Of a stretch of 60,156 nucleotides of DNA, positions 1-60,156 are shown in pieces. How positions within the stretch are numbered: the stretch's first letter is position 1; every line of letters begins with the position of its first letter. Source of the DNA: Gemmiger sp. An194 (lineage in GTDB: Bacteria > Bacillota > Clostridia > Oscillospirales > Ruminococcaceae). The notes beneath the pieces were generated by a model, which saw only the letters and a program-made list of their open reading frames with translations, was not told the DNA's origin and ran no database searches. The translations under genes were made by a program, and so were the position numbers. The stretch spans positions 1 through 60,156 of the forward strand of contig NZ_NFKA01000021.1 of the NCBI RefSeq assembly GCF_002160145.1, read 5' to 3'.

Positions 1-22
1 GTAGCTTAGGCACGAGATGGAA

Positions 23-51
23 GGAAAGCCGGACTGGCTGCACGGCTTTCC
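23..51 (+). terminator. Hairpin, possible terminator of an upstream gene
   Basis: An inverted repeat GGAAAGCC...GGCTTTCC with a 13-nt loop lies at the left edge. It has no strong T-run, so it may be the end of a gene outside the window or just a hairpin. No coding feature is visible before adhE. Confidence 0.3.
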
Positions 52-152
52 TGTCCAAATTTATTGTAATAGGAGTGGGGAAAAGAAAAACTGTATGGGC
101 AGGAGCAGAAAAGCATCCCGGGAAAGAGGTGTTGTATAGTTTGACCAAAACA

Positions 153-170
153 TTGTTATCCATCTAACAA
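153..170. promoter_or_regulatory. Rex-type redox operator 1 of adhE
   Basis: TTGTTATCCATCTAACAA fits the Rex consensus TTGTTA-N6-TAACAA with both half-sites perfect. It overlaps a possible promoter (TTGACC at 141-146, TCTAAC at 163-168). Rex represses fermentative genes at low NADH/NAD+, and adhE is a standard target. Binding here is inferred from the motif and context. Confidence 0.8.
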
Positions 171-189
171 TGTTTGGAGAACTGGCGCA

Positions 190-207
190 TTGTTATTCAA
201 TTAACAA
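190..207. promoter_or_regulatory. Rex-type redox operator 2 of adhE
   Basis: TTGTTATTCAATTAACAA is a second copy of the TTGTTA-N6-TAACAA palindrome, 37 bp from the first measured start to start. It lies between the putative promoter and the adhE start, so it would act as a downstream roadblock or a cooperative second site. Confidence 0.8.
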
Positions 208-293
208 TATGATATCATGTTGTCAGTGGGGCGGAACAGGAAACTGCAGCCCCGGTTGTTTTGAATCAATCGTTTGAAAGGATGGCAGAACCA

Positions 294-2924
294 ATGGCAG
301 AACAGAAGAAAGCTAAGGTTGAAACCGTTGAAACTGTAGAGAACGGCAAGTCCGAAGTTCAGGTAATGATCGACGGCCTGGTTGAAAAGGCCCAGAAGGC
401 TCTTCAGGAGTTTTTGAGCTACGATCAGGAGACCATCGACCACATCGTTCATGAGATGGCTCTGGCTGGCCTGGACAAGCACCAGGAACTGGCACGCATG
501 GCTGTGGAAGAGACCGGCCGCGGCGTGTATGAAGATAAAGTTATCAAGAACATGTTTGCCACCGAGTACATCTGGCACAACATCAAGAAGGAAAAGACCG
601 CTGGCATCCTGGAAGAGAACGACATGGAGGGCTACGTAGAAGTTGCTGAGCCCGTGGGCGTAATCTGCGGTGTCACTCCTACCACCAACCCCACCTCCAC
701 CACCCTGTTCAAATGTCTGATCGCGGTTAAGACCCGCAACCCCATTATCTTCGGCTTCCATCCCTCCGCTCAGAAGTGCAGCGCCGAGGCCGCCCGCATC
801 GTTTACGAAGCTGCCGTTAAGGCCGGCGCCCCCGAGAACTGCATCCAGTGGATCGACAAGCCCAGCATTGAGGCTACCGGCGCTCTGATGAATCATCCCG
901 GTGTTGCCACCATCCTGGCCACCGGTGGCCCTGGCATGGTTAAGGCTGCTTACTCCTGCGGCAAGCCCGCTCTGGGCGTTGGCGCCGGCAACGTGCCCTG
1001 CTTCATTGAGAAGACTGCAGACCTGCATCGCGCCTGCACCGACCTGATGATGTCCAAGACCTTCGACAACGGCATGATCTGTGCTTCCGAGCAGGCTGTT
1101 ATCGTTGCCAAGGAGCTGACCAAGGACTTCGAGGAGTACATGAAGAAGAACAACTGCTACTTCCTGAACCCCGAAGAAGTTGAGAAGCTGACCAAGTACA
1201 TGTTCCCCGACCCCAACAAGGGCGTGTTCGCTCCCGTTGTTGGTAAGTCTGCCAACTGGATCGCCGAGCAGGCTGGTCTGAAGGTTCCCGAGAAGACCAA
1301 GATCCTGATCGCTCCTCTGCCCGAACCCTCTGAGCAGTACCCCCTGAGCAAGGAGAAGCTGAGCCCCGTTCTGGCCTACTTCGTAGCCAAGGACAACGAG
1401 CAGGGCTTCGCCTACGCCAACAAGATGCTGGAGCTGGGCGGTCTGGGCCACTCTGCTGTTATCCACACCGGCGACATGAAGGTTGCCGATGATTACGGCA
1501 TTGCAATGCGCGTTGGTCGTATCATCGTGAACAGCCCCTCTTCTCAGGGTGCTATCGGTGATATCTACAACACCAATACTCCTTCTCTGACCCTGGGCTG
1601 CGGCAGCTACGGTAAGAACTCCGTGAGCCAGAACGTTACCACCGTCAACCTGGTCAACAAAAAGCGCATCGCGAAACGGAGAGTTAATATGCAGTGGTTC
1701 AAGGTTCCCCCGAAGATCTATTTCGAGGAAGATTCCATCCAGTACCTGGAGAAGATGGAGGGCATCAGCCGCGCCTTCATCGTAACCGACCCCGTGATGG
1801 TTCAGCTGGGCAATGTGGACAAGATCCTGCATTACCTGCGTAAGCGTGAGCAGTACTGCCACAGCGAGATCTACTCCGACGTTGAGAGCGATCCCAGCGT
1901 AGAGTGCATCATGCGTGGTGTGGACGCCATGCGCGCCTTTAACCCCGACGTGATCATCGCCATCGGCGGCGGTAGCGCCATCGACGCTGCCAAGGGCATG
2001 TGGCTGTTCTACGAGCATCCCGAAACCAGCTTCGACGGTCTGCGTCAGCGCTTCCTGGATATCCGTAAGCGCGCTTTCAAGTTCCCCAAGCTGGGCGCCA
2101 AGACCAAGCTGGTCGCTATCCCCACCACTTCCGGTACCGGTTCTGAGGTTACCAGCTTCTCCGTTATCACCGATAAGAAGAACGGTAACATCAAGTATCC
2201 TCTGGCCGACTACGCTCTGACTCCCGACGTGGCCATCATCGATCCTCAGTTCACCCGCAGCATGCCCAAGAGCATCGTTGCCGACACAGGTCTGGACGTT
2301 CTGACCCACGCCATCGAGGCTTACGTTTCCGTTATGGCCAGCGACTACACCGATGGTCTGGCTCTGCAGGCCACCGAGATGGTATTCCACTACCTGAAGG
2401 CTTCCTACAACGGTGACAACCTGGCCCGCGAGAAGATGCACAACGCTTCCTGCATCGCCGGTATGGCCTTCACCAACGCCTTCCTGGGCCTGAACCACTC
2501 CATGGCTCATAAGCTGGGCGGTGAGTTCCACATCCCCCATGGTCGTGCCAACGCCATCCTGCTGCCCTACGTGATCGCTTACAATGCGACCCGTCCCAGC
2601 AAGTTCGCTGCGTTCCCCAAGTACAAGGAGTACATCGCCGACGAGCGTTACGCTAAGCTGGCTTGGCGCTGCGGCCTGTGCAACGTAGGCACCGAGACTC
2701 AGACCGCTGTGAACAGCCTGATCGAGGCCGTTCGCAACCTGATGAAGGCTACCGATCGTCCCATGACCATCCGCGATTGCGGCATCTCTGAGGAAGAGTT
2801 CCTGGCCAAGGTGGACGAGCTGTCCTACAAGGCCTTCGAGGACCAGTGCACCACCGCCAACCCGGTGTACCCCCTGGTCAGCGAGATCAAGGAGCTGTAC
2901 CTGAAGGCTTACTACGGCAACTAA
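294..2924 (+). CDS. adhE: Bifunctional acetaldehyde-CoA/alcohol dehydrogenase
   Basis: AdhE reduces acetyl-CoA to acetaldehyde and then ethanol, regenerating two NAD+ in fermentation. The protein (876 aa, usual length) has an N-terminal CoA-acylating aldehyde dehydrogenase domain with the catalytic Cys near residue 263 (context NGMICASEQ). An iron-type alcohol dehydrogenase domain follows from about residue 466, with GGGSAIDAAKG and the metal-binding histidines in HAIEAY, NHSMAHKLGG and HIPHG. The chosen ATG has AAAGGA 11 nt upstream; an ATG at 282 and a TTG at 261 are in frame but have no properly spaced site. It stands alone between two Rex-type operators and a strong terminator. Codon use is strongly biased (CTG, AAG, GGC), as expected for an abundant enzyme. 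Confidence 0.95.
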   Translation: MAEQKKAKVETVETVENGKSEVQVMIDGLVEKAQKALQEFLSYDQETIDHIVHEMALAGLDKHQELARMAVEETGRGVYEDKVIKNMFATEYIWHNIKKEKTAGILEENDMEGYVEVAEPVGVICGVTPTTNPTSTTLFKCLIAVKTRNPIIFGFHPSAQKCSAEAARIVYEAAVKAGAPENCIQWIDKPSIEATGALMNHPGVATILATGGPGMVKAAYSCGKPALGVGAGNVPCFIEKTADLHRACTDLMMSKTFDNGMICASEQAVIVAKELTKDFEEYMKKNNCYFLNPEEVEKLTKYMFPDPNKGVFAPVVGKSANWIAEQAGLKVPEKTKILIAPLPEPSEQYPLSKEKLSPVLAYFVAKDNEQGFAYANKMLELGGLGHSAVIHTGDMKVADDYGIAMRVGRIIVNSPSSQGAIGDIYNTNTPSLTLGCGSYGKNSVSQNVTTVNLVNKKRIAKRRVNMQWFKVPPKIYFEEDSIQYLEKMEGISRAFIVTDPVMVQLGNVDKILHYLRKREQYCHSEIYSDVESDPSVECIMRGVDAMRAFNPDVIIAIGGGSAIDAAKGMWLFYEHPETSFDGLRQRFLDIRKRAFKFPKLGAKTKLVAIPTTSGTGSEVTSFSVITDKKNGNIKYPLADYALTPDVAIIDPQFTRSMPKSIVADTGLDVLTHAIEAYVSVMASDYTDGLALQATEMVFHYLKASYNGDNLAREKMHNASCIAGMAFTNAFLGLNHSMAHKLGGEFHIPHGRANAILLPYVIAYNATRPSKFAAFPKYKEYIADERYAKLAWRCGLCNVGTETQTAVNSLIEAVRNLMKATDRPMTIRDCGISEEEFLAKVDELSYKAFEDQCTTANPVYPLVSEIKELYLKAYYGN

Positions 2925-2940
2925 TCGATCGCATAAACAC

Positions 2941-2972
2941 AAAAAGAGGCAGCCGCAAGGCTGCCTCTTTTT
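2941..2972 (+). terminator. Rho-independent terminator of adhE
   Basis: A perfect 14-bp stem (AAAAAGAGGCAGCC / GGCTGCCTCTTTTT) with a GCAA tetraloop lies 16 nt after the adhE stop. The A/T ends make it usable on both strands. Confidence 0.93.
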
Positions 2973-3075
2973 GTATGTTCCGTCAGAGCGTATTTTGGAT
3001 CAAAGCCCACAACAGGGGAGAAAAGAGAATAAATCGAACGCGTTAAAAATTTTTAAAAAATCTTTGAAAAAAGAG

Positions 3076-3104
3076 TTGACATCTGTCGAGCGATGCGCTA
3101 TAAT
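3076..3104 (+). promoter_or_regulatory. Sigma-A promoter of tRNA-Pro
   Basis: Consensus TTGACA and TATAAT hexamers are separated by exactly 17 bp, about 36 nt upstream of the mature tRNA 5' end. This is a textbook strong promoter for a stable RNA. Confidence 0.92.
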
Positions 3105-3140
3105 AAATAATGTCGCCGGTGAGAACACCGGGCCAGACGT

Positions 3141-3217
3141 CCGGGTGTAGCGCAGTTTGGTAGCGCGCTTGAATGGGGTTCAAGAGGCCGTGAGTTCGAC
3201 TCTCGCCACTCGGACCA
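3141..3217 (+). tRNA. tRNA-Pro (anticodon GGG)
   Basis: A 77-nt cloverleaf with CCA encoded. The acceptor stem CCGGGTG/CACTCGG has one G-T pair. The D arm contains TTGGTAG, the anticodon stem CTTGA/TCAAG encloses the loop ATGGGGT (anticodon GGG, reads CCC/CCT), and the T arm GTGAG-TTCGACT-CTCGC pairs with one G-T. It is a single-gene unit with its own promoter and terminator. No integrated element abuts its 3' end. Confidence 0.95.
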
Positions 3218-3250
3218 AAGCCATCAGCCGAAAGGCTGGTGGCTTTTTTT
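3218..3250 (+). terminator. Terminator of tRNA-Pro
   Basis: AAGCCATCAGCC-GAAA-GGCTGGTGGCTT followed by a run of T starts directly after the encoded CCA. Confidence 0.92.
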
Positions 3251-3265
3251 GTTGCTGTAATGCGG

Positions 3266-3304
3266 TTTTGCGGGCGGTTCCGAACCTCGGAACCGCCCGC
3301 AAAA
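3266..3304. terminator. Long perfect hairpin, probable second terminator
   Basis: A perfect 17-bp inverted repeat (TTTTGCGGGCGGTTCCG and its complement) with a 5-nt loop follows the tRNA terminator. The A/T-flanked GC stem resembles a bidirectional terminator, but there is no long T-tract. It could also be a structural repeat. Confidence 0.5.
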
Positions 3305-3633
3305 CCTTTCTTTTCCTGGTCGTTTTGTCCCTGTTTGGGGGGGCATAATGAATCAATAATGAATGGATTCATTGCGTCGTGCGGTCTGTGCCGGTTTTGT
3401 TATCAAAAGGCCATAAAATGCGCCGCATCGCCTGTTTTTTGCAAATGGAGATTGAATATCTCGGCACTCCCGAGCAAGGGGAAAGCCACAGGTGTTCTCC
3501 TCTGTATTTATTGCAGAGATGGTCGGTATCGAATTGTCACAGGATGATATCCTCAACCAAAACCACGGTAAAACGGTCAGAGGATGATATGTTGCCAAAG
3601 AAAAGGCTGACTGTACTTGAATAGACGAAATAA
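3305..3633. other. Intergenic region without a convincing gene
   Basis: About 330 bp with short open frames on both strands, none with a ribosome binding site plus recognisable protein. GAGGATGATAT or a close variant occurs twice about 40 bp apart (near 3541 and 3581). A short frame near 3494-3590 reads like protein and could be a gene remnant; I cannot assign it. It lies beyond the 3' end of the ABC operon on the other strand. Confidence 0.4.
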
Positions 3634-5376
3634 TTAGCTCAGTTGCCAATGGGCACTCTCGTTTTGAAGTTCCACCATACGACGGTAGAGTCCTCCGTGC
3701 TTTAGCAGTTCTGCAGGTGTGCCTTGCTCAGCTACGTGGCCATTTTCCAGAACTACAATGTGATCGGCTCCTGCCACAGTTCGCATTCGGTGAGCAATAA
3801 CCAAAACGGTTTTGCCTGCCAAAAGGCGGGAGAGTGCACTCTGCACCTTTGTCTCGTTTTCTACATCCAGGCTGGCGGTAGCCTCATCCAGCAGGACGAT
3901 GGGGGCATTCTTCAAAAGAGCTCGGGCAATGGAGATGCGCTGCCGCTCTCCGCCAGAGAGTTTTGTACCATTTTCCCCGATGGGAGTATCATACCCCTGG
4001 GGCAGGCGACAGATGAATTCTTCACAGTTTGCTGCTGCTGCTGCGGCTCGTACTTCTTCATCGGAGGCACCTCGCTTGCCCAAACGAATGTTTTCCATCA
4101 CTGTGTCGTCAAAGAGCACCACGTCCTGGAACACCATAGAGTAATCGGTCAGCAATGCTTCTGGATCCACCGTAGAAATGTCCACGCCGCCTACCTTGAT
4201 GGTTCCCTCTGTTGTATCCCACAGCCGGGCAGCCAGTCGCGCACAGGTACTTTTGCCGGATCCGGAGGGACCTACCAAGGCAGTCACTTCGCCTTCTCGA
4301 GCGGTAAAGCTCACCCCATCCAGCACTTTTTTCTTGTCATAGGCAAAGCCCACGTGGTCGAACTCAATATCGTGGCCCTTGGGCTGAAATACCACTGTAC
4401 CATCAGCTGTTGGGATGTCGTGGATCTCGTTCATGCGGTCGGCGGATATTTGAGATACAAACATCTCAGCGATCAGAGCCAGGCTCTGGTCAAAAGGTGC
4501 ATACACGCGGGTGATAGTCAGAAGAAACAAAAACAGCAGCATAAAGTCAATCTGCCCGGAGAGAATCAAATCAGCTCCCACCAGGATTGTGGTGGCTACC
4601 CCCAAACGCATGATAACGCTGGCCGCATTGACAAAGATGCCGGTACCCAGCTCACCCTGGATGGTGACCTTCTCATGGGCGTCAATCTTCGTATTGAGTC
4701 CATCAAGGTAGCGCTCCTCCTGATTGGTGGCACGGATCTCGCGGACATTTTCCAGAGCTTCCTGAATTCCGTCGGAGACACGAATCGCAGCTTTTTTCGT
4801 TCGTTCGGAGTTCCGGGCGGAAATCCTCCGAGTACCGAACAACAGGCCGAAAGCCACCGGTACACCCCATAGGCAGGCGATGGCCAGCCGCCAGTCATAC
4901 ACCAGCAGGCACACCGCGATAATCGCAGTGGAGATATAAGCACCGTACAGATAGCTCAGCACATGAGACCAGACATGCTCCATGCGGTTTACATCGCCCA
5001 TAATGGTTTCGGTCAGATCTGCGAGATCACGCTTGCCGAAGTAACCTAAAGGCAGTTTGCGCAGTCTTTCTGCCAGACTGAGACGGGTGGATTTTACCTC
5101 GTTGTAGACCAGTCCATAGGTGGCATAATATTGCTGCAGATGAGTCACAAAGGAAAGAATCAGGAACACAGCCACCAGCCCGAGCGGGAGGGCTGCGTTG
5201 GGCAGCGGCTGGTCGTCTGTGAAGGTTCCCATCAGGCCGTACATCAGCAGATACAGGATGCTCATGCCGCCCATGACGACAAGGTTGACGATGACCGTCC
5301 AGAATGCGCCCTTTTTGACATTTTTTACGCCCTGGTCGGTGAGGGCGTATTTCCTCTGAACCTTTTTGCTGAACAT
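3634..5376 (-). CDS. ABC half-transporter, exporter fold, second of a pair
   Basis: A membrane-embedded type IV ABC half-transporter (580 aa) with an N-terminal six-helix domain (about residues 20-310) and a C-terminal ATPase. The ATPase shows Walker A GPSGSGKST, signature LSGGERQR, Walker B IVLLDEATASLD and a switch His in IAHR. The start is the ATG preceded by GAGAGGGGTG; a longer frame upstream overlaps the previous gene. It follows its partner by 16 bp, so the two probably form a heterodimer. The family includes drug, lipid, heme-homeostasis and siderophore transporters of the YbtPQ/IrtAB type. The tetR gene and the iron-type box upstream favour a metal or heme related substrate, which is inference. 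Confidence 0.88.
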   Translation of the reverse strand: MFSKKVQRKYALTDQGVKNVKKGAFWTVIVNLVVMGGMSILYLLMYGLMGTFTDDQPLPNAALPLGLVAVFLILSFVTHLQQYYATYGLVYNEVKSTRLSLAERLRKLPLGYFGKRDLADLTETIMGDVNRMEHVWSHVLSYLYGAYISTAIIAVCLLVYDWRLAIACLWGVPVAFGLLFGTRRISARNSERTKKAAIRVSDGIQEALENVREIRATNQEERYLDGLNTKIDAHEKVTIQGELGTGIFVNAASVIMRLGVATTILVGADLILSGQIDFMLLFLFLLTITRVYAPFDQSLALIAEMFVSQISADRMNEIHDIPTADGTVVFQPKGHDIEFDHVGFAYDKKKVLDGVSFTAREGEVTALVGPSGSGKSTCARLAARLWDTTEGTIKVGGVDISTVDPEALLTDYSMVFQDVVLFDDTVMENIRLGKRGASDEEVRAAAAAANCEEFICRLPQGYDTPIGENGTKLSGGERQRISIARALLKNAPIVLLDEATASLDVENETKVQSALSRLLAGKTVLVIAHRMRTVAGADHIVVLENGHVAEQGTPAELLKHGGLYRRMVELQNESAHWQLS

Positions 5377-5392
5377 ATTCTTCACCCCTCTC

Positions 5393-7186
5393 TCACTGTT
5401 CGCTGGTGATTTTCCACTGGACCGCCTGGTTGTAATCCGCCCACATCCGAGCATAGAGGCCGCCGGCGGCAGTCAGCTCCTGATGGGAGCCCTGCTCCAC
5501 GATGCGTCCCTCCTCCAGCACCAGAATCTTGTCCGCACCGACCACAGTAGACAGACGGTGGGCAATCATGATAACGGTGCGGCCACGGGTCAACTCGGTA
5601 AACGCCTTTTGGATTAACGCCTCGTTCTCAGGGTCAGCAAAGGCGGTGGCTTCATCGAGAACCACGATGGGTGCATCCTTCAGGATGGCCCGGGCCAGGG
5701 CGATGCGCTGCTGCTCGCCGCCGGAAAGATAAGTCCCCTCGGAGCCGATCAGGGTGTCCATGCCTTGGGGCAGTTTCTCCAGAATGTCCTCACACTGGGC
5801 GGCCTTCAACGCCGAGAGCACCTGCTCCCGGGTGGCGTTGGGACGGGCAGCCCGGACATTCTCCAAAATGGAGGCTTTGAATAGGCGGCTGTTCTGGAAC
5901 ACAAAGGCAATCTGATCCATGAGCACATGGGGGTCGATCAGCCGCACATCCACGTCGCCCACCTTCACCACGCCGGAGGTGGCATCCCAGAAGCGGGGAA
6001 TCAGGCTGGCGGCGGTGGTTTTGCCGCCGCCAGAGGGGCCTACCAGGGCTATGGTCTGCCCCGGCTCCGCAGTGAAGGACACATGGGAAAGGGCAGGGGT
6101 TTGCGATCCATCATAAATAAAGTTCACATCTTCGAATTCCACACGGCTGTTCTTAGGGGCTTGGGGGTGTTCGGGTGCTTTCAGTTCAGGGGCACACATG
6201 ACCTGGTCAATGCGCCCCAGCGCAGTACTGGCCAGCATCATACCGGATGCGGCAAACATGATTTTGGCAAGCGCGGTGGAAATGATGGCGGAGAACACTG
6301 CGTAAAAGGCGAAGTTTGCAATAAATCCCGCAAAGTCACCGCCGGCCAGAGCTCCGGGAGCCAGGAAAAGAGCCGCAGGCACCAGGAACACAAAAGCGCC
6401 CTCGGTAAAGGTCAGATTGATGGACTGGGGCACACGGCACACATCGCCCTGATAGTGCTCCGCTTTGGAACTGTAATCCTCAATGGCCTCCTGAAAGGCT
6501 TTGAAGGAATAAACGGTCTGCTGGAAAATCTTGACCACCGGAATGCCCCGGACATACTCGGTGCCTGCCTTGGTCATGCGATCCTGGGCTGCCTGATACT
6601 CTGCCATCAGTTTGGCGTTTTTGCCGCCCATCATGGAGAACATGGCAATCATGGAAATCACCGCCGCCAGCAGGCAGGCCGCGCCCATCCGCCAATCAAA
6701 GGCGAACATCAGCACCAGCATGGACACGAACAGGGTGATGGTGCCTACGATGTCCGCCAGATTGTGGGCAAGCAAGGTCTCCGTATCGGCCGCCGCCGCA
6801 TCCAGCCGTCCCCGGATGAGGCCGGAGGCATTGGAGTCGAAGAAGCCCAGCGGGGCTTTCATCACATGGGCAACACCTCGCTTGCGGATGTTGGCTGCTG
6901 TGCGGAAGGCCGCCAGATGGGTACACATCAATCCTGCAAAGTACAGGACGATGCCGGCCACCGCAAAGGCAAACGCCAGCCAGCCGTATTGTGCGATGTC
7001 CTGCGCCCGGGTCCAGTCCGGCGCTACGGCGATCAGATCCCGAGCCACCAGCCAGATGCAGATGTAGGGTGCCATGCTCAACAGCATGGACACCGCCGAC
7101 AGGGTCAGCCCCAGGAAGGTCAGCCCCTTGTGACTGCCTGCGTAGTCCAGCAGGACCGCAACATCACTCTTTTTCTTCTGCTTCAT
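5393..7186 (-). CDS. ABC half-transporter, exporter fold, first of a pair
   Basis: A 597-residue half-transporter with six predicted membrane helices in residues 15-310, then an ATPase with Walker A GPSGGGKTT, signature LSGGEQQR and Walker B VVLDEATA. The D-loop region reads FADPENE instead of SLD, an asymmetry I associate with YbtP/IrtA-like members of heterodimeric pairs. The ATG is preceded by AGAAGGAGG. An AGTTAG-N6-CTAACT box lies 20 bp upstream, between this gene and tetR, so the pair may be iron-controlled as well as TetR-controlled. Direction of transport cannot be read from sequence: the fold exports in most cases but imports siderophores in YbtPQ/IrtAB. Confidence 0.88.
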   Translation of the reverse strand: MKQKKKSDVAVLLDYAGSHKGLTFLGLTLSAVSMLLSMAPYICIWLVARDLIAVAPDWTRAQDIAQYGWLAFAFAVAGIVLYFAGLMCTHLAAFRTAANIRKRGVAHVMKAPLGFFDSNASGLIRGRLDAAAADTETLLAHNLADIVGTITLFVSMLVLMFAFDWRMGAACLLAAVISMIAMFSMMGGKNAKLMAEYQAAQDRMTKAGTEYVRGIPVVKIFQQTVYSFKAFQEAIEDYSSKAEHYQGDVCRVPQSINLTFTEGAFVFLVPAALFLAPGALAGGDFAGFIANFAFYAVFSAIISTALAKIMFAASGMMLASTALGRIDQVMCAPELKAPEHPQAPKNSRVEFEDVNFIYDGSQTPALSHVSFTAEPGQTIALVGPSGGGKTTAASLIPRFWDATSGVVKVGDVDVRLIDPHVLMDQIAFVFQNSRLFKASILENVRAARPNATREQVLSALKAAQCEDILEKLPQGMDTLIGSEGTYLSGGEQQRIALARAILKDAPIVVLDEATAFADPENEALIQKAFTELTRGRTVIMIAHRLSTVVGADKILVLEEGRIVEQGSHQELTAAGGLYARMWADYNQAVQWKITSEQ

Positions 7187-7205
7187 GAAAAAACCTCCTT
7201 CTGCA

Positions 7206-7223
7206 AGTTAGCAATAACTAACT
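7206..7223. promoter_or_regulatory. Iron-type (DtxR-like) box upstream of the ABC pair
   Basis: AGTTAG-CAATAA-CTAACT is a perfect 6-6-6 palindrome between tetR and the first ABC gene. The half-sites are the same as those of the boxes upstream of the heme operon and close to those upstream of feoA. The resemblance to the DtxR/IdeR consensus (TTAGGTTAG...CTAACCTAA) suggests a DtxR-family repressor. Confidence 0.65.
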
Positions 7224-7244
7224 AATATTCAAAAAAGATAGGGG

Positions 7245-7862
7245 TCATCCCCCCATCAATTTCAGCCATCCACCCGTGTAGAAAGTGCGGAACTGTTCTA
7301 CATCCCGCAGAGCCTGTTCTTTCGGCATATCATGTACGACGATCTCAAAAAGTCCATTGAACATTCCGCTGGCGATGATATGGCAGAGAGACTGACTCAG
7401 TTCCGGAAGAGTTTGCCCCAAACGTCGGAGAACATCCATGTAGCGGAGCGTATACTCCACCTCCACTTCTACCATGTTGTGGACAAAGTGTTCATAACTG
7501 GTTCCCTCTGATCTGCAGAGCAGCAGTTTAACCGGTTCCCGATGCTGACAGATATAATCCACCATCCACCTTACACAGGCTCCAGACGCATTCCCCATGC
7601 AAGTAGCCTGTTCTTCTTCAGGCAACTCGGCAAAAGAGGACTGGGCTTCCATAAACTTTCCCATAAGGGCAACGGCGTGGGGCTCTACAAGGGCGTTGAA
7701 AAGAGCTTCTTTGCTGGAGAAATATCCATAGAAAGCACCAGTGGTTACACCGGCGTTTTTCACAATCTGGCGCAGGGAGGCACCTTGAAAGCCTTTTTCT
7801 AGAAATTCTTGCATAGCAGCCTCCTGGATGCTCTCAAGAGTGGCAGTTGATTTTTCTTCCAT
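7245..7862 (-). CDS. TetR-family transcriptional regulator
   Basis: A 205-residue one-component repressor. The N-terminal helix-turn-helix is typical of the family (FLEKGFQGASLRQI...GVTTGAFYGYFSSKEALFNAL, roughly residues 18-55), followed by an all-helical ligand domain. The start has AAGGAG 8 nt upstream. The gene is first in a minus-strand run with two ABC half-transporters, and a 13-bp palindrome lies between its -10 and its start codon, indicating autoregulation. TetR-family heme sensors (HrtR, FhtR) control heme-efflux ABC transporters in other Firmicutes. The shared operator with the heme operon makes a heme-responsive role plausible but unproven. Confidence 0.88.
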   Translation of the reverse strand: MEEKSTATLESIQEAAMQEFLEKGFQGASLRQIVKNAGVTTGAFYGYFSSKEALFNALVEPHAVALMGKFMEAQSSFAELPEEEQATCMGNASGACVRWMVDYICQHREPVKLLLCRSEGTSYEHFVHNMVEVEVEYTLRYMDVLRRLGQTLPELSQSLCHIIASGMFNGLFEIVVHDMPKEQALRDVEQFRTFYTGGWLKLMGG

Positions 7863-7874
7863 AATATTCTCCTT

Positions 7875-7887
7875 ATAACACCGTTAT
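7875..7887. promoter_or_regulatory. TetR-type operator at the tetR promoter
   Basis: The palindrome ATAAC-ACC-GTTAT lies between the tetR -10 and its start codon. An identical 13-mer (on the other strand) overlaps the promoter facing the heme operon at 8210-8222. The lactococcal heme sensor HrtR recognises a similar ATGACAC-GTGTCAT palindrome; that comparison is from memory. Confidence 0.7.
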
Positions 7888-7898
7888 GTAACACTGCT

Positions 7899-7927
7899 AT
7901 AATACATCTCTTTTAATATGCTGTCAA
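7899..7927 (-). promoter_or_regulatory. Promoter of tetR-ABC operon
   Basis: On the minus strand TTGACA and TATTAT are spaced by 17 bp. The predicted transcription start falls a few bases before the TetR-type operator, so repressor binding would block early elongation or initiation. Confidence 0.85.
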
Positions 7928-8196
7928 GACGACCGAAAACATTCTGCAAGTGCTATGGAAATATTTCTTTTAGATTCAGGTGAACAGTTGGAGATATTGA
8001 TGAAGTAACGAAATGAATTTTGCTTTTCCAGAGAGCCGATTTTGATACGATTGTATGGCATGGTACTTGTCACTATCGACATAAGTGTGATGGAATAATT
8101 TGGTAGTTGTGTAAATTGGACTGTATTTTAAAGAGAAACAAAATTTTTTAATATTGTGGTATTATATCGCTTTATGATAATAAAAGCGACAGAGTG

Positions 8197-8225
8197 TTGA
8201 CATGGGCAAATAACGGTGTTATTCT
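8197..8225 (+). promoter_or_regulatory. Promoter facing the heme operon, with a TetR-type operator in its spacer
   Basis: TTGACA and TATTCT are spaced by 17 bp. The palindrome ATAACGGTGTTAT (8210-8222) occupies the spacer and part of the -10, an ideal repression position, and is the exact complement of the operator at tetR. Downstream the leader carries a weak GC hairpin followed by T5 (about 8249-8275) that could be an attenuator, then two iron-type boxes. Confidence 0.7.
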
Positions 8226-8283
8226 TTAGTCAAATAACAGGATGATTGAGAAAACGGCGTGAGCCGCTTCTTTTTCAGATGAT

Positions 8284-8301
8284 AGTTAGCTTAAACTAAC
8301 T
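8284..8301. promoter_or_regulatory. Iron-type box 1 upstream of heme operon
   Basis: AGTTAG-CTTAAA-CTAACT is a perfect 6-6-6 palindrome about 100 bp upstream of the first gene, with the same half-sites as the box at 7206. Confidence 0.65.
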
Positions 8302-8364
8302 ATTGAAAAAATGTATACGTACAGTGAAACCGTCTGCAAAAGGGGCGGTTTATTTTGAACACAT

Positions 8365-8382
8365 AGTTAGCTAATACTAACT
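8365..8382. promoter_or_regulatory. Iron-type box 2 upstream of heme operon
   Basis: AGTTAG-CTAATA-CTAACT lies 81 bp after box 1 and just before the ribosome binding site of the first gene. Paired boxes suggest tight iron repression, as in other DtxR/Fur-controlled heme operons. Confidence 0.65.
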
Positions 8383-8399
8383 GAAAAGAGGAAATATAT

Positions 8400-8867
8400 A
8401 TGTGGATAAAATGTAGAGCAAAAGTCATTGTGCTTATTGGTGTTGCGGTGATTTTGGCAGCTGCAGCAATATACCAAAACACCAGACCCAAAGAGGTTAC
8501 AAGTTTTGTGCCGGAATTTGAACAGGCGCAGAGCTGGCAAACAACCGAGGAAAGCACTGAAAAAGGGATTGAAATTCCGGGGTACTCTACAATTTCAATT
8601 CCGGCCGATACAAGGAATGTTCAAATAGAACTGACTAACCCGGAAGAAAACGAAGTGTATTTCCAGATCACATTTTTAATCGGAGAAGAGCAAATCTATC
8701 AGTCCAAGCTCATACGTCCGGGGGATCATTTGTATGACATTACGCTGGATAGAGCTTTGGAAGCAGGTGAGTATGAGCTGACGATACAGTACGATACCTT
8801 TTCCATGGATGAGACCTATTCCCCTCGAAATGGGGCAACGGTCAACTGTATTCTGAAGGTAACATGA
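8400..8867 (+). CDS. Small exported or membrane-anchored protein, first gene of heme operon
   Basis: A 155-residue protein with one N-terminal hydrophobic segment (about residues 8-24) and a beta-rich extracellular part. AAAAGAGG lies 8 nt before the ATG. I recognise no family. The C-terminal half (IYQSKLIRPGDHLYDITL..., LEAGEYELTIQYDTFS) resembles small beta-sandwich proteins encoded next to Gram-positive surface adhesins, but this is an impression. It is transcribed with the NEAT genes under iron-type boxes, so a structural or chaperone role at the cell surface in heme uptake is a reasonable guess. Confidence 0.75.
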   Translation: MWIKCRAKVIVLIGVAVILAAAAIYQNTRPKEVTSFVPEFEQAQSWQTTEESTEKGIEIPGYSTISIPADTRNVQIELTNPEENEVYFQITFLIGEEQIYQSKLIRPGDHLYDITLDRALEAGEYELTIQYDTFSMDETYSPRNGATVNCILKVT

Positions 8868-8939
8868 ATATGGGTTTTGCGCGAATGCGCTGAATCATAA
8901 ACGCAAATCCACCATCAAATCAAAAGGAGTGTAGACACA

Positions 8940-9884
8940 ATGAAATTTAACTTCAAACGCCTGGCTAGTTCCGTGCTGGCTATCGGTATGTTGGCCAGCA
9001 TGAGCAGCATCAGTGCATTTGCAGCCGATGCCGGCCTTGCAAATGGGGATTACAAGGGCACAGTACATTTCCACAATGCCTCAAATCCTGCCAACTATAG
9101 CATGTGCGATCCTATTTTTGCGCATGAAGCGGATGTTGTGCTCACGGATGCCAATGCGGAGCTGACTGTTTATGTGGCGTATCCGGTTCCTGCTTTCTCG
9201 GATCAGGGCACTGACGGAACGATTAAAGATGTGACGATCACCATTGGAGAAGATACCTATAACGGCGAATCTGACATCACTACAAAAGCGGTGAAAACAT
9301 TCGATACCACTGGCGCTTTGTTCGGGATCAATGCGGGTGATGAGTTGTCTACCCAGGCGGTGAAATTTACCCTCCCTCGCTCCGCTGTGGACAGCTTTGA
9401 AGAAGGGCTCGACTGCAGTGCGTTCGTGAATGTAGTCATGAATACTACTCAGAATTTCGTGGTTAAAATCACTAACCTTCAGGCCGCCTCTTCTGGGTCT
9501 GATGCAACTGAAACCAGTACTCAGAGCATGGAAATCACCGCACAGGTTGCGGCACAGCCCACCTACAGCGTCACCGTGCCTGCCAGTGTTGCACTGGGCG
9601 AACTGAGCACTGAGCAGGATACTGTGAAGGATATCTCCGTACAGGTTTCCGCAAACAATCTGACCGAGGGCAGTTATATCGAGGTTTCCGCGGAGGCTGA
9701 AGGTAAACTGTCCAGTGAGGGTAATACTCTTTCCTATACCAACAGCTTCGGTACGCAGCAGGCTTCTGCCGAGAGCACTCTGACCGGTCAGATCACCGTG
9801 AAGGCTGCAGATGTTGCGAGTGCGGCGGCAGGCAATTATACCGGTACCGCAAACTTTACCATTAATTACTATGCTGCCGCATAA
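8940..9884 (+). CDS. Secreted NEAT-domain heme-binding protein
   Basis: A 314-residue secreted protein. The signal peptide ends near AFAADA (residue 29). A NEAT-like domain follows (about residues 34-180), with LANGDYKGTVHFHNAS, the ligand-loop sequence NYSMCDPIF and a final strand VNVVMNTTQNFVVKI. The C-terminal domain (about 195-314, YSVTVPASVALGEL ... AAGNYTGTANFTINY) recurs in the next gene. There is no sortase motif or C-terminal membrane segment, so it is probably released or held by protein-protein contacts. NEAT domains bind heme at Gram-positive surfaces; the SM in the loop suggests a Met or Ser/Tyr-type ligand set, undetermined. RBS AAAGGAGTG. Confidence 0.82.
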   Translation: MKFNFKRLASSVLAIGMLASMSSISAFAADAGLANGDYKGTVHFHNASNPANYSMCDPIFAHEADVVLTDANAELTVYVAYPVPAFSDQGTDGTIKDVTITIGEDTYNGESDITTKAVKTFDTTGALFGINAGDELSTQAVKFTLPRSAVDSFEEGLDCSAFVNVVMNTTQNFVVKITNLQAASSGSDATETSTQSMEITAQVAAQPTYSVTVPASVALGELSTEQDTVKDISVQVSANNLTEGSYIEVSAEAEGKLSSEGNTLSYTNSFGTQQASAESTLTGQITVKAADVASAAAGNYTGTANFTINYYAAA

Positions 9885-9968
9885 TATAACAGTTTAATGA
9901 CCTGTGGATACCCGCTGCACAGTCGGCGGGTATCCACCACTTTTATTGTGAAGATGGCGAGGATGCTT

Positions 9969-12900
9969 ATGAAATTGCTACATCGTATAACAGCAATCAT
10001 GTTGGCGGGGCTGATCGCGTGGGGAAACGCTTTGCCGACCTTTGCTGCGGAACAGGACCTGCCTGTTTCCGGTGGCGAAGCCTTGATAATGGAAGAAGAT
10101 GAGTCTTTGGAATCTCAGCGGTCATCATCCGAAACGGTGAAAACGGCGCAAAGCGATGAAAGGGATTCTTTGCAGCAAACGGTTGTACCGGAGCCGACCG
10201 ATTCGAACGAACAACAGGGTGCTGAGGACCTGGCCAAGCAAGAAGTATCTGTGCCGTCTGCATCTGAAAAACAAAATCCGCAAGAGCAGGGTGGGGCTCC
10301 GATACAAACGGAAGAACCTGTCGCAAAAGAATTTAATCCGGATGATAGTGACTCGATTAGTCCCAATGCAGCGGAAGAGCAGTGGGAAATTGTGATGGAA
10401 GGTACGGATTTGAATGCCGTGGTTGCGCCGAAGACCTCTGATTATAGCGTGACGATTCCGGCGGCTACTACCTTAGGGGAACTGAGTCCGGTACACAATA
10501 CCGCTGTGGATTATACAGTATCCCTAAGTGGAGGGAAAGATTTGCAAGGAGGCAGCATCCGGGTAACAGCAGCTGCAACTGCAGTGCTTGCGACAGAGCA
10601 AGGGCAGAAATTGAACAGCTACAACTCCTTGCAGTGGGCTCGTCTGACGGAATACAGTCAGCAATCCACTGGCAGAATCTCCGTGATGGCGGAAGATGTG
10701 GCCGCAGCACAGGAGGGAAATTATACTGGTACCTTGAACTTTGTAATCGAGTATCAGGGGAATGAGCAGGAATACAATACAAGTCAGGAAATTGGCATTG
10801 TTTCCGGTGATACCGTGACCGGTGCGACAATTTACGGATTGGATCAGCTGGCTCATAAGCAAGAGGAGGCTCAAAATACAGGAAAGCATTATGCGTTTTC
10901 TGCATCAGAGCTGGCAAGTGATTCGGAAGAAGCACAGGAACTGGCTGAACGGGCCGGAGTTGATGCAGGCGGAGCAGATTTTCTGGACTTGTCGTTACAA
11001 TATAAGAAGTACAGCAAGGATGGCACCCAGTTGGAGGACAACTGGAACAGGTTTGAATATGGCGATAATAGCGAGGAAGACATTGTACTGGAAGTAAAAC
11101 TAGATTATCCGTTGGAAGCAGACGGGGAGTTACAGGTTTGGCGATTGCATAATGATGTGGTAACAGAGTTTGAAGAAATCACAGAAAACGGTCGGCCGGT
11201 TACGGATTTCAGGGATGGAACATACTATCTGGATCGAGAAAACGACGCGGTTTACATCTATACCAACAAATTCTCGACCTGGATGTTTAAGAAAACGGAA
11301 GGGACAACAGTGACACCCACCCCCATACCTACTGTGGCTCCTACGGCGACACCTAAACCGACGACTGCACCTACCGCCACCCCAGTACCTACTGTTAAGC
11401 CTACTGCTACACCAGGAGGTATGCTGTCGGATGGAAATTATACGGCCAAGGTGTCGATGCGCAATGGCACTAATTTCTCCAGTGAAAGCATGTGTGATCC
11501 GTTGTTCTATAGCTATGCTGATATAGCGGTAGATGGCGATACTGCAAAATTAAAGCTGTATGTAATCGATCCGATTCCCAATTACGCATCGGAAGGCACT
11601 CCGTTGAAGGATGTTGTATTTATTGATAACGCGGGGAAACAGTATTCCGCGACACTGGATACCACCAGCGATCCATATTACCATTTTGATGCGAACAGCG
11701 CGTTTATCAGCAGCGCCGGAAATTACCCCACTACGATCATAACGGTTAATGTACCCACACAGGCGGTGAGCGAATCTGAAAATCAGACGTTGAAATGCCA
11801 GGCTTATGTAGATGCAGTGATGAATACTACGCAGACCTTCTATGTGGTGTTGTCTGACTTTACATCGGGAAGCACTGACTCTGAGCAAACACCGACTCCC
11901 ACTACCACTCCAACACCTACTGCCAGTCCGCTTCCCACTGCCAGCCCGGCACCCACCACCACACCGGTGCCAAATGGTACATTGGAGAATGGCAATTATA
12001 CAGCGAAAGCTTCTATGCGTAATGGCACCAATTTCTCCAGTGAAAGCATGTGTGATCCGCTGTTCTATAATTACGCTGACATAGCGGTGGATGGCGATAC
12101 TGCAAAATTAAAGCTGTATGTAATCGATCCGATTCCCAATTATGCATCGGAAGGTACTCCGCTGAGGGATGTTGTATTTATTGATAACGCGGGGAAACAG
12201 TATTCCGCGACACTGGATACCACCAGCGATCCGTATTACCATTTTGATGCGAACAGCGCGTTTATCAGCAGCGCCGGAAATTATCCTACCACGATCATAA
12301 CAGTCACTGTGCCCACACAGGCGATAACCAACTCTTCAAATCAAACACTGAAGTGTCAGGCATATGTAAATGCGGTAATGAAGAGCACACAGACCTTCTA
12401 TGTGGTACTGTCGGACTTCGCTTCGGGAAGCACTACCTCGGCACAGGTATCTGCAACACCTACCCCGACGCCGAGTGCAACCAGTGGAACGATTGAGGCA
12501 GGCAACGGAAGTTTCTCGACGCAGGCGATCACCAGTGAACAGTTGGAGGATGGAGAATATCGTCTTCCAGTTACGGCCGTTAAAGAAGCCAGCGACGAAG
12601 CCAGCATGATGGCGGATTATATGCTGCCTGATGCGGATATCGTGGTTACAGACGGAAAGGCCACACTGACGATTTATATCCAACATACTGTTGCTGGAAT
12701 CGAAGGGGGCGGACCCAAATATATAAAATATAATGGGATTCAAGCCACGAAGAAAGAAAATGCACTGACCAAAGATGGCATCGACTATGATAGTTTTGCA
12801 TTTGCATTTGACAACAATACGCTGGAATCACCTATGCTGATGACAATGTACATCAATGCAATGAGCATAGAGGTAAAAGCGCGTCTTCTGCTGGATTTCG

Positions 12901-13136
12901 AGTCAATGAAACCGGCCGATGAATATGTTGAAAGCAGCAACAGCAATTCTGGTGCAAATTTGGATGAAAACGAAGCAGGTGGAGCAATTTCTGCAGTGGG
13001 CAATGCAGCAAAGGAGATATCCGAAATTCTTTTCCACAGCAGTGCTGCAATACCGGCTGCGATTTGTATGGTGATCGTTCTTTGTGGTGCCGGGTGCGCA
13101 GCCGGATATGTATGGTATAAGAGGAGAATGAAATGA
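9969..13136 (+). CDS. Large membrane-anchored Shr-like protein with three NEAT domains
   Basis: A 1055-residue surface protein. Order: signal peptide (cleavage near TFAAEQ), an acidic Ser/Gln-rich spacer, a domain shared with the previous gene (SDYSVTIPAATTLGEL ... EGNYTGTLNFVIEY, about 155-260), a unique region ending in FSTWMF, a PT-rich wall spacer, NEAT1 (from about 485), a second PT spacer, NEAT2 (from about 672), NEAT3 (from about 857), a C-terminal membrane helix and a KRRMK tail. NEAT1 and NEAT2 are nearly identical. The start is the ATG after GAGG; upstream in-frame codons would spoil the signal peptide. It should capture host heme or hemoprotein and hand it to the Shp homologue encoded next, as Shr does in streptococci. 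Confidence 0.85.
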   Translation: MKLLHRITAIMLAGLIAWGNALPTFAAEQDLPVSGGEALIMEEDESLESQRSSSETVKTAQSDERDSLQQTVVPEPTDSNEQQGAEDLAKQEVSVPSASEKQNPQEQGGAPIQTEEPVAKEFNPDDSDSISPNAAEEQWEIVMEGTDLNAVVAPKTSDYSVTIPAATTLGELSPVHNTAVDYTVSLSGGKDLQGGSIRVTAAATAVLATEQGQKLNSYNSLQWARLTEYSQQSTGRISVMAEDVAAAQEGNYTGTLNFVIEYQGNEQEYNTSQEIGIVSGDTVTGATIYGLDQLAHKQEEAQNTGKHYAFSASELASDSEEAQELAERAGVDAGGADFLDLSLQYKKYSKDGTQLEDNWNRFEYGDNSEEDIVLEVKLDYPLEADGELQVWRLHNDVVTEFEEITENGRPVTDFRDGTYYLDRENDAVYIYTNKFSTWMFKKTEGTTVTPTPIPTVAPTATPKPTTAPTATPVPTVKPTATPGGMLSDGNYTAKVSMRNGTNFSSESMCDPLFYSYADIAVDGDTAKLKLYVIDPIPNYASEGTPLKDVVFIDNAGKQYSATLDTTSDPYYHFDANSAFISSAGNYPTTIITVNVPTQAVSESENQTLKCQAYVDAVMNTTQTFYVVLSDFTSGSTDSEQTPTPTTTPTPTASPLPTASPAPTTTPVPNGTLENGNYTAKASMRNGTNFSSESMCDPLFYNYADIAVDGDTAKLKLYVIDPIPNYASEGTPLRDVVFIDNAGKQYSATLDTTSDPYYHFDANSAFISSAGNYPTTIITVTVPTQAITNSSNQTLKCQAYVNAVMKSTQTFYVVLSDFASGSTTSAQVSATPTPTPSATSGTIEAGNGSFSTQAITSEQLEDGEYRLPVTAVKEASDEASMMADYMLPDADIVVTDGKATLTIYIQHTVAGIEGGGPKYIKYNGIQATKKENALTKDGIDYDSFAFAFDNNTLESPMLMTMYINAMSIEVKARLLLDFESMKPADEYVESSNSNSGANLDENEAGGAISAVGNAAKEISEILFHSSAAIPAAICMVIVLCGAGCAAGYVWYKRRMK
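11421..12435 (+). repeat. Tandem duplication of a NEAT-domain unit inside the Shr-like gene
   Basis: The units starting near 11421 and 11983 are about 560 bp apart and share long identical DNA stretches, for example around 11464-11500 and 12026-12060, and the segment coding for DNAGKQYSATLDTTSDP. Differences concentrate at the PT-rich linkers and near the 3' ends of the units. This points to a recent unequal-crossover duplication. Confidence 0.8.
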
Positions 13137-14002
13137 AACTGAGCAAACAGGCGAAAAGTATTGTTGGAATTGCCTTGCTGATCTGCCTGCTCGTGACATT
13201 TTCGGTACGAGCCTGGGCAGACAGCCTGACCTTTGAAAGTGGTACAGCACATGGCAGCTATCGCCACCCCGAAACAGGAGTCATTGAGGATTCGGGGGGA
13301 GAAGCCAGCGAGGCGCTGGGGCAATCAATGGTAGGGAGCGTGGTAACTTCTCAGGCAATGCTGGAAACAGATGAGTCGGGGAATCAGTATATATCCCTTC
13401 GATTTGGACTGATGAGTAATATCTCCTCTGTAAACATTCAGGTTCAATCCCCAGGAGATTCCACCTGGACGGATGGAGAAGCTGTATGTACGGCGCAAGG
13501 AGAAGATACAGCAGACTACCGTGTCAAAGTTCCGGGCCGGGATGCGATTCTGCGGGCAGAGTGCTATGTGGAGGCAATGGGACGCAGTGTTATTTTCTAC
13601 ATCACCGTTGATGATTGGGAGGAAGGAAATACCGGCGGATTTGTTCCGATGAGCGAAGAAGATACGCAGCAAGTGAATGAAGGGGGAAGTCAGCTTTTGG
13701 AGGAAGTACAGGGGCTGACAACAGGAGGCAGCGCAGTACTGGCAGCCGGAGGCGAAGAATCTGAAACTGCGGCAGACAATACGAAAACAACAATTTCTCT
13801 GGATGCCAGCGCCTGGTTCACACTATTTGTAGTGGTGTTCGTTGCGGCTTTTCTCGCAGGCGGCTTGCTGCTGGCCGTATATTGGATGCTGGTGCATTAC
13901 AAAAAAAGGCCGGTAGACCCAGAGGAAAACTTTGCAGAACATTCCGCAGAGGATGACTTTGATTCCGTAATTGAATTGGATGATTGGAACAATGAGGAAT
14001 AA
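13133..14002 (+). CDS. shp: Shp-like cell-surface heme-transfer protein
   Basis: A 289-residue membrane-anchored protein with a signal peptide (to about residue 29), an Shp-type heme domain, a linker, a C-terminal membrane helix (about 225-250) and an acidic tail. The domain carries SYRHPETGVIEDSGG, LGQSMV and YVEAMGRSVIFY, matching what I know of streptococcal Shp (YRHPISG...EDSGG, VEPMGREVVFY). Met66 and Met149 correspond to the bis-methionine heme ligands Met66 and Met153 of Shp. The start codon overlaps the stop of the preceding gene (ATGA), implying coupled translation. It should relay heme from the Shr-like protein to the lipoprotein encoded next. Confidence 0.87.
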   Translation: MKLSKQAKSIVGIALLICLLVTFSVRAWADSLTFESGTAHGSYRHPETGVIEDSGGEASEALGQSMVGSVVTSQAMLETDESGNQYISLRFGLMSNISSVNIQVQSPGDSTWTDGEAVCTAQGEDTADYRVKVPGRDAILRAECYVEAMGRSVIFYITVDDWEEGNTGGFVPMSEEDTQQVNEGGSQLLEEVQGLTTGGSAVLAAGGEESETAADNTKTTISLDASAWFTLFVVVFVAAFLAGGLLLAVYWMLVHYKKRPVDPEENFAEHSAEDDFDSVIELDDWNNEE

Positions 14003-14918
14003 GCGAAAATTTTTGCCGGTTATGGCAGCATTGATGACGACGCTCCTTTTTTCGTCCTGCGTGGATCAAAGCGGCGGTTCAGCTGCAGATACAGATAGAA
14101 CGAGCGGTAGAATCGCTGCTACAAGTGTGGCATGCATGGAGATATGTGAGCGGCTTGATTTGGATCTTGTTGGGGTGCCCACAACAAGTTTGACAACTAT
14201 CCCGGAGAGATATGCACAAGCGGTAGAACTGGGGTCACCAATGAGCCCGGACCTGGAGATTCTTAAGCAGCTTTCCCCCTCCTGGGTTCTTAGCCCGTCC
14301 AGTCTGATCAGTGATCTTCAGCCGAAATACGAAGCGGCAGGGTTTCAATATGCCTTCCTGAACCTCAAAAGCGTATTTGGAATGTATAAGTCGATTGAGG
14401 AATTGGGGTTGCTGCTGGATCGTGAGGAGCAGGCGGCAGCGATGATTGAAGAGTTTGAGGAATACTATGCAGAGTATTCCTCAGAACATCAGGATAAAAG
14501 TGCGCCCAGAATATTGATTTTGATGGGGCTACCAGGGTCCTATGTGGTAGCTACGGAGAATTCTTATGTAGGTAGTCTGGTTCAAATGGCCGGCGGTATC
14601 AATGTGTATGCGGGGGAAGATGCCGAGTTTATCAATGTGAATACAGAGGATATGTTAGCCCGGGACCCAGACATTATTCTGCGTACGGCACATGCTCTGC
14701 CGGAATCTGTTATGGAAATGTTTGCGGAAGAATTTGCAACAAATGATATCTGGCAGCATTTTCGCGCTGTGGAAAAAGGGCAGGTGTATGATCTGCCATC
14801 CGGATTGTTTGGCATGAGTGCGACATTTGAATATCCGCAAGCGCTTGAACACCTGGATCAGCTTTTTTATCAGTCTGATTTGGATATAAAGCAGTTAGAA
14901 GGAGGCGAAACAGGATGA
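13992..14918 (+). CDS. Heme ABC transporter substrate-binding lipoprotein (HtsA/IsdE-like)
   Basis: A 308-residue lipoprotein with lipobox LFSSC (Cys23). The periplasmic-binding-protein fold follows the FecB/IsdE type: IAATSVACMEICERLDLDLVG, then ILILMGLPGSYVV and the helical-backbone region. Met84 (GSPMSPD) and His234 (RTAHALP) correspond to the Met/His axial heme ligands of HtsA (79/229), with the same 150-residue spacing. The start at 13992 overlaps shp by 11 bp and gives a proper lipoprotein signal; an in-frame ATG at 13971 is less likely. It accepts heme from the Shp homologue and feeds the permease. Confidence 0.87.
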   Translation: MRNKRKFLPVMAALMTTLLFSSCVDQSGGSAADTDRTSGRIAATSVACMEICERLDLDLVGVPTTSLTTIPERYAQAVELGSPMSPDLEILKQLSPSWVLSPSSLISDLQPKYEAAGFQYAFLNLKSVFGMYKSIEELGLLLDREEQAAAMIEEFEEYYAEYSSEHQDKSAPRILILMGLPGSYVVATENSYVGSLVQMAGGINVYAGEDAEFINVNTEDMLARDPDIILRTAHALPESVMEMFAEEFATNDIWQHFRAVEKGQVYDLPSGLFGMSATFEYPQALEHLDQLFYQSDLDIKQLEGGETG

Positions 14919-15925
14919 GACATACGGTGAAAGTCAGGTCAGCCGGAATGTTTTGTGTCAGTTTTGGAGTACTGGCAACAGCACTGCTGTTCCTGTTTTT
15001 TGCAGCGGTCAATACAGGCAGCATTCACCTGGGAATTGCACAGCTTTGGAATGGTCTGTTTGTGGAATACGACCCTGATGTGGCAGCTGTATATGATCTG
15101 AGATTTCCGCGCATCCTCATTTCACTGATGGCAGGAGCTACTCTGGCGGCAGCGGGAACGCTGTTTCAGGCCGTTTTGCGTAACCCTTTGGCAGATCCGG
15201 GAATTTTGGGTGTTGCCAGCGGGGCAGAGTTTGCGGCAGTTTTGGCAACAGCCTTGGTTCCACAACTTTATAGTTTTGTGCCGGCATTCAGCTTTCTGGG
15301 AGGAATTCTTGCCTTCGTTGTCGTATATCGCCTGGCGTGGACAGGCAGTCTTTCTCCGTTGCGTATTATTTTGCTGGGCGTTGCAGTACAGTCTTTGTTC
15401 GGGGGATTGTCTGCTGCATTTGGTGCAACAAGCAGTGGAACCACATCGACGGTAGCTTCTATTGTCAATGGGAATATCACCATGAAAACCTGGCAGGATG
15501 TTCGGATACTGGCCTTTTTCAGCCTTCTGGGATTGATTCTGGCTATTGTGTGCAGCCGGTGGTGCAATCTACTGGCATTGGAAGATAAGACGGTTCGAGG
15601 TCTGGGAATACAGGTTGACAAAGTTCGGATGTTGGTGAGTCTGATAGCAGTGTTTTTGGTAAGCGGATGCACAGCTATTGTGGGAACGGTGAGCTTTCTG
15701 GGACTGATTGCGCCGCATATTGGGCGAATCATTGTGGGAAGCGATCACCGTAAACTGATTCCCTTCACAATGCTTCTGGGAGCATTTTGCTTTTTGCTGG
15801 CAGATACACTGGGGCGGAGTATTGCTTATCCGTATGAAATCAGTGCATCCATCATTATGTCGGTGGCGGGTGGTATTGCATTCGTAATTCTGCTGCAAAG
15901 GAGTGGTATGATTCATGGAAAATAA
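14915..15925 (+). CDS. Heme ABC transporter permease (FecCD family)
   Basis: A 336-residue polytopic permease of the BtuC/FecCD/HtsB type with about ten helices. Family signatures are visible: RFPRILISLMAGATLAAAGTLFQ, RNPLADPGILGVASGAEFAAVL, and FLGLIAPHIGRIIVGSDHRKLIP near the ATPase-coupling helices. The start overlaps the lipoprotein stop by ATGA. As one permease gene is present, it should act as a homodimer. Confidence 0.92.
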   Translation: MRHTVKVRSAGMFCVSFGVLATALLFLFFAAVNTGSIHLGIAQLWNGLFVEYDPDVAAVYDLRFPRILISLMAGATLAAAGTLFQAVLRNPLADPGILGVASGAEFAAVLATALVPQLYSFVPAFSFLGGILAFVVVYRLAWTGSLSPLRIILLGVAVQSLFGGLSAAFGATSSGTTSTVASIVNGNITMKTWQDVRILAFFSLLGLILAIVCSRWCNLLALEDKTVRGLGIQVDKVRMLVSLIAVFLVSGCTAIVGTVSFLGLIAPHIGRIIVGSDHRKLIPFTMLLGAFCFLLADTLGRSIAYPYEISASIIMSVAGGIAFVILLQRSGMIHGK

Positions 15926-16697
15926 TGATTGCTTTGAAATAAGACATTTGAATTTTTCTTATGGGAATAAGCAGATTTTCCGGGATCTCAATCTCTCGCT
16001 GCCACAGGGGAAAATTACCACAATATTGGGAGGAAATGGCTGTGGAAAATCCACGCTGTTCCAGATTTTGACGAAAAATCTGAAAGCAACCGGTGGAAAA
16101 ATTTTTCTGAATGGGCAGCAACTTGACCAGATCGGTCTGAAGCAGTTTGCACGTAAAGTTGCCATTGTACACCAAAACAATACCGCACCCGGAGATATCC
16201 TTGTGGAGCAGCTGGTGGCTTATGGGAGAATCCCCTTCAGTTATTTAGGCAAAGCCGAATCACGGGAAAATGACGAGAAAATGATTGAACGGGCGATGAA
16301 AATTACAGGGATAACCTCACTTCGAAAAAAAACGGTGTATGCATTGTCTGGCGGTCAAAGGCAGCGCGTATGGATCGCCATGGCACTTGCACAGGGAACC
16401 AAGGTGCTGTTTCTGGATGAACCAACCACCTTTTTGGATGTGCGTTATCAACTGCAAATTCTACGCTTGGTGCGTCAGTTGAATGAAAAACTTGGAATGA
16501 CGATTATTATGGTTCTGCATGATATCAATCAGGCCGTCAACTACAGCGATGAAATTGTGGCGTTGTCTCCACAAGGAGATCTGGTAGCGCAAGGAGTTCC
16601 GGAAGATGTGATATCTAAACCGGTTTTGAAACGAGTCTATGGTGTAGAACTGGAAACAGTAGAAGCGCAGGAGCATCGGATTGTTCTGACGATCTGA
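15915..16697 (+). CDS. Heme ABC transporter ATP-binding protein
   Basis: A 260-residue FepC/HtsC-type ATPase: Walker A GGNGCGKST, Q-loop VHQNN, signature LSGGQRQRVWIAMALAQ, Walker B VLFLDEPTTFLD, switch His in VLHD. It overlaps the end of the permease gene by 11 bp. It completes a three-gene importer (lipoprotein, permease, ATPase). Confidence 0.93.
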   Translation: MENNDCFEIRHLNFSYGNKQIFRDLNLSLPQGKITTILGGNGCGKSTLFQILTKNLKATGGKIFLNGQQLDQIGLKQFARKVAIVHQNNTAPGDILVEQLVAYGRIPFSYLGKAESRENDEKMIERAMKITGITSLRKKTVYALSGGQRQRVWIAMALAQGTKVLFLDEPTTFLDVRYQLQILRLVRQLNEKLGMTIIMVLHDINQAVNYSDEIVALSPQGDLVAQGVPEDVISKPVLKRVYGVELETVEAQEHRIVLTI

Positions 16698-16711
16698 CGA
16701 AAAGGTGATTT

Positions 16712-17095
16712 ATGAGAAAGTGGCTGTACATATCTGTTGGGATCATCGGTTTGGGCCTTGGAGCAGTTGGAGCGGTGATGCCGATGCTGCCAGCGTTTCC
16801 GTTTTTAATGTTGGCGGCCTATTGCTTCGGAAAAAGCTCGGAACGTTTGGATCAATGGTTTCGCAATACAAAGTTGTACAAGGATAATCTTGAGGACTAT
16901 GTCAGTGGACGGGGGATGACGCGGAAAGCCAAAATTCGGGTTGTTATTACGGTCACTGTACTGATGAGTATTGGTTTTCTGATTATGTTTGGAAAGGGGA
17001 TTTTTATTGGGTGTGCTGTGTTGTCCGCAGTCTGGATCTTTCATGTCCTGTATTTCTTCTTTGGAGTGAAAACAATGCCGGAAGAGGCAGAATGA
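16712..17095 (+). CDS. DUF454 (YbaN-like) membrane protein
   Basis: A 127-residue protein with the DUF454 pattern: GIIGLGLGAVGAVMPMLPAFPFLMLAAYCFGKSS, then RLDQWFRN, a basic loop and two more helices. The family's function is unknown, but members often accompany heme or iron transport genes, and here it closes the heme operon 14 bp after the ATPase. A guess is heme handling at the membrane. Confidence 0.85.
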   Translation: MRKWLYISVGIIGLGLGAVGAVMPMLPAFPFLMLAAYCFGKSSERLDQWFRNTKLYKDNLEDYVSGRGMTRKAKIRVVITVTVLMSIGFLIMFGKGIFIGCAVLSAVWIFHVLYFFFGVKTMPEEAE

Positions 17096-17329
17096 CGGAG
17101 AAATAGCAATGTGAAGAAGAAAGCCTTGGCCGGAGCAGTATGGGGCGAGGGCAATATCTTCGGGGGGATCACACACTTATATAGGAAGCGGAACGTCTAG
17201 TGTAATCGTCAGTTTTCACATTGTGAGTGGAGTACTTTCCTCTCTTTCCAGGGCGTGCACTCAAATCATTTCCGAAAAAAGCAGTGAAGAAACCGACAAA
17301 TAGGCTTGCTTTCTTTGCACAATTGAATG
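17096..17329. other. Intergenic region after heme operon
   Basis: No gene with a usable start and ribosome binding site is visible between the DUF454 stop and the shared terminator. Short frames exist only by chance. Confidence 0.4.
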
Positions 17330-17373
17330 AAAAGACCGCTGACGTGCAGTTGTACAAAAGTCAGCGGTCTTTT
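17330..17373. terminator. Bidirectional terminator between converging units
   Basis: A perfect 14-bp stem AAAAGACCGCTGAC/GTCAGCGGTCTTTT with a 16-nt loop. T-runs on both strands suit it to end both the heme operon and the converging hydrolase unit. Confidence 0.88.
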
Positions 17374-17525
17374 CTGTCTATAAGTATTCAGTTAAAAACT
17401 CTCTAAATACAGTAGCGAGCGGTTATTCCATATTTCAATGTAAAGGAAAGTCGCTTGTTGAAACTCTGCATACAGGCGCATGCAAACGGGCTGTGGATGG
17501 ACAGAGAAATGTGCAACAATTTTCT

Positions 17526-18389
17526 CTATGTACGCTCAGAAATATACACAGTGATATATTCTACATATTCTTCCAATCGAAACAGCAGGGAAAGGTGTCC
17601 TCCGGTAAGATTGGTGCATACGGTAGGGTTTGGCATCACGGATATGAGGGCGTCCTTGCAGTCTTGTGTGAACGTGGCATCATCCGCAGATAACATCAGC
17701 AAAACCCTGTTGTTCCACGTGATAAAGGTCTCTTTTGTCATCCCAAAATGGTTTTGTGTATCGATTAAAAGATCGACCATGTGACGCTCATATTCCTTTG
17801 TCAGCAAATCCATCATAATAGCACAGAATGCTTCCAAGGTCGTTCTTTCTTGTGAAGTCAATCCGTCTTTTTTTTGATTCAAAACGACTCGTTTTATAGA
17901 GTGTTTTACCGCAGAAAATGGAAGGACGGAGAGAAGCTTTTTAAACTTCTCTTGGCTTTTGAGCATATTCATTAAATGTGCATATGCAGAAGGACTCATA
18001 TCCTTAGAAAGCGAGCAGGTGTTGGAAAGTATCAAACCGTCCACTACTTCCGGATAAAGGGAGGCGATGATCTGCGCCACAACACCGCCAAGAGATTGCC
18101 CTACAAACCAGGCTTTCTCGCCAAGGTGCTGCAAAAGCGCAGCCACGGCCTGTGCAAGCTCCTTGTTGTCGGCAAAGCAGATGGGGTAATCAAAAGTAAG
18201 GACAGAGAAATCTTTGGCCAGTCGGTCAAAATGCAGATAGAGCAGATCGGACAAACCGATTCCGCCAGTCAGGAGAACAACGGTCGCTTTTGCTTGAGGA
18301 TTTTTATAGTAGCGGTAGGGAAAGGGTTTTCCGCTGGGTAATACCAGTGTGTCTTCTGGATATTTTTGACGAAATTCTGCGATATTCAT
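17526..18389 (-). CDS. Alpha/beta hydrolase
   Basis: A 287-residue cytoplasmic hydrolase. The nucleophile elbow GQSLGG (Ser near residue 98) follows VVLLTGGIGLSD (oxyanion region), and a likely catalytic His lies in TGGHLSL near the C-terminus. Substrate unknown. It follows the methyltransferase by 10 bp, so the two are probably co-transcribed; together they could modify and hydrolyse a small acid or ester. The gene ends in TAG, one of few genes here to do so. Confidence 0.82.
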   Translation of the reverse strand: MNIAEFRQKYPEDTLVLPSGKPFPYRYYKNPQAKATVVLLTGGIGLSDLLYLHFDRLAKDFSVLTFDYPICFADNKELAQAVAALLQHLGEKAWFVGQSLGGVVAQIIASLYPEVVDGLILSNTCSLSKDMSPSAYAHLMNMLKSQEKFKKLLSVLPFSAVKHSIKRVVLNQKKDGLTSQERTTLEAFCAIMMDLLTKEYERHMVDLLIDTQNHFGMTKETFITWNNRVLLMLSADDATFTQDCKDALISVMPNPTVCTNLTGGHLSLLFRLEEYVEYITVYISERT

Positions 18390-18399
18390 TGTCGCTTCC

Positions 18400-19212
18400 T
18401 CACTTTAACAATTTCAGCTGTATCATTTTCACCATGCGCAAAGCATCAGAAACTGTCATGCTGATTTTTGTAGACAATTTCAGACCATTCCTGGGGATGT
18501 GGTAATAGTATGCTTCCTCCGCAAGAACCTTGACTTTACCGCCGATTTTTTTGGTCAGCTCCGTTGCCGAATCTACATAGAAAAACATCTGCGCATCGGC
18601 ATGGCCCAATTGCTTCATGTATTTTTTTCGCATCATAGCCATGCCACTTTTGTTTACAGTATCAAAAACAAGCGTTATCTCTCCATATTGCTGCAGTGTT
18701 TGCAACAGGCCTACAACCTTGGCCTCCTCAAAATAATGGAACAGCCCCCCGGCGGTGACCAGAATCGGCGCATTTGGTACATCGGCGCGAACTTGTCTGA
18801 TCCAGTCCTCTGCAAAGGCGTCCCCGGCAAGGTAGGTTTCCCTCTCCGGCTCCGGCAGCAGCTTCAGTCGATATTCCATCACATGAGGCAGATCCACAGC
18901 ATACCAGTGTGTATGCCCGTTGTCACAGCGATAATAAGCTGTCTCCAGGCCGCAGCCGAGTTGAACAATCACGCCGTCCGGACTGCGCTCCAGAAAGGCC
19001 TGAACGGTTCGATCCATATTGGAGGATCGGACGGCGGAGGCCAGCAAGGTATACTGGCTCTGCCGTCCAGCCTTCAGCAGGCTGGACGGCAGCTTTTCCT
19101 TCAGCTCCAGCGCCTTTTGGTCGAATAAGATCTGCTGGCAATGCTCACTGGCATAGATTCTTCCCAGCATAGGGACAAACAGTGTGTCCTCAACAATACC
19201 CAACTTAGACAT
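18400..19212 (-). CDS. LCM-type SAM-dependent O-methyltransferase
   Basis: A 270-residue class I methyltransferase of the leucine-carboxyl-methyltransferase/Tcmp type. SAM-binding motif I is VIVQLGCGLETAYYR, followed by WYAVDLPHVMEYR and the post-motif LVTAGGLFHYF. The start is the ATG after AGGAGG; a longer frame begins 54 bp upstream without a site. The family methylates carboxyl or hydroxyl groups of small molecules; the substrate cannot be read from sequence. It is paired with an alpha/beta hydrolase downstream. Confidence 0.82.
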   Translation of the reverse strand: MSKLGIVEDTLFVPMLGRIYASEHCQQILFDQKALELKEKLPSSLLKAGRQSQYTLLASAVRSSNMDRTVQAFLERSPDGVIVQLGCGLETAYYRCDNGHTHWYAVDLPHVMEYRLKLLPEPERETYLAGDAFAEDWIRQVRADVPNAPILVTAGGLFHYFEEAKVVGLLQTLQQYGEITLVFDTVNKSGMAMMRKKYMKQLGHADAQMFFYVDSATELTKKIGGKVKVLAEEAYYYHIPRNGLKLSTKISMTVSDALRMVKMIQLKLLK

Positions 19213-19435
19213 GGTTATCCTCCTGTTTAAGTTTTGATGAATTCTGTAATTAATTTGAATATTCATCCGTCCGCGCCAAATGCCCGCCGGTCCGGTCCAT
19301 CACCGCCGTGAATTAGGCGACAGATCAACCCGATTACGCTTTGTAAGCCGGAGAGAAGGTGGTACCGCTCTTGATCGTAAAAGTTACTGTGGAACAGAGC
19401 CAACGAGTGCTGTAAGCATCATAAAGATTTTCCTC

Positions 19436-20032
19436 TCAAAACAAAGAGAGCAAACAGCCATCGATGAGCGCAACAAGCAGAAACATCACAATTCCACGCA
19501 GAAAAGATGAAATGTGCTTTCCCGGATCAGCGTACAGCTCCGGCTGATTTTCCGTGCCGGTGAACCGCACTCGCTGGGTGTGTCGCCACCAGATTAGGTC
19601 GATTACTAATAAATCAAACAGATTCAGCGCCTGCCCCAAAAGCAAGGCGTTTAAAAAGTTTCCTGCAAAGTTTTCCTGGCGAGTAAAAATTCCCAGCGCA
19701 AACAGTAGAAAGCTAAACAGCAGCAGATTGTTTGTGAAGACGGCCACAGGACTCCGTTGCAGAATTTTTTTTGCCCGCTCCGGACGGGTGGATACAATCT
19801 TCTGCACTGCACGCGGATAAGACGAGAAATTACGGATGTTTTTCTCATCGCTCCCGGTACCAAGCCAGCAAACGCCCCAAAACACGATACACAGGAAAAC
19901 GCCTTCGATCAGTAGTATTTGAATCATCTCCATTTCCATCTTCAGAATGATCATTGCCGCTCGTCGGCAAAAGCCCAAGACCTCCCGAACGGTGTCAAAA
20001 AACAGTACATCCGGATATCTTGTGCGCCTCAA
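19436..20032 (-). CDS. Multi-pass membrane protein, unknown
   Basis: A 198-residue frame with four predicted membrane helices. The start is unclear: a TTG 10 bp after the upstream stop gives full length, but the region MEMEMIQILLIEG near 19927-19939 could hold the true start, though with weak ribosome sites. The C-terminal part (RFTGTENQPELYADPGKHISSFL) resembles a segment of the upstream neighbour (RFVISGTKGHPDYTFKNWM), so they are probably diverged paralogues working together. I recognise no function. Confidence 0.65.
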   Translation of the reverse strand: MRRTRYPDVLFFDTVREVLGFCRRAAMIILKMEMEMIQILLIEGVFLCIVFWGVCWLGTGSDEKNIRNFSSYPRAVQKIVSTRPERAKKILQRSPVAVFTNNLLLFSFLLFALGIFTRQENFAGNFLNALLLGQALNLFDLLVIDLIWWRHTQRVRFTGTENQPELYADPGKHISSFLRGIVMFLLVALIDGCLLSLF

Positions 20033-20042
20033 TTCTTACAGT

Positions 20043-20564
20043 TCACCAAAATATATTGAGAAGCAGCCCTAGTCCCGCTTGAGCCACTGCCAGGATGGGA
20101 CACATCAAAAACGGCCATTGAAGAAGGTGCTCCGGCAGAGCGTAATTCCTCATCCAGTTTTTGAACGTATAATCAGGATGTCCCTTCGTACCGGAAATGA
20201 CAAACCGGTGTTTTGCCTTCTTTTGGATCAGCCAGAAATCCAGGAAGAGCAGATCACAGAAATTGACCATCATCCACTGGATATACCCGGTCAGGGTCAG
20301 ATGCCAGAATCCTGTTGTCCCGCCATCCAAAGTACTAATCGCACCATAAATAAGAAGGGGCAGAAGTTCTCCGAAACAGATCCAAAGCCAGTAAGAACGT
20401 TTTTCTGTCGCGGTAGGCGGCTCTTTCGCCGCCTTGATGATGGCGGGGGGATAACAAGGGAACATCAGCCTGGGACAATACAGTGCTGTCAACCCGGCAA
20501 GCAGGTTAAAGTAAGCTGCCATAGCGAACCCATCTAAAAAAGTGCGCATCCAGTTCATATGCAT
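20043..20564 (-). CDS. Multi-pass membrane protein, unknown
   Basis: A 173-residue protein with about four membrane helices and an internal cytoplasmic segment KHRFVISGTKGHPDYTF. The ATG has AAAGGGG upstream. It is followed 10 bp later by a related membrane protein gene, suggesting a two-component membrane complex. Function not recognised. Confidence 0.7.
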   Translation of the reverse strand: MHMNWMRTFLDGFAMAAYFNLLAGLTALYCPRLMFPCYPPAIIKAAKEPPTATEKRSYWLWICFGELLPLLIYGAISTLDGGTTGFWHLTLTGYIQWMMVNFCDLLFLDFWLIQKKAKHRFVISGTKGHPDYTFKNWMRNYALPEHLLQWPFLMCPILAVAQAGLGLLLNIFW

Positions 20565-20778
20565 CCCCTTTCATCTACAAGAGAGTTGTTGCTAAACAGT
20601 TGTGCGTTAAGTACCATCTCTTATCTCGCCGCCCAAGTGTAGCTTATTAATCCGACAGCAAGCATAGAGGAGCAGGGGAGAACTGGAATCATAACGTTCA
20701 CAAGAAGAACCGACATGATGATGTCGATTGGTTCTACTGTTTTGCGGCATAACTCAGCTTCCGATATGCGAAGACCAG

Positions 20779-21003
20779 TTAATCTGTTATATTGTCTGTC
20801 AGGATAAAAAACAATCCGCAAACGAACAGTACAAGAAACAGAATTGCAGGAAGGGATAACCCGTTTTCCAAAATACTTATAATCATTCTTCCCGGCGGTG
20901 TTACCCATGCGTTTGCTGGGGTTTGCATCGCAACCATCATCGTTCCAGTAATTCCAATCGTACCGCTCAGTGTCAAAAATCCGCCTTTAATCAATCTTTT
21001 CAT
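20779..21003 (-). CDS. Small two-helix membrane protein
   Basis: A 74-residue protein with two hydrophobic helices (about 8-30 and 48-68) and a well-placed AAAAGGAG. I recognise no family. The sequence after the stop, down to about 20621, is in another frame hydrophobic and protein-like (IIMSVLLVNVMIPVLP), so the gene may once have been longer and suffered a frameshift; this is uncertain. Confidence 0.55.
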   Translation of the reverse strand: MKRLIKGGFLTLSGTIGITGTMMVAMQTPANAWVTPPGRMIISILENGLSLPAILFLVLFVCGLFFILTDNITD

Positions 21004-21065
21004 AATGGTTTTCTCCTTTTATGGTACTCCTAACGCGAGGAAAGATACTTTTTATACTACTGCTA

Positions 21066-21785
21066 TCATTTCAGTGGATCAGATTCATCTAAAATATGCG
21101 GAGGCCACACAGCAGGGGGCGTTGCACCCCGCTTCATCTTGAAGTCGCACACGTTATCTCCGGTTGCACAGGTTTTTTCCCGGTATAGAGCAACACCAAA
21201 GGCATGGAACATTACATAGTCCAGATTGCACATGTAAGGCAGATACTCCATGTAGTCTCTCGCTTTGCAAAACTCATAGATGGGGCAAACCTGGTTGTGA
21301 TAGATGACGGGGTATTCTTCTGTGGGGGGCATGGTCTGTGTTACAAAGCCTCCTGGATTTCTTGCGGCGTTTTCCGCATTCTTTCTGTCTTTTCGACGCA
21401 AGGCATTGTTGACAAGACCGGGGCAATGGTTGAACACTCCGCCAATCAGCCGGCGCAACAGTCGGGGAACTCTGTCAAAGTACCGCTCATAGAGGGTGGT
21501 GGACAAACGTCCCCAGTCTTGGATGGAGAGACCGTATCGTTTTCCCACAACACCAATGGCAATAAAGAACATACAGCCAGTTAGATTTTTTGTGCCGCTG
21601 CTTCTGTCGCCGCCGATAAAAGGGAAATGCTCCAGCATCTCCTGCTCGTAATACTCCCAAACCTCAGCGAAAATCTGGGGATAGGGCTTTCGAAAAATCT
21701 CCTCCAGTTCAGGCTTGACGAGTTTCAGATAATTGTTCATTTCCCGCTGAAGTTTATTCTTGCTTTTTTGATAATACGCATGCAT
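21066..21785 (-). CDS. ATC-hydrolase-family protein
   Basis: A 239-residue protein resembling the L-2-amino-thiazoline-4-carboxylate hydrolase family. The conserved C-terminal part has CPIYEFCKARDYMEYLPYMCNLDYVMF and CATGDNVCDFKMKR, with the family's cysteine pattern. Clear GGAGG before the ATG. Family members in gut Clostridia are often next to regulators and transport genes, and the true substrate is mostly unknown. An iron-type box lies 50 bp upstream, shared with the divergent flavodoxin gene. Confidence 0.8.
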   Translation of the reverse strand: MHAYYQKSKNKLQREMNNYLKLVKPELEEIFRKPYPQIFAEVWEYYEQEMLEHFPFIGGDRSSGTKNLTGCMFFIAIGVVGKRYGLSIQDWGRLSTTLYERYFDRVPRLLRRLIGGVFNHCPGLVNNALRRKDRKNAENAARNPGGFVTQTMPPTEEYPVIYHNQVCPIYEFCKARDYMEYLPYMCNLDYVMFHAFGVALYREKTCATGDNVCDFKMKRGATPPAVWPPHILDESDPLK

Positions 21786-21833
21786 ATTACCGCCTCCGTA
21801 TCCCTGTATAGTACCGCGACATCTTCAACTGGT

Positions 21834-21851
21834 GGTTGCCCATTGCTAACT
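21834..21851. promoter_or_regulatory. Iron-type box between ATC-hydrolase and flavodoxin genes
   Basis: GGTTGC-CCATTG-CTAACT has the same half-sites as the second feoA box (GGTTGC-N6-CTAACT). It overlaps the -35 side of the flavodoxin promoter, so an iron-loaded repressor would shut flavodoxin off when iron is plentiful. Confidence 0.6.
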
Positions 21852-21865
21852 GATTTTACTATACT
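21836..21865 (+). promoter_or_regulatory. Candidate flavodoxin promoter
   Basis: TTGCCC and TATACT are spaced by 18 bp, with the -35 embedded in the iron-type box. The leader would be about 55 nt. A second -10-like TATGAT abuts the start codon but has no matching -35. Confidence 0.5.
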
Positions 21866-21926
21866 GCATTCTTGCGTCATAATCAATTGCTTTGTTGCTT
21901 TTTATAACTGCTGTATTTGATATGAT

Positions 21927-22349
21927 ATGAGTAAAGTTGCGGTTGTTTATTGGAGCGGTACGGGTAATACCGAAGCAATGGCGATGGCTGTTGCGGAGGG
22001 CGCCAAAAATAAGGGCGCGGAAGTTTCGGTTTTAACCGCTGGTGAATTTTCGGCAGCTCAGATGAGCGCCTTCGATGCTGTTGCGTTCGGATGCCCCTCT
22101 ATGGGAGCAGAACAGCTTGAGGAAAGTGAATTCGAGCCGATGTTTTCTGATTGTGAAGGGGAGATTCGCGGAAAGAATATCGCTCTGTTTGGTTCCTACG
22201 GCTGGGGCGACGGCGAATGGATGCGCAACTGGGAGTCTCGATGCAACGAAGATGGAGCCAATCTGGTGTGCGGCAGCGTGATTTGCAATGAAACTCCGGA
22301 TGATGATGCGCTGTCAGCGTGCCGCGAACTGGGGGCATCCCTTATCTGA
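21927..22349 (+). CDS. Flavodoxin
   Basis: A 140-residue short-chain flavodoxin, an FMN electron carrier that can substitute for ferredoxin. The FMN phosphate loop is VVYWSGTGNTEAMA (residues 6-19), with aromatic and glycine loops FGCPSMGAEQLEE and GSYGWGDGEWM near the isoalloxazine. No Shine-Dalgarno sequence precedes the ATG, unlike almost every neighbour. The iron-type box at its promoter fits the classical switch from ferredoxin to flavodoxin under iron limitation. Confidence 0.93.
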   Translation: MSKVAVVYWSGTGNTEAMAMAVAEGAKNKGAEVSVLTAGEFSAAQMSAFDAVAFGCPSMGAEQLEESEFEPMFSDCEGEIRGKNIALFGSYGWGDGEWMRNWESRCNEDGANLVCGSVICNETPDDDALSACRELGASLI

Positions 22350-22368
22350 GTTTCTTAAACAAATACAG

Positions 22369-22410
22369 TAAAAGAAGTCGGACAGCATTTATGCTGCCCG
22401 ACTTCTTTTA
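22369..22410. terminator. Bidirectional terminator
   Basis: A stem TAAAAGAAGTCGG.CAGCA / TGCTG.CCGACTTCTTTTA around a TTTA loop, between the converging flavodoxin and methyltransferase genes. Confidence 0.9.
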
Positions 22411-22420
22411 CTGCTTCATT

Positions 22421-23110
22421 CTATCGAATGGTACCGGTGAGTTTTATTAAATTCATAAATCGCCCGCGATCTGCTTCAAGCATCAGACGGTCCTCAGCGA
22501 CGTATGGGTTATCACAGGTGAGCCAGTCATCCCACGCGCGAGAAAAACAGTCCATTTCGCCAATGCTGAAGTTTTCAAGGTGTGCTTCAAATTTAGGCTT
22601 CCACCAGTCAATGGAATGCCACATTTGTAATGCGTCGTTATCCCATAGTAGATTCATTTCTTCTGGAATGTTCTCATGGAGTTCTTTTTTTAGGCCGGGA
22701 AAAGCGAGCGCCACTATAGCACCCTTTTTTAAAGTAGGCTTCAGAACCTTTTCGAAGTAGACATCATTGTTTCCGAAATAATGATAGGAATCTATGCCGA
22801 CCACTGCGTCAAAAAAGTTTTCCGCAAAGGGAAGCCTGGTAGCATCAAATTGCAGTGGAACTGTCAGCTGCGCAACGCCCATCTGCTGGAATCTGACATA
22901 ATTGTCGGTGGGAGAAATCCATAGATCTACGGCAAAGACGTCGGTCTCATATTTCTGAGCTAAAAATATGGATGAAAGTCCTCGGCCGCATCCTAAATCC
23001 AGAATTCGCATTCCTTTTTTTATGGGCAAATTGCATGTGAGCTCCTCGGCAAGTGTCCAGGCATTTGGACCCATCATAGTTTCACGTAAAAAGGAATGAG
23101 TGACGCGCAT
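22421..23110 (-). CDS. Class I SAM-dependent methyltransferase
   Basis: A 229-residue methyltransferase with motif I MRILDLGCGRGLSSIFLA, motif II FAVDLW and the post-motif FFDAVVGIDSYHYFG. It follows the DtxR-type regulator by 3 bp and is surely co-transcribed with it. Substrate unknown; some relatives in Clostridia accompany metal regulators. It ends in TAG. Confidence 0.85.
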   Translation of the reverse strand: MRVTHSFLRETMMGPNAWTLAEELTCNLPIKKGMRILDLGCGRGLSSIFLAQKYETDVFAVDLWISPTDNYVRFQQMGVAQLTVPLQFDATRLPFAENFFDAVVGIDSYHYFGNNDVYFEKVLKPTLKKGAIVALAFPGLKKELHENIPEEMNLLWDNDALQMWHSIDWWKPKFEAHLENFSIGEMDCFSRAWDDWLTCDNPYVAEDRLMLEADRGRFMNLIKLTGTIR

Positions 23111-23113
23111 GGG

Positions 23114-23500
23114 CTATTCCTCCACCTTTTTCCCCAAGGATTGCTTCACGTGTTGCTGAATTGCAGAAAAGGATGCTGCACTGATCACATGTTCGATTCG
23201 ACATGCATCTTCCGTTGCTGTTTTTTCATCTACACCTAAGCGCATCAGCATCTCAGAAAGGACGGTATGACGCGTGTACATCGTTTGCGCAATCTCCAGA
23301 CCGGTTTTCGTCAATTTGATTGCACCATCTGAATCCACCAGAACATATCCGTCTTTCTTCAGAATGGACAGAGCTCTGCTGACGCTGGGTTTAGAGTATC
23401 CCAAATGCTCCCCAACATCAATGGCGCGCACAAGGCTTTTTGTTTTTGAGAGAATATAAATCGTCTCCAGATACATTTGACCGGATTCATGAATCGCCAT
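23114..23500 (-). CDS. DtxR/MntR-family metal-dependent repressor
   Basis: A 128-residue regulator with the family's winged helix (YLETIYILSKTKSLVRAIDVGEHLGYSKPSVSRALSIL, about 8-48) and a dimerisation domain with metal-ligand-like residues (HTVLSEMLMRLGVDE, EDACRIEHVIS). There is no SH3 domain, as in MntR and short DtxR types. The start is the ATG with AGGGGGGT 5 nt upstream, not the longer frame. It diverges from feoA, and 6-6-6 palindromes at the feo, flavodoxin, ABC and heme promoters fit this family, making it the best candidate for the local iron repressor. Confidence 0.88.
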   Translation of the reverse strand: MAIHESGQMYLETIYILSKTKSLVRAIDVGEHLGYSKPSVSRALSILKKDGYVLVDSDGAIKLTKTGLEIAQTMYTRHTVLSEMLMRLGVDEKTATEDACRIEHVISAASFSAIQQHVKQSLGKKVEE

Positions 23501-23537
23501 AGGGACCCCCCTGTCTGTGTGTTGATCTAATTCCTTT

Positions 23538-23567
23538 ATTATACCACAAACAGCCATCAAGATTCAA
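23538..23567 (-). promoter_or_regulatory. Promoter of the DtxR-type regulator
   Basis: Minus-strand TTGAAT and TATAAT with an 18-bp spacer, about 40 bp before the start codon. Confidence 0.65.
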
Positions 23568-23578
23568 ATTGATTCATG

Positions 23579-23610
23579 TTGTTTTGATTCGTCGAAATTT
23601 GTTTTGATTT
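23579..23610. repeat. Direct repeats upstream of the regulator promoter
   Basis: TTGTTTTGATT occurs twice with a 20-bp period (two helical turns), at 23579 and 23599, with a further related TTGATTC at about 23569. The position behind the -35 of the regulator and upstream of the feoA -35 fits an activator or a second-regulator site. No known motif matches. Confidence 0.4.
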
Positions 23611-23614
23611 CACC

Positions 23615-23643
23615 TTGACAACGTAAGAAGGATGATGTATTAT
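23615..23643 (+). promoter_or_regulatory. feo operon promoter
   Basis: Consensus TTGACA and TATTAT with a 17-bp spacer. The predicted start site lies directly before the first iron-type box. Confidence 0.88.
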
Positions 23644-23653
23644 TTGGGAGACC

Positions 23654-23671
23654 GGTTAGAAGATGCTAACC
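23654..23671. promoter_or_regulatory. Iron-type box 1 of feoA
   Basis: GGTTAG-AAGATG-CTAACC is a perfect 6-6-6 palindrome at the predicted transcription start. Confidence 0.75.
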
Positions 23672-23688
23672 ATTTTTTATCGTACACT

Positions 23689-23706
23689 GGTTGCTTTATG
23701 CTAACT
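23689..23706. promoter_or_regulatory. Iron-type box 2 of feoA
   Basis: GGTTGC-TTTATG-CTAACT, an imperfect second copy 35 bp after the first. Its half-sites equal those of the box at the flavodoxin promoter. Confidence 0.6.
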
Positions 23707-23731
23707 GATATTTTGATGACAGGTGAGAAGA

Positions 23732-23944
23732 ATGACTTTGAAAGATGCCTTGGAAGGAAAAGAGTATTTCGTCCGGCAAATTAATACGGATGATGAGGAA
23801 TTGAACGCGTTTTTATTTTCTCTTGGGTGCTATGAAGGAGAGCCGATTACGGTGATCTCCCACTTGAAAGGTGGCTGCGTTGTTTCTATTAAAGACGGGC
23901 GCTACAATATCGATAATCAACTGGCCGAGGCAATTCTAATCTGA
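23732..23944 (+). CDS. feoA: FeoA, SH3-like ferrous iron transport accessory protein
   Basis: A 70-residue SH3-fold protein (LFSLGCYEGEPITVISHLKGGCVVSIKDGRYNIDNQLAEAILI), full length for FeoA. It assists FeoB at the cytoplasmic face. The ATG with AGGTGAG 4 nt upstream was preferred to the in-frame GTG nine bases earlier, which would bury the ribosome site. Two iron-type boxes lie upstream. Confidence 0.9.
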   Translation: MTLKDALEGKEYFVRQINTDDEELNAFLFSLGCYEGEPITVISHLKGGCVVSIKDGRYNIDNQLAEAILI

Positions 23945-23990
23945 TATTGCCTCGCCCAGTCCATAGAAGGCATAGGTTGCTGCACATGTC

Positions 23991-24008
23991 GGTTAGCATA
24001 AGACAACC
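23991..24008. promoter_or_regulatory. Possible iron-type box between feoA and feoB
   Basis: GGTTAG-CATAAG-ACAACC, a degenerate 6-6-6 palindrome in the 115-bp feoA-feoB gap. It may mark a separate repressible promoter for feoB or be a chance match. Confidence 0.45.
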
Positions 24009-24059
24009 GCCGTGTGTTGTGATAAAAAACAGCAAAACAGAATAGAGGAGGAAATTACC

Positions 24060-26066
24060 ATGCGTATTGCCTTAACCGGCAACCCGAACTCCGGCAAGAC
24101 CACCATGTACAACGCTCTGACTGGGCGAAATGAAAAGGTGGGCAACTGGGCTGGTGTTACGGTAGAAAAGAAGGAACATCCCATTAAGAAAGCGTATTTC
24201 AGCGGTACCGAAGAACTGATTGCGGTGGATCTGCCCGGTGCCTACTCCATGTCACCCTTTACTTCTGAAGAGAGTATTACCAGTTCTTATGTGCGGAACG
24301 AGCATCCGGATGTTATTATCAATATTGTGGATGCCACGAACTTGAGCCGCAGCCTGTTTTTCACGACTCAGCTGCTGGAATTGGGCATCCCCGTGGTGGT
24401 CGCCCTGAACAAGAGCGATATCAATGCAAAAAAGCAGACCGTCATTGATGTAGCGTCTCTCTCCGCCAAACTGGGCTGTCCCGTGGTAGAGACCGTCTCC
24501 ACCGCCGCGGAAGGGCTGAAGGCCGTAGTGGATGCCGCTGTTGCACAAAGCGGTAAAATCCAAAGAGCTCCTTATGTCCAGGGCGACATTGATCTGACTG
24601 ACAAGAAGGTTGTGGAGGAAGCCGACCGTAAGCGTTTCGCGTTTGTCAATTCCCTGGTCTCCCAGGTGGAGAAGCGGAAGGTCCTCACCAAGGACAAGGG
24701 CACGGGGGACGCCATTGACGCCGTGCTGACCAACAAGTTCCTGGGCATTCCCATCTTTGCCGTGGTCATGTTCCTGGTGTTTCAGATCTCGCAGGTCTGG
24801 GTGGGTCCGCTGATTGCGGACACGCTGGTGGCCTGGATCGAGACCTTCCAGGGCTACGTCGGCGAGGTGCTGCTGGCTGACGCCAATCCTCTGCTGACCG
24901 CGCTGCTGGCCGACGGCATCATCGGCGGTGTGGGCGCTGTCGTGGGCTTCCTGCCTCTGGTTATGATCATGTATTTCCTGATCGCGCTGCTGGAGGACTG
25001 CGGCTATATGTCCCGCGTTTCGGTGGTTCTGGACCCCATCTTCAAAAAGGTAGGTCTTTCCGGCAAATCGGTCATTCCCTTTGTTATCGGTACTGGTTGT
25101 GCCATCCCCGGCGTTATGGCCAGCCGTACCATCCGCAACGAGCGTGAGCGCCGTGCTACCGCTATGCTGACTCCTTTCATGCCCTGCGGCGCAAAGATCC
25201 CCGTGATCGCCCTTTTTGCCGGCGCATTCTTTGACGATGCGGGCTGGGTGAGTTTTACCATGTACTTCACCGGCATCGTTCTGATTTTCCTGGGTGCTCT
25301 GCTGGTCAACAAAATTGCCGGTTACAAGAACCGCAAGTCTTTCTTCATCATCGAGCTGCCCGAGTATAAAGTTCCCTCTCTGCTCTTTGCCCTGAAAGCT
25401 ATGTGTGCCCGGGGCTGGGCCTACATCGTAAAGGCCGCCACCATCATTCTGCTGTGCAACACCGCTGTGCAGATCATGCAGACCTTCAACTGGAGCTTCC
25501 AGGTAGCAGAGACCGCTGATAGCTCTATTCTGGCTTCCATTGCCCATCCCTTTGCATACCTGCTGGTGCCCATTGTCGGTGTCCTCAGCTGGCAGCTGGC
25601 TGCCGCGGCCGTCACTGGTTTCATCGCTAAGGAGAACGTGGTTGGTACTCTGGCTGTTTGCTTTGTTGGTCTGGAGAACCTTATCGACACCGATGCTCTG
25701 GAAATGATGGAAGGTGCCGGCGCTGAGGTAGCAGGTGTTATCGCTATTACAAAGGTTGCTGCCTTGGCCTATCTGATGTTCAATCTGTACACGCCTCCCT
25801 GCTTTGCCGCCATTGGTGCCATGAATTCTGAGATGAAGAGCGCCAAGTGGCTTTGGGCTGGCATCGGTCTGCAGCTGGGTACCGGTTATACTGTGGGCTA
25901 TCTCGTATACCAAATCGGTACCCTGATTACCACTGGTTCGGTGGGCGTAGGCTTTATCCCTGGTTTGGTTGCAGTGGTTGCTTTTGCTGCTGTACTGGTT
26001 TATCTGTGCACGAAGACTGAGAAGGACCTGAAGCGTGAATATGCGCTGAGTGGAGCAAATGCGTAA
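24060..26066 (+). CDS. feoB: FeoB ferrous iron transporter
   Basis: A 668-residue Fe(II) permease. The N-terminal G domain has GNPNSGKTT (G1), the switch region NWAGVTVEKKE, DLPGAYSM (G3) and NKSD (G4). A helical spacer follows, then a membrane domain with the conserved Cys motifs LLEDCGYMSR and GTGCAIPGVMASRT, repeated in part as CGAKIPVIALF. The start is the ATG after GAGGAGG, not the longer frame at 24012. It is the main import route for Fe(II) in anaerobes. Confidence 0.96.
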   Translation: MRIALTGNPNSGKTTMYNALTGRNEKVGNWAGVTVEKKEHPIKKAYFSGTEELIAVDLPGAYSMSPFTSEESITSSYVRNEHPDVIINIVDATNLSRSLFFTTQLLELGIPVVVALNKSDINAKKQTVIDVASLSAKLGCPVVETVSTAAEGLKAVVDAAVAQSGKIQRAPYVQGDIDLTDKKVVEEADRKRFAFVNSLVSQVEKRKVLTKDKGTGDAIDAVLTNKFLGIPIFAVVMFLVFQISQVWVGPLIADTLVAWIETFQGYVGEVLLADANPLLTALLADGIIGGVGAVVGFLPLVMIMYFLIALLEDCGYMSRVSVVLDPIFKKVGLSGKSVIPFVIGTGCAIPGVMASRTIRNERERRATAMLTPFMPCGAKIPVIALFAGAFFDDAGWVSFTMYFTGIVLIFLGALLVNKIAGYKNRKSFFIIELPEYKVPSLLFALKAMCARGWAYIVKAATIILLCNTAVQIMQTFNWSFQVAETADSSILASIAHPFAYLLVPIVGVLSWQLAAAAVTGFIAKENVVGTLAVCFVGLENLIDTDALEMMEGAGAEVAGVIAITKVAALAYLMFNLYTPPCFAAIGAMNSEMKSAKWLWAGIGLQLGTGYTVGYLVYQIGTLITTGSVGVGFIPGLVAVVAFAAVLVYLCTKTEKDLKREYALSGANA

Positions 26067-26242
26067 TGATTGATTACATTTTAATCGCAATCATTTTGGT
26101 GATTGTTGCAGCAGCAGCTTTTTATGTTTACAAAGCCAAAAAAAGCGGAAAGAAATGTATTGGGTGTCCGGATGGCTGTTCGGCATGCAATGCAAAAAAG
26201 AATGGTTCCCATTGCAGCTGCGGCGAGCATAAACATAAGTAA
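26066..26242 (+). CDS. FeoB-associated Cys-rich membrane protein
   Basis: A 58-residue protein whose ATG overlaps the feoB stop by one base. One N-terminal membrane helix (residues 3-22) is followed by a short cytoplasmic tail with six cysteines (CIGC, CSAC, CSC) and HKHK. This matches the FeoB-associated Cys-rich family, a FeoC-like partner that may bind iron. It is too short for routine gene finding. Confidence 0.9.
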   Translation: MIDYILIAIILVIVAAAAFYVYKAKKSGKKCIGCPDGCSACNAKKNGSHCSCGEHKHK

Positions 26243-26250
26243 TACAGGAC

Positions 26251-26293
26251 AAAAAGCTGCGGTTCTCCAATAGGGGGAGCCGCAGCTTTTTTT
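26251..26293 (+). terminator. Terminator of feo operon
   Basis: AAAAAGCTGCGGTTCTCC / GGGGGAGCCGCAGCTTTTT (with G-T pairs) around AATA, followed by extra T. Confidence 0.88.
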
Positions 26294-26459
26294 GAAAGAT
26301 CACAACAAAAACTTGAAGGGAAAACATATCTGTATCTTAAATATAAAAAACAAGATTTCGCATCGACAGTTATTTGCTTCAGCGTCACCTTGGACTAACC
26401 GCATGGTTTCCGGTGAATTCTGAGGCTACAAATTAAAGAGCAGAAGGATGGGAGGTTTT

Positions 26460-26825
26460 GTGAAAAGCAAACGTGCCACAGAAGACTATGTAAAAACTAT
26501 TTACCAGCTGTCACAAAAGGGAAAGGTTCGTTGTTGTCAGATAGCTAAATGTTTGTCTGTGTCCCGGCCTACGGCATTGATGTCGATTAGAATTCTTTCG
26601 GAAGAGGGGCTGGTATATCAGGATGACCTCAAAAATATTTATCTGACCGAGAAGGGGATAAAATTGGCGCAAAAAGTGGAGGCCAAGCATCGAGTACTAT
26701 ATGAGTTGTTGGTTATGGTTGGAGTTGATGAAGAAATCGCTTCCAGAGATGCATGCAAAATGGAACATGGGCTTGGAGAAGAGAGTTTTTTGGCTTTGCA
26801 ATCGCTGGTCAGAGATCCTGATTAA
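26460..26825 (+). CDS. Second MntR/DtxR-like regulator
   Basis: A 121-residue winged-helix protein of the DtxR/MntR type (RATEDYVKTIYQLSQKGKVRCCQIAKCLSVSRPTALMSI, then HRVLYELLVMVGVDEEIASRDACKMEHGLGEESFLAL). It is shorter than the family norm but keeps the ligand-like residues. A GTG after GGAGG seems the likely start; an ATG 12 bp earlier is possible. Having two family members in one locus raises the question which of them owns the 6-6-6 boxes. Confidence 0.8.
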   Translation: MKSKRATEDYVKTIYQLSQKGKVRCCQIAKCLSVSRPTALMSIRILSEEGLVYQDDLKNIYLTEKGIKLAQKVEAKHRVLYELLVMVGVDEEIASRDACKMEHGLGEESFLALQSLVRDPD

Positions 26826-26867
26826 GTGACTGAGTGTTTTGCACTTATTTGGAAATGAGGACGGGGT

Positions 26868-27788
26868 ATGTTAATTGAATGTCTGAAGAAGGATATACAG
26901 GCAAGTGCAGTCCGGCTCGATGATATACCAGGGATTTACATCTGTCGGTTTAAAGGGGCGGGAGTATCCGATAAAATTGTACTCCCTTTTCCTATGGAGA
27001 AAACTCCAAGGCTTGTTGAAGCTCTCTTTTGCACTGAAGGCGAAATCATCATACAGCGTGCGAACGATATTCCGTACAGGGCGGTAAAAGGAAATGTTCT
27101 GCTTTTGACTAATATGACAGAGTATACTTCGATCAATATCAGCAAAAACATGCAAGGAATTCTGGTAGCAATCGATAACTGCCGAATTAGCAAACAATTT
27201 TTTTCTCTCTGCGATATTTTAAAATTAGACCTGGAACAATTAAAATCTGAAATGAGGGAGTGGCCTGAGAGTATAATAATCGTTAACAATAGCTGGACAC
27301 AGTCACTGTTTGAGCTTTTGAATTTAATGACTGAGGAAGCGGCCGGAAAGTATTGCTTTTTAAAATCTTTGGAACTTCTGTATGTTATGTCTGCAAGGAG
27401 TTGCGGAGAAAGCAGTAATGATCGGGCTGAAGAAAGTAGATGTATGTGCCGAATTGTATTGGATGCCAAACGATATATGGAGGAGCACTTATCTGAGAAG
27501 ATTACCATAATTCAATTAAGCAGAATACTTTCTGTTTCGCCTACCTATTTGAAAGCGGAATTTCGTCGCATACATGGAATGTCTATTCACCGCTGGCTGA
27601 TAGAATTACGTATGCAAAGAGCCGAAGAATTGATTTGCTGTACGGATCAGCCTATTTACCAAATTGCACAGGAAGTCGGATACGAGGGGATGAGTCAATT
27701 CAGTGCGGCTTTTAAAAAACATTATGGTGTTACGCCGGGACAATTTAAAAAAATGTCAAAAACCATAACAAGGTGTCCGTTTCAATAA
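26868..27788 (+). CDS. AraC-family transcriptional regulator
   Basis: A 306-residue activator. The N-terminal cupin-like sensing domain has a weak sequence. The C-terminal double helix-turn-helix is clear (residues about 205-300: ITIIQLSRILSVSPTYLKAEFRRIHGMSIHRW and IYQIAQEVGYEGMSQFSAAFKKHYGVTPGQFKK). It lies between the second DtxR-like gene and the P-type ATPase operon, whose promoter overlaps this gene's stop, so it probably controls that operon. Confidence 0.9.
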   Translation: MLIECLKKDIQASAVRLDDIPGIYICRFKGAGVSDKIVLPFPMEKTPRLVEALFCTEGEIIIQRANDIPYRAVKGNVLLLTNMTEYTSINISKNMQGILVAIDNCRISKQFFSLCDILKLDLEQLKSEMREWPESIIIVNNSWTQSLFELLNLMTEEAAGKYCFLKSLELLYVMSARSCGESSNDRAEESRCMCRIVLDAKRYMEEHLSEKITIIQLSRILSVSPTYLKAEFRRIHGMSIHRWLIELRMQRAEELICCTDQPIYQIAQEVGYEGMSQFSAAFKKHYGVTPGQFKKMSKTITRCPFQ

Positions 27789-27816
27789 TGACAGGCAGAG
27801 AAGGCCCATGTATAAT
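27788..27816 (+). promoter_or_regulatory. Promoter of the P-type ATPase operon
   Basis: ATGACA and TATAAT with a 17-bp spacer, starting at the last base of the AraC stop codon. Confidence 0.7.
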
Positions 27817-27860
27817 AATTGGACACTCAACACCATCTTGATGCAAAAGGAGTGATCGCG

Positions 27861-27941
27861 GTGAAACAACATCGTTTCTGGGCCTGGGGTGCAGTAATCT
27901 GCATGATCATGGTCATGGTCACGGGCTATAAGCGGAAATAA
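27861..27941 (+). CDS. 26-residue membrane micro-protein
   Basis: GTG start with AAAGGAG 8 nt upstream. It encodes a peptide with one hydrophobic helix (WAWGAVICMIMVMVTGY) and basic ends. Placement 18 bp before the DUF6110 gene and the strong ribosome site argue that it is translated. Probably an accessory peptide of the P-type ATPase; I know similar short peptides beside DUF6110 genes but cannot name a family with confidence. Confidence 0.65.
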   Translation: MKQHRFWAWGAVICMIMVMVTGYKRK

Positions 27942-27959
27942 TAGAAAGGAAGAATTAAA

Positions 27960-28232
27960 ATGGGGATGTATTCTAAACTGGCTTGCTTTGTGGGCGGTGC
28001 TCTGTTTGGCTCTTTTGGAGTCAAACTTCTGGCAAGCAAAGATGCAAAAAACGTATATGTGCATGCAACTGCTGCAGGATTGCGCATGAAAGATTCCGTG
28101 ATGGAAACGGTTACCAATGTGCAGGAGAATGCAGCCGACATTCTTGCCTCTGCCAAAGATCTCAATGAAGAACGCGCCGCTAAGGAAGCTGAAGAGAATG
28201 CAGCAGCCAAAGTGGAAGACGTGGAAGCCTGA
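27960..28232 (+). CDS. DUF6110-like small protein
   Basis: A 90-residue protein: an N-terminal glycine-rich hydrophobic helix (ACFVGGALFGSFGVKLLAS), the conserved-looking stretch DAKNVYVHATAAGLRMKDSVM, and an acidic amphipathic tail (AKDLNEERAAKEAEENAA). The pattern fits a small family found directly upstream of heavy-metal P-type ATPases in Clostridia. Its role is unknown; a metal-donor or regulatory subunit is conceivable. Confidence 0.75.
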   Translation: MGMYSKLACFVGGALFGSFGVKLLASKDAKNVYVHATAAGLRMKDSVMETVTNVQENAADILASAKDLNEERAAKEAEENAAAKVEDVEA

Positions 28233-28242
28233 CATCAGCAGA

Positions 28243-28272
28243 GGGAGCCGCCCCCACGCGGCTCCCTTTTTT
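28243..28272 (+). terminator. Intra-operon terminator or attenuator
   Basis: GGGAGCCGC-CCCCAC-GCGGCTCCC and T6 lie between the DUF6110 and ATPase genes. Partial termination would make the small proteins more abundant than the pump. Confidence 0.85.
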
Positions 28273-28290
28273 CATGAAGGAGGATAACTC

Positions 28291-30402
28291 ATGAATGCAA
28301 CAATCTTGCACGAGAGTCGTGGCCGAATCCGTATCAGACTACAGCAAAGGCGAATGACTCTGGAACAGGCAGATCAGTTGGAAGCCTGGCTGCAGAGTAG
28401 GGGCTGGGCAAAGAGGATCACTGTCCATGAACGCACCTGCTCTGTAATTGCGTATTATAGTGGAGACAGGCAGACGGTTTTGGACGATATTCGTCGTTTT
28501 TCCTGGAAAGATGCAGAAAAGAGTGTAAGTTTGCCAGTTCACAGCAGTCGTGCCTTGAACCGGGAATTTGAAGAAAAATTAGTGGGCAAAATTGTGATGA
28601 AGGCAGCCTGCACGTTGTTTTTGCCGTCCCCATTACGAATTGCTCGAATTCTCTGGCATATGATTCCTTTTGTGCGACGTGGTTTGCGCTGCCTATTACA
28701 GCGGCGAGTCAAAGTGGATTTATTGGATGCTCTGTCGATTTCGATTTCTGCTTTCCGAGGAGATTTTGGTACTGCCGGAGCAGTGATGTTCCTGCTTGAA
28801 GTGGGAGAGTTGCTCGAGGAATGGACCCGAAAAAAATCCATGGAGGATCTGGCCCGATGTATGTCACTCAATGTTGATCGGGTTTGGCTTCGTACGGCGC
28901 AGGGAGAAGTACTGGTTCCGGTGTCCCAAGTGCAGCCGGGAGATGCAATCGTTGTGCGTGCAGGTAGCGTCATCCCTATGGACGGTATTGTTCTGGAAGG
29001 GGAAGCAACTGTTAATCAGGCTTCGCTTACCGGAGAGTCCATACCGGTTGCCAAACGAGCCGAGAGTGCTGTTTATGCGGGCACTGTGGTGGAGGAAGGC
29101 GAATGCGTTCTGGAAGTAAAACAAGCATCCGGACAAAGCCGTTACGATCAGATCGTGCATATGATTGAGCAATCCGAGCAGATGAAATCGGCAGCTGAAA
29201 GCAAGGCAACTCATCTGGCGGATAAGTTGGTCCCGTATACTTTTTTCGGCAGCCTGTTGAGTTTTGCCTTAACGCGCAATGTAGCACGTGCCTTGTCGGT
29301 TTTGATGGTGGACTTTTCCTGTGCGCTAAAGCTGGCAATGCCTTTGGCGGTTCTCTCTGCTATGCGAGAGGCTGGCAAAGCTCATGTTACAGTTAAGGGA
29401 GGAAAATTCCTGGAGGCGGTTGCTGCAGCAGATACCATCATTTTCGATAAAACGGGCACGCTCACTCATGCTTGTCCCCGGGTAGCGAAGGTTATTCCCT
29501 TTGGAGGGAATAACGAAAATGAAATGCTTCGCCTTGCTGCCTGTCTGGAAGAGCATTTCCCGCATTCCATGGCGAACGCGGTAGTGGAAGAAGCAAAGCG
29601 ACAGGGCTTGACCCATGAGGAATTTCATTCGAAAGTAGAATATCTGGTGGCTCACGGCATTGTGAGTACAGTGGATGGTAAGCGTGTATTGATCGGCAGT
29701 GCACATTTTGTTTTTGAAGATGAGGGATGCAAAATTCCGGAAGGGGAGCAGGAACGATTTGCGATGCTTCCAGAAGAATACTCTCATCTGTTCCTGGCAG
29801 TAGGAGGGCAACTGGCGGCTGTACTATGTATCTCGGATCCCCTGCGAGAAGAGGCTGCCGATGTACTCCGTGTACTGCGAAATATGGGTGTCAAGCAAAC
29901 GGTGATGCTTACTGGCGATAGCCAGCGTACAGCGGCTGCAATAGCAGCTCAGTTAGGTGTGGACGAGTTCAGAGCAGAGGTATTGCCTGCAGATAAGGCT
30001 GAGTTTGTCGCACGCTTGCGCAAAGAAGGACATACGGTTTTAATGGTAGGGGATGGAATCAATGATTCTCCCGCGCTTTCCGAGGCGGATGCAGGAATTG
30101 CCATCAGCGATGGTGCGGCATTAGCCCGAGAAATTGCAGATATTACCATCGCTGCTGATAGTCTTTGGGAGCTGGTAGAGCTGCGTCATGTTGCGATGGA
30201 GCTGATGCGGCGGATACATTCTAACTATCGTTTTGTGATTGGATTTAATGGCGCACTTATTGCATTGGGGGTAATGGGCATTTTGCCGCCAGCGACTTCC
30301 GCTACGTTACATAATTTGTCCACATTGGGTGTAAGTTTGAGAAGCATGAGTCCATTGCCGAAAGTACAGAAAAATGTGGATACAATCATAAGTGGCGGTT
30401 AA
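28291..30402 (+). CDS. Heavy-metal P1B-type ATPase with atypical metal-site motif
   Basis: A 703-residue membrane pump. The N-terminal HMA-like domain lacks CxxC. The actuator loop has LTGESIPVAK, the phosphorylation site is DKTGT (Asp386), and the hinge is GDGINDSPALSEADAGIAI. In the helix before the phosphorylation domain, where transition-metal pumps carry CPC, CPH or SPC, this one reads DFSCALKLAMP (Ser343-Cys344-Ala345). The metal therefore cannot be assigned by analogy; iron, manganese or zinc efflux are options, and the iron-rich surroundings favour iron. GGAGG before the ATG. Confidence 0.9.
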   Translation: MNATILHESRGRIRIRLQQRRMTLEQADQLEAWLQSRGWAKRITVHERTCSVIAYYSGDRQTVLDDIRRFSWKDAEKSVSLPVHSSRALNREFEEKLVGKIVMKAACTLFLPSPLRIARILWHMIPFVRRGLRCLLQRRVKVDLLDALSISISAFRGDFGTAGAVMFLLEVGELLEEWTRKKSMEDLARCMSLNVDRVWLRTAQGEVLVPVSQVQPGDAIVVRAGSVIPMDGIVLEGEATVNQASLTGESIPVAKRAESAVYAGTVVEEGECVLEVKQASGQSRYDQIVHMIEQSEQMKSAAESKATHLADKLVPYTFFGSLLSFALTRNVARALSVLMVDFSCALKLAMPLAVLSAMREAGKAHVTVKGGKFLEAVAAADTIIFDKTGTLTHACPRVAKVIPFGGNNENEMLRLAACLEEHFPHSMANAVVEEAKRQGLTHEEFHSKVEYLVAHGIVSTVDGKRVLIGSAHFVFEDEGCKIPEGEQERFAMLPEEYSHLFLAVGGQLAAVLCISDPLREEAADVLRVLRNMGVKQTVMLTGDSQRTAAAIAAQLGVDEFRAEVLPADKAEFVARLRKEGHTVLMVGDGINDSPALSEADAGIAISDGAALAREIADITIAADSLWELVELRHVAMELMRRIHSNYRFVIGFNGALIALGVMGILPPATSATLHNLSTLGVSLRSMSPLPKVQKNVDTIISGG

Positions 30403-30446
30403 TATGAAGGCTGTGGACACAGGCGATATCTGCGATATCAAACCAT

Positions 30447-30475
30447 TCGACAGGCTTTCGCGTGTATGATATAGT
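30447..30475 (+). promoter_or_regulatory. Promoter of the second alpha/beta hydrolase
   Basis: TCGACA and TATAGT with a 17-bp spacer, 35 bp upstream of the start codon. Confidence 0.6.
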
Positions 30476-30509
30476 AAGAGCAGAACAACGCTGAAGGTGT
30501 GGTGACAAA

Positions 30510-31307
30510 ATGAGCGTAACAGAGATAAAACTCACTTTGGACGATACATATATGAATGTGATTCATTTTGGCAGCGGAAGTGAAACGGTAATTATCATAT
30601 CGGGAGTCAGTCTGACTGGCCTGGAAGGTCAGGGGGAAGCAGTAGCCGAGGCATATCAGCTGTTTTCGGCGCAATATTCTGTCTACCTGTTCGAGCGCAA
30701 GAAGACCCTGAAGGAGGGGTATCACGTTGAAGATATGGCAGAGGATGTTTCCCGGGCAATGGAGCTGCTCCATTTGGATTCTGCATATGTTTACGGCGTT
30801 TCACAGGGAGGGATGATCGCGCAGGTCCTTGAGATCAGACATCCTGAAAAGGTGAAGAAGCTGGTGCTGTGTTCTACCATGAGCAGACCCACAAAAACCA
30901 TGGAAAGGGTAGCGAAAACCTGGCTGGAGCTGGCCGGTAAGCAGGATGTGGTGGCACTGAATCGAAACTTTTTTCAGGTTGTGTACTCCACGTCTTTTCT
31001 GGAAAGTGTAAAAAGTCTTCTCCCTTCACTGGAAAAGGCCGGAAGTGCGGAGGATTGCGCCCGTTTCTGTATTCTGGTGAAGGCTCTTTTGCATTTTGAT
31101 GTGTACGAACAATTGGGGCAAATCAAATGTCCTGTACTGGTGCTTGGAGATAAAAAAGACCGGACAATAGGAGTAGAGGGCTCTTACGAAATCATGGAAA
31201 AGTTGGGCTGTCCCAGTTATATCTACGACCAATATAGTCATGCCGTATACGATGAAGCCCCGGATATAAAGAGAAAAATCATCCAGTTTTTGAGTGACTC
31301 TCTTTGA
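30510..31307 (+). CDS. Alpha/beta hydrolase
   Basis: A 265-residue hydrolase with the nucleophile elbow YGVSQGG (Ser near residue 96), LVLCSTMSRPT after it, the acid region VLVLGDKKDRTIG and a C-terminal His in YSHAVYDEAP. Stand-alone unit with its own promoter and terminator. Substrate unknown. Confidence 0.87.
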   Translation: MSVTEIKLTLDDTYMNVIHFGSGSETVIIISGVSLTGLEGQGEAVAEAYQLFSAQYSVYLFERKKTLKEGYHVEDMAEDVSRAMELLHLDSAYVYGVSQGGMIAQVLEIRHPEKVKKLVLCSTMSRPTKTMERVAKTWLELAGKQDVVALNRNFFQVVYSTSFLESVKSLLPSLEKAGSAEDCARFCILVKALLHFDVYEQLGQIKCPVLVLGDKKDRTIGVEGSYEIMEKLGCPSYIYDQYSHAVYDEAPDIKRKIIQFLSDSL

Positions 31308-31311
31308 ACAA

Positions 31312-31345
31312 ACAGGGTGGTTCCTACCAAAGGAACCACCCTGTT
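31312..31345. terminator. Terminator of the second hydrolase gene
   Basis: ACAGGGTGGTTCC / GGAACCACCCTGT around a 7-nt loop, just after the stop. No long T-run, but the stem is perfect. Confidence 0.75.
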
Positions 31346-31402
31346 CACGTTTGCAATGCACGATTCTGCCTTAAGAAATCAATAAGTTTCTGAAAATGAA
31401 AA

Positions 31403-31660
31403 TCAAATGAAGAAATTCAATTTAGCAAGTGCGATATTTAAGAAAAAAGCAGCGGTTGCCAATAAACACACAAGTGCGATGGGCATTCCCCACAGGGCAG
31501 CAGCCCAGAACACCAAAGGATGTTTCGCGGAATAAGCAGAGAGTCCTTCTGTGAAAGAAGAAAACAGGAGGCTTTGAGAAGAAAATACGGTATGCGTTGT
31601 AAGCTGGCTTTCCTGCGTTGGATCAATTCTTTCTGCCGCAATATGGCTTGATTGCATCAT
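31403..31660 (-). CDS. Small membrane protein divergent from kdpD
   Basis: An 85-residue protein: a polar N-terminal half, then one long or two short membrane helices (PLVFWAAALWGMPIALVCLLATAAFFL). The second of two adjacent ATGs pairs with GAAAGAGGTG upstream; a frame starting 57 bp earlier is less likely. Its promoter has a candidate KdpE site at the same 45-nt distance as at kdpF, which suggests it is made together with the Kdp pump, perhaps as a regulatory or assembly peptide. Confidence 0.6.
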   Translation of the reverse strand: MMQSSHIAAERIDPTQESQLTTHTVFSSQSLLFSSFTEGLSAYSAKHPLVFWAAALWGMPIALVCLLATAAFFLNIALAKLNFFI

Positions 31661-31696
31661 AATAGCTGCACCTCTTTCGACGCTTTTCATGGTCAT

Positions 31697-31764
31697 ACTA
31701 TAGCACATAGAGGTCAAAGAAGCCGTTAGGAAACTTTTTGGCTTGCTAAGATTTTGTTAAGACG
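31697..31764 (-). promoter_or_regulatory. Candidate KdpE-activated promoter of the small membrane gene
   Basis: On the minus strand CGTCTTAACAAAATCTT (31748-31764) is followed 45 nt later by a -10 TATAGT (31697-31702), with no good -35. The 17-mer matches the one before kdpF in 15 of 17 positions at identical spacing. Confidence 0.6.
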
Positions 31765-31867
31765 GTTATCTTAATGGAATCTTAATGCGCTGATGAGCCT
31801 TCTTTACATTATTTCAAGGCAGAGTATGGTACAATAAAGACAAAAATGAGAAGCGGGCGATGGAAGA

Positions 31868-34543
31868 TTGGATAATTGGTACGAGTCGGAATACGAAAAA
31901 GCAGATAAACCGCGGCAAGGCCGTTTGAAGATATTTTTTGGCTATGCTGCTGGTGTGGGGAAAACCTATGCGATGCTGAAAGCCGCTCATCATGCGAAGG
32001 ATCAGGGTGTGGATGTTGCAGTGGGTTATGTGGAAAAGCATACCCGCCCGGATACATTGGCGCTGTTGGATGGATTGGAACAACTCCCCACGTTGAAAGT
32101 AGAGTACAAAGGAATCGTTCTGAACGAGTTTGACTTGGATGCAGCATTGAAAAGACGACCTCAATTACTGCTTGTGGATGAATTGGCGCATAGCAATGCA
32201 GCAGGTTGCCGCCACACAAAACGATACCAGGATGTGGAAGAACTGCTGAGAGCGGGAATCGATGTATATACGACGGTCAATGTGCAGCATCTGGAGTCGT
32301 TAAATGATCTGGTGGCTTCTATAACGCAGGTTGCCGTCAACGAACGGATTCTCGACTCGGTGTTCGATTCAGCTGACCAGGTGGAGCTGGTGGACATTGA
32401 GCCGGACGATTTGATCCTTCGGCTTCAAACGGGTAAGGTTTACCAGAGGAACCAGGCCTCCCGTGCGTTGAATCACTTCTTTACAAAGGACAATTTGGTA
32501 GCGCTGCGTGAGATTGCGCTGCGCCGTACGGCTGACCGATTGAGCCGGAATGCGCAGCGGACAGGAAACGAGACTGCGGCGAAGGCAAGCGAGCATATTT
32601 TGATTTGTCTTTCCAGTTCACCGTCGAATGCAAAGGTGATTCGTACAGCGGCACGGATGGCAGAGGCGTTCCATAGCAGTTTTACAGCGTTGTTTGTAGA
32701 AACGACCGAGACAAAGGAGCTGAAGGGAGAAAATCTCAAGCGGTTGCGCGATAATCTGCGGTTGGCAGAACAGCTTGGTGCACAGATCGCCACCGTTTAT
32801 GGAGATGACCCGGCGGTACAGATTGCCGAATATGCAAAGGTCAGCGGCATTACAAAAATTGTTCTGGGCCGTACCAACCACAAGTCCACGGCCTTTTTGA
32901 AAAGCAAAACACTGGTGGATAAGCTGACGAAACTTGCCGGTGACATTGATGTGTATATCATTCCCGACACACAGCCGCTCTACAAGAAAAAAGCATCCTT
33001 CATTCATCTGGAAGATCACAAATTTCGCTGGACGGATTTGCTGAAGGTTGTTCTGATTACGGCAGCAGCTACCGGAATCAGTTTTTGCTTCTATACATTG
33101 GGGCTGCGGGAAGCGAATATCATTACGGTATACATCTTGGGCGTTCTGCTGACGGCCATCTGGACAAACGGGCATCTCTATGGCGCGCTGGCATCGCTGC
33201 TCAGTGTTATCTCGTTCAACTTCTTCTTTACGGTACCACGCTTCACATTGGCAGCAAATGATCCGGATTACCCGGTCACGTTTTTGATCATGCTGGTGGC
33301 CAGTGTGATTTCCAGTACACTGGCCACCCGGGTTAAAAAGCAGGCGCGCCAGTCTGCCCAGAAGGCATATTATATGGAATTGCTGATCAACAGCAATCAA
33401 AAGCTTCAGCAGGGGCGTGATGAGCAGGAAATCATTCAGATTGCGGCAGAGCAGGTGAGTGCACTCCTGGATCGGCCGGTGCTCTACGCTTTGGCGATGA
33501 AAGGACAGGAGCTTTCTTTTCAGGTATCGCCGCAAAGCGAAGCAAACAAACAACTCAGTGCAATGACGCCGGAAGAAAAAGGGGTTGCAGACTGGGTAAT
33601 AAAGAATAACAAGCATGCGGGCGCGACCACCAATACGCTCTCGCACGCGCATAATCTGTATCTCTCTGTCCGGGGAAACCAGGAAGTAATGGGCGTGATT
33701 GGCGTTCCGGCAAAGTATTATCCGCCGCTGGAGGTTTTCGAGAAAAACCTGATGATTTCGATCCTGAACGAATGCGGCCTTATTCTGGAACGCAGGAGAT
33801 TGCGGGATGAAAAACAGAAAATCGCGCTGGAGACGCAGCGGGAAAGGCTGCGGTCCAACCTGCTGCGAGCGATTTCCCATGATCTGCGCACACCGCTTAC
33901 CAGCATCAGCGGAAATGCAGGCGTTTTGATGGAAAAGAGCATCGCGCTGACGGAAGAGAAAAAGCAGGAAATCTACGCGTCGATTTACGATGATTCCATG
34001 TGGTTGGTGGACCTGACGGAAAATCTCCTGTCCATTACAAGAATCGAAAATGGCACGATGCATCTGCAGATGAATGCAGAGCTGATTGACGATGTGTTGC
34101 GGGAGGCAATTGCGCATGTTGATCGCCAGGCTGCCAGACATCATATTCGGGTAAACCTGGAAGATGATTTGCTGATGGCAAAAATGGATGCCCGGCTGAT
34201 TGTTCAGGTAATTATCAATATTGTGAATAATGCCATCAAGTACACTCCGGAGGGGTCTCACATCTGCATTTCCGCTGAAAAAGAAGACAGAATGGTATGC
34301 ATCCACATTGCAGACGATGGACCGGGCATTTCGGACGAGGCAAAGATGCATCTGTTCGACATGTTCTATACCGCCGGGATTGGAAAAGCCGATAGCAGGA
34401 GAGGCCTGGGCCTGGGGCTCAGCCTGTGCCAGTCCATTGTGGAGGCGCATGGCGGTGAGATTTTTGTGGAGAATAATGAGCCGCATGGAGCAATATTCTC
34501 CTTTACATTGCCTTTAGAGGAAGTGAATTTAGATCGTGTATAA
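31868..34543 (+). CDS. kdpD: KdpD osmosensitive potassium-channel sensor kinase
   Basis: An 891-residue full-length KdpD. Order: the KdpD N-terminal domain with Walker-type AGVGKTYAM (about 28-36), a Usp domain (about 240-370), four membrane helices (about 395-490), a GAF-like region, HisKA with phospho-acceptor His671 (SHDLRTPLTS), and HATPase (NNAIKYTP, ADDGPGIS, RGLGLGLS). The only start that keeps the frame is TTG; the nearby ATG at 31860 is out of frame and short. It senses low K+ and c-di-AMP in relatives, then phosphorylates KdpE. Confidence 0.94.
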   Translation: MDNWYESEYEKADKPRQGRLKIFFGYAAGVGKTYAMLKAAHHAKDQGVDVAVGYVEKHTRPDTLALLDGLEQLPTLKVEYKGIVLNEFDLDAALKRRPQLLLVDELAHSNAAGCRHTKRYQDVEELLRAGIDVYTTVNVQHLESLNDLVASITQVAVNERILDSVFDSADQVELVDIEPDDLILRLQTGKVYQRNQASRALNHFFTKDNLVALREIALRRTADRLSRNAQRTGNETAAKASEHILICLSSSPSNAKVIRTAARMAEAFHSSFTALFVETTETKELKGENLKRLRDNLRLAEQLGAQIATVYGDDPAVQIAEYAKVSGITKIVLGRTNHKSTAFLKSKTLVDKLTKLAGDIDVYIIPDTQPLYKKKASFIHLEDHKFRWTDLLKVVLITAAATGISFCFYTLGLREANIITVYILGVLLTAIWTNGHLYGALASLLSVISFNFFFTVPRFTLAANDPDYPVTFLIMLVASVISSTLATRVKKQARQSAQKAYYMELLINSNQKLQQGRDEQEIIQIAAEQVSALLDRPVLYALAMKGQELSFQVSPQSEANKQLSAMTPEEKGVADWVIKNNKHAGATTNTLSHAHNLYLSVRGNQEVMGVIGVPAKYYPPLEVFEKNLMISILNECGLILERRRLRDEKQKIALETQRERLRSNLLRAISHDLRTPLTSISGNAGVLMEKSIALTEEKKQEIYASIYDDSMWLVDLTENLLSITRIENGTMHLQMNAELIDDVLREAIAHVDRQAARHHIRVNLEDDLLMAKMDARLIVQVIINIVNNAIKYTPEGSHICISAEKEDRMVCIHIADDGPGISDEAKMHLFDMFYTAGIGKADSRRGLGLGLSLCQSIVEAHGGEIFVENNEPHGAIFSFTLPLEEVNLDRV

Positions 34544-35234
34544 GCCGAAAATTCTGGTAGTGGAGGATGATCCAGCCATTACCAATCTGATTCGAACCAC
34601 TCTGGATACCCAGGAATATCAATATCATACAGCAAAAAATGGCGCAGAAGCATTGCTGGATGCGGTTTCTTATAATCCGGATGTGATTATACTGGATTTG
34701 GGCCTGCCGGATATGGATGGTGTGGAAATCATCCATAAGGTGCGTGGCTGGAATATGGTTCCGATTATCGTGGTAAGCGCCCGGAGTGAGGACCAGGATA
34801 AGGTGGAGGCGCTGGACGCCGGGGCGGACGATTATCTGACCAAACCGTTCAGCATCGATGAACTGCTTGCTCGATTGCGGGTGGCATTGCGACGCAGCCG
34901 TGCAGAGGAAGGTGCAGCCCAGACGCAGAGCAGCATATATCGCAATGGCGGAATTGTGATTGATTATGCGGCCGGCTGCGTATATATGGAAGGAAACGAA
35001 GTCCATCTTACTCCCATTGAATATAAGCTGTTGTGCGTACTTGCGAAAAATACGGGAAAAGTGCTTACACACAACTACATTTTGAAAGAGGTGTGGGGGA
35101 GCGTGCTGGCTTCCGATACCCCTTCGCTTCGTGTGTTCATGGCAACCCTGCGCAAGAAGATTGAGAAAAATCCATCCGATCCCAAATACATTCAGACTCA
35201 CATTGGCGTTGGATATCGAATGATCCGGCAATGA
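34536..35234 (+). CDS. kdpE: KdpE response regulator
   Basis: A 232-residue OmpR-type regulator: receiver domain with acidic pocket VVEDD, phospho-acceptor Asp54 (ILDLGLPDMDG), Lys in LTKPF, and a winged helix at about 130-230 (TPIEYKLLCVLAKNTGKVLTHNYI, VGYRM). GTG start overlapping kdpD by 8 bp. Candidate target sites lie before kdpF and before the small gene at 31403. Confidence 0.94.
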   Translation: MYKPKILVVEDDPAITNLIRTTLDTQEYQYHTAKNGAEALLDAVSYNPDVIILDLGLPDMDGVEIIHKVRGWNMVPIIVVSARSEDQDKVEALDAGADDYLTKPFSIDELLARLRVALRRSRAEEGAAQTQSSIYRNGGIVIDYAAGCVYMEGNEVHLTPIEYKLLCVLAKNTGKVLTHNYILKEVWGSVLASDTPSLRVFMATLRKKIEKNPSDPKYIQTHIGVGYRMIRQ

Positions 35235-35254
35235 TATCGTAAAAAATTGATTTA

Positions 35255-35284
35255 AGGCAGTTCTGGTTTCAGAGCTGCCTTTTT
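35255..35284 (+). terminator. Terminator of kdpDE
   Basis: AAGGCAG.TCTG-GTTT-CAGA.CTGCCTT plus T-run 20 bp after the kdpE stop; it separates kdpDE from the structural operon. Confidence 0.87.
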
Positions 35285-35326
35285 GTTTCAAAAGGCCTGG
35301 AGAGCGCTTTTACAAAGCGGCGAAAT

Positions 35327-35394
35327 CGTCTTAACAGAACCTTTATACGGTGCATGAAACGCTAAGACCAATTTCACAAAGAAGTTGGTAAAAT
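35327..35394 (+). promoter_or_regulatory. Candidate KdpE-activated promoter of kdpFABC
   Basis: CGTCTTAACAGAACCTT (35327-35343) precedes a -10 TAAAAT (35389-35394) by 45 nt, and no good -35 is present, as expected for an activator-dependent promoter. The same site and spacing occur at 31697-31764. Confidence 0.6.
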
Positions 35395-35428
35395 GATTTT
35401 GCAAAAACGAAAACAGGAGGATACCGTT

Positions 35429-35527
35429 ATGATGGATCTTATTATGATCGCGGTTTTAGCGGGCTCTGTGGGCCTCATTTATTTGCTGATTGGCTGGTGC
35501 CAGAAGCAGGTAGACCGGAGCGAATAA
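35429..35527 (+). CDS. 32-residue membrane micro-protein before kdpF
   Basis: ATG after AGGAGG. One hydrophobic helix (IMIAVLAGSVGLIYLLIGW) and a polar end CQKQVDRSE. It is 14 bp before kdpF. Similar short peptides precede kdpF in other Firmicutes as far as I recall, but I have no family name. Probably a stabilising subunit or leader peptide of the Kdp complex. Confidence 0.7.
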   Translation: MMDLIMIAVLAGSVGLIYLLIGWCQKQVDRSE

Positions 35528-35541
35528 GGAGGAGTGAAGCC

Positions 35542-35619
35542 ATGATCGTTCTTGGTGTAGTTGTTGTGTTCCTGGGTGGTTATTTGGTCTATGCTTTGGT
35601 ACACCCGGAAAATTTTTAA
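35542..35619 (+). CDS. kdpF: KdpF small subunit
   Basis: A 25-residue single-helix peptide ending YLVYALVHPENF, the KdpF signature. It stabilises the KdpFABC complex in the membrane. RBS GGAGTGAAG. Confidence 0.9.
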   Translation: MIVLGVVVVFLGGYLVYALVHPENF

Positions 35620-35640
35620 TGCTTGCAGGAGGAATTGAGT

Positions 35641-37383
35641 ATGCTGCAAATCATCTTGACCATTATCCTTTATTTGATAATGGTAGTTCCGGTGGGTACT
35701 TATGTATATCATATTGCGGCCGGAAAACACACCTTTGCCGATCCGGTGTTTGACCGTGTGGACGGCGTTATCTTCAAAATTGGCGGCGTAGATCCCGCCA
35801 GCGGGATGAGCTGGAAACGCTATGCGGCCGCTCTGGTGGGAACCAATGCGGTAATGATTCTGCTGGGATATATGATTCTTCGTATTCAGAGCATTCCGCT
35901 GTTTAACCCCAATGGAATTGAGGGAATGAAGGAGTCGCTTTCGTTCAATACCATTATCAGTTTTATGACCAACACCAACCTGCAGCACTATTCCGGTGAA
36001 TCCGGTTTGTCGTACCTGTCGCAGATGCTGGTGATCATCTTCATGATGTTTGTTTCCGCTGCCACCGGTTACGCGGCCTGCATCGCGTTCATCCGTGGTC
36101 TGGCTGGGAAATCCAAGGACAATGTGGGGAACTTTTTCGTGGACCTGGTACGGATCATCACCCGCGTGCTGCTGCCGTTTTCCATTGTTGGCGGCCTTCT
36201 GCTGGTATGGCAGGGCGTTCCGCAGAACTTTTCCGGAAATGTTGTTGTGGATACCATTGAAGGAACCAAACAGGTGATCGCCATGGGTCCCGTTGCCGCC
36301 CTGGAAATCATCAAGCATTTGGGGACCAACGGCGGCGGTTTCCTGGGGGCCAACTCCAGCACACCCATCGAGAACCCGACAATCCTTTCCAATCTGATCG
36401 AACTGTATTCCATGATGCTGCTTCCCGGTGCCTGTGTAATCACCTTCGGCAAAATGGTTCGTGACCGCAAGAAGCTGAAGGAACAGCCGGAAAAGACCGC
36501 ACATAAGAGCCTGAGCGTTTGGGTGTATGGACGGGAAGGCCGCAGCATCTTTGCTGCCATGGGGATTCTTTTTGTGATTGGTTTAAGCGTGTGTTTCTGG
36601 GCGGAATCGCAGGGCAATCCCGCTCTGGCAGATGCAGGCTTGAGCCAGTCCATGGGAAGTATGGAGGGCAAAGAAGTGCGCTTTGGCATTGCGCAGTCCG
36701 CCTTGTTTACCACGACGACCACGTCGTTCACCACCGGCACGGTAAACAACATGCATGACACGCTCACCCCTCTGGGCGGTATGATCCCGATGCTGCACAT
36801 GATGCTGAATGTGGTGTTTGGCGGTAAGGGCGTCGGCCTGATGAACATGATTCTGTATGCGATTTTGGCCGTGTTTATCTGTGGCCTGATGATCGGCCGG
36901 ACCCCGGAATATCTGGGCAAAAAGATCGAGGGCCGTGAGATGAAGCTCACCGCTCTGTGCATCATCATTCATCCGCTGCTGATCCTTGCATTTTCTGCAC
37001 TGGCGGTGGGAACACAGGCGGGTCAGGCGGGCATCACAAACCCTGGATTCCATGGGCTTTCGCAGGTGCTGTACGAATATGCTTCCTCGGCCGCAAACAA
37101 CGGCTCCGGGTTTGAAGGCCTGGCGGATAACACCCTGTTCTGGAATATCACGACCGGTTTTGCAATGTTCTTCGGCCGTTATCTGTCCATCGTGATCCAG
37201 CTGGCGATCGCAGGCTCGCTGATGAAAAAGCGATTTGTCAATGAATCCGTCGGTACGCTGCATACCGATACGATGAGCTTTGCAGTGATTCTGGTGTTTG
37301 TGGTCTATATCTTTGCAGCACTTACATTTTTCCCGGTGCTTGCACTGGGCCCCATCGCGGAGCATCTGACCCTTTGGGCATAA
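35641..37383 (+). CDS. kdpA: KdpA potassium-binding channel-like subunit
   Basis: A 580-residue polytopic subunit related to SKT channels. Selectivity-filter segments are visible (TNTNLQHYSGESGLS, LGTNGGGFLGANSSTP, NNGSGFEG). The ATG with GGAGG is used; an in-frame ATG 18 bp upstream precedes that site. It carries K+ before handing it to KdpB. Confidence 0.95.
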   Translation: MLQIILTIILYLIMVVPVGTYVYHIAAGKHTFADPVFDRVDGVIFKIGGVDPASGMSWKRYAAALVGTNAVMILLGYMILRIQSIPLFNPNGIEGMKESLSFNTIISFMTNTNLQHYSGESGLSYLSQMLVIIFMMFVSAATGYAACIAFIRGLAGKSKDNVGNFFVDLVRIITRVLLPFSIVGGLLLVWQGVPQNFSGNVVVDTIEGTKQVIAMGPVAALEIIKHLGTNGGGFLGANSSTPIENPTILSNLIELYSMMLLPGACVITFGKMVRDRKKLKEQPEKTAHKSLSVWVYGREGRSIFAAMGILFVIGLSVCFWAESQGNPALADAGLSQSMGSMEGKEVRFGIAQSALFTTTTTSFTTGTVNNMHDTLTPLGGMIPMLHMMLNVVFGGKGVGLMNMILYAILAVFICGLMIGRTPEYLGKKIEGREMKLTALCIIIHPLLILAFSALAVGTQAGQAGITNPGFHGLSQVLYEYASSAANNGSGFEGLADNTLFWNITTGFAMFFGRYLSIVIQLAIAGSLMKKRFVNESVGTLHTDTMSFAVILVFVVYIFAALTFFPVLALGPIAEHLTLWA

Positions 37384-37395
37384 GGAGGAACCCCC

Positions 37396-39456
37396 ATGAG
37401 CAAGAAAAATCAGAAGCTGGTCACGCCGGATATATTCCGGCAGGCGCTGATCGGCTCCTTTGCAAAACTGAATCCCGTATACATGAGGAAAAATCCCGTC
37501 ATGTTTGTGGTAGAGGTGGGCTGCTTCATCACGCTGCTACTGTCCTTATTCCCGGGGCTGTTCGGCGATGTGAGCACCGGTACGAATCTGCGGTTGTATA
37601 ATATCATCGTTTGCGTGGTGCTGTTTATCACGGTTCTGTTTGCAAACTTTGCCGAGTCTGTTGCCGAAGGCCGGGGAAAGGCGCAGGCGGCCAGCCTGAA
37701 GAAAACCCAGAAGGACACAAAGGCCCGGCTGCTGATGCTGGACGGCACCGAAAAAGAGGTGCTGTCCAGCGAACTGAAAAAAGGTGATGTGGTCATGGTC
37801 TGCGCCGGAGAAGTGATTCCCGGCGATGGTGAAGTGATCGAAGGCATTGCATCTGTGGACGAATCCGCCATTACCGGCGAGTCCGCTCCAGTGGTTCGTG
37901 AGTCTGGCGGCGACTTCTGCTCGGTGACCGGCGGCACGACCATTGTGTCGGACTGGCTGAAAATCCGCATCACTTCGGATGCCGGCAACAGTTTTCTGGA
38001 TCGTATGATCGCACTGGTGGAAGGAGCTTCCCGTAAAAAGACTCCCAACGAGATCGCACTGAATACTCTGCTGGTTTCCCTGACGATCATTTTTCTGATC
38101 GTTATCGTTACGCTTTATCCCATCGGCATTTATTCCGGCGTTCAGCTGCAGACTTCTACTCTGATCGCGCTGGCGGTTTGCCTGATTCCCACCACGATCG
38201 GCGGTCTGCTCTCCGCCATTGGCATCGCGGGTATGGACCGTGTCACCCGGTTCAATGTGATTGCCATGTCCGGCAAGGCAGTGGAAGCCTGCGGCGACGT
38301 GGATACTATGATTCTGGACAAAACCGGCACCATTACTTATGGCAACCGTCTGGCCGCTGGTTTCTTCCCGGTAGGCGGTGCGAACCGCAGCAATCTGATC
38401 CGTTGCGCAGCACTGACCAGCCTGCATGACGATACCCCGGAAGGCAAGTCCACGTTGGAGCTGGCCCGGCATTTGGGGGATAACAGCCAGGAGACCGCTG
38501 GCTCGGAGTTTATCGAGTTTACGGCGCAGACGCGGATGAGCGGCGTTGATCTGCCAAATGGCACGAAGGTTCGCAAGGGCGCGGCAGAAGCGATCGAGCA
38601 GTATGTGAAAGCGCTGGGCGGCACGATTCCTTCAGACCTGCATGAGCAGGTGAATAAGATCTCCAGTCTGGGTGGTACGCCGCTGACGGTATGTGAAAAT
38701 GACCGCATTCTGGGCGTGATCTATCTGAAAGATACGGTGAAGCCCGGCATGGTGGAGCGTTTTGAGCGGCTGCGTGCGATTGGCATCAAAACCATCATGT
38801 GCACCGGTGATAATCCGCTTACCGCGGCTACCATTGCAAAAGAAGCAGGTGTTGACGGCTTCATTGCCGAGTGCAAGCCGGAGGATAAAATCGATGTGAT
38901 CAAAAAGGAGCAGGCGGAAGGCAAGATTGTTGCCATGACCGGCGACGGCACCAACGATGCTCCCGCGCTGGCACAGGCAAATGTGGGCCTGGCCATGAAT
39001 TCCGGTACAACCGCGGCCAAGGAAGCTGCCAATATGGTGGACCTTGACAGCGACCCGACCAAAATTCTGGAAGTGGTTGAAATCGGCAAGCAGCTGCTGA
39101 TCACTCGCGGCAGTCTGACCACCTTCTCAATCGCGAACGATATTGCCAAGTATTTTGCGATTATCCCTGCGATGTTCATGATTTCCATCCCTCAGCTGAA
39201 GGTGCTGAATATCATGAATCTGGCTACACCGAACAGTGCGATTCTGTCTGCGCTGATCTTCAATGCAATCATTATCCCTTGTTTGATTCCTCTGGCAATG
39301 AAGGGGGTAAAATATCGGCCCATGTCCTCCGGAAGAATGCTGGCCCGGAACATGCTGATCTATGGCCTGGGTGGCGTGATTACGCCGTTTGTGGGAATTA
39401 AAATCATCGATACGTTGATTGCCCCTCTGCTCACTGCCATCGGTCTTGGGCTCTAA
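37396..39456 (+). CDS. kdpB: KdpB P-type ATPase subunit
   Basis: A 686-residue P1A ATPase: actuator motif AITGESAPV, phosphorylation site DKTGT (Asp308), hinge [21 protein letters not shown]. It energises K+ uptake. RBS AAGGAGG, 12 bp after kdpA. Confidence 0.96.
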
Positions 39457-39474
39457 GAAAGGATGCGAACTCCT

Positions 39475-40116
39475 ATGAAAGAATTTTTACACGGCACGCG
39501 TCAGGCGGTTCTTGTTACAGTTGTTTTGATGCTGATCTGTGGTCTGCTTTTTCCCTGTCTGCTCACCGGTTTGTCTTCGGTGATTTTCCCGCACCAGGCG
39601 GGCGGCAGCCTGATTACCGTAAACGGAATGGCGGTTGGAGCGGAACATGTGGGCCAGGAATTCACGCAGGACTGCTATATGTGGAGCCGTCCGTCTGCTT
39701 ATCACTACAATGTTTATACCGAGAGTGAAGACGGCAGGAAATACTATAACGACGGCACAGAGTTTGGCGGCCTTGCCTCCGGTTCCAACAACTATGCGCC
39801 TTCCAATCCGGCGCTTGTGGAGCGGGTGGAAGCCGATATGGAGGCATTTCTTGAGAAAAATCCTGAAATCAAGCGCGAGGATATCCCGACCGATCTTCTC
39901 ACCGCATCCGGTTCCGGCCTGGACCCGCACATTTCTCCTGCATCCGCTCAGATTCAGCTTCCCCGCATTGCACAGGCTTCCGGTTTGAGCGAAGAAAGCC
40001 TGCAGGAAATTGTGAAGCGCAATACAATGGGAAAACTGTTTGGCGTGTTCGGTGAGGAAACGGTGAATGTGCTGAAGGTAAACATTGAAATCGCGCAGGC
40101 CATGGGAACTCTGTAA
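39475..40116 (+). CDS. kdpC: KdpC subunit
   Basis: A 213-residue protein with one N-terminal helix and a periplasm-side domain. Family hallmarks are AYHYNVYTESEDG, GSNNYAPSNPALVERV, DLLTASGSGLDPHISPASAQIQ and RIAQASGLS. The ATG at 39475 has AAAGGA 11 nt upstream; an ATG 12 bp earlier lies on that site. Confidence 0.95.
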   Translation: MKEFLHGTRQAVLVTVVLMLICGLLFPCLLTGLSSVIFPHQAGGSLITVNGMAVGAEHVGQEFTQDCYMWSRPSAYHYNVYTESEDGRKYYNDGTEFGGLASGSNNYAPSNPALVERVEADMEAFLEKNPEIKREDIPTDLLTASGSGLDPHISPASAQIQLPRIAQASGLSEESLQEIVKRNTMGKLFGVFGEETVNVLKVNIEIAQAMGTL

Positions 40117-40136
40117 AAAGAAAGGAGCGGCCCATT

Positions 40137-41027
40137 ATGATGGAGATGCATGCGTTCCAGAACGCGAAACAGCTCGAGATTCCATCTCTGGTTGGGCCTG
40201 AAAAGCCCGTTGCACAAGAGCTTCTTGCGTTTCTATTTGACATGAGCGCATGGACAAAGGCCAGCCCGCAGATCATTGTTGGCGGACAGAGAGAAAGTGA
40301 TGTACTTTATGCACTGTTTCGTGATGTTGCATTCGTAGAGCTGGATTTTTGGCAGGTATTTGGCCCGGAACTGGCGGTGCTGATGCCGCGATGGAAAATT
40401 GATGCGTTTACCAATGCCGATTCAACGCAGGAAAGTGTATGGCTTGCCTTGGAAAAACAGGACGCAACGCTGTATGGTGTGCAGAAAACGCTTTCCGGCC
40501 GCGCATCGGAAACGATGCAGGCGCTTTGTTTGCGAATTGTCTGCGAATCGCCAGACCAGGCCAGGACATTAAGAAGTTTGTTTCAATCAACGGATTGGAA
40601 CAATGGGATTGCAGCGCTGGAATGGGAGTATCATGCGTTTTTGGAACAGGAGAAGATTCCAACCATTTGGCAAAATTGCTGCTTCTGTTATGGCGGCATA
40701 CTGGAGAAGCTGAAATATTCCGATTGTGTCCAGGCGCTTGATTTTCATCAGAAGAAAGCGCTGTGGTCAGGTTTTTTGAGAGATCGGTTTGATTATGCGG
40801 AATTTGAGTGGGTTTATCAACTGATTTGTCAGAATCACCTGAACGACCGTGTTGAATGGGAGCTTTCTTTGCACGCAGCATTGCAGGATCAGGGGTACAC
40901 AGTTGATTTTGCTGAATCCGAGTTTAAACTGTATAATGATCAAAAAAGACCTTGTTACTTCAATTTTGATAGCCATCAGTATGCGCAGCGTGCGCTGCTG
41001 AAAATTATGTTTCCGCTTAATTTTTAA
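40137..41027 (+). CDS. Hypothetical protein at the end of the kdp operon
   Basis: A 296-residue soluble protein, RBS AAAGGAG, 20 bp after kdpC on the same strand. No membrane segment, and I recognise no family. It is rich in aromatic residues (FWQVFGPEL, WQNCCFCYGGI) and has paired cysteines in the middle. The position suggests a Kdp-related role or a passenger gene; its 3' side is where the accessory island begins. Confidence 0.7.
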   Translation: MMEMHAFQNAKQLEIPSLVGPEKPVAQELLAFLFDMSAWTKASPQIIVGGQRESDVLYALFRDVAFVELDFWQVFGPELAVLMPRWKIDAFTNADSTQESVWLALEKQDATLYGVQKTLSGRASETMQALCLRIVCESPDQARTLRSLFQSTDWNNGIAALEWEYHAFLEQEKIPTIWQNCCFCYGGILEKLKYSDCVQALDFHQKKALWSGFLRDRFDYAEFEWVYQLICQNHLNDRVEWELSLHAALQDQGYTVDFAESEFKLYNDQKRPCYFNFDSHQYAQRALLKIMFPLNF

Positions 41028-41042
41028 AAGAAACAGCAAAGG

Positions 41043-41067
41043 GGGACGCATGAGATACATGCGTCCC
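41043..41067 (+). terminator. Hairpin after the kdp operon
   Basis: GGGACGCATG-AGATA-CATGCGTCCC directly downstream of the last kdp-side gene, with only TTC after it. Terminator function is likely but not strong. Confidence 0.55.
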
Positions 41068-41291
41068 TTCAAGCTGTGTAAAAGTAGGAATAAAAAATCG
41101 TGGCCCGATTCTGTTCCATGCAAATTAAGGAATAAAGAAACACGGCAGCAAGACCTTAATTTCCGCCAGGATCTGTTGGAAAAACGAAATAAAAACGCCT
41201 GAACCATTCGCGTTGGATAGAACGTGCTGGCATGGACGATAACGCAAACATGTAAGTTCTCTGAGTAAACAATAACGGTATGCTCCGAACA
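41068..41291. other. Intergenic stretch at the island edge
   Basis: No convincing gene. It holds one copy (41206-41218) of a 13-bp direct repeat whose other copy is at 42390, beyond the YubB-like gene. It may be the left boundary of the accessory island. Confidence 0.35.
41206..41218 (+). repeat. 13-bp direct repeat, copy 1
   Basis: ATTCGCGTTGGAT, also present at 42390-42402 in the same orientation. The two copies flank the gene at 41380-42240. Could be an attachment core or chance. Confidence 0.35.
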
Positions 41292-41331
41292 AAAGAGGGC
41301 CGGCGAGGTTACACACCCGCTGGCCCTCTTT
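41292..41331. terminator. Bidirectional terminator
   Basis: AAAGAGGGCCGGCG / CGCTGGCCCTCTTT with a 12-nt loop and one G-T pair, 48 bp beyond the 3' end of the minus-strand YubB-like gene. Confidence 0.82.
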
Positions 41332-41379
41332 ATGCTGCTTGCATCGTCCTTTCAATTTGTGAACAGTGTTTTCTTTGAA

Positions 41380-42240
41380 TCAATAACTCGTACACCAAAA
41401 GTCCTGCAGGGATGTGTAACGGTCATGGATCAGAAGGTGATTCTGATCCGGACCAATACCACATAAAAGCTTTGCTCGTTCCATCATCGAAAGGGGAGGA
41501 AGACCCTGTGCAGCTCGATAGCCAATAAGCTCGCAGGGAGTACCGCTCCGGAACACAAAAACACCTGTGGGCTTATCTGCGAAACCGTACCAATCCAGCG
41601 CCGGGCTATCCGGTGTATCACGGATTCCTTGCTGGAAGAAATCCAGATCCGCTGCATCAGCGGAATCTTCTTCAGCAGGCATTTCCTTTTCCGCTTCGAA
41701 ATCCCACAAGCCCATTGCATCCATTTCATCAAGTTCATACAGGAATTCCTCATCCGGAACAGAACGGATCCCGCAGACCAGTCCTTCTTCCTCATCAGGA
41801 GCTTCTACATCCTCCCATTCAGGCGAATCTGCCCAATCCTCTGTTACTTTTCCATTCTCAGCATGCGCACTCATGTTGATGCCCAGCAAATATTCCACTG
41901 CGCTCATGTCAATTGTGAGCCGCGGATACATTGCGGCCACCTTATACAACCAGTGCAGCGGAGGGGCATTGAGGGTTTGAAATTCAAATACAACAGACTC
42001 GCATCCTTCTGTCCACTCCATATCCTGCAATGTTACATCGTCCAGCACATCTCCATAACAGCCCCAGCATTCGTAAGGGTCTTCATCCACATCACAAGGC
42101 ACAAGTGCTTCCAATGTAAAGCAAAGCTTCAGAGACTGTTTCTGCCCATTGGTCCGGTGTTTCAGCGTGGCATAAATGAATGTTTTCAGCTCTTCGCTGG
42201 GACCAGACACTTTCATCGAGACACTGCATTTGTTTGCCAT
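41380..42240 (-). CDS. YubB/api92 ferredoxin-like-fold protein of mobile-element type
   Basis: A 286-residue protein. The N-terminal half fits the YubB (api92-like) fold: MANKCSVSMKVSGPSEELKTF, a WGCYGDV segment, then VVFEFQTLNAPPLHWLYKVAAMYPRL. The middle is very acidic and low in complexity, and the C-terminus (GLPPLSMMERAKLLCGIG ... LLIHDRYTSLQDFW) is unassigned. Such proteins are common in conjugative elements and phages of gut Firmicutes, without clear function. RBS AAGGAG. Confidence 0.65.
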   Translation of the reverse strand: MANKCSVSMKVSGPSEELKTFIYATLKHRTNGQKQSLKLCFTLEALVPCDVDEDPYECWGCYGDVLDDVTLQDMEWTEGCESVVFEFQTLNAPPLHWLYKVAAMYPRLTIDMSAVEYLLGINMSAHAENGKVTEDWADSPEWEDVEAPDEEEGLVCGIRSVPDEEFLYELDEMDAMGLWDFEAEKEMPAEEDSADAADLDFFQQGIRDTPDSPALDWYGFADKPTGVFVFRSGTPCELIGYRAAQGLPPLSMMERAKLLCGIGPDQNHLLIHDRYTSLQDFWCTSY

Positions 42241-42274
42241 TGTTTTTTACTCCTTTTCTTTTTAAAAATCATAT

Positions 42275-42333
42275 AAAAAAGCCATTCCATGACAGTCCGA
42301 CAATGCCGCCGCAATCACAGAATGGCTTTTTAT
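42275..42333. terminator. Inverted repeat between YubB-like and DUF6809-like genes
   Basis: AAAAAGCCATTC / GAATGGCTTTTT with a long 33-nt loop; T-rich on both strands. Confidence 0.6.
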
Positions 42334-42389
42334 CATAATATTGCAAGCTCCAAAGGGCGCACTTAGAGTGGGTATTTTCGTTGCCCAAA

Positions 42390-42402
42390 ATTCGCGTTGG
42401 AT
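42390..42402 (+). repeat. 13-bp direct repeat, copy 2
   Basis: ATTCGCGTTGGAT, identical to 41206-41218. See copy 1. Confidence 0.35.
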
Positions 42403-42465
42403 TCCTGCTTACCTGTATTATATGAATTACATCTGCTGATATCAATCAATCTTTTAAAATTTTTT

Positions 42466-42765
42466 TCAGAAGATGCCCTGTGCAGCTGTATCAACCCGCT
42501 TGCGGAGAATTTCCTGCACCTCCTGCATCAGCAGCAGTCCGGTGGAAAACCCGTATTGAAATGCATCGCTGCATTCCGTATCGCAGATAATCAGCGTCTG
42601 TTCCAGCATCTGGTCCACCAGTGCCATATCATCCTCGCTCAGATTGTTCCGCAGGTCTTTCAGGAGCTGTTCAATCTCCTTGCCCGCCTGTTTGTGCCGA
42701 CCGTTTCCTTCCATGTTATTTTCACAGGGAAGCAACTCTCCCCGGTAGATAGCATCCAGTACCAT
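42466..42765 (-). CDS. DUF6809-like small protein
   Basis: A 99-residue protein with AAGGAGG 7 nt before the chosen ATG. It begins MVLDAIYRGELLPCE, has a helical centre (KEIEQLLKDLRNNLSEDD) and ends FQYGFSTGLLLMQEVQEIL. This pattern fits the DUF6809 group found widely in mobile elements of gut Firmicutes. Function unknown. Confidence 0.65.
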   Translation of the reverse strand: MVLDAIYRGELLPCENNMEGNGRHKQAGKEIEQLLKDLRNNLSEDDMALVDQMLEQTLIICDTECSDAFQYGFSTGLLLMQEVQEILRKRVDTAAQGIF

Positions 42766-42782
42766 GCGAAGTTCCTCCTTTA

Positions 42783-44288
42783 TCACAGAAGCTGCTTTTC
42801 TTTGTGGGTGGCCAGCGAGAAGTTGTAGGGCGCGCTGGGCCGTCCGTCCGGAAAGTTGGGTGCGGGCAGGGTATTCAGAATGCGCACCATCTCCTGCAGT
42901 CTGTCAGAATAGCCGTTTGTCAGCAGAATTCCCCGGGTGGGCTGAATTCCCTCCAGAACCAGACCGTCCCAGTACATCCGCAGCTGGTACAGATCCTTCG
43001 GCTCCGCCTTTCGGGTCTTCAGCTCATAGATATCGTATTTTCCATTTTCCCCTTTGTCCACCACATCCACGCGGGTGCCGGTGGGCCAGACGGAGATCTC
43101 ACTGGTCACATCGTCCTCCGGATTGGCGGCCTTGAGGATTTTCATCCACTTCTTTTTCAGTTCATCCTCGCTGAGTGCGGCGGCGTTTTTTTGCGGCGGG
43201 AAATCTGCCAGCGCTTCAAAGACCACATCCCAATCCGGGTCGTTGCGGTCGATGCCGGTCTTGTTGTTGAGAGTGGCCAGAACGCCCCGGGGAAGCTCCG
43301 GGAGAATCAGTTCTCCCACAAAATCGTTGTAGCTGTTGTGCCGGCAAAGAGGGCTGCCATCTTCCCGATGCCAAACTTCCCCCAACTGGGCGGTGGCAAT
43401 TACCCGCTTGCCCAGCCGGATATCAATGCCCTGTGTGGGCTGGCTGCACTGATAGTAGTACCGGGCTTTGCTGCCATGCACCAGATGTTCCTGTTTCGAT
43501 TTATCGAGGGTGCCGTGGACGTATGTCACCGGCACCACCTGGCCACCCAGCTCCACCTCCAGCTTTTCAGTGCGACCCATCATCATAGGGACCGGGATGG
43601 GAGGCACCAGCAGGCTGCTCTGGCCCACAGTCACCGCAATTTTGGCGCTGGGCTCCAGCGTGACCGGGTCCAGCTCCAGATAGCCCCGGTACGCAACACC
43701 CAGATGCTCAATCAGCCACATCCGAAGAGTGACCAGGTCGCTGAGCTTTCGGTTACCCTGCCGCTGCAAGGTACGGGCGATAGCCATCGGTACCCGCACA
43801 TGGATGACCGTGGAGGGATCGGGCCACTGGAGATTCAGCCCTTCCGGCAGGTCGATGGTTTCGGCCATCTTGACGGTCATGTTCAGGTCAAAGGGGCCAC
43901 TGACCTTGAAATACGGGCCGGGCTGGCTGCGGGTGTAGATACACCAGTCACCGGTGCCGCCGGACAGGCAGGCCAGCGCGTTGTTGAGTCCGTATCCATG
44001 TTAATTCAGGCGGTCATTGCTCAGCGGAGCGCTGCCCAGCTGAAGCGCATTGGTAAGGGCGGCGAGCTCCATGCCACAGCCCCAGTCGGCCACCGCAATA
44101 TTGAGATAGTTTTTATCCGCGTCCGGAGCCAGCGCCACACAGACACGGGCCTTTTCGTTGGAAAGCGTGGCGGCGAGGGCGTCGTCACACAGCTCACAGA
44201 TGCCCTGATGGCAGAGCATTCCCTGACGGGCAAGGCCTTCAAATGCCTTAGGGGTGATGTTGATGGAGATGTTGTATTCCTTATTCAT
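42783..44288 (-). pseudogene. GHKL (MORC-like) ATPase with PD-(D/E)xK nuclease, interrupted by one stop codon
   Basis: Reading through a single TAA (44001-44003) gives one 501-codon frame. The N-terminus has a Bergerat ATP fold: GICELCDDALAA (N box), ADWGCGM (G1) and, just after the stop, HGYGLNNALACLSGG (G2). The C-terminus shows RVDVVDKGENGKYDIYELKTRK, a D...ExK nuclease core. The stop falls inside the ATP lid (RLN-stop-HGYGL), where a residue such as Glu is expected; GAA to TAA is one change. Relatives act in restriction-like defence. Either a fresh pseudogene or a split protein; the downstream half has no good start with ribosome site. Confidence 0.8.
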
Positions 44289-44310
44289 GAGTTATACCTC
44301 TTTTCTGTAA

Positions 44311-45426
44311 TCAAATCAGGTTCTCCAGCGCTGTCACGGCGCTGGCCAATGTATCATCGGAGATGTGAAGATAGTTCTCGGTAGTCTTGATGTCGGTATG
44401 TCCGGTGAGCCGGGCGATGGTTTCCATGGGTACGCCCTGACGCTGCAAAAGGGTCACATAGGTGTGGCGGCAGCAGTGGGGCGACAGGCGGCGCACATCC
44501 GGATAGTTTTCCATCAGCTGGTAGTACTTGCGGCGCACGGTATAGGTGGCATACAGAAGGCTTTCCCGACGAGGAGCGCACCAGAGAAATGCCTGTCCGC
44601 CGTTTTCACGCAGCCAAAGCGGAATTTCCCGGTACTTGGGTGCGATGGGAATGACGCGACGGCTGGTGTAGCTTTTTGGGTCGCCCAGCTTGGGGATGCC
44701 ATCCACCATCTTGACTGCCTTGTCCACCCGGACCCAGCTGCCATCCTCGGCAATATCCCGGGGTGTCAGGGCCAGCAGTTCCTGCAAACGCAGGCCGGAA
44801 ATAAGCATCAGACGAATGCTGTTGCCCAGCAGAGTATCCGGTAGGTCGGAGAGCAGCCGCTCGGTTTCTTCCACCGAGAACGCGTCCTTGGCGTGAGTCT
44901 TTTTCTCCTTGCTCAGCTGCTTGGTGGTACGGAAAGCCCGCCGGGCGTAATTCTTTACCACTAGGTCATCCGCTTCGGCCACATCCAGAATCTGAATCAG
45001 CATGGACCGGCACTTGTTGATTTGAGAAGAAGAGTATCCCTTGGCCGCCAGCCCGTTGACGAACTGGTTCACCTGTGCCACCTTAACTTCGTTCAGCGGC
45101 AGCTTACCGAAGGCGCCGTTCAACAGCTTCAAGGTGTAGCGATAGTTGGCATAGGTAGACTCCTCTACCTGAGAGCGGTAGGCCTCGTACCAACGCTGGG
45201 CATACTCTGCGAATAGCGGTACTTCGGGCGTTTCCTGCTCGATAACTTCCTGCTTGTTCAGAAGATACTCCCGCAGCCGGGCCAAAGCCTCCGCTCGGGT
45301 GGGGGCCGTAAAGCTGACGATATGGCGCTTGCCCTCATCGGTGTAGCCATCCATAACTTGACTCTGCCAGCTCCCGCTGGGAAGCCGGTGGACAGATCCC
45401 TCCCCCTTTGCGCGTTTACCCGACAT
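44311..45426 (-). CDS. int: Tyrosine recombinase (integrase)
   Basis: A 371-residue integrase of the Tn916/phage type. The N-terminus is an arm-binding domain (GSWQSQVMDGYTDEGKR), followed by a SAM-like core-binding domain (about 70-165). The catalytic domain has R213 (SGLRLQE), H317 and R320 (HCCRH), H343 (TGHTD) and Y352 (ENYLH), all present. It overlaps the excisionase frame by 11 bp and should move the element it sits in. Element ends are not certain. Confidence 0.94.
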   Translation of the reverse strand: MSGKRAKGEGSVHRLPSGSWQSQVMDGYTDEGKRHIVSFTAPTRAEALARLREYLLNKQEVIEQETPEVPLFAEYAQRWYEAYRSQVEESTYANYRYTLKLLNGAFGKLPLNEVKVAQVNQFVNGLAAKGYSSSQINKCRSMLIQILDVAEADDLVVKNYARRAFRTTKQLSKEKKTHAKDAFSVEETERLLSDLPDTLLGNSIRLMLISGLRLQELLALTPRDIAEDGSWVRVDKAVKMVDGIPKLGDPKSYTSRRVIPIAPKYREIPLWLRENGGQAFLWCAPRRESLLYATYTVRRKYYQLMENYPDVRRLSPHCCRHTYVTLLQRQGVPMETIARLTGHTDIKTTENYLHISDDTLASAVTALENLI

Positions 45427-45655
45427 GGAAGGCCACCTCCTTCTGGGCAGGGGCCAGATCGGCCGGGACGCGGGTGTGTTTTTCCACCCAGGCCAGGAAC
45501 AGCTGGGTGGGAATGCGGATAGACGATCCCAGCCGGCAGACCGGGAAGTCCTTGCGATGGGTCAGTTCGTAGGCCGCCGAGGTGCTGATGCACAGATAAC
45601 TCTTAATATCCGCTACGGTGAGGTAGCTCTTTTCAAAGGTGATTTCCTTTTTCAT
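45416..45655 (-). CDS. xis: Excisionase (helix-turn-helix)
   Basis: A 79-residue DNA-binding protein: YLTVADIKSYLCISTSAAYELTHRKDFPVCRLG is the MerR/excisionase-type winged helix. AAGGAGAA precedes the ATG. Co-transcribed with int, it sets the direction of recombination. Confidence 0.9.
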   Translation of the reverse strand: MKKEITFEKSYLTVADIKSYLCISTSAAYELTHRKDFPVCRLGSSIRIPTQLFLAWVEKHTRVPADLAPAQKEVAFHVG

Positions 45656-45731
45656 GTCAGTTCTCCTTTATATATCAGGTGTGAATTTCTGAGAACCGCC
45701 CTTTCCGGCTTGTTTTGCATAGACCGGCATG

Positions 45732-45947
45732 TTATGATGAAAGGGCAGAATGGCTTTGATTTGAGTCGGATTCATTTTGCGCTTGCCGTGTTCGGGTGGC
45801 AGCCCGAATGCGGCTTTTTTGTTGGAACGAAGCAAACTCTCTCACAGCCATCAGGCAAGGACAACAGCCAAACCGGCGGCTTCGATGGTCAGGGATATTG
45901 TCAGTCGGATAAATGAAATTGTTAATATAGTGATGAAGTGTGGTCAT
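45732..45947 (-). CDS. Small ORF with strong ribosome site, upstream of xis
   Basis: A 71-residue frame starting 10 nt or less after AAAGGAGGAG, an excellent site. The N-terminus (MTTLHHYINNFIYPTDNIPD) looks protein-like, while the C-terminal third is Arg/Ser-rich and antisense to a hairpin. It may be a genuine short regulator or a leader peptide for xis-int. Confidence 0.45.
   Translation of the reverse strand: MTTLHHYINNFIYPTDNIPDHRSRRFGCCPCLMAVREFASFQQKSRIRAATRTRQAQNESDSNQSHSALSS
45785..45820 (+). terminator. Hairpin with T-run on the plus strand
   Basis: GCCG..TTCGGG-TGGCAG-CCCGAA..CGGC and T6, oriented against xis-int transcription. It implies a short plus-strand transcript here or protects the module from outside readthrough. 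Confidence 0.6.
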
Positions 45948-46107
45948 TGGTCTCTCCTCCTTTGGAATTAGGTTTATCCGGGCGGTGTGTGTCCCTTTCG
46001 ACAATCTCATTATACACCAAAATCAGTGCATAAAACAAGCCACAATACGCACCAAATAAAGTGAATATTGTGGCTTGAATATTTGTTCCTTTTGCTAATT
46101 GACTTTT

Positions 46108-46150
46108 ATGCGAAATATGCACTTGACATGGTGTATATTTCGCATATATA
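46108..46150 (+). promoter_or_regulatory. Promoter with long palindromic operator of the HTH gene
   Basis: TTGACA (46123-46128) and TATATA (46145-46150) are spaced by 16 bp. A 38-bp inverted repeat spans them: arms ATGCGAAATATGCAC and GGTGTATATTTCGCAT, 14 of 16 positions complementary, with the -35 in the middle. Binding of the HTH protein there would autorepress. Confidence 0.75.
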
Positions 46151-46184
46151 CTTGATTTATAACTATGAGAGAAGGTGTATGCGA

Positions 46185-46400
46185 ATGTCGATAAAATATG
46201 ACAAACTTTTTGCTCTATTGAAAGAGCGAGGATACACAACGTATCGGATTCGAAAAGAAGGACTGCTTGGGCAAAGCACGTTAACTGCCATTAAGAACGG
46301 AAAAGGCGGATTAACAGAGAAGTCTATTGATAAACTCTGCCAAGTGTTGAAGTGCCAACCGGGTGATTTAATGGAATACGTGGAAGATTCTTCCACATAA
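46185..46400 (+). CDS. Cro/CI-type small regulator
   Basis: A 71-residue XRE protein (KLFALLKERGYTTYRIRKEGLLGQSTLTAIKNGKG, DKLCQVLKCQPGDLMEYVED), like the YozG class that controls mobile elements. The ATG with GAAGG 9 nt upstream is chosen; an ATG 6 bp earlier is possible. It faces away from xis-int and likely sets the lysogeny-like state of the element. Confidence 0.88.
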   Translation: MSIKYDKLFALLKERGYTTYRIRKEGLLGQSTLTAIKNGKGGLTEKSIDKLCQVLKCQPGDLMEYVEDSST

Positions 46401-46521
46401 GTTTTGTTTATGATTAATCCGAATAGAAAAACGAAGCAAACGGACTTGACGAGAAGTCTCTTTTGATACATAATTCTACTATGGGTTAGCCCAAATCTAA
46501 AATGAGGAGGTGGCTCCGGCC

Positions 46522-46686
46522 TTGAAGCTCAAAAGGTGGAGATGGTTCGGTGTCACCGCTCTTGTGCTGGAGTAGTTTGCCGAAACAGTACTGTAGGTAG
46601 CGGTGACACCCACGTGGCTCTCTGTCGTGCTAGAAGTCGCATTGATAGGTCTGGCGCTTTACAGCGCCTGGCCAGATGATGAATAA
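46522..46686 (+). pseudogene. 53-codon hydrophobic ORF with two in-frame TAG codons
   Basis: From a TTG after GAGGAGG (11 nt) one frame runs to TAA through TAG at 46573-46575 and 46594-46596. The pieces read as one membrane-peptide-like sequence: basic start MKLKRWRWFGVTALVLE, middle FAETVL, hydrophobic end WLSVVLEVALIGLALYSAWPDDE. Coding character continues across both TAGs, so this is either a decayed gene (CAG or TGG to TAG), a read-through gene or chance. The frame is complete to a TAA just before the terminator hairpin. Confidence 0.5.
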
Positions 46687-46699
46687 TCATTAAGCACGC

Positions 46700-46730
46700 C
46701 CCCCTCCTAGGCTGGAAACCTAGGAGGGGG
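46700..46730 (+). terminator. Terminator hairpin of the small unit
   Basis: CCCCCTCCTAGG-CTGGAAA-CCTAGGAGGGGG, perfect 12 bp, with only a weak T stretch after it. Confidence 0.7.
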
Positions 46731-46816
46731 ATTCGATTTGAAAGTCAATTGCTTTATAGTCTTTCATCGCAGAGAAGAAATTCGGATGTAAGACCTTGAT
46801 AAAAACGCTAAACTAT

Positions 46817-46867
46817 AAAAACCAGACACAGAGCCACCTGCTGAGGTGAATCTCTGCGCCTGGTTTT
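46817..46867 (-). terminator. Terminator of the hsd operon
   Basis: Beyond the 3' end of hsdR: minus-strand AAAACCAG...CTGGTTTTT closes a long stem with an inner CACCT/AGGTG hairpin and GCAGAGA/TCTGTG partial pairing, then T-rich. Confidence 0.8.
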
Positions 46868-46873
46868 CTGTTT

Positions 46874-49800
46874 TTATGATGCCGTGATCTGAACGGCGTT
46901 TTCACGAACCTGATTGATTGTTTCCAGCAAGGAGGTTCTGGTTTTTGCGTCAAACAGCTTGATGAAGCTGACCGGCTTGTCAAAGGGCGGCCTTGTCAGC
47001 TCCGCCACATTCTCCATGTATCCGTTCAGTTCAATGTGATGGATGATTTTGTTCACAAACGCAATCTGCTGCTGATTCAACGACTGGTCATTGATGAAGG
47101 AGGAAAACGCCTGCATTGCCGCTTCATGGTCCAGCTTGGCGATTTTACGAATCAGCAAACCAAAGGGCGTATCGCCAAACTCGCGGGCATAGTCTTCTTT
47201 GCTGCCCAGCTCGCTGGTCAATATCCGCTCCAGTTCCTGATAATCGCCCAGCGTCAACGGAATGTTGTGCGTCAGTTTGTGAATTGCCAGCGTATCGCCA
47301 TGCTCGTTGACATACCGGTTGACCTTTAATCGGTAATCCTCAAAGTCATAGACTACATCCAACTGGATGCCCTCCTGGCTGTCGATGATCGGGTCGGTCA
47401 GTTTGGTGACAATGCGCTTCTGCTCTCCGCCGCCTTCGTCCAAAAAGCGAATCAGCTCCCGTAGCTCTTCCCGGACCCGCTCAAACAACAGAACATCGCC
47501 GGCATCCCAGAACGCATCGGTCTGGATTTTTCGCAGCAGCGGCAGCTTTTCCTGAATCTGCGGAATGCTGGCTTTGCGTTCCAGCAGGGAAGCGGTGTCA
47601 CACAGCTGCTTTTTGGCATACTTGAACGCGGGCATCTGTTCGATGTGCGCCAGTATCAGGCCATACATGAAGTTGTCGAAACGCTTTGCAAACTCGTCCG
47701 CTTCTTCAGAGCGCACCAGCGGTGCAATCTGCGTCAGAAGCTCGCCCTTGTCGCCCTCGCTGATGGACACAAGCGATTCCGGCTTTTTGTATTTCTCCAC
47801 CGACTTCATCCGAAGTTTTACCGCAATCAGGTCAGGGCTGAGGGCCAGAATCTGCCGGTGACAGGTATTGACAATCTCCTTACGCCATGCCTGATAATCC
47901 TCCCCGGCAAAGGTGCTTTCCTGCAAAGCCATGGCGATTTTGATTTGCTTGCCGAAGATGTTTTCCGACAGCGTTTTGGTTTCTCTGGTTTCGTAACCTT
48001 CTTTGTGCTGCCGGAAGTATTCGAAGTTGCCGCAGTAGTCAAAAATCAGGAAGCGCCGCTTGTCGGTATAGGTTCCGTCGATCTGGTCCACGCAGGCCAG
48101 CCCTTTGCACAGCCGGGTGCCGCGGCCAATCATCTGCCAGAACTTTGCCTTTGACCGAACCTTTTTGAAAAACACCAGATTGACGCATTCCGGCACGTCG
48201 ATGCCGGTGTCCATCATGTCCACCGATACGGCAATGTGCGGTTCCTTTTCCGGCTGCTTGAAATCGTCGATGATGGTCTGTGCGTAGGCATCGTCGCAAA
48301 TCACCCGCTGAGCGAAGCTGCCCCGGTACTGGGGGTACAGCTTATTGAACCGCTCCAGAATAAACTCCGCGTGTCGCTTGTTCTGGGCAAACAGGATGGT
48401 TTTCCCCAGACGGTCGCCGCCCGCCACCTTGATGCCCCGGTCCATCAGGTCCTGCAGCACGATGTCCACAGTGGTTTCGTTGAACACAAATTTATTGAGA
48501 GCAGCGGAGGGGATAAAGTCCGGCAGCTGACCGTCCTCGATGAAATCATCCTCATATCGCTCTTTGTCCTCTTCGGACAAATCATCGTAGGAGATGCCAT
48601 CCTCCAGAAAACGGGTCTTGACCTCGTAGTTGTAATAGTGCACCAGCACATGGTCCTGCTGCACTGCCGTTTCATAATCATAAGCATAGGTGGGCACGCC
48701 GTGTTCCATCTCGAAAAAGTCGTAGGTGTTCCGATCCACATCGGTTTTCGGCGTGGCGGTCAGGCCCACCATGAAGGCGTCAAAATATTCAAAGATGGCC
48801 CGGTACTTTTTGAAGATGCTCCGGTGGCTTTCGTCAATGATAATCAGGTCGAAGTGCGCTGGAGTAAACAGCTGCCGCCCGTCCTTGGATTTGGTGTCAT
48901 CAATGGCGTTGAGGATGGTCGGATAGGTGGAGAACACAATGCGGGCGTTCCGGTCGTCCTTGTTGGAGCAGAGGTTGCACAGGGACATATCCGGCAGATA
49001 GTTCTTGAAATCGTCCTTTGCCTGCTTCACCAGTGCGGTGCGGTCAGCCAGGAATAGAATGTTGGTTACCCATTTGCCGCGGCTGAGCACATCGGTCAGG
49101 CTGGACGCGGTTCTGGTCTTGCCGGTGCCGGTGGCCATCACCAGTAGATGCTTGCGGAACCCCTGCGTAATCTGTTCGCACACCGCCCGGATGGCTTCCT
49201 TCTGGTAATACCGGTCAGTGATTTTGTCATCAATGGAAACGCCCATCAAATCCATCCGCTCGGTGCGGCGGTTCATCAGCTTCTGCAGGTCGTCCTTGCT
49301 GAAAATGCCGCTGACCTTCCGCTGCGGGGCGGTCCGGTCATCCCAGAAGTAGGTTTCAAAGCCGTTGGTGGTGAACATCATGGGGCGGCGGCCAAACTTC
49401 CGTTCCAGACAATCCGCATACAAAACCGCCTGTTTGCGCCCGATGTTGGGGTCCTTGCTGGTGCGCTTGGCTTCCACCACCGCCAGGGGCAGACCGTCCT
49501 TTCCAAACAACACATAGTCGCAGAAGCCCGGCTGACCGGGTCCTCCGGCCATATCCTCCACGCGATACTCCTCCTGTACGTCCGCATCCGGGCCGGTAAA
49601 TTTCCAGCCCATCAGCTTCAGGTCCACGTCGATGTAGATTTTGCGGGTCTTGAATTCCGAGAGGTCCTCCGGCTGGAAGGTGCGCTCCTTCTGATGCTGC
49701 TCCTTTTCGGCGGTGTAGCGGGCGGACATCTGCTCGATTTGCTTGCGCAGCGCCTCGATCTCGGCGTCCTTCTGGTCCAGCAGACTTTCTTGTTCCTTGA

Positions 49801-50251
49801 TTTTTTTTGTGTCCACCGCCACTTTTGCGGTGGGGACAAGGTTCTCGTCAAAGGTGCGCTCCTGATAATCCGCGCCATAACAGTAGTCAATCCACTGCAC
49901 AAACTCAAACAGAGCGCGTAGGGAAGCAAGCGCATCGCTCGGCTGAACGCTGCGCTCGGTATGTACCGCCAGATTGCCCAGCTTGATGATAAACGGCATC
50001 TTGCCCCAAGTGTCAGAGTCCACAGCAAAGCGGAAGGTCGGCTCGTGAATGAGGGATTGCAGATTGTCCTTGTAGGGCATTTTCATGGACTTGTCCGCCG
50101 CATAGACCCATTTCACAGCCAGTTCCAGCGCCTTGCGGCAGCCCACCGCACACATGGCCGGAGCGGAAGCATAGATTTTCTCGGCTTCCATACAAGCCGG
50201 GGCGAAGAGGGAATATTCGCTTTTTTCTACAAGAAAAAGAAAATTAGGCAC
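46874..50251 (-). CDS. hsdR: Type I restriction enzyme R subunit
   Basis: A 1125-residue translocase-nuclease. N-terminal DUF4145-like domain (CMEAEKIYASAPAMCAVGCRKALELAVKWVY), coiled coil (about 165-205), nuclease core GFCDYVLFGKDGLPLAVVEAKR, then SF2 helicase motifs MATGTGKTRTA, IDESHRS, GLTATPKTD and QMIGRGTRL, and a C-terminal helical domain. The GTG after AAGAGGTG is chosen; the longer frame lacks a site. It lies last in the operon, behind two inserted genes. Intact. Confidence 0.94.
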   Translation of the reverse strand: MPNFLFLVEKSEYSLFAPACMEAEKIYASAPAMCAVGCRKALELAVKWVYAADKSMKMPYKDNLQSLIHEPTFRFAVDSDTWGKMPFIIKLGNLAVHTERSVQPSDALASLRALFEFVQWIDYCYGADYQERTFDENLVPTAKVAVDTKKIKEQESLLDQKDAEIEALRKQIEQMSARYTAEKEQHQKERTFQPEDLSEFKTRKIYIDVDLKLMGWKFTGPDADVQEEYRVEDMAGGPGQPGFCDYVLFGKDGLPLAVVEAKRTSKDPNIGRKQAVLYADCLERKFGRRPMMFTTNGFETYFWDDRTAPQRKVSGIFSKDDLQKLMNRRTERMDLMGVSIDDKITDRYYQKEAIRAVCEQITQGFRKHLLVMATGTGKTRTASSLTDVLSRGKWVTNILFLADRTALVKQAKDDFKNYLPDMSLCNLCSNKDDRNARIVFSTYPTILNAIDDTKSKDGRQLFTPAHFDLIIIDESHRSIFKKYRAIFEYFDAFMVGLTATPKTDVDRNTYDFFEMEHGVPTYAYDYETAVQQDHVLVHYYNYEVKTRFLEDGISYDDLSEEDKERYEDDFIEDGQLPDFIPSAALNKFVFNETTVDIVLQDLMDRGIKVAGGDRLGKTILFAQNKRHAEFILERFNKLYPQYRGSFAQRVICDDAYAQTIIDDFKQPEKEPHIAVSVDMMDTGIDVPECVNLVFFKKVRSKAKFWQMIGRGTRLCKGLACVDQIDGTYTDKRRFLIFDYCGNFEYFRQHKEGYETRETKTLSENIFGKQIKIAMALQESTFAGEDYQAWRKEIVNTCHRQILALSPDLIAVKLRMKSVEKYKKPESLVSISEGDKGELLTQIAPLVRSEEADEFAKRFDNFMYGLILAHIEQMPAFKYAKKQLCDTASLLERKASIPQIQEKLPLLRKIQTDAFWDAGDVLLFERVREELRELIRFLDEGGGEQKRIVTKLTDPIIDSQEGIQLDVVYDFEDYRLKVNRYVNEHGDTLAIHKLTHNIPLTLGDYQELERILTSELGSKEDYAREFGDTPFGLLIRKIAKLDHEAAMQAFSSFINDQSLNQQQIAFVNKIIHHIELNGYMENVAELTRPPFDKPVSFIKLFDAKTRTSLLETINQVRENAVQITAS

Positions 50252-50264
50252 AAGAATACACCTC

Positions 50265-51026
50265 TTAAAAACACAATCTTGCGAATTCTCTACCAAAATC
50301 ATTCATTTGAATCACATATTCTGATAATTGCATGGAAATCTGCCGGGAGGGATTGTTTTTCTTTGTGAATTCAAATTGCTCTATAACAAAGGAATCTTGT
50401 TTTATTTTGTTATAATCGTATCTATTAACAGTTCCTGCAAAAAAATGAAAAATATTGAGACGAATCAAATTCTCTAGGCAAATAGAAGCTTTCCAAGGAT
50501 CGAAACCATTAAAGAGTGGGCTGAAATAATGGGGCATTACATTAATCAGGTACTGAGATTCAAATACGAATTTAATTCCGGCAACGGGGATGCTATTATC
50601 GATTTCAACAATACGTCGAAACAGTTCAGCATCATCACTGCTCATTTGATTTATAATTTCTACATATGCCGGATGAATTGATGAACTCGTCTTTTGGTTC
50701 ATGTCTCTAGCCAACAACTTTCCGTACATTTCTCGTAGGTTGGCCTCTTCTGTTATGCTTGCGTTTTGAAGAAGTGGAACAACAACTTTTGCGGAAGGAC
50801 ATCGAATATCAGTTGCAGGAATCTTTTGAAGTTCATTTTCTACAATCGCATGTACTTCTTTTAGGGCATCTTGACGCAATTGCGGAAAATATTGCCTAAA
50901 TATAGCAAATGCCATCTCAGTCGCATCCGTGGGAGAAAGCCCAGTGTAATTATGCTGTTCTGCAATAAAAGTGTTCCTTTTTGCACCCAATCCAGCATTC
51001 TGAGATATATTTGTAGTATCAGGCAT
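50265..51026 (-). CDS. Abi-alpha (DUF4393)-like abortive-infection protein
   Basis: A 253-residue protein. The core matches Abi-alpha: VVVPLLQNASITEEANLREMYGKLLARDMNQKTSSSIHPAYVEIINQMSSDDAELF. The N-terminus NISQNAGLGAKRNTFIAEQHNYTGLSPTDA resembles the tail of its small neighbour (NISQTTTGNNNTFIGVQNN), suggesting a shared assembly motif. It sits between hsdS and hsdR, same strand, 13 bp before hsdR, so it is probably a second defence layer that acts if restriction fails. Confidence 0.82.
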   Translation of the reverse strand: MPDTTNISQNAGLGAKRNTFIAEQHNYTGLSPTDATEMAFAIFRQYFPQLRQDALKEVHAIVENELQKIPATDIRCPSAKVVVPLLQNASITEEANLREMYGKLLARDMNQKTSSSIHPAYVEIINQMSSDDAELFRRIVEIDNSIPVAGIKFVFESQYLINVMPHYFSPLFNGFDPWKASICLENLIRLNIFHFFAGTVNRYDYNKIKQDSFVIEQFEFTKKNNPSRQISMQLSEYVIQMNDFGREFARLCF

Positions 51027-51029
51027 ATT

Positions 51030-51257
51030 TTATTCCTTTCTATTATTCTGAACACCGATAAAAGTGTTGTTGTTTCCTGTAGTTGTTTGAGAAATATTAA
51101 CAACCGAATTTTGTGCTTCGCTTTTTTTCTTTTGATGTGAAACGCAAAACTCCATTAGTTTGAATATTCCGCCAATCAAAGCAACAATAATAGTCACTCC
51201 GCTACTAATAATTGCCGCTTTCATAGTAGAATCTTGTTGTAAGAACCAACTGAGCAT
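51030..51257 (-). CDS. Small membrane protein nested in hsd operon
   Basis: A 75-residue protein with one membrane helix (AAIISSGVTIIVALIGGIFKL) and a polar tail with NISQTTTGNNNTFIGVQNN. GTGAGG is 9 nt before the ATG, and the gene ends 3 bp before the Abi-alpha-like gene. The shared N-rich motif suggests that the two interact: a membrane anchor or effector plus a partner. Confidence 0.75.
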   Translation of the reverse strand: MLSWFLQQDSTMKAAIISSGVTIIVALIGGIFKLMEFCVSHQKKKSEAQNSVVNISQTTTGNNNTFIGVQNNRKE

Positions 51258-51268
51258 TTTATCTAACC

Positions 51269-52435
51269 TCACTCAAAATATTTCTGCATCAGTGACTTTT
51301 TCAGTGTTTCCAGATTATCAAGACTAAGTCTGATAGTCTTTTTGGCCTTTTCAGTTTGCTTCACAAAGGCGGCGAATTGATCTTGCAATTCTATGGGCGG
51401 GAGTATAACAGTTAAAGATTTATATCCGCCAACATTAAAATGTTGTTGTGCTGCCCCACCGGTTTTCTCTCGGATTTGGTTCATTCCATGAGGCATATTT
51501 GTAAACATTGCAAGGAAAACAGGATTGATTTTTTCTGTATTTGGATGTGCAATTATGATATCAACTGCATTATAGCCTGCGAATTCTTTTGTAACTATAC
51601 AAGCTGTTCCCGGGGCGCCTGAACGAATAACCAGTACATCATTTTCCCTGACAATAGACTTTTTGTTTTTCTCATGTCCCTCTTTCGTAAAATAGACCCA
51701 ATCTGTGTTTTTTATAGTCATAGCACCAACATTCAAAGAACGAAATGCGGGTGTTCCGCTTTGATCGGTATAATATTGAGTTGGTTTTATAACCACTCCG
51801 ACGCATATATCAGCTATATCTCCCACTGAAACGCAGTTCCAACTATCGAGATGATGCTCATCCCCGAACATCTCCACAAACCTTGCCTTGACCAACTCAT
51901 CCAGCTTGTCCAGCTGCTGGCGGCGTTTGGCAATCAGGTCGCTGACCTTGTCCAGCACCGCCGCAATTTTTCGCTGCTCGTCAAGGGGTGGGAGAGGAAT
52001 GTCTATTTCCGCTATACGTGTTTTTCTAACTGATGGAACTGTCGTTGATTCACAATAATGCTGTAAATCAACATTGCACATAAAATAGTAAAAATAAAGT
52101 GTATCTAAAACATCGTTTTTAGCCTTGATGCCCATCGCATTATTATCAATTAGACAATAATTTTGTGTTATGGCTCTTCGATTCAATCTGAGAGCTTCCC
52201 CGATTTTTGCAAAAACAACAGTTTGTGGCGGGAGAATAAAGCCTTTGATTTCTTTGACAATATCATCATCAATGTAGTTATCACAAGCCACTAATTCGCG
52301 GTTTCCAAGCAGTACATTTTTTGATATGTCACCAACTTTATAAAAGGGATATTTCCCTGAATGCCGTCCTTGAAATGCATTTGGAAATCCAGTCCCGGAA
52401 AAGAAAGCACAAACATCCCCCAATCTCGCCATCAC
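51269..52435 (-). CDS. hsdS: Type I restriction specificity subunit
   Basis: A 388-residue S subunit with two target-recognition domains and the central conserved helix DIPLPPLDEQRKIAAVLDKV ... LDKLDELVKARFVEMFGD; the C-terminal repeat is PPIELQDQFAAFVKQ ... LDNLETLKKSLMQKYFE. It overlaps hsdM (ATGA). The recognition sequence cannot be inferred. No inverted partial hsdS copies are visible, so no phase-variable shuffling. Confidence 0.93.
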   Translation of the reverse strand: MMARLGDVCAFFSGTGFPNAFQGRHSGKYPFYKVGDISKNVLLGNRELVACDNYIDDDIVKEIKGFILPPQTVVFAKIGEALRLNRRAITQNYCLIDNNAMGIKAKNDVLDTLYFYYFMCNVDLQHYCESTTVPSVRKTRIAEIDIPLPPLDEQRKIAAVLDKVSDLIAKRRQQLDKLDELVKARFVEMFGDEHHLDSWNCVSVGDIADICVGVVIKPTQYYTDQSGTPAFRSLNVGAMTIKNTDWVYFTKEGHEKNKKSIVRENDVLVIRSGAPGTACIVTKEFAGYNAVDIIIAHPNTEKINPVFLAMFTNMPHGMNQIREKTGGAAQQHFNVGGYKSLTVILPPIELQDQFAAFVKQTEKAKKTIRLSLDNLETLKKSLMQKYFE

Positions 52436-53964
52436 AGCATCCCCTCCAATTCCGCCAGTCCGGCGGTGATTTCCATTTCCAGCTCGTGCAGGTCGGCCAT
52501 CAGTTCCGTGGTCGAGGGGTACTCTACCGGCACATACTCCACCTTTTTGTATTTGTTGATGGACAGGTCATAGTCATTGTCCGCAATTTCCTGCTTCGGC
52601 ACAAAGAAGCTCTGCTCGGTGCGCTGGCGGTCGGTTTCCTTGTCCAGATGGTGGAACCGCTCGATGATGTCGGGGATGTCGTTCTCCGCAACCTCGCTGC
52701 GCTTGTCGTCCAGAGAAAAACCATCAGCCTTCATGTCGTAGAACCAGACGTTTTCGGTGCCGCCCGCGCCGGTCTTGGTGAACACCAGCACCGCCGTGGA
52801 CACGCCCGCATAGGGCTTGAACATGCCGGAGGGCATGGAAATCACCGCCCGCAGCTGATGGTTCTCCACAAGCTCCTTGCGGATGGCCTTGTGCGCCTTG
52901 GAAGAGCCGAACAGCACACCGTCTGGCACGATGCAGGCGCAGCGGCCGCCCTTTTTCAGCATCCGCAAAAACAGCGCCAGGAACAGCAGCTCGGTCTTTT
53001 TGGTGTTGGTCACGGCCTTCAGGTTGTCGTGGATGCTCTCCGCGTCCACGGTCCCCTTAAAGGGAGGATTCGCCAGGCAGATGGTGAATCGATCACTGAT
53101 CTGGTTCTGCTTGGAAACGCTGTCGCTGTAATCAATTTCCGGGTGGCTGATGGAGTGGAGCATCAGGTTCATGGCAGAGATCCGCAGCATGGTGCGGTCG
53201 GTGTCAAAGCCGGTGAAGGCGTCCCCGGCAAAATGCTCCCACTGCTCGGCGGTCATGGTGTCCTCGTAATGCTTGCGGATGTATTCCGCGGCCGAGACCA
53301 GAAAGCCCGCCGTGCCACAGGCCGGATCGCAGATGGTATCGTCCGGCGTGGGCTGCAACAGCTCCACCATCATCTCCCGGATGTGCTTGGGGGTGCGGAA
53401 CTGGCCGTTCTGCCCGGCGGTGGCCAGCTTGCCCAGCATATACTCGTACAAATCGCCCTGCATATCCCGGTCGGCAATGTCGTGCTCATACAAATCATCC
53501 AGCCCGGTGATAATTTTTTGCAGCACCTGGGGCGTGGGAATCAGGAACATGGCGTCGCTCATGTAGCGGGCGAAGGCGGTCTCATTTTGCGTGTCGCTGG
53601 CGGAATCGTCACCGGCCTCCACCATCTCGCCCTGCTCGTTGAAGTCCGGCAGGCGGCCGTGCTTCATGCTCTTGATGGCAGGAAATACCCGCCGGGAAAT
53701 CACATCGTAAATCTCCCGGGGGTCGTTGTTCTTGAATTTGCTCCACCGCATGGACTGCCCCACAGCGGACTGGGGGAAAATCTTGTCCATCTTCTCGCCA
53801 GTCATGTTCTCAAACTCTTCGGTTTCCAGCTCTTTCTCATCCAGAGAACGGATGAACATGAGATAGGTCAGCTGCTCAATGACGGTGAGGGGGTTGGTGA
53901 TACCGCCCGCCCAGATGTCAGTCCATATTTTGTCAACCTTATTTTTAATCACGCCTGTTATCAT
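52432..53964 (-). CDS. hsdM: Type I DNA adenine methyltransferase
   Basis: A 510-residue N6-adenine methylase: N-terminal helical domain (VDKIWTDIWAGGITNPLTVIEQLTYLMFIR), SAM motif DPACGTAGFLVSAAEYI, catalytic NPPF in CLANPPFKG. The ATG with ACGGAGG 10 nt upstream is taken, removing 28 residues from the longest frame. Confidence 0.95.
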   Translation of the reverse strand: MITGVIKNKVDKIWTDIWAGGITNPLTVIEQLTYLMFIRSLDEKELETEEFENMTGEKMDKIFPQSAVGQSMRWSKFKNNDPREIYDVISRRVFPAIKSMKHGRLPDFNEQGEMVEAGDDSASDTQNETAFARYMSDAMFLIPTPQVLQKIITGLDDLYEHDIADRDMQGDLYEYMLGKLATAGQNGQFRTPKHIREMMVELLQPTPDDTICDPACGTAGFLVSAAEYIRKHYEDTMTAEQWEHFAGDAFTGFDTDRTMLRISAMNLMLHSISHPEIDYSDSVSKQNQISDRFTICLANPPFKGTVDAESIHDNLKAVTNTKKTELLFLALFLRMLKKGGRCACIVPDGVLFGSSKAHKAIRKELVENHQLRAVISMPSGMFKPYAGVSTAVLVFTKTGAGGTENVWFYDMKADGFSLDDKRSEVAENDIPDIIERFHHLDKETDRQRTEQSFFVPKQEIADNDYDLSINKYKKVEYVPVEYPSTTELMADLHELEMEITAGLAELEGML

Positions 53965-54385
53965 GCGTTTGTTCCTCCGTTTCCTGTGCTGGGAGTAAAA
54001 CCCCACTGAATGAACCATGAGCAATGTCCGCAAAAGAGGCTCATCCATATTGTTTTTATAAGTTTAATTATAATATATCGCGCTTCGATTAACAAATGAA
54101 TTTTTACTCTTTATGATAGGCCGAGGTACAGGTAGAATACCCACATTGGGTGGAAGCTGAAAACGGTTCTTTGTGAAGTGTATATGCGACTAAAACGAAT
54201 AAGCGCGTTTTTCTAGTGAAAATGTGCATTTTATTGTATAATAAAGGTATTTCAGAGGTGAATTTATAGAGTTCTGTGAGGACTTTTCTTGAAGGCAAGA
54301 AGCCATTTATGGGCCGAAGCGAATGTGTAGTAAGGGTGAATGATTATCCGCTAATCAAGTTGAAAAAGAGAATTGGGGTGAAAAT
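53965..54385. other. Divergent intergenic region between hsdM and the 644-residue gene
   Basis: About 420 bp. It holds the minus-strand hsd promoter and a plus-strand TATAAT at 54237-54242 without a clear -35, which may serve the divergent gene. No gene seen. Confidence 0.5.
54067..54095 (-). promoter_or_regulatory. Promoter of hsd operon
   Basis: Minus-strand TTGTTA and TATAAT with a 17-bp spacer, about 100 bp before hsdM. Confidence 0.75.
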
Positions 54386-56320
54386 ATGGGAAATGCCACT
54401 TTGAAAGAGCGTTATGACGGTGTTAAGTTTTATGGAAAAAACGACCTAGGGAATGCTTGGCAATTAGAAAAGGCAGAACCGATTCTGAATGCATTTACAC
54501 TGGATAAGCAGTACACGGACATCAACGAGATTATTGAATTATACAACATACGGAACGCTATCAACTCGGATCTTGCTTTAAAAAGTTGGACACAGGAACA
54601 GTGCAAAAAATACAAAGAAACTGTTGACATGTTTTTATCTGTCATTGGAAAATTTTTTCCTCAAATAAATGACAGTAATTTTATAGAAATTGTCTCGATA
54701 GTCTCGGTTCTTTATATGGATGATTTTTGGGATCTCTTTGTTCAATTTAATGTGTTTGATAGGATCTCGCCGAATATCTTTGAAATCTATTTACAATCAC
54801 CCAATACAACTTTGTCTAAAATACTGGAGCATAAAAAACTGGTCTATCGTTATGGCGCACAACTGGCAGAGGCTCTGCGCACATCTGATGAGACCGTCAG
54901 AATCCTAACCTCAGTGTATTTGGAGAGATCAAAATCGCATTATTTTATTCCAAAGGAATTCAGCCCTACGGAATTTGAATCGGTTTTTCTTAAATACATG
55001 GAATCAGAACGAGTTCATCCTAATGTACTCGAATTAATATATAAAGGACAAAGTACGAAAGAATGTCCCATAAGTAATAAGCTTCGTCTTAAAGCGAAAC
55101 GCGCATTAAAACAGTTTTGGAGCAATCGTAAAGAAACCATAACCACTACAGGATATGGAATTAGTGTTAGCTTTGCAAAACAGGAAAAAACGAAAGAAGA
55201 AAAGAGGGATGGCTCAACCTGGCACTTAACATACGATATTGATTGGCTTGAAAACAATTTGGATTATCCAACTATTTTGAATAATTTTTTGTATCTTTTT
55301 GAAATGTTCGATATATGGTTTAGAAGTTCGCTTGTTTCCGTTCAATCAGAAATCAGCGTATTTGAAATGAATTTCATGCCGCGAGGTGCTAAATTTTATC
55401 CAAAAGGCATGGGCTTTAACATGAAGAATATGACATCTGCTGCGCAGACTGCATTGTATTACGATTTTTTGAAAAGTCACAATATTGATTTAGAAGAAGT
55501 GTTTAAGTGGTTTTTTGAAACATACTTGCCAGAAGAATTTGACGTGCATGGATTTTCTATGGTAGCATCCGCTCCTTCTGCCACTTATGTAGAAAAGTGC
55601 CGCAGCTTAGCAAGTGAGATGGATGGTGTTCTGAAGCAGTTCCGAATGTTTGTGGAAGATGGAAAAATAGACCGCGAACTATTTGAGATGTCCTCTGAGC
55701 ATATGATAATTGGAAATATACCAAGTTTGATCCCAAATAAATATGCCTATCCTAGCAGCAAAGAAATTAATAATGAAATGTGGGCGTTGTTTTCCGACCA
55801 ATCGGTACTATCCTATACCGAAAAAACAAACTCAAAGTATGATACATTTTGTCAACTACTTAGTCACGAGAAAGTCTGCCTGTCTGATTTTGCAGAATGG
55901 CAGCAAAATTATATTCAGTGGTTAAACGAAAGAGATGTTATTTCCATATCTGTTGATGGTTCGATTGAATTACACCCTGATAAAGCATGGGTATTACAAG
56001 ACCTTTACCAGAATGATGTGACTTGTATCTATACACCTCCTTTTTCTTTTGAGGCTCTTTCTTCTGTGGTTGAAGAAATGATTTCGGCTGGCGACCTTAG
56101 AGTGGGAAGCACGTTGTTCACTGAGCCTGAGCGGGATTATTTGAATTATATGCTCAACAAATCTGAGTTCAGCGATGGATTGGACTTGAGAAACAAATAT
56201 ATACACAGCACCTATCCACAAGATGAAGAAGAGCAGAAAAAAGATTACATAACGTTGTTGAAATTAATGATTTTAGTTATAACCAAAATAAACGATGAAT
56301 TCTGCACCTTCTATTCTTAA
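54386..56320 (+). CDS. Unrecognised large protein with C-terminal Rx4H motif
   Basis: A 644-residue soluble, helix-rich protein, RBS GGGGTG. I recognise no family. Near the C-terminus it has GLDLRNKYIHSTYP: Arg602-Asn603 ... His607 is an Rx4H arrangement like the catalytic motif of HEPN ribonucleases, in a helical context (LRNKYIH, then KKDYITLLKLMILVITKI). A motif of this kind is also common in proteins without RNase activity. The base composition is lower in G+C than mcrB or hsd, suggesting separate acquisition. Position between type I restriction and McrBC makes a defence role plausible. Confidence 0.75.
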   Translation: MGNATLKERYDGVKFYGKNDLGNAWQLEKAEPILNAFTLDKQYTDINEIIELYNIRNAINSDLALKSWTQEQCKKYKETVDMFLSVIGKFFPQINDSNFIEIVSIVSVLYMDDFWDLFVQFNVFDRISPNIFEIYLQSPNTTLSKILEHKKLVYRYGAQLAEALRTSDETVRILTSVYLERSKSHYFIPKEFSPTEFESVFLKYMESERVHPNVLELIYKGQSTKECPISNKLRLKAKRALKQFWSNRKETITTTGYGISVSFAKQEKTKEEKRDGSTWHLTYDIDWLENNLDYPTILNNFLYLFEMFDIWFRSSLVSVQSEISVFEMNFMPRGAKFYPKGMGFNMKNMTSAAQTALYYDFLKSHNIDLEEVFKWFFETYLPEEFDVHGFSMVASAPSATYVEKCRSLASEMDGVLKQFRMFVEDGKIDRELFEMSSEHMIIGNIPSLIPNKYAYPSSKEINNEMWALFSDQSVLSYTEKTNSKYDTFCQLLSHEKVCLSDFAEWQQNYIQWLNERDVISISVDGSIELHPDKAWVLQDLYQNDVTCIYTPPFSFEALSSVVEEMISAGDLRVGSTLFTEPERDYLNYMLNKSEFSDGLDLRNKYIHSTYPQDEEEQKKDYITLLKLMILVITKINDEFCTFYS

Positions 56321-56410
56321 AAAGATGAATCGTAAAACGTAATTGCATCCAATCTTGTTTGAGAAGGCTGAAAATATTCTTGAGGCAGAATCACATAGGA
56401 GGAGACAACA

Positions 56411-58513
56411 ATGGCAATTCCAAAGGTGAGTCGGGAAGACATTCTAAAAGCAATTGAATTTATTGATGAAAACGGCGTTCCCCATCACAACCAAAGTATG
56501 CGGTATTTCCTGCTGGGCGAGAACGGAAAATTCTATCCGCCAAAGTATGTCATTGCCGTTGCAAACCATCTTGCAAACGAAGTTGCCATTGATACTTCTG
56601 GTTACAATGCGATAGAAGCGAAAAACTATCTCAAAAATAAAGGATTTACCATTACCGGCAACCAGGAAAAGTATGAGCTGACGATCACAGCTGAACAAGT
56701 CACATCTACGGACGAGTGCTTTGACAAAGACAGCTTAGGATTGGGGGATAACTTTGTCCCACTTGGCGTGTATTTTCAAGGTGCGAACGGGCAAACAATC
56801 AAGCGAAACTACGCCAAAGGTGAGCGAAGGAACTCCAATTAGACGATGCCAAAGCTGGCCTTCCAGATTTACGAAAAGCAAATCCGGGCGTTGTCCGTGG
56901 AAGAAAAGGAAAACTTTCCGGTATGCCAGTACAGCCCGGATAGTGGAGTGATTCGAGGAATTTTTTCAAGTGCAGAGGAATATCGAAAATACCATAATTC
57001 AATTGAGTATCTTACCTACAGTTATGACAATGATCGCAAATTTGTGATATATTCCTGGAACATTTTCTCCACCATTGTATTTGTTCAGGAATGCCTGAAG
57101 CGGTTTGGCGAACCCGGTGACCGATTTGTACTTACCTATCGAGAGAAGCAGGATAAGGAGGAAAAAGTCTCTGAGCAAAACAGCACAGAAACTCTCTCTC
57201 CGCAGCAATCGGAGAAGGAACGTGTTTTCAATGGTTACCGCAATCCGTATTCGGACAAGCTGATTGAGTCCAGAAACATCATTTTCCGTGGTGCGCCGGG
57301 AACCGGTAAGACTTACCTTGCAAGAGAAATCGCCGCTGATATCATCAGCGATGGCTATTTCGACGATTTTTCCATGCTCACGGATGAACAAAAGGAGCAG
57401 GTGGATTTTGTGCAATTCCATCCCAGCTACGACTATTCAGATTTTGTGGAAGGCCTGCGCCCTAAAATCAATGCGGATGGCTCTATGGGGTTTGAGTTGA
57501 AGGACGGCATTTTCAAACGGTTTGTTGAGCGGGCCAGAAAGAATTACGAGAATTCGCAAAAATCCCAGGAGACAGTCGAAAAAGAAACATCTGCACAGGA
57601 AAGCATTGCAGACTTTTTCTCCTCTATAGAATTTGGCGTAGATACATTTGAAACCGTCAATAAGAATGTGTTTGCCGTCACAAGCGCCGACGATGAGCAT
57701 ATTGAGGTTGCGATTCCGGGCAATGCTACGGTAAATAAACTACGTCTTAACACCGACGAACTTCGTCAGATGCTGGAGTCTGATACAACATTTACGAAGG
57801 TAAGAGATGTCACGGCTTTCTTCGGTAAAAAGTTCGCAACACAGGCATACTCTTATGACTTTGCATTGTACAAGGAAATCATCAAAAAGAAGCCAGCTCC
57901 TGTTTCACGGCAGGCGATTGCACCGGAGAAACTGAAGAAGTATATTTTCATCATTGATGAAATCAATCGTGGCGAGATCTCCAAAATATTCGGCGAGCTG
58001 TTCTTCGCACTCGACCCTGGATACAGAGGCCCGGCGGGTGCGGTGTCCACCCAGTATGCCAATCTGCACACAGATCCCAGTAAGAAATTTTACATCCCTG
58101 AAAATGTCTATATCATAGGCACGATGAATGATATTGACAAATCCGTAGATAGTTTTGATTTCGCGATGCGGCGCCGGTTCCGATTCATCGAAATCAGAGC
58201 GGACGAGCGTCTGGAAATGCTTGCTGCGCTGGATGATGAACTGGAATCCGAAGCAATCCGCAGGATGACCGCACTGAATCAGGAAATTCTTAAGACGGAA
58301 GAACTGAATGAGAATTACCAGATTGGTGGGTCGTATTTCTTGAAACTGAAGGAACTCAACTTTGACCAACTCTGGACGGATTACTTGTGCCCCCTGCTGC
58401 AGGAATACATTCGGGGAATGTACGATGAGGCTGCTATTATGAACCGGTTTGCCCAGGCATATGGGTACAGCAGCGACAACCAAGAGGTCGAAAATGAAAC
58501 TGCTCAGAGTTAA
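56411..58513 (+). pseudogene. mcrB: McrB-like restriction ATPase with one in-frame TAG
   Basis: One 700-codon frame, broken by TAG at 56840-56842. The N-terminal part (143 aa, RBS AGGAGG) ends in YAKGERRNSN, and the coding sense resumes as TMPKLAFQIYEKQI. The AAA+ domain has Walker A FRGAPGTGKTYLA, Walker B IFIIDEINRGE, and the McrB-type sensor GTMNDIDKS. A Gln (CAG) would restore the frame by one base. The ATG after the TAG has no good ribosome site, so the second half may be poorly made. mcrC follows intact, which hints at recent loss or at read-through. Confidence 0.85.
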
Positions 58514-59816
58514 GGACAATCGCTTGATGCTCAAAAGCGATTTTGCTCCGATCCAGCGTGTTGTGGATAAAATTGCTGATAAAACCTTGAGTGAACTGGA
58601 AAAGGAGGGCATTTTTGTTTTCCCTGAAAAAATCCATGATGCCCCGGATATTGAGGAAGAGCAAGTCGTTCTGCAAAGCTACAATAATTGTTATCGTACG
58701 GGTAATATTATGGGTTTTTTAGGCTGTGGCAGTGAGCGTTTGGCGATTGAATCCAGATTTTCTTCCGGAGAGAAGGACTATTTCTTCCAGTATCTGCTGG
58801 AGCGCGCAATGAACTTCCCCAATGTTGTTGACCTAAGCGTTGACGCGAACCAGGAAAATATGCTTTTCAACCTGATGCTCTTCCTGTTTCCTCGATATCT
58901 GAAAGATGCTCTGCGCAAGGGGCTATTCAAAACCTATATTCGCAACCAGTACAATGACAGCCATGTTGCAGGGAGTATGGACATCCCACGTCATATTGCC
59001 CAGAATACACCGTTTGTCGGAACTATCGCTTACAGTCAGCGGGAGTATTCGTATGACAACGACCTGACGGAGCTGGTGCGCCATACGATAGAGTTTATCC
59101 AGAGAAAGCCTCATGGGCGAATCCTCCTTTCCAAAGTGAAAGAAGAAGTGTCCCTGGTCGTGGATGCAACTAATCGGTATCGCGTTCACGATAAACAAAA
59201 GGTTATTGCAGCAAACCAGAAAACACCGATTCGACATGCATATTATCGGGAGTATCGTCACCTTCAGCACCTGTGCCTTTTGATTTTGCAACATCAAAAG
59301 CACCAAATCGGTACAGGAACAAAACAGGTGTACGGGATTCTGTTCGACGGAGCCTGGTTATGGGAAGAATATATTAATCTGCTTGTTGGAGATATATTTT
59401 ATCATCCGATGAACCGCGTAGGGCAAGGCGCTCAGCGTTTGTTTGCGGGCAATGTTGGACTGATATACCCGGATTTTATCAGCAAAGACAGTCGGAATCG
59501 TGTGATCGGTGACGCGAAGTACAAGCCGTCCGAGAATATCGGCAACAAGGACTATTTGCAGGTTTTGGCCTATATGCTGCGCTTTGACGCAAGGAAAGGT
59601 TTTTACTTCTATCCCAGCACGGGTGATACCCAAGAGCACAGACTGCAGGTGAATAAAGGTTCCACTTACGAGAAGAATGTGGTGCCCAGAAATGATGTGT
59701 GTGTTGTGAAATTAGGACTGGGCATTCCGGATTGCACTGGGACCTACAAAGAGTTCACCCAGAAGGTCAGAATTGCAGAGACGGTTTTCCAAGCAAGGTT
59801 GGCTGAATGTGTATAA
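58494..59816 (+). CDS. mcrC: McrC-like nuclease subunit
   Basis: A 440-residue McrC homologue: N-terminal domain binding the ATPase ring (IESRFSSGEKDYFFQYLLERAMN), then the PD-(D/E)xK core IYPDFISKDSRNRVIGDAKYKP. The ATG overlaps mcrB by 20 bp with GAGGTC before it. Together with McrB it cuts modified DNA. Confidence 0.92.
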   Translation: MKLLRVKDNRLMLKSDFAPIQRVVDKIADKTLSELEKEGIFVFPEKIHDAPDIEEEQVVLQSYNNCYRTGNIMGFLGCGSERLAIESRFSSGEKDYFFQYLLERAMNFPNVVDLSVDANQENMLFNLMLFLFPRYLKDALRKGLFKTYIRNQYNDSHVAGSMDIPRHIAQNTPFVGTIAYSQREYSYDNDLTELVRHTIEFIQRKPHGRILLSKVKEEVSLVVDATNRYRVHDKQKVIAANQKTPIRHAYYREYRHLQHLCLLILQHQKHQIGTGTKQVYGILFDGAWLWEEYINLLVGDIFYHPMNRVGQGAQRLFAGNVGLIYPDFISKDSRNRVIGDAKYKPSENIGNKDYLQVLAYMLRFDARKGFYFYPSTGDTQEHRLQVNKGSTYEKNVVPRNDVCVVKLGLGIPDCTGTYKEFTQKVRIAETVFQARLAECV

Positions 59817-59835
59817 TCAAAAGGGGCAAATGCTG

Positions 59836-60126
59836 ATGTGGAACAAAATCATTTTGGAATTTCAGAAAAATCCTCGTGATGTTCGCACTTGTCCAACAAG
59901 AGGGCACGGCGTATGGTTTTATGTATGGGTCGAAGCTGGAAATTTGTATGTATCCAGAAGCAAGGCATGTACACCTTCCAGCAAGATTAAAGGGAAACGT
60001 TGGTTGAATCCATCTGAGTGTGAACCGATGCTTGAATTATATAAAAGACGGTGCCGTGGAGAATCGGTATCGCAGGAGGCTGTTGGCGCCGGGAGATCAC
60101 GACCATATTTTGTCGGGAGTATTTAA
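59836..60126 (+). CDS. Small protein downstream of mcrC, unknown
   Basis: A 96-residue protein (AAGGGG before the ATG, which lies 19 bp after the mcrC stop). It reads MWNKIILEFQKNP, then RGHGVWFYVWVEAGNLYVSRSKACTPSSKIKGKRWL and a helix LELYKRRCRGESVSQEA. I know no family. It may belong to the McrBC cassette or be a cargo gene; the window ends 30 bp later. Confidence 0.6.
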   Translation: MWNKIILEFQKNPRDVRTCPTRGHGVWFYVWVEAGNLYVSRSKACTPSSKIKGKRWLNPSECEPMLELYKRRCRGESVSQEAVGAGRSRPYFVGSI

Positions 60127-60156
60127 CCAATTTTTGTCGGCGAACCCCAGAGCCAG

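Follow-up and report, generated by a model that had tools for sequence, protein, structure and literature searches.

Palindromic sites at iron and heme uptake genes of Gemmiger sp. An194 as probable operators of DtxR-family repressors

Introduction

In Actinobacteria, iron uptake and heme genes are targets of the DtxR-family repressors DtxR and IdeR. A single IdeR dimer binds a half-site with a KD of 78 nM (PMC8464063), and the known DtxR/IdeR sites given in PMC524172 provide the geometry of the 19-bp box. Another member of the family, SloR of Streptococcus mutans, binds 6-6-6 motifs, which PMC12096823 presents as tandem 18-bp palindromes overlapping promoters. With respect to Bacillus subtilis MntR, the roles of residues Asp8 and Glu99 are given in PMC4805248. 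YbtPQ and IrtAB are ferric siderophore importers built as exporter-fold pairs. Descriptions of iron control in gut Oscillospiraceae and Lachnospiraceae seem to be few, and no DtxR regulons in these families were found in the open-licence literature, including the available part of PMC12574912.

Here we describe palindromic sites in a 60,156-nucleotide stretch of the Gemmiger sp. An194 genome (the window). Very probably an iron-sensing repressor acts at these sites to switch off genes for iron and heme uptake, and the sites form part of a network that spans the genome.

Results

A sequence-only reading of the window had reported seven matching palindromes, and each of the seven 18-mers was found where that reading had placed it. 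All seven lie in noncoding DNA, which by our gene calls makes up 4003 of the first 30,402 bases. Perfect 6-6-6 palindromes are present at 7206, 8284 and 8365 (AGTTAG-N6-CTAACT) and at 23654 (GGTTAG-N6-CTAACC); the sites at 21834 and 23689 (GGTTGC-N6-CTAACT) and at 23991 (GGTTAG-N6-ACAACC) are imperfect. Sites were scored with a matrix built from 149 unique sites in loci of other genomes (L057-L134), with L055 and L056 omitted because they carry the same cluster as the window. The four perfect sites scored 24.2, 23.5, 23.3 and 22.9, while 21834, 23991 and 23689 scored 11.0, 9.1 and 7.0, so that "matching" describes the four strong sites and not the three degenerate ones. Since 20 simulated windows (first-order Markov) held on average 1.05 matches scoring at least 6 and 0.25 scoring at least 10, the best reaching 16.6, the three weak sites are not significantly above chance by score alone. 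All three are retained in aligned promoters of other genomes. One further match, at 27163 (score 7.1), lies inside an AraC gene and was taken as chance.

In its strict form the motif exceeds its random frequency in this genome. RGTTAG-N6-CTAACY occurs eight times in the 3.07-Mb genome, four times within the window, against none for the reversed control; 0.73 sites are expected by our own estimate from equal base frequencies, giving a Poisson tail of about 1e-6. Allowing one mismatch gave 14 sites versus 7. At three mismatches there was no enrichment in the window (19 matches versus a shuffle mean of 14.2, with 12 of 100 shuffles reaching 19), and a second such scan was likewise at chance level (11 versus a mean of 13.4). 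The 80 loci that surround relatives of the window's DtxR-family protein R1 (866,253 bases) contain GTTAG-Nk-CTAAC 179 times with k = 6, and every other k between 0 and 20 gave 0-4 occurrences; many of these loci come from close relatives, so the locus counts are non-independent. Across 61 genomes there were 207 strict sites versus 19 for the reversed control, with at least one site in 47 genomes. Presence of a strict site was associated with presence of a DtxR protein over all 61 genomes (p = 0.007), and the comparison among the 48 genomes at least 90% complete was 36/43 versus 3/5 (p = 0.23). Strict sites were lacking in 8 of the 51 genomes with a DtxR protein, while G006, G043 and G053 hold 5-6 strict sites yet no DtxR-family match; G013, also with no such match, has two strict sites and two in its control.

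A sigma-70-like promoter was found within 120 bp of 112 of 176 unique sites versus 14 of 176 random positions, a contrast that is partly one of intergenic versus coding DNA because the random positions, a single draw, came from whole loci including coding DNA. For 64 of these promoter matches, 1-10 bp separate the end of the -10 element from the operator that follows. These data bear on an alternative in which the perfect palindromes would serve as transcription terminators or be inverted repeats that arose by chance. A terminator scan does list 23654 (6 pairs, loop of 6, T-rich tail), but the spacer is constant at 6, the sequence recurs in 149 unique sites and many sites are at promoters, and we regard this explanation as extremely improbable.

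In geometry the operators correspond to a single-dimer DtxR/IdeR half-site, with half-sites TTAGS...SCTAA spaced, we infer, by the same 9 bp as repeats 1 and 3 in the 19-bp box. Unlike DtxR/IdeR boxes, the window sites are isolated single-dimer sites: the 19-bp two-dimer box had no match in the window at up to three mismatches, and of 169 unique sites one had another site interlocked with it at offset 5 (at most two mismatches). SloR responds to manganese and has AATTAA-like half-sites, whereas the half-sites here are GGTTAG-like and the targets are iron uptake genes. Classic Fur targets also include iron uptake genes, and the genome has two FUR-family genes, which could place the genes under a Fur-family protein and leave the palindromes some other role. 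However, none of the seven sites matched a Fur-box-like 7-1-7 pattern, and the window held five matches at three mismatches versus a shuffle mean of 2.9; control by Fur thus appears very unlikely.

As had been proposed, the palindromes, which are operator-like, mark iron and heme uptake operons. The heme operon (8400..17095, plus strand) encodes a small protein, a 314-aa protein, a NEAT protein, a Shp-like heme protein that matches 2q7a (cell surface heme-binding protein), Peripla_BP_2, FecCD, an ABC ATPase and DUF454; the first two had no Pfam match. It is preceded by two predicted operators, both perfect palindromes, one (8284..8301) located 3' of the promoter-like TTGACA-N17-TATTCT at 8197-8225 and the other (8365..8382) 17 bp 5' of the first gene. 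Upstream of feoA (23723..23944, plus strand; Pfam FeoA), the perfect predicted operator 23654..23671 lies 10 bp behind TTGACA-N17-TATTAT (23615-23643) and is followed by a second predicted operator with the degenerate half GGTTGC (23689..23706). The first palindrome is also present in G001, L057, L058 and L072, with one half changed to GATTAG in G004, and the second has aligned counterparts in all five. A degenerate predicted operator (23991..24008) is situated about 50 bp 5' of feoB (24060..26066, plus strand, ATG at 24060; Pfam FeoB_N, Gate and FeoB_C). Its counterpart in L057, L058 and L072 reads GGTTAGC-N4-GCAACC, and in the genome's second feo operon the corresponding place is taken by a site with one mismatch (L015:7590).

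The site at 21834 had been assigned to a divergent pair, a flavodoxin gene (21927..22349, plus strand) and an ATC-hydrolase-like gene (21066..21785, minus strand). The latter heads a minus-strand run down to 17526 that encodes membrane proteins, an LCM-type methyltransferase and an alpha/beta hydrolase. The predicted operator (21834..21851; degenerate half GGTTGC) is directly behind the promoter of the ATC-hydrolase-like gene (TTGATT-N17-TATAGT, minus strand, -10 ending at 21858) and fits this gene better than it does the flavodoxin. Whether it serves the flavodoxin gene is uncertain: the site is retained in G001 and G004 although the flanks differ, and the flavodoxin gene is absent there from the stretch aligned beside it. 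Both in sister clusters and on contig C48, operators are followed by DUF3793 with a relative of the flavodoxin next to it, which favours a flavodoxin as such.

A perfect predicted operator (7206..7223) lies 19 bp 5' of the start codon of a minus-strand pair of ABC exporter-fold subunits (5393..7186 and 3634..5454). Among the single half-transporters listed, the first is closest to 6p6i chain A, which we take to be YbtP (the entry listing names the partner YbtQ), followed by IrtA, and the second is closest to YbtQ. These subunit-by-subunit matches (314 and 299.5 bits) are the best single half-transporter matches among those listed; two-in-one multidrug proteins have higher scores there, each being the sum of two halves. 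The pair resembles YbtPQ-type importers, to which it is nearest by sequence only. A TetR-family regulator gene (7245..7862, minus strand) is the immediate upstream neighbour, reads in the same direction and has its own promoter-like site, a terminator-like hairpin stands between it and 7206, and no good promoter was found directly 5' of 7206, all of which could suit control of the ABC pair by TetR instead of by the operator. This is nevertheless unlikely given that the perfect operator at 19 bp is unchanged in G004 and that the distance is similar in a cluster of 23 loci, where operators lie at a median of 17 bp 5' of the ABC genes. TetR and an operator-binding regulator may also both act on the pair.

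The regulon had been described as local, which did not hold: four of the eight strict sites are outside the window. They stand at a second feoA-feoA-feoB operon, at a DUF3793/AraC pair and at one place that lacks a clear target. The site at C1:211400, within a 641-aa LytB-S1 reading frame, was treated as chance. Sites with one mismatch were found in front of a FecCD importer and of a further ABC pair; the latter is on contig C2, and its first subunit (L018:8252-9997) had no YbtPQ/IrtAB chain among the best 60 of 130 matches. At about C2:23230-23390 an operator and a downstream block are conserved; the RNA predicted there was no stabler than shuffles (z -0.33) and matched no Rfam family at gathering score. 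For DUF3793, a model from 10 sequences (mean pLDDT 71) gave no PDB match better than E 0.06, and no function was assigned from fold. Nothing relevant on DUF3793 or feo islands was found in a literature search.

The DtxR-family gene reported at 23114-23500, divergent beside two of the palindromes, is real, with Pfam Fe_dep_repress and Fe_dep_repr_C both above cut-off. This repressor, R1 (23114..23500, minus strand; 128 aa, or reaching 23560 from a TTG start), has two domains and stops after the second; unlike DtxR/IdeR, it has no SH3-like third domain. It matched a DtxR structure at E 1.3e-13 as well as MntR structures, and is similar in size to MntR, which it matches across nearly its whole length. 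Met9, Cys100, Glu103 and His104 of R1 align with the primary ligands Met10, Cys102, Glu105 and His106 of DtxR, while Met and Cys replace the MntR ligands Asp8 and Glu99. This Met-Cys-Glu-His set was present in 85 of 86 records with R1 as best match (four of them duplicates), a share biased by a retrieval peptide (QMYLETIY) that includes the Met. The genome holds two further paralogues, R2 (26448..26825, plus strand; 125 aa) and the core paralogue R3 (contig C2, L018 about 5064-5441; Asp-Cys-Glu-His), which have Asp and Cys at the MntR Asp8 and Glu99 positions. G001 and G004 have a promoter and operators at R2 that in this genome have been deleted or have decayed. R1 and R3 share SKPSVS at the start of the recognition helix, where R2 has SRPTAL.

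R1, put forward earlier as the regulator, therefore stands as a candidate and not as the sole one. In the sister genome G002 the single DtxR-family match is the R3 orthologue, and orthologous operators are retained at feoAAB, DUF3793/AraC, FecCD, C2:23212 and an ABC pair, an operator being present 5' of this last pair in each of G001-G005. From this, R1 and R3 probably read the same operator. That R3 is the main or only reader, with R1 a passenger or acting elsewhere, draws on the same retention and seems to us a possible but doubtful account, since 52 of 81 loci with Met-type (R1) genes have a near upstream operator versus none of six for R3 and its five genus orthologues. The same contrast makes R1 look autoregulated. 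Before removal of four duplicate records, 55 of 85 Met-type genes had GTTAG-N6-CTAAC within 400 bp upstream, where mean density would predict 0.08 per gene. Having an operator nearby is no peculiarity of the Met type: a strict upstream site is missing from 30 of 85 Met-type genes, and it is present in nine Asp-type records (relatives of R2 and 43-44% relatives of R3).

Concerning origin, a plasmid or phage source of the iron cluster was considered and rejected: megablast of 3600-28000 returned no phage match and one plasmid record, which covered 17% of the query at 79.5% identity, and 16700-30400 and L060:1-6424 had no plasmid match.

Discussion

Taken as a whole, the sites are in all likelihood best explained as single-dimer operators of iron-activated DtxR-family repressors controlling a global regulon. 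Under iron sufficiency, a metal-loaded dimer would bind RGTTAGC-N4-GCTAACY and, often sitting right behind the -10 box, would block transcription of feo and heme uptake genes and probably, in the same way, of metallophore uptake genes. In iron shortage the repressor would release its targets. R1, predicted from its ligand set to be iron-selective, and R3 would most likely read one operator.

Different species may exchange the iron cluster with one another. A broader joint reading, which we offer tentatively and with less than even confidence, is that iron-uptake clusters are transferred from one family or order of gut Clostridia to another, accompanied by their own Met-type, iron-selective DtxR and by operators in a 6-6-6 code already read by the core Asp-type DtxR of the host. 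An incoming cluster would then be at once under host iron control, paralogues with differing metal preferences would share one operator, and the regulon would extend to DUF3793, to the ATC-hydrolase/methyltransferase operon and possibly to a small RNA.

With a precise operator rule, anyone could predict the iron-controlled genes of these commensals, and the rule points to uncharacterised iron genes. It also suggests that exchanged iron clusters may come pre-wired to the iron sensor of the host.

Candidate Operators in the Window

All seven 18-bp palindromes named in the sequence-only reading were present, and by our own gene calls all lay in noncoding DNA: 7206 before the ABC pair, 8284 and 8365 before the heme operon, 21834 before the ATC-hydrolase-like gene, 23654 and 23689 before feoA, and 23991 before feoB. 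Four were perfect 6-6-6 palindromes; the remaining three, which had also been described as matching, each contained one degenerate half (GGTTGC or ACAACC). Since the motif at three mismatches was no more frequent in the window than in shuffles, the case rests on the strict form, RGTTAG-N6-CTAACY, which matched eight times in the 3.07-Mb genome, four of them in the window, versus none for the reversed control. With one mismatch allowed, the genome held 14 matches versus 7 for the reversed control.

The scores of 21834, 23991 and 23689 were not distinct from those of simulated windows. Alignment with related genomes supports these weak sites as candidate operators: 23689 had an aligned counterpart in genomes G001 and G004 and in three loci around relatives of the DtxR-family repressor R1 (L057, L058, L072), the counterpart of 23991 in the same three loci was GGTTAGC-N4-GCAACC, and 21834 was retained in G001 and G004 despite differing flanks. 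Counting against this, the strong feoA operator had one base changed in G004 (GATTAG). In substance, the original observation is correct.

Sites Elsewhere in the Genome

The regulon had been proposed to be local, which it is not, as strict or one-mismatch sites also preceded genes outside the window. A second feoA-feoA-feoB operon (L015) had two tandem sites upstream and a third, one-mismatch site before feoB, equivalent in position to that in the window. In L016, three sites were flanked by a DUF3793 gene and an AraC-type regulator, and others were upstream of a FecCD-FecCD-ABC operon (L020), an ABC pair (L018) and, without a clear protein target, tRNA-Ala (L017). A candidate at C1:211400 was rejected, as it falls within a reading frame. 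Before the L018 ABC pair (L018:8158-8215), three CTAAC half-sites were spaced 20 bp apart, of which only the first belongs to a full palindrome.

The site before tRNA-Ala was a strict operator followed by a noncoding block with two ATCCTTG stretches (L017:8213-8390; G000:C2:23212-23390), kept in four genomes, with no base differing in the operator core in the four halves read. Predicted RNA folding of this block showed nothing unusual; it is possibly an iron-controlled small RNA.

Conservation and Promoter Layout

In 80 loci around R1 relatives from named genomes (the best 80 of 149 relatives; 866,253 bases), GTTAG-Nk-CTAAC occurred 179 times at k=6 and at most four times at any other k from 0 to 20. 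At least one k=6 site was present in 58 of the 80 loci, many of which are closely related to one another. The consensus from 149 unique sites was RGTTAGC-N4-GCTAACY, with L055 and L056 excluded because they represent the same cluster as the window. Across 61 genomes the strict motif totaled 207 matches versus 19 for the reversed control, and in a wider class sample it was matched in 110 of 196 genomes, with 0 to 3 control matches per genome.

A sigma-70-like promoter lay within 120 bp of 112 of 176 unique sites versus 14 of 176 random positions from the same loci (drawn once, with coding positions among them). The distance from the end of the -10 box to the operator was 1 to 10 bp for 64 of the promoter matches. 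In the window, the feoA operator was 10 bp downstream of TTGACA-N17-TATTAT, and on the minus strand site 21834 immediately followed TTGATT-N17-TATAGT of the ATC-hydrolase-like gene; a promoter of this kind was not seen immediately upstream of 7206. The usual layout would be that of a repressor occupying the start point.

According to PMC8464063, a single IdeR dimer binds a half-site holding two CCTAA repeats with a KD of 78 nM. This half-site, which we infer to be TTAGG-N4-CCTAA, would share the geometry of the operators here, which have C for G. No 19-bp two-dimer box turned up in the window at three mismatches, and one of 169 unique sites had another site interlocked with it at offset 5. The 6-6-6 operator also resembles that of SloR of Streptococcus mutans, for which PMC12096823 describes tandem 6-6-6 motifs over promoters. 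Given these two precedents the kind of operator is already known; no account of these Clostridia using it as an iron code was found in the open-licence literature searched.

Putative Target Genes

For one subunit of the ABC pair (3634-7186), the best match among the half-transporters listed was 6p6i chain A, which we take to be YbtP (314 bits; IrtA 290, MsbA 260; best 60 of 200 matches), and for the other it was YbtQ (299.5 bits; Sav1866 264; best 60 of 208). Import of an iron-metallophore by this pair would fit its operator. The heme operon included genes for a NEAT protein, a Shp-like protein, a binding protein, FecCD and an ATPase. The operator-led run at 17526-21785 (minus strand) comprised genes of ATC-hydrolase-like, membrane, LCM-type methyltransferase and hydrolase proteins. 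The stretch at 44311-54048, which lies downstream of the iron cluster, carried a phage-type integrase gene together with HsdR-like and HsdM-like type I restriction genes.

Clustering of the reading frames whose starts lay no more than 250 bp from any of 237 k=6 sites (window, L015-L020, L026-L134) gave, with FeoB and FecCD named by eye, the repressor itself (55 loci), FeoA (47), DUF3793 (27), ABC (23), methyltransferase (20), FeoB (18), FecCD (9) and ZIP (6); feo genes are favored here because the loci were chosen around R1 relatives. DUF3793 (for example L016:6268-6822), found at an iron operator in those 27 loci, is a function-unknown family with conserved cysteines, and flavodoxin relatives adjoin it in sister clusters and on contig C48. 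The DUF3793 model gave no fold match, and no relevant paper was found in the open-licence literature searched.

Possible Mobility of the Iron Cluster

Compared with G004, identity was 97.5-98.7% over 126-21903 and 95.3% over 22418-28279, which holds R1, feo and the second DtxR-family gene R2, versus 89.6-92.3% around the core paralogue R3 (contig C2), the single core region compared. With G001, identity of the cluster (91-94%) was not above that of the R3 region (90-94%), so this pair gives no sign of exchange. No R1 orthologue was found in G002, G003 or G005 (best matches 46-49% identity), and G006 had no match at all. Sister iron clusters (L059-L070) shared about 91-95% identity across genera and orders of gut Clostridia; that of [Clostridium] asparagiforme (Lachnospirales, complete chromosome) was 91-95% identical over kilobases to records including Fournierella massiliensis (Oscillospiraceae) and Oscillospiraceae bacterium CE91-St43. 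These cluster-to-cluster identities suggest that iron clusters may have been exchanged between species. R1-type repressors were also seen in MAGs labeled Candidatus Avitreponema and Chloroflexi (L082, 74% identity; L104, 64%), where they would reflect transfer or contamination.

DtxR-Family Regulators

The genome encodes three DtxR-family and two FUR-family proteins. In alignment with DtxR, Met9, Cys100, Glu103 and His104 of R1 (23114-23500, minus strand) corresponded to Met10, Cys102, Glu105 and His106, a Met-Cys-Glu-His set described as iron-type in PMC4805248, while R2 (26448-26825, plus strand) and R3 had Asp at the first ligand position, with Cys. The Met set occurred in 85 of 86 records matching R1 best (four duplicates), a share that is biased because one retrieval peptide contains that Met. 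The recognition helix began with SKPSVS in R1 and R3 but not in R2.

Of the 85 Met-type genes, 55 had GTTAG-N6-CTAAC in the 400 bp upstream (52 of 81 without the four duplicate records), with 0.08 per gene expected from mean site density. The motif was absent from the same interval in R3 and five orthologues (G001-G005; 0 of 6), and present upstream in nine other Asp-type records (relatives of R2, and relatives sharing 43-44% with R3). G002, whose sole DtxR-family protein is the R3 orthologue, still carries operators at four orthologous loci and one preceding the ABC pair; it is therefore very likely that R3, too, recognizes this operator. The R2 promoter (26320-26460) lacked 49 bp found in G001 and G004. 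Judged by eye, the missing part took in the -10 box as well as the first operator; the second operator was decayed. R2 itself was 100% identical to its G001 and G004 counterparts over the aligned part. In this strain, R2 may not be expressed.

Among the 61 genomes, strict sites occurred in 43 of 51 with a DtxR protein versus 4 of 10 without (p = 0.007; the four being G006, G013, G043 and G053); for the 48 genomes at least 90% complete, the counts were 36 of 43 versus 3 of 5 (p = 0.23). Overall, there is strong, if indirect, support for an iron-linked, DtxR-type regulon of greater extent than proposed, with at least two candidate regulators.
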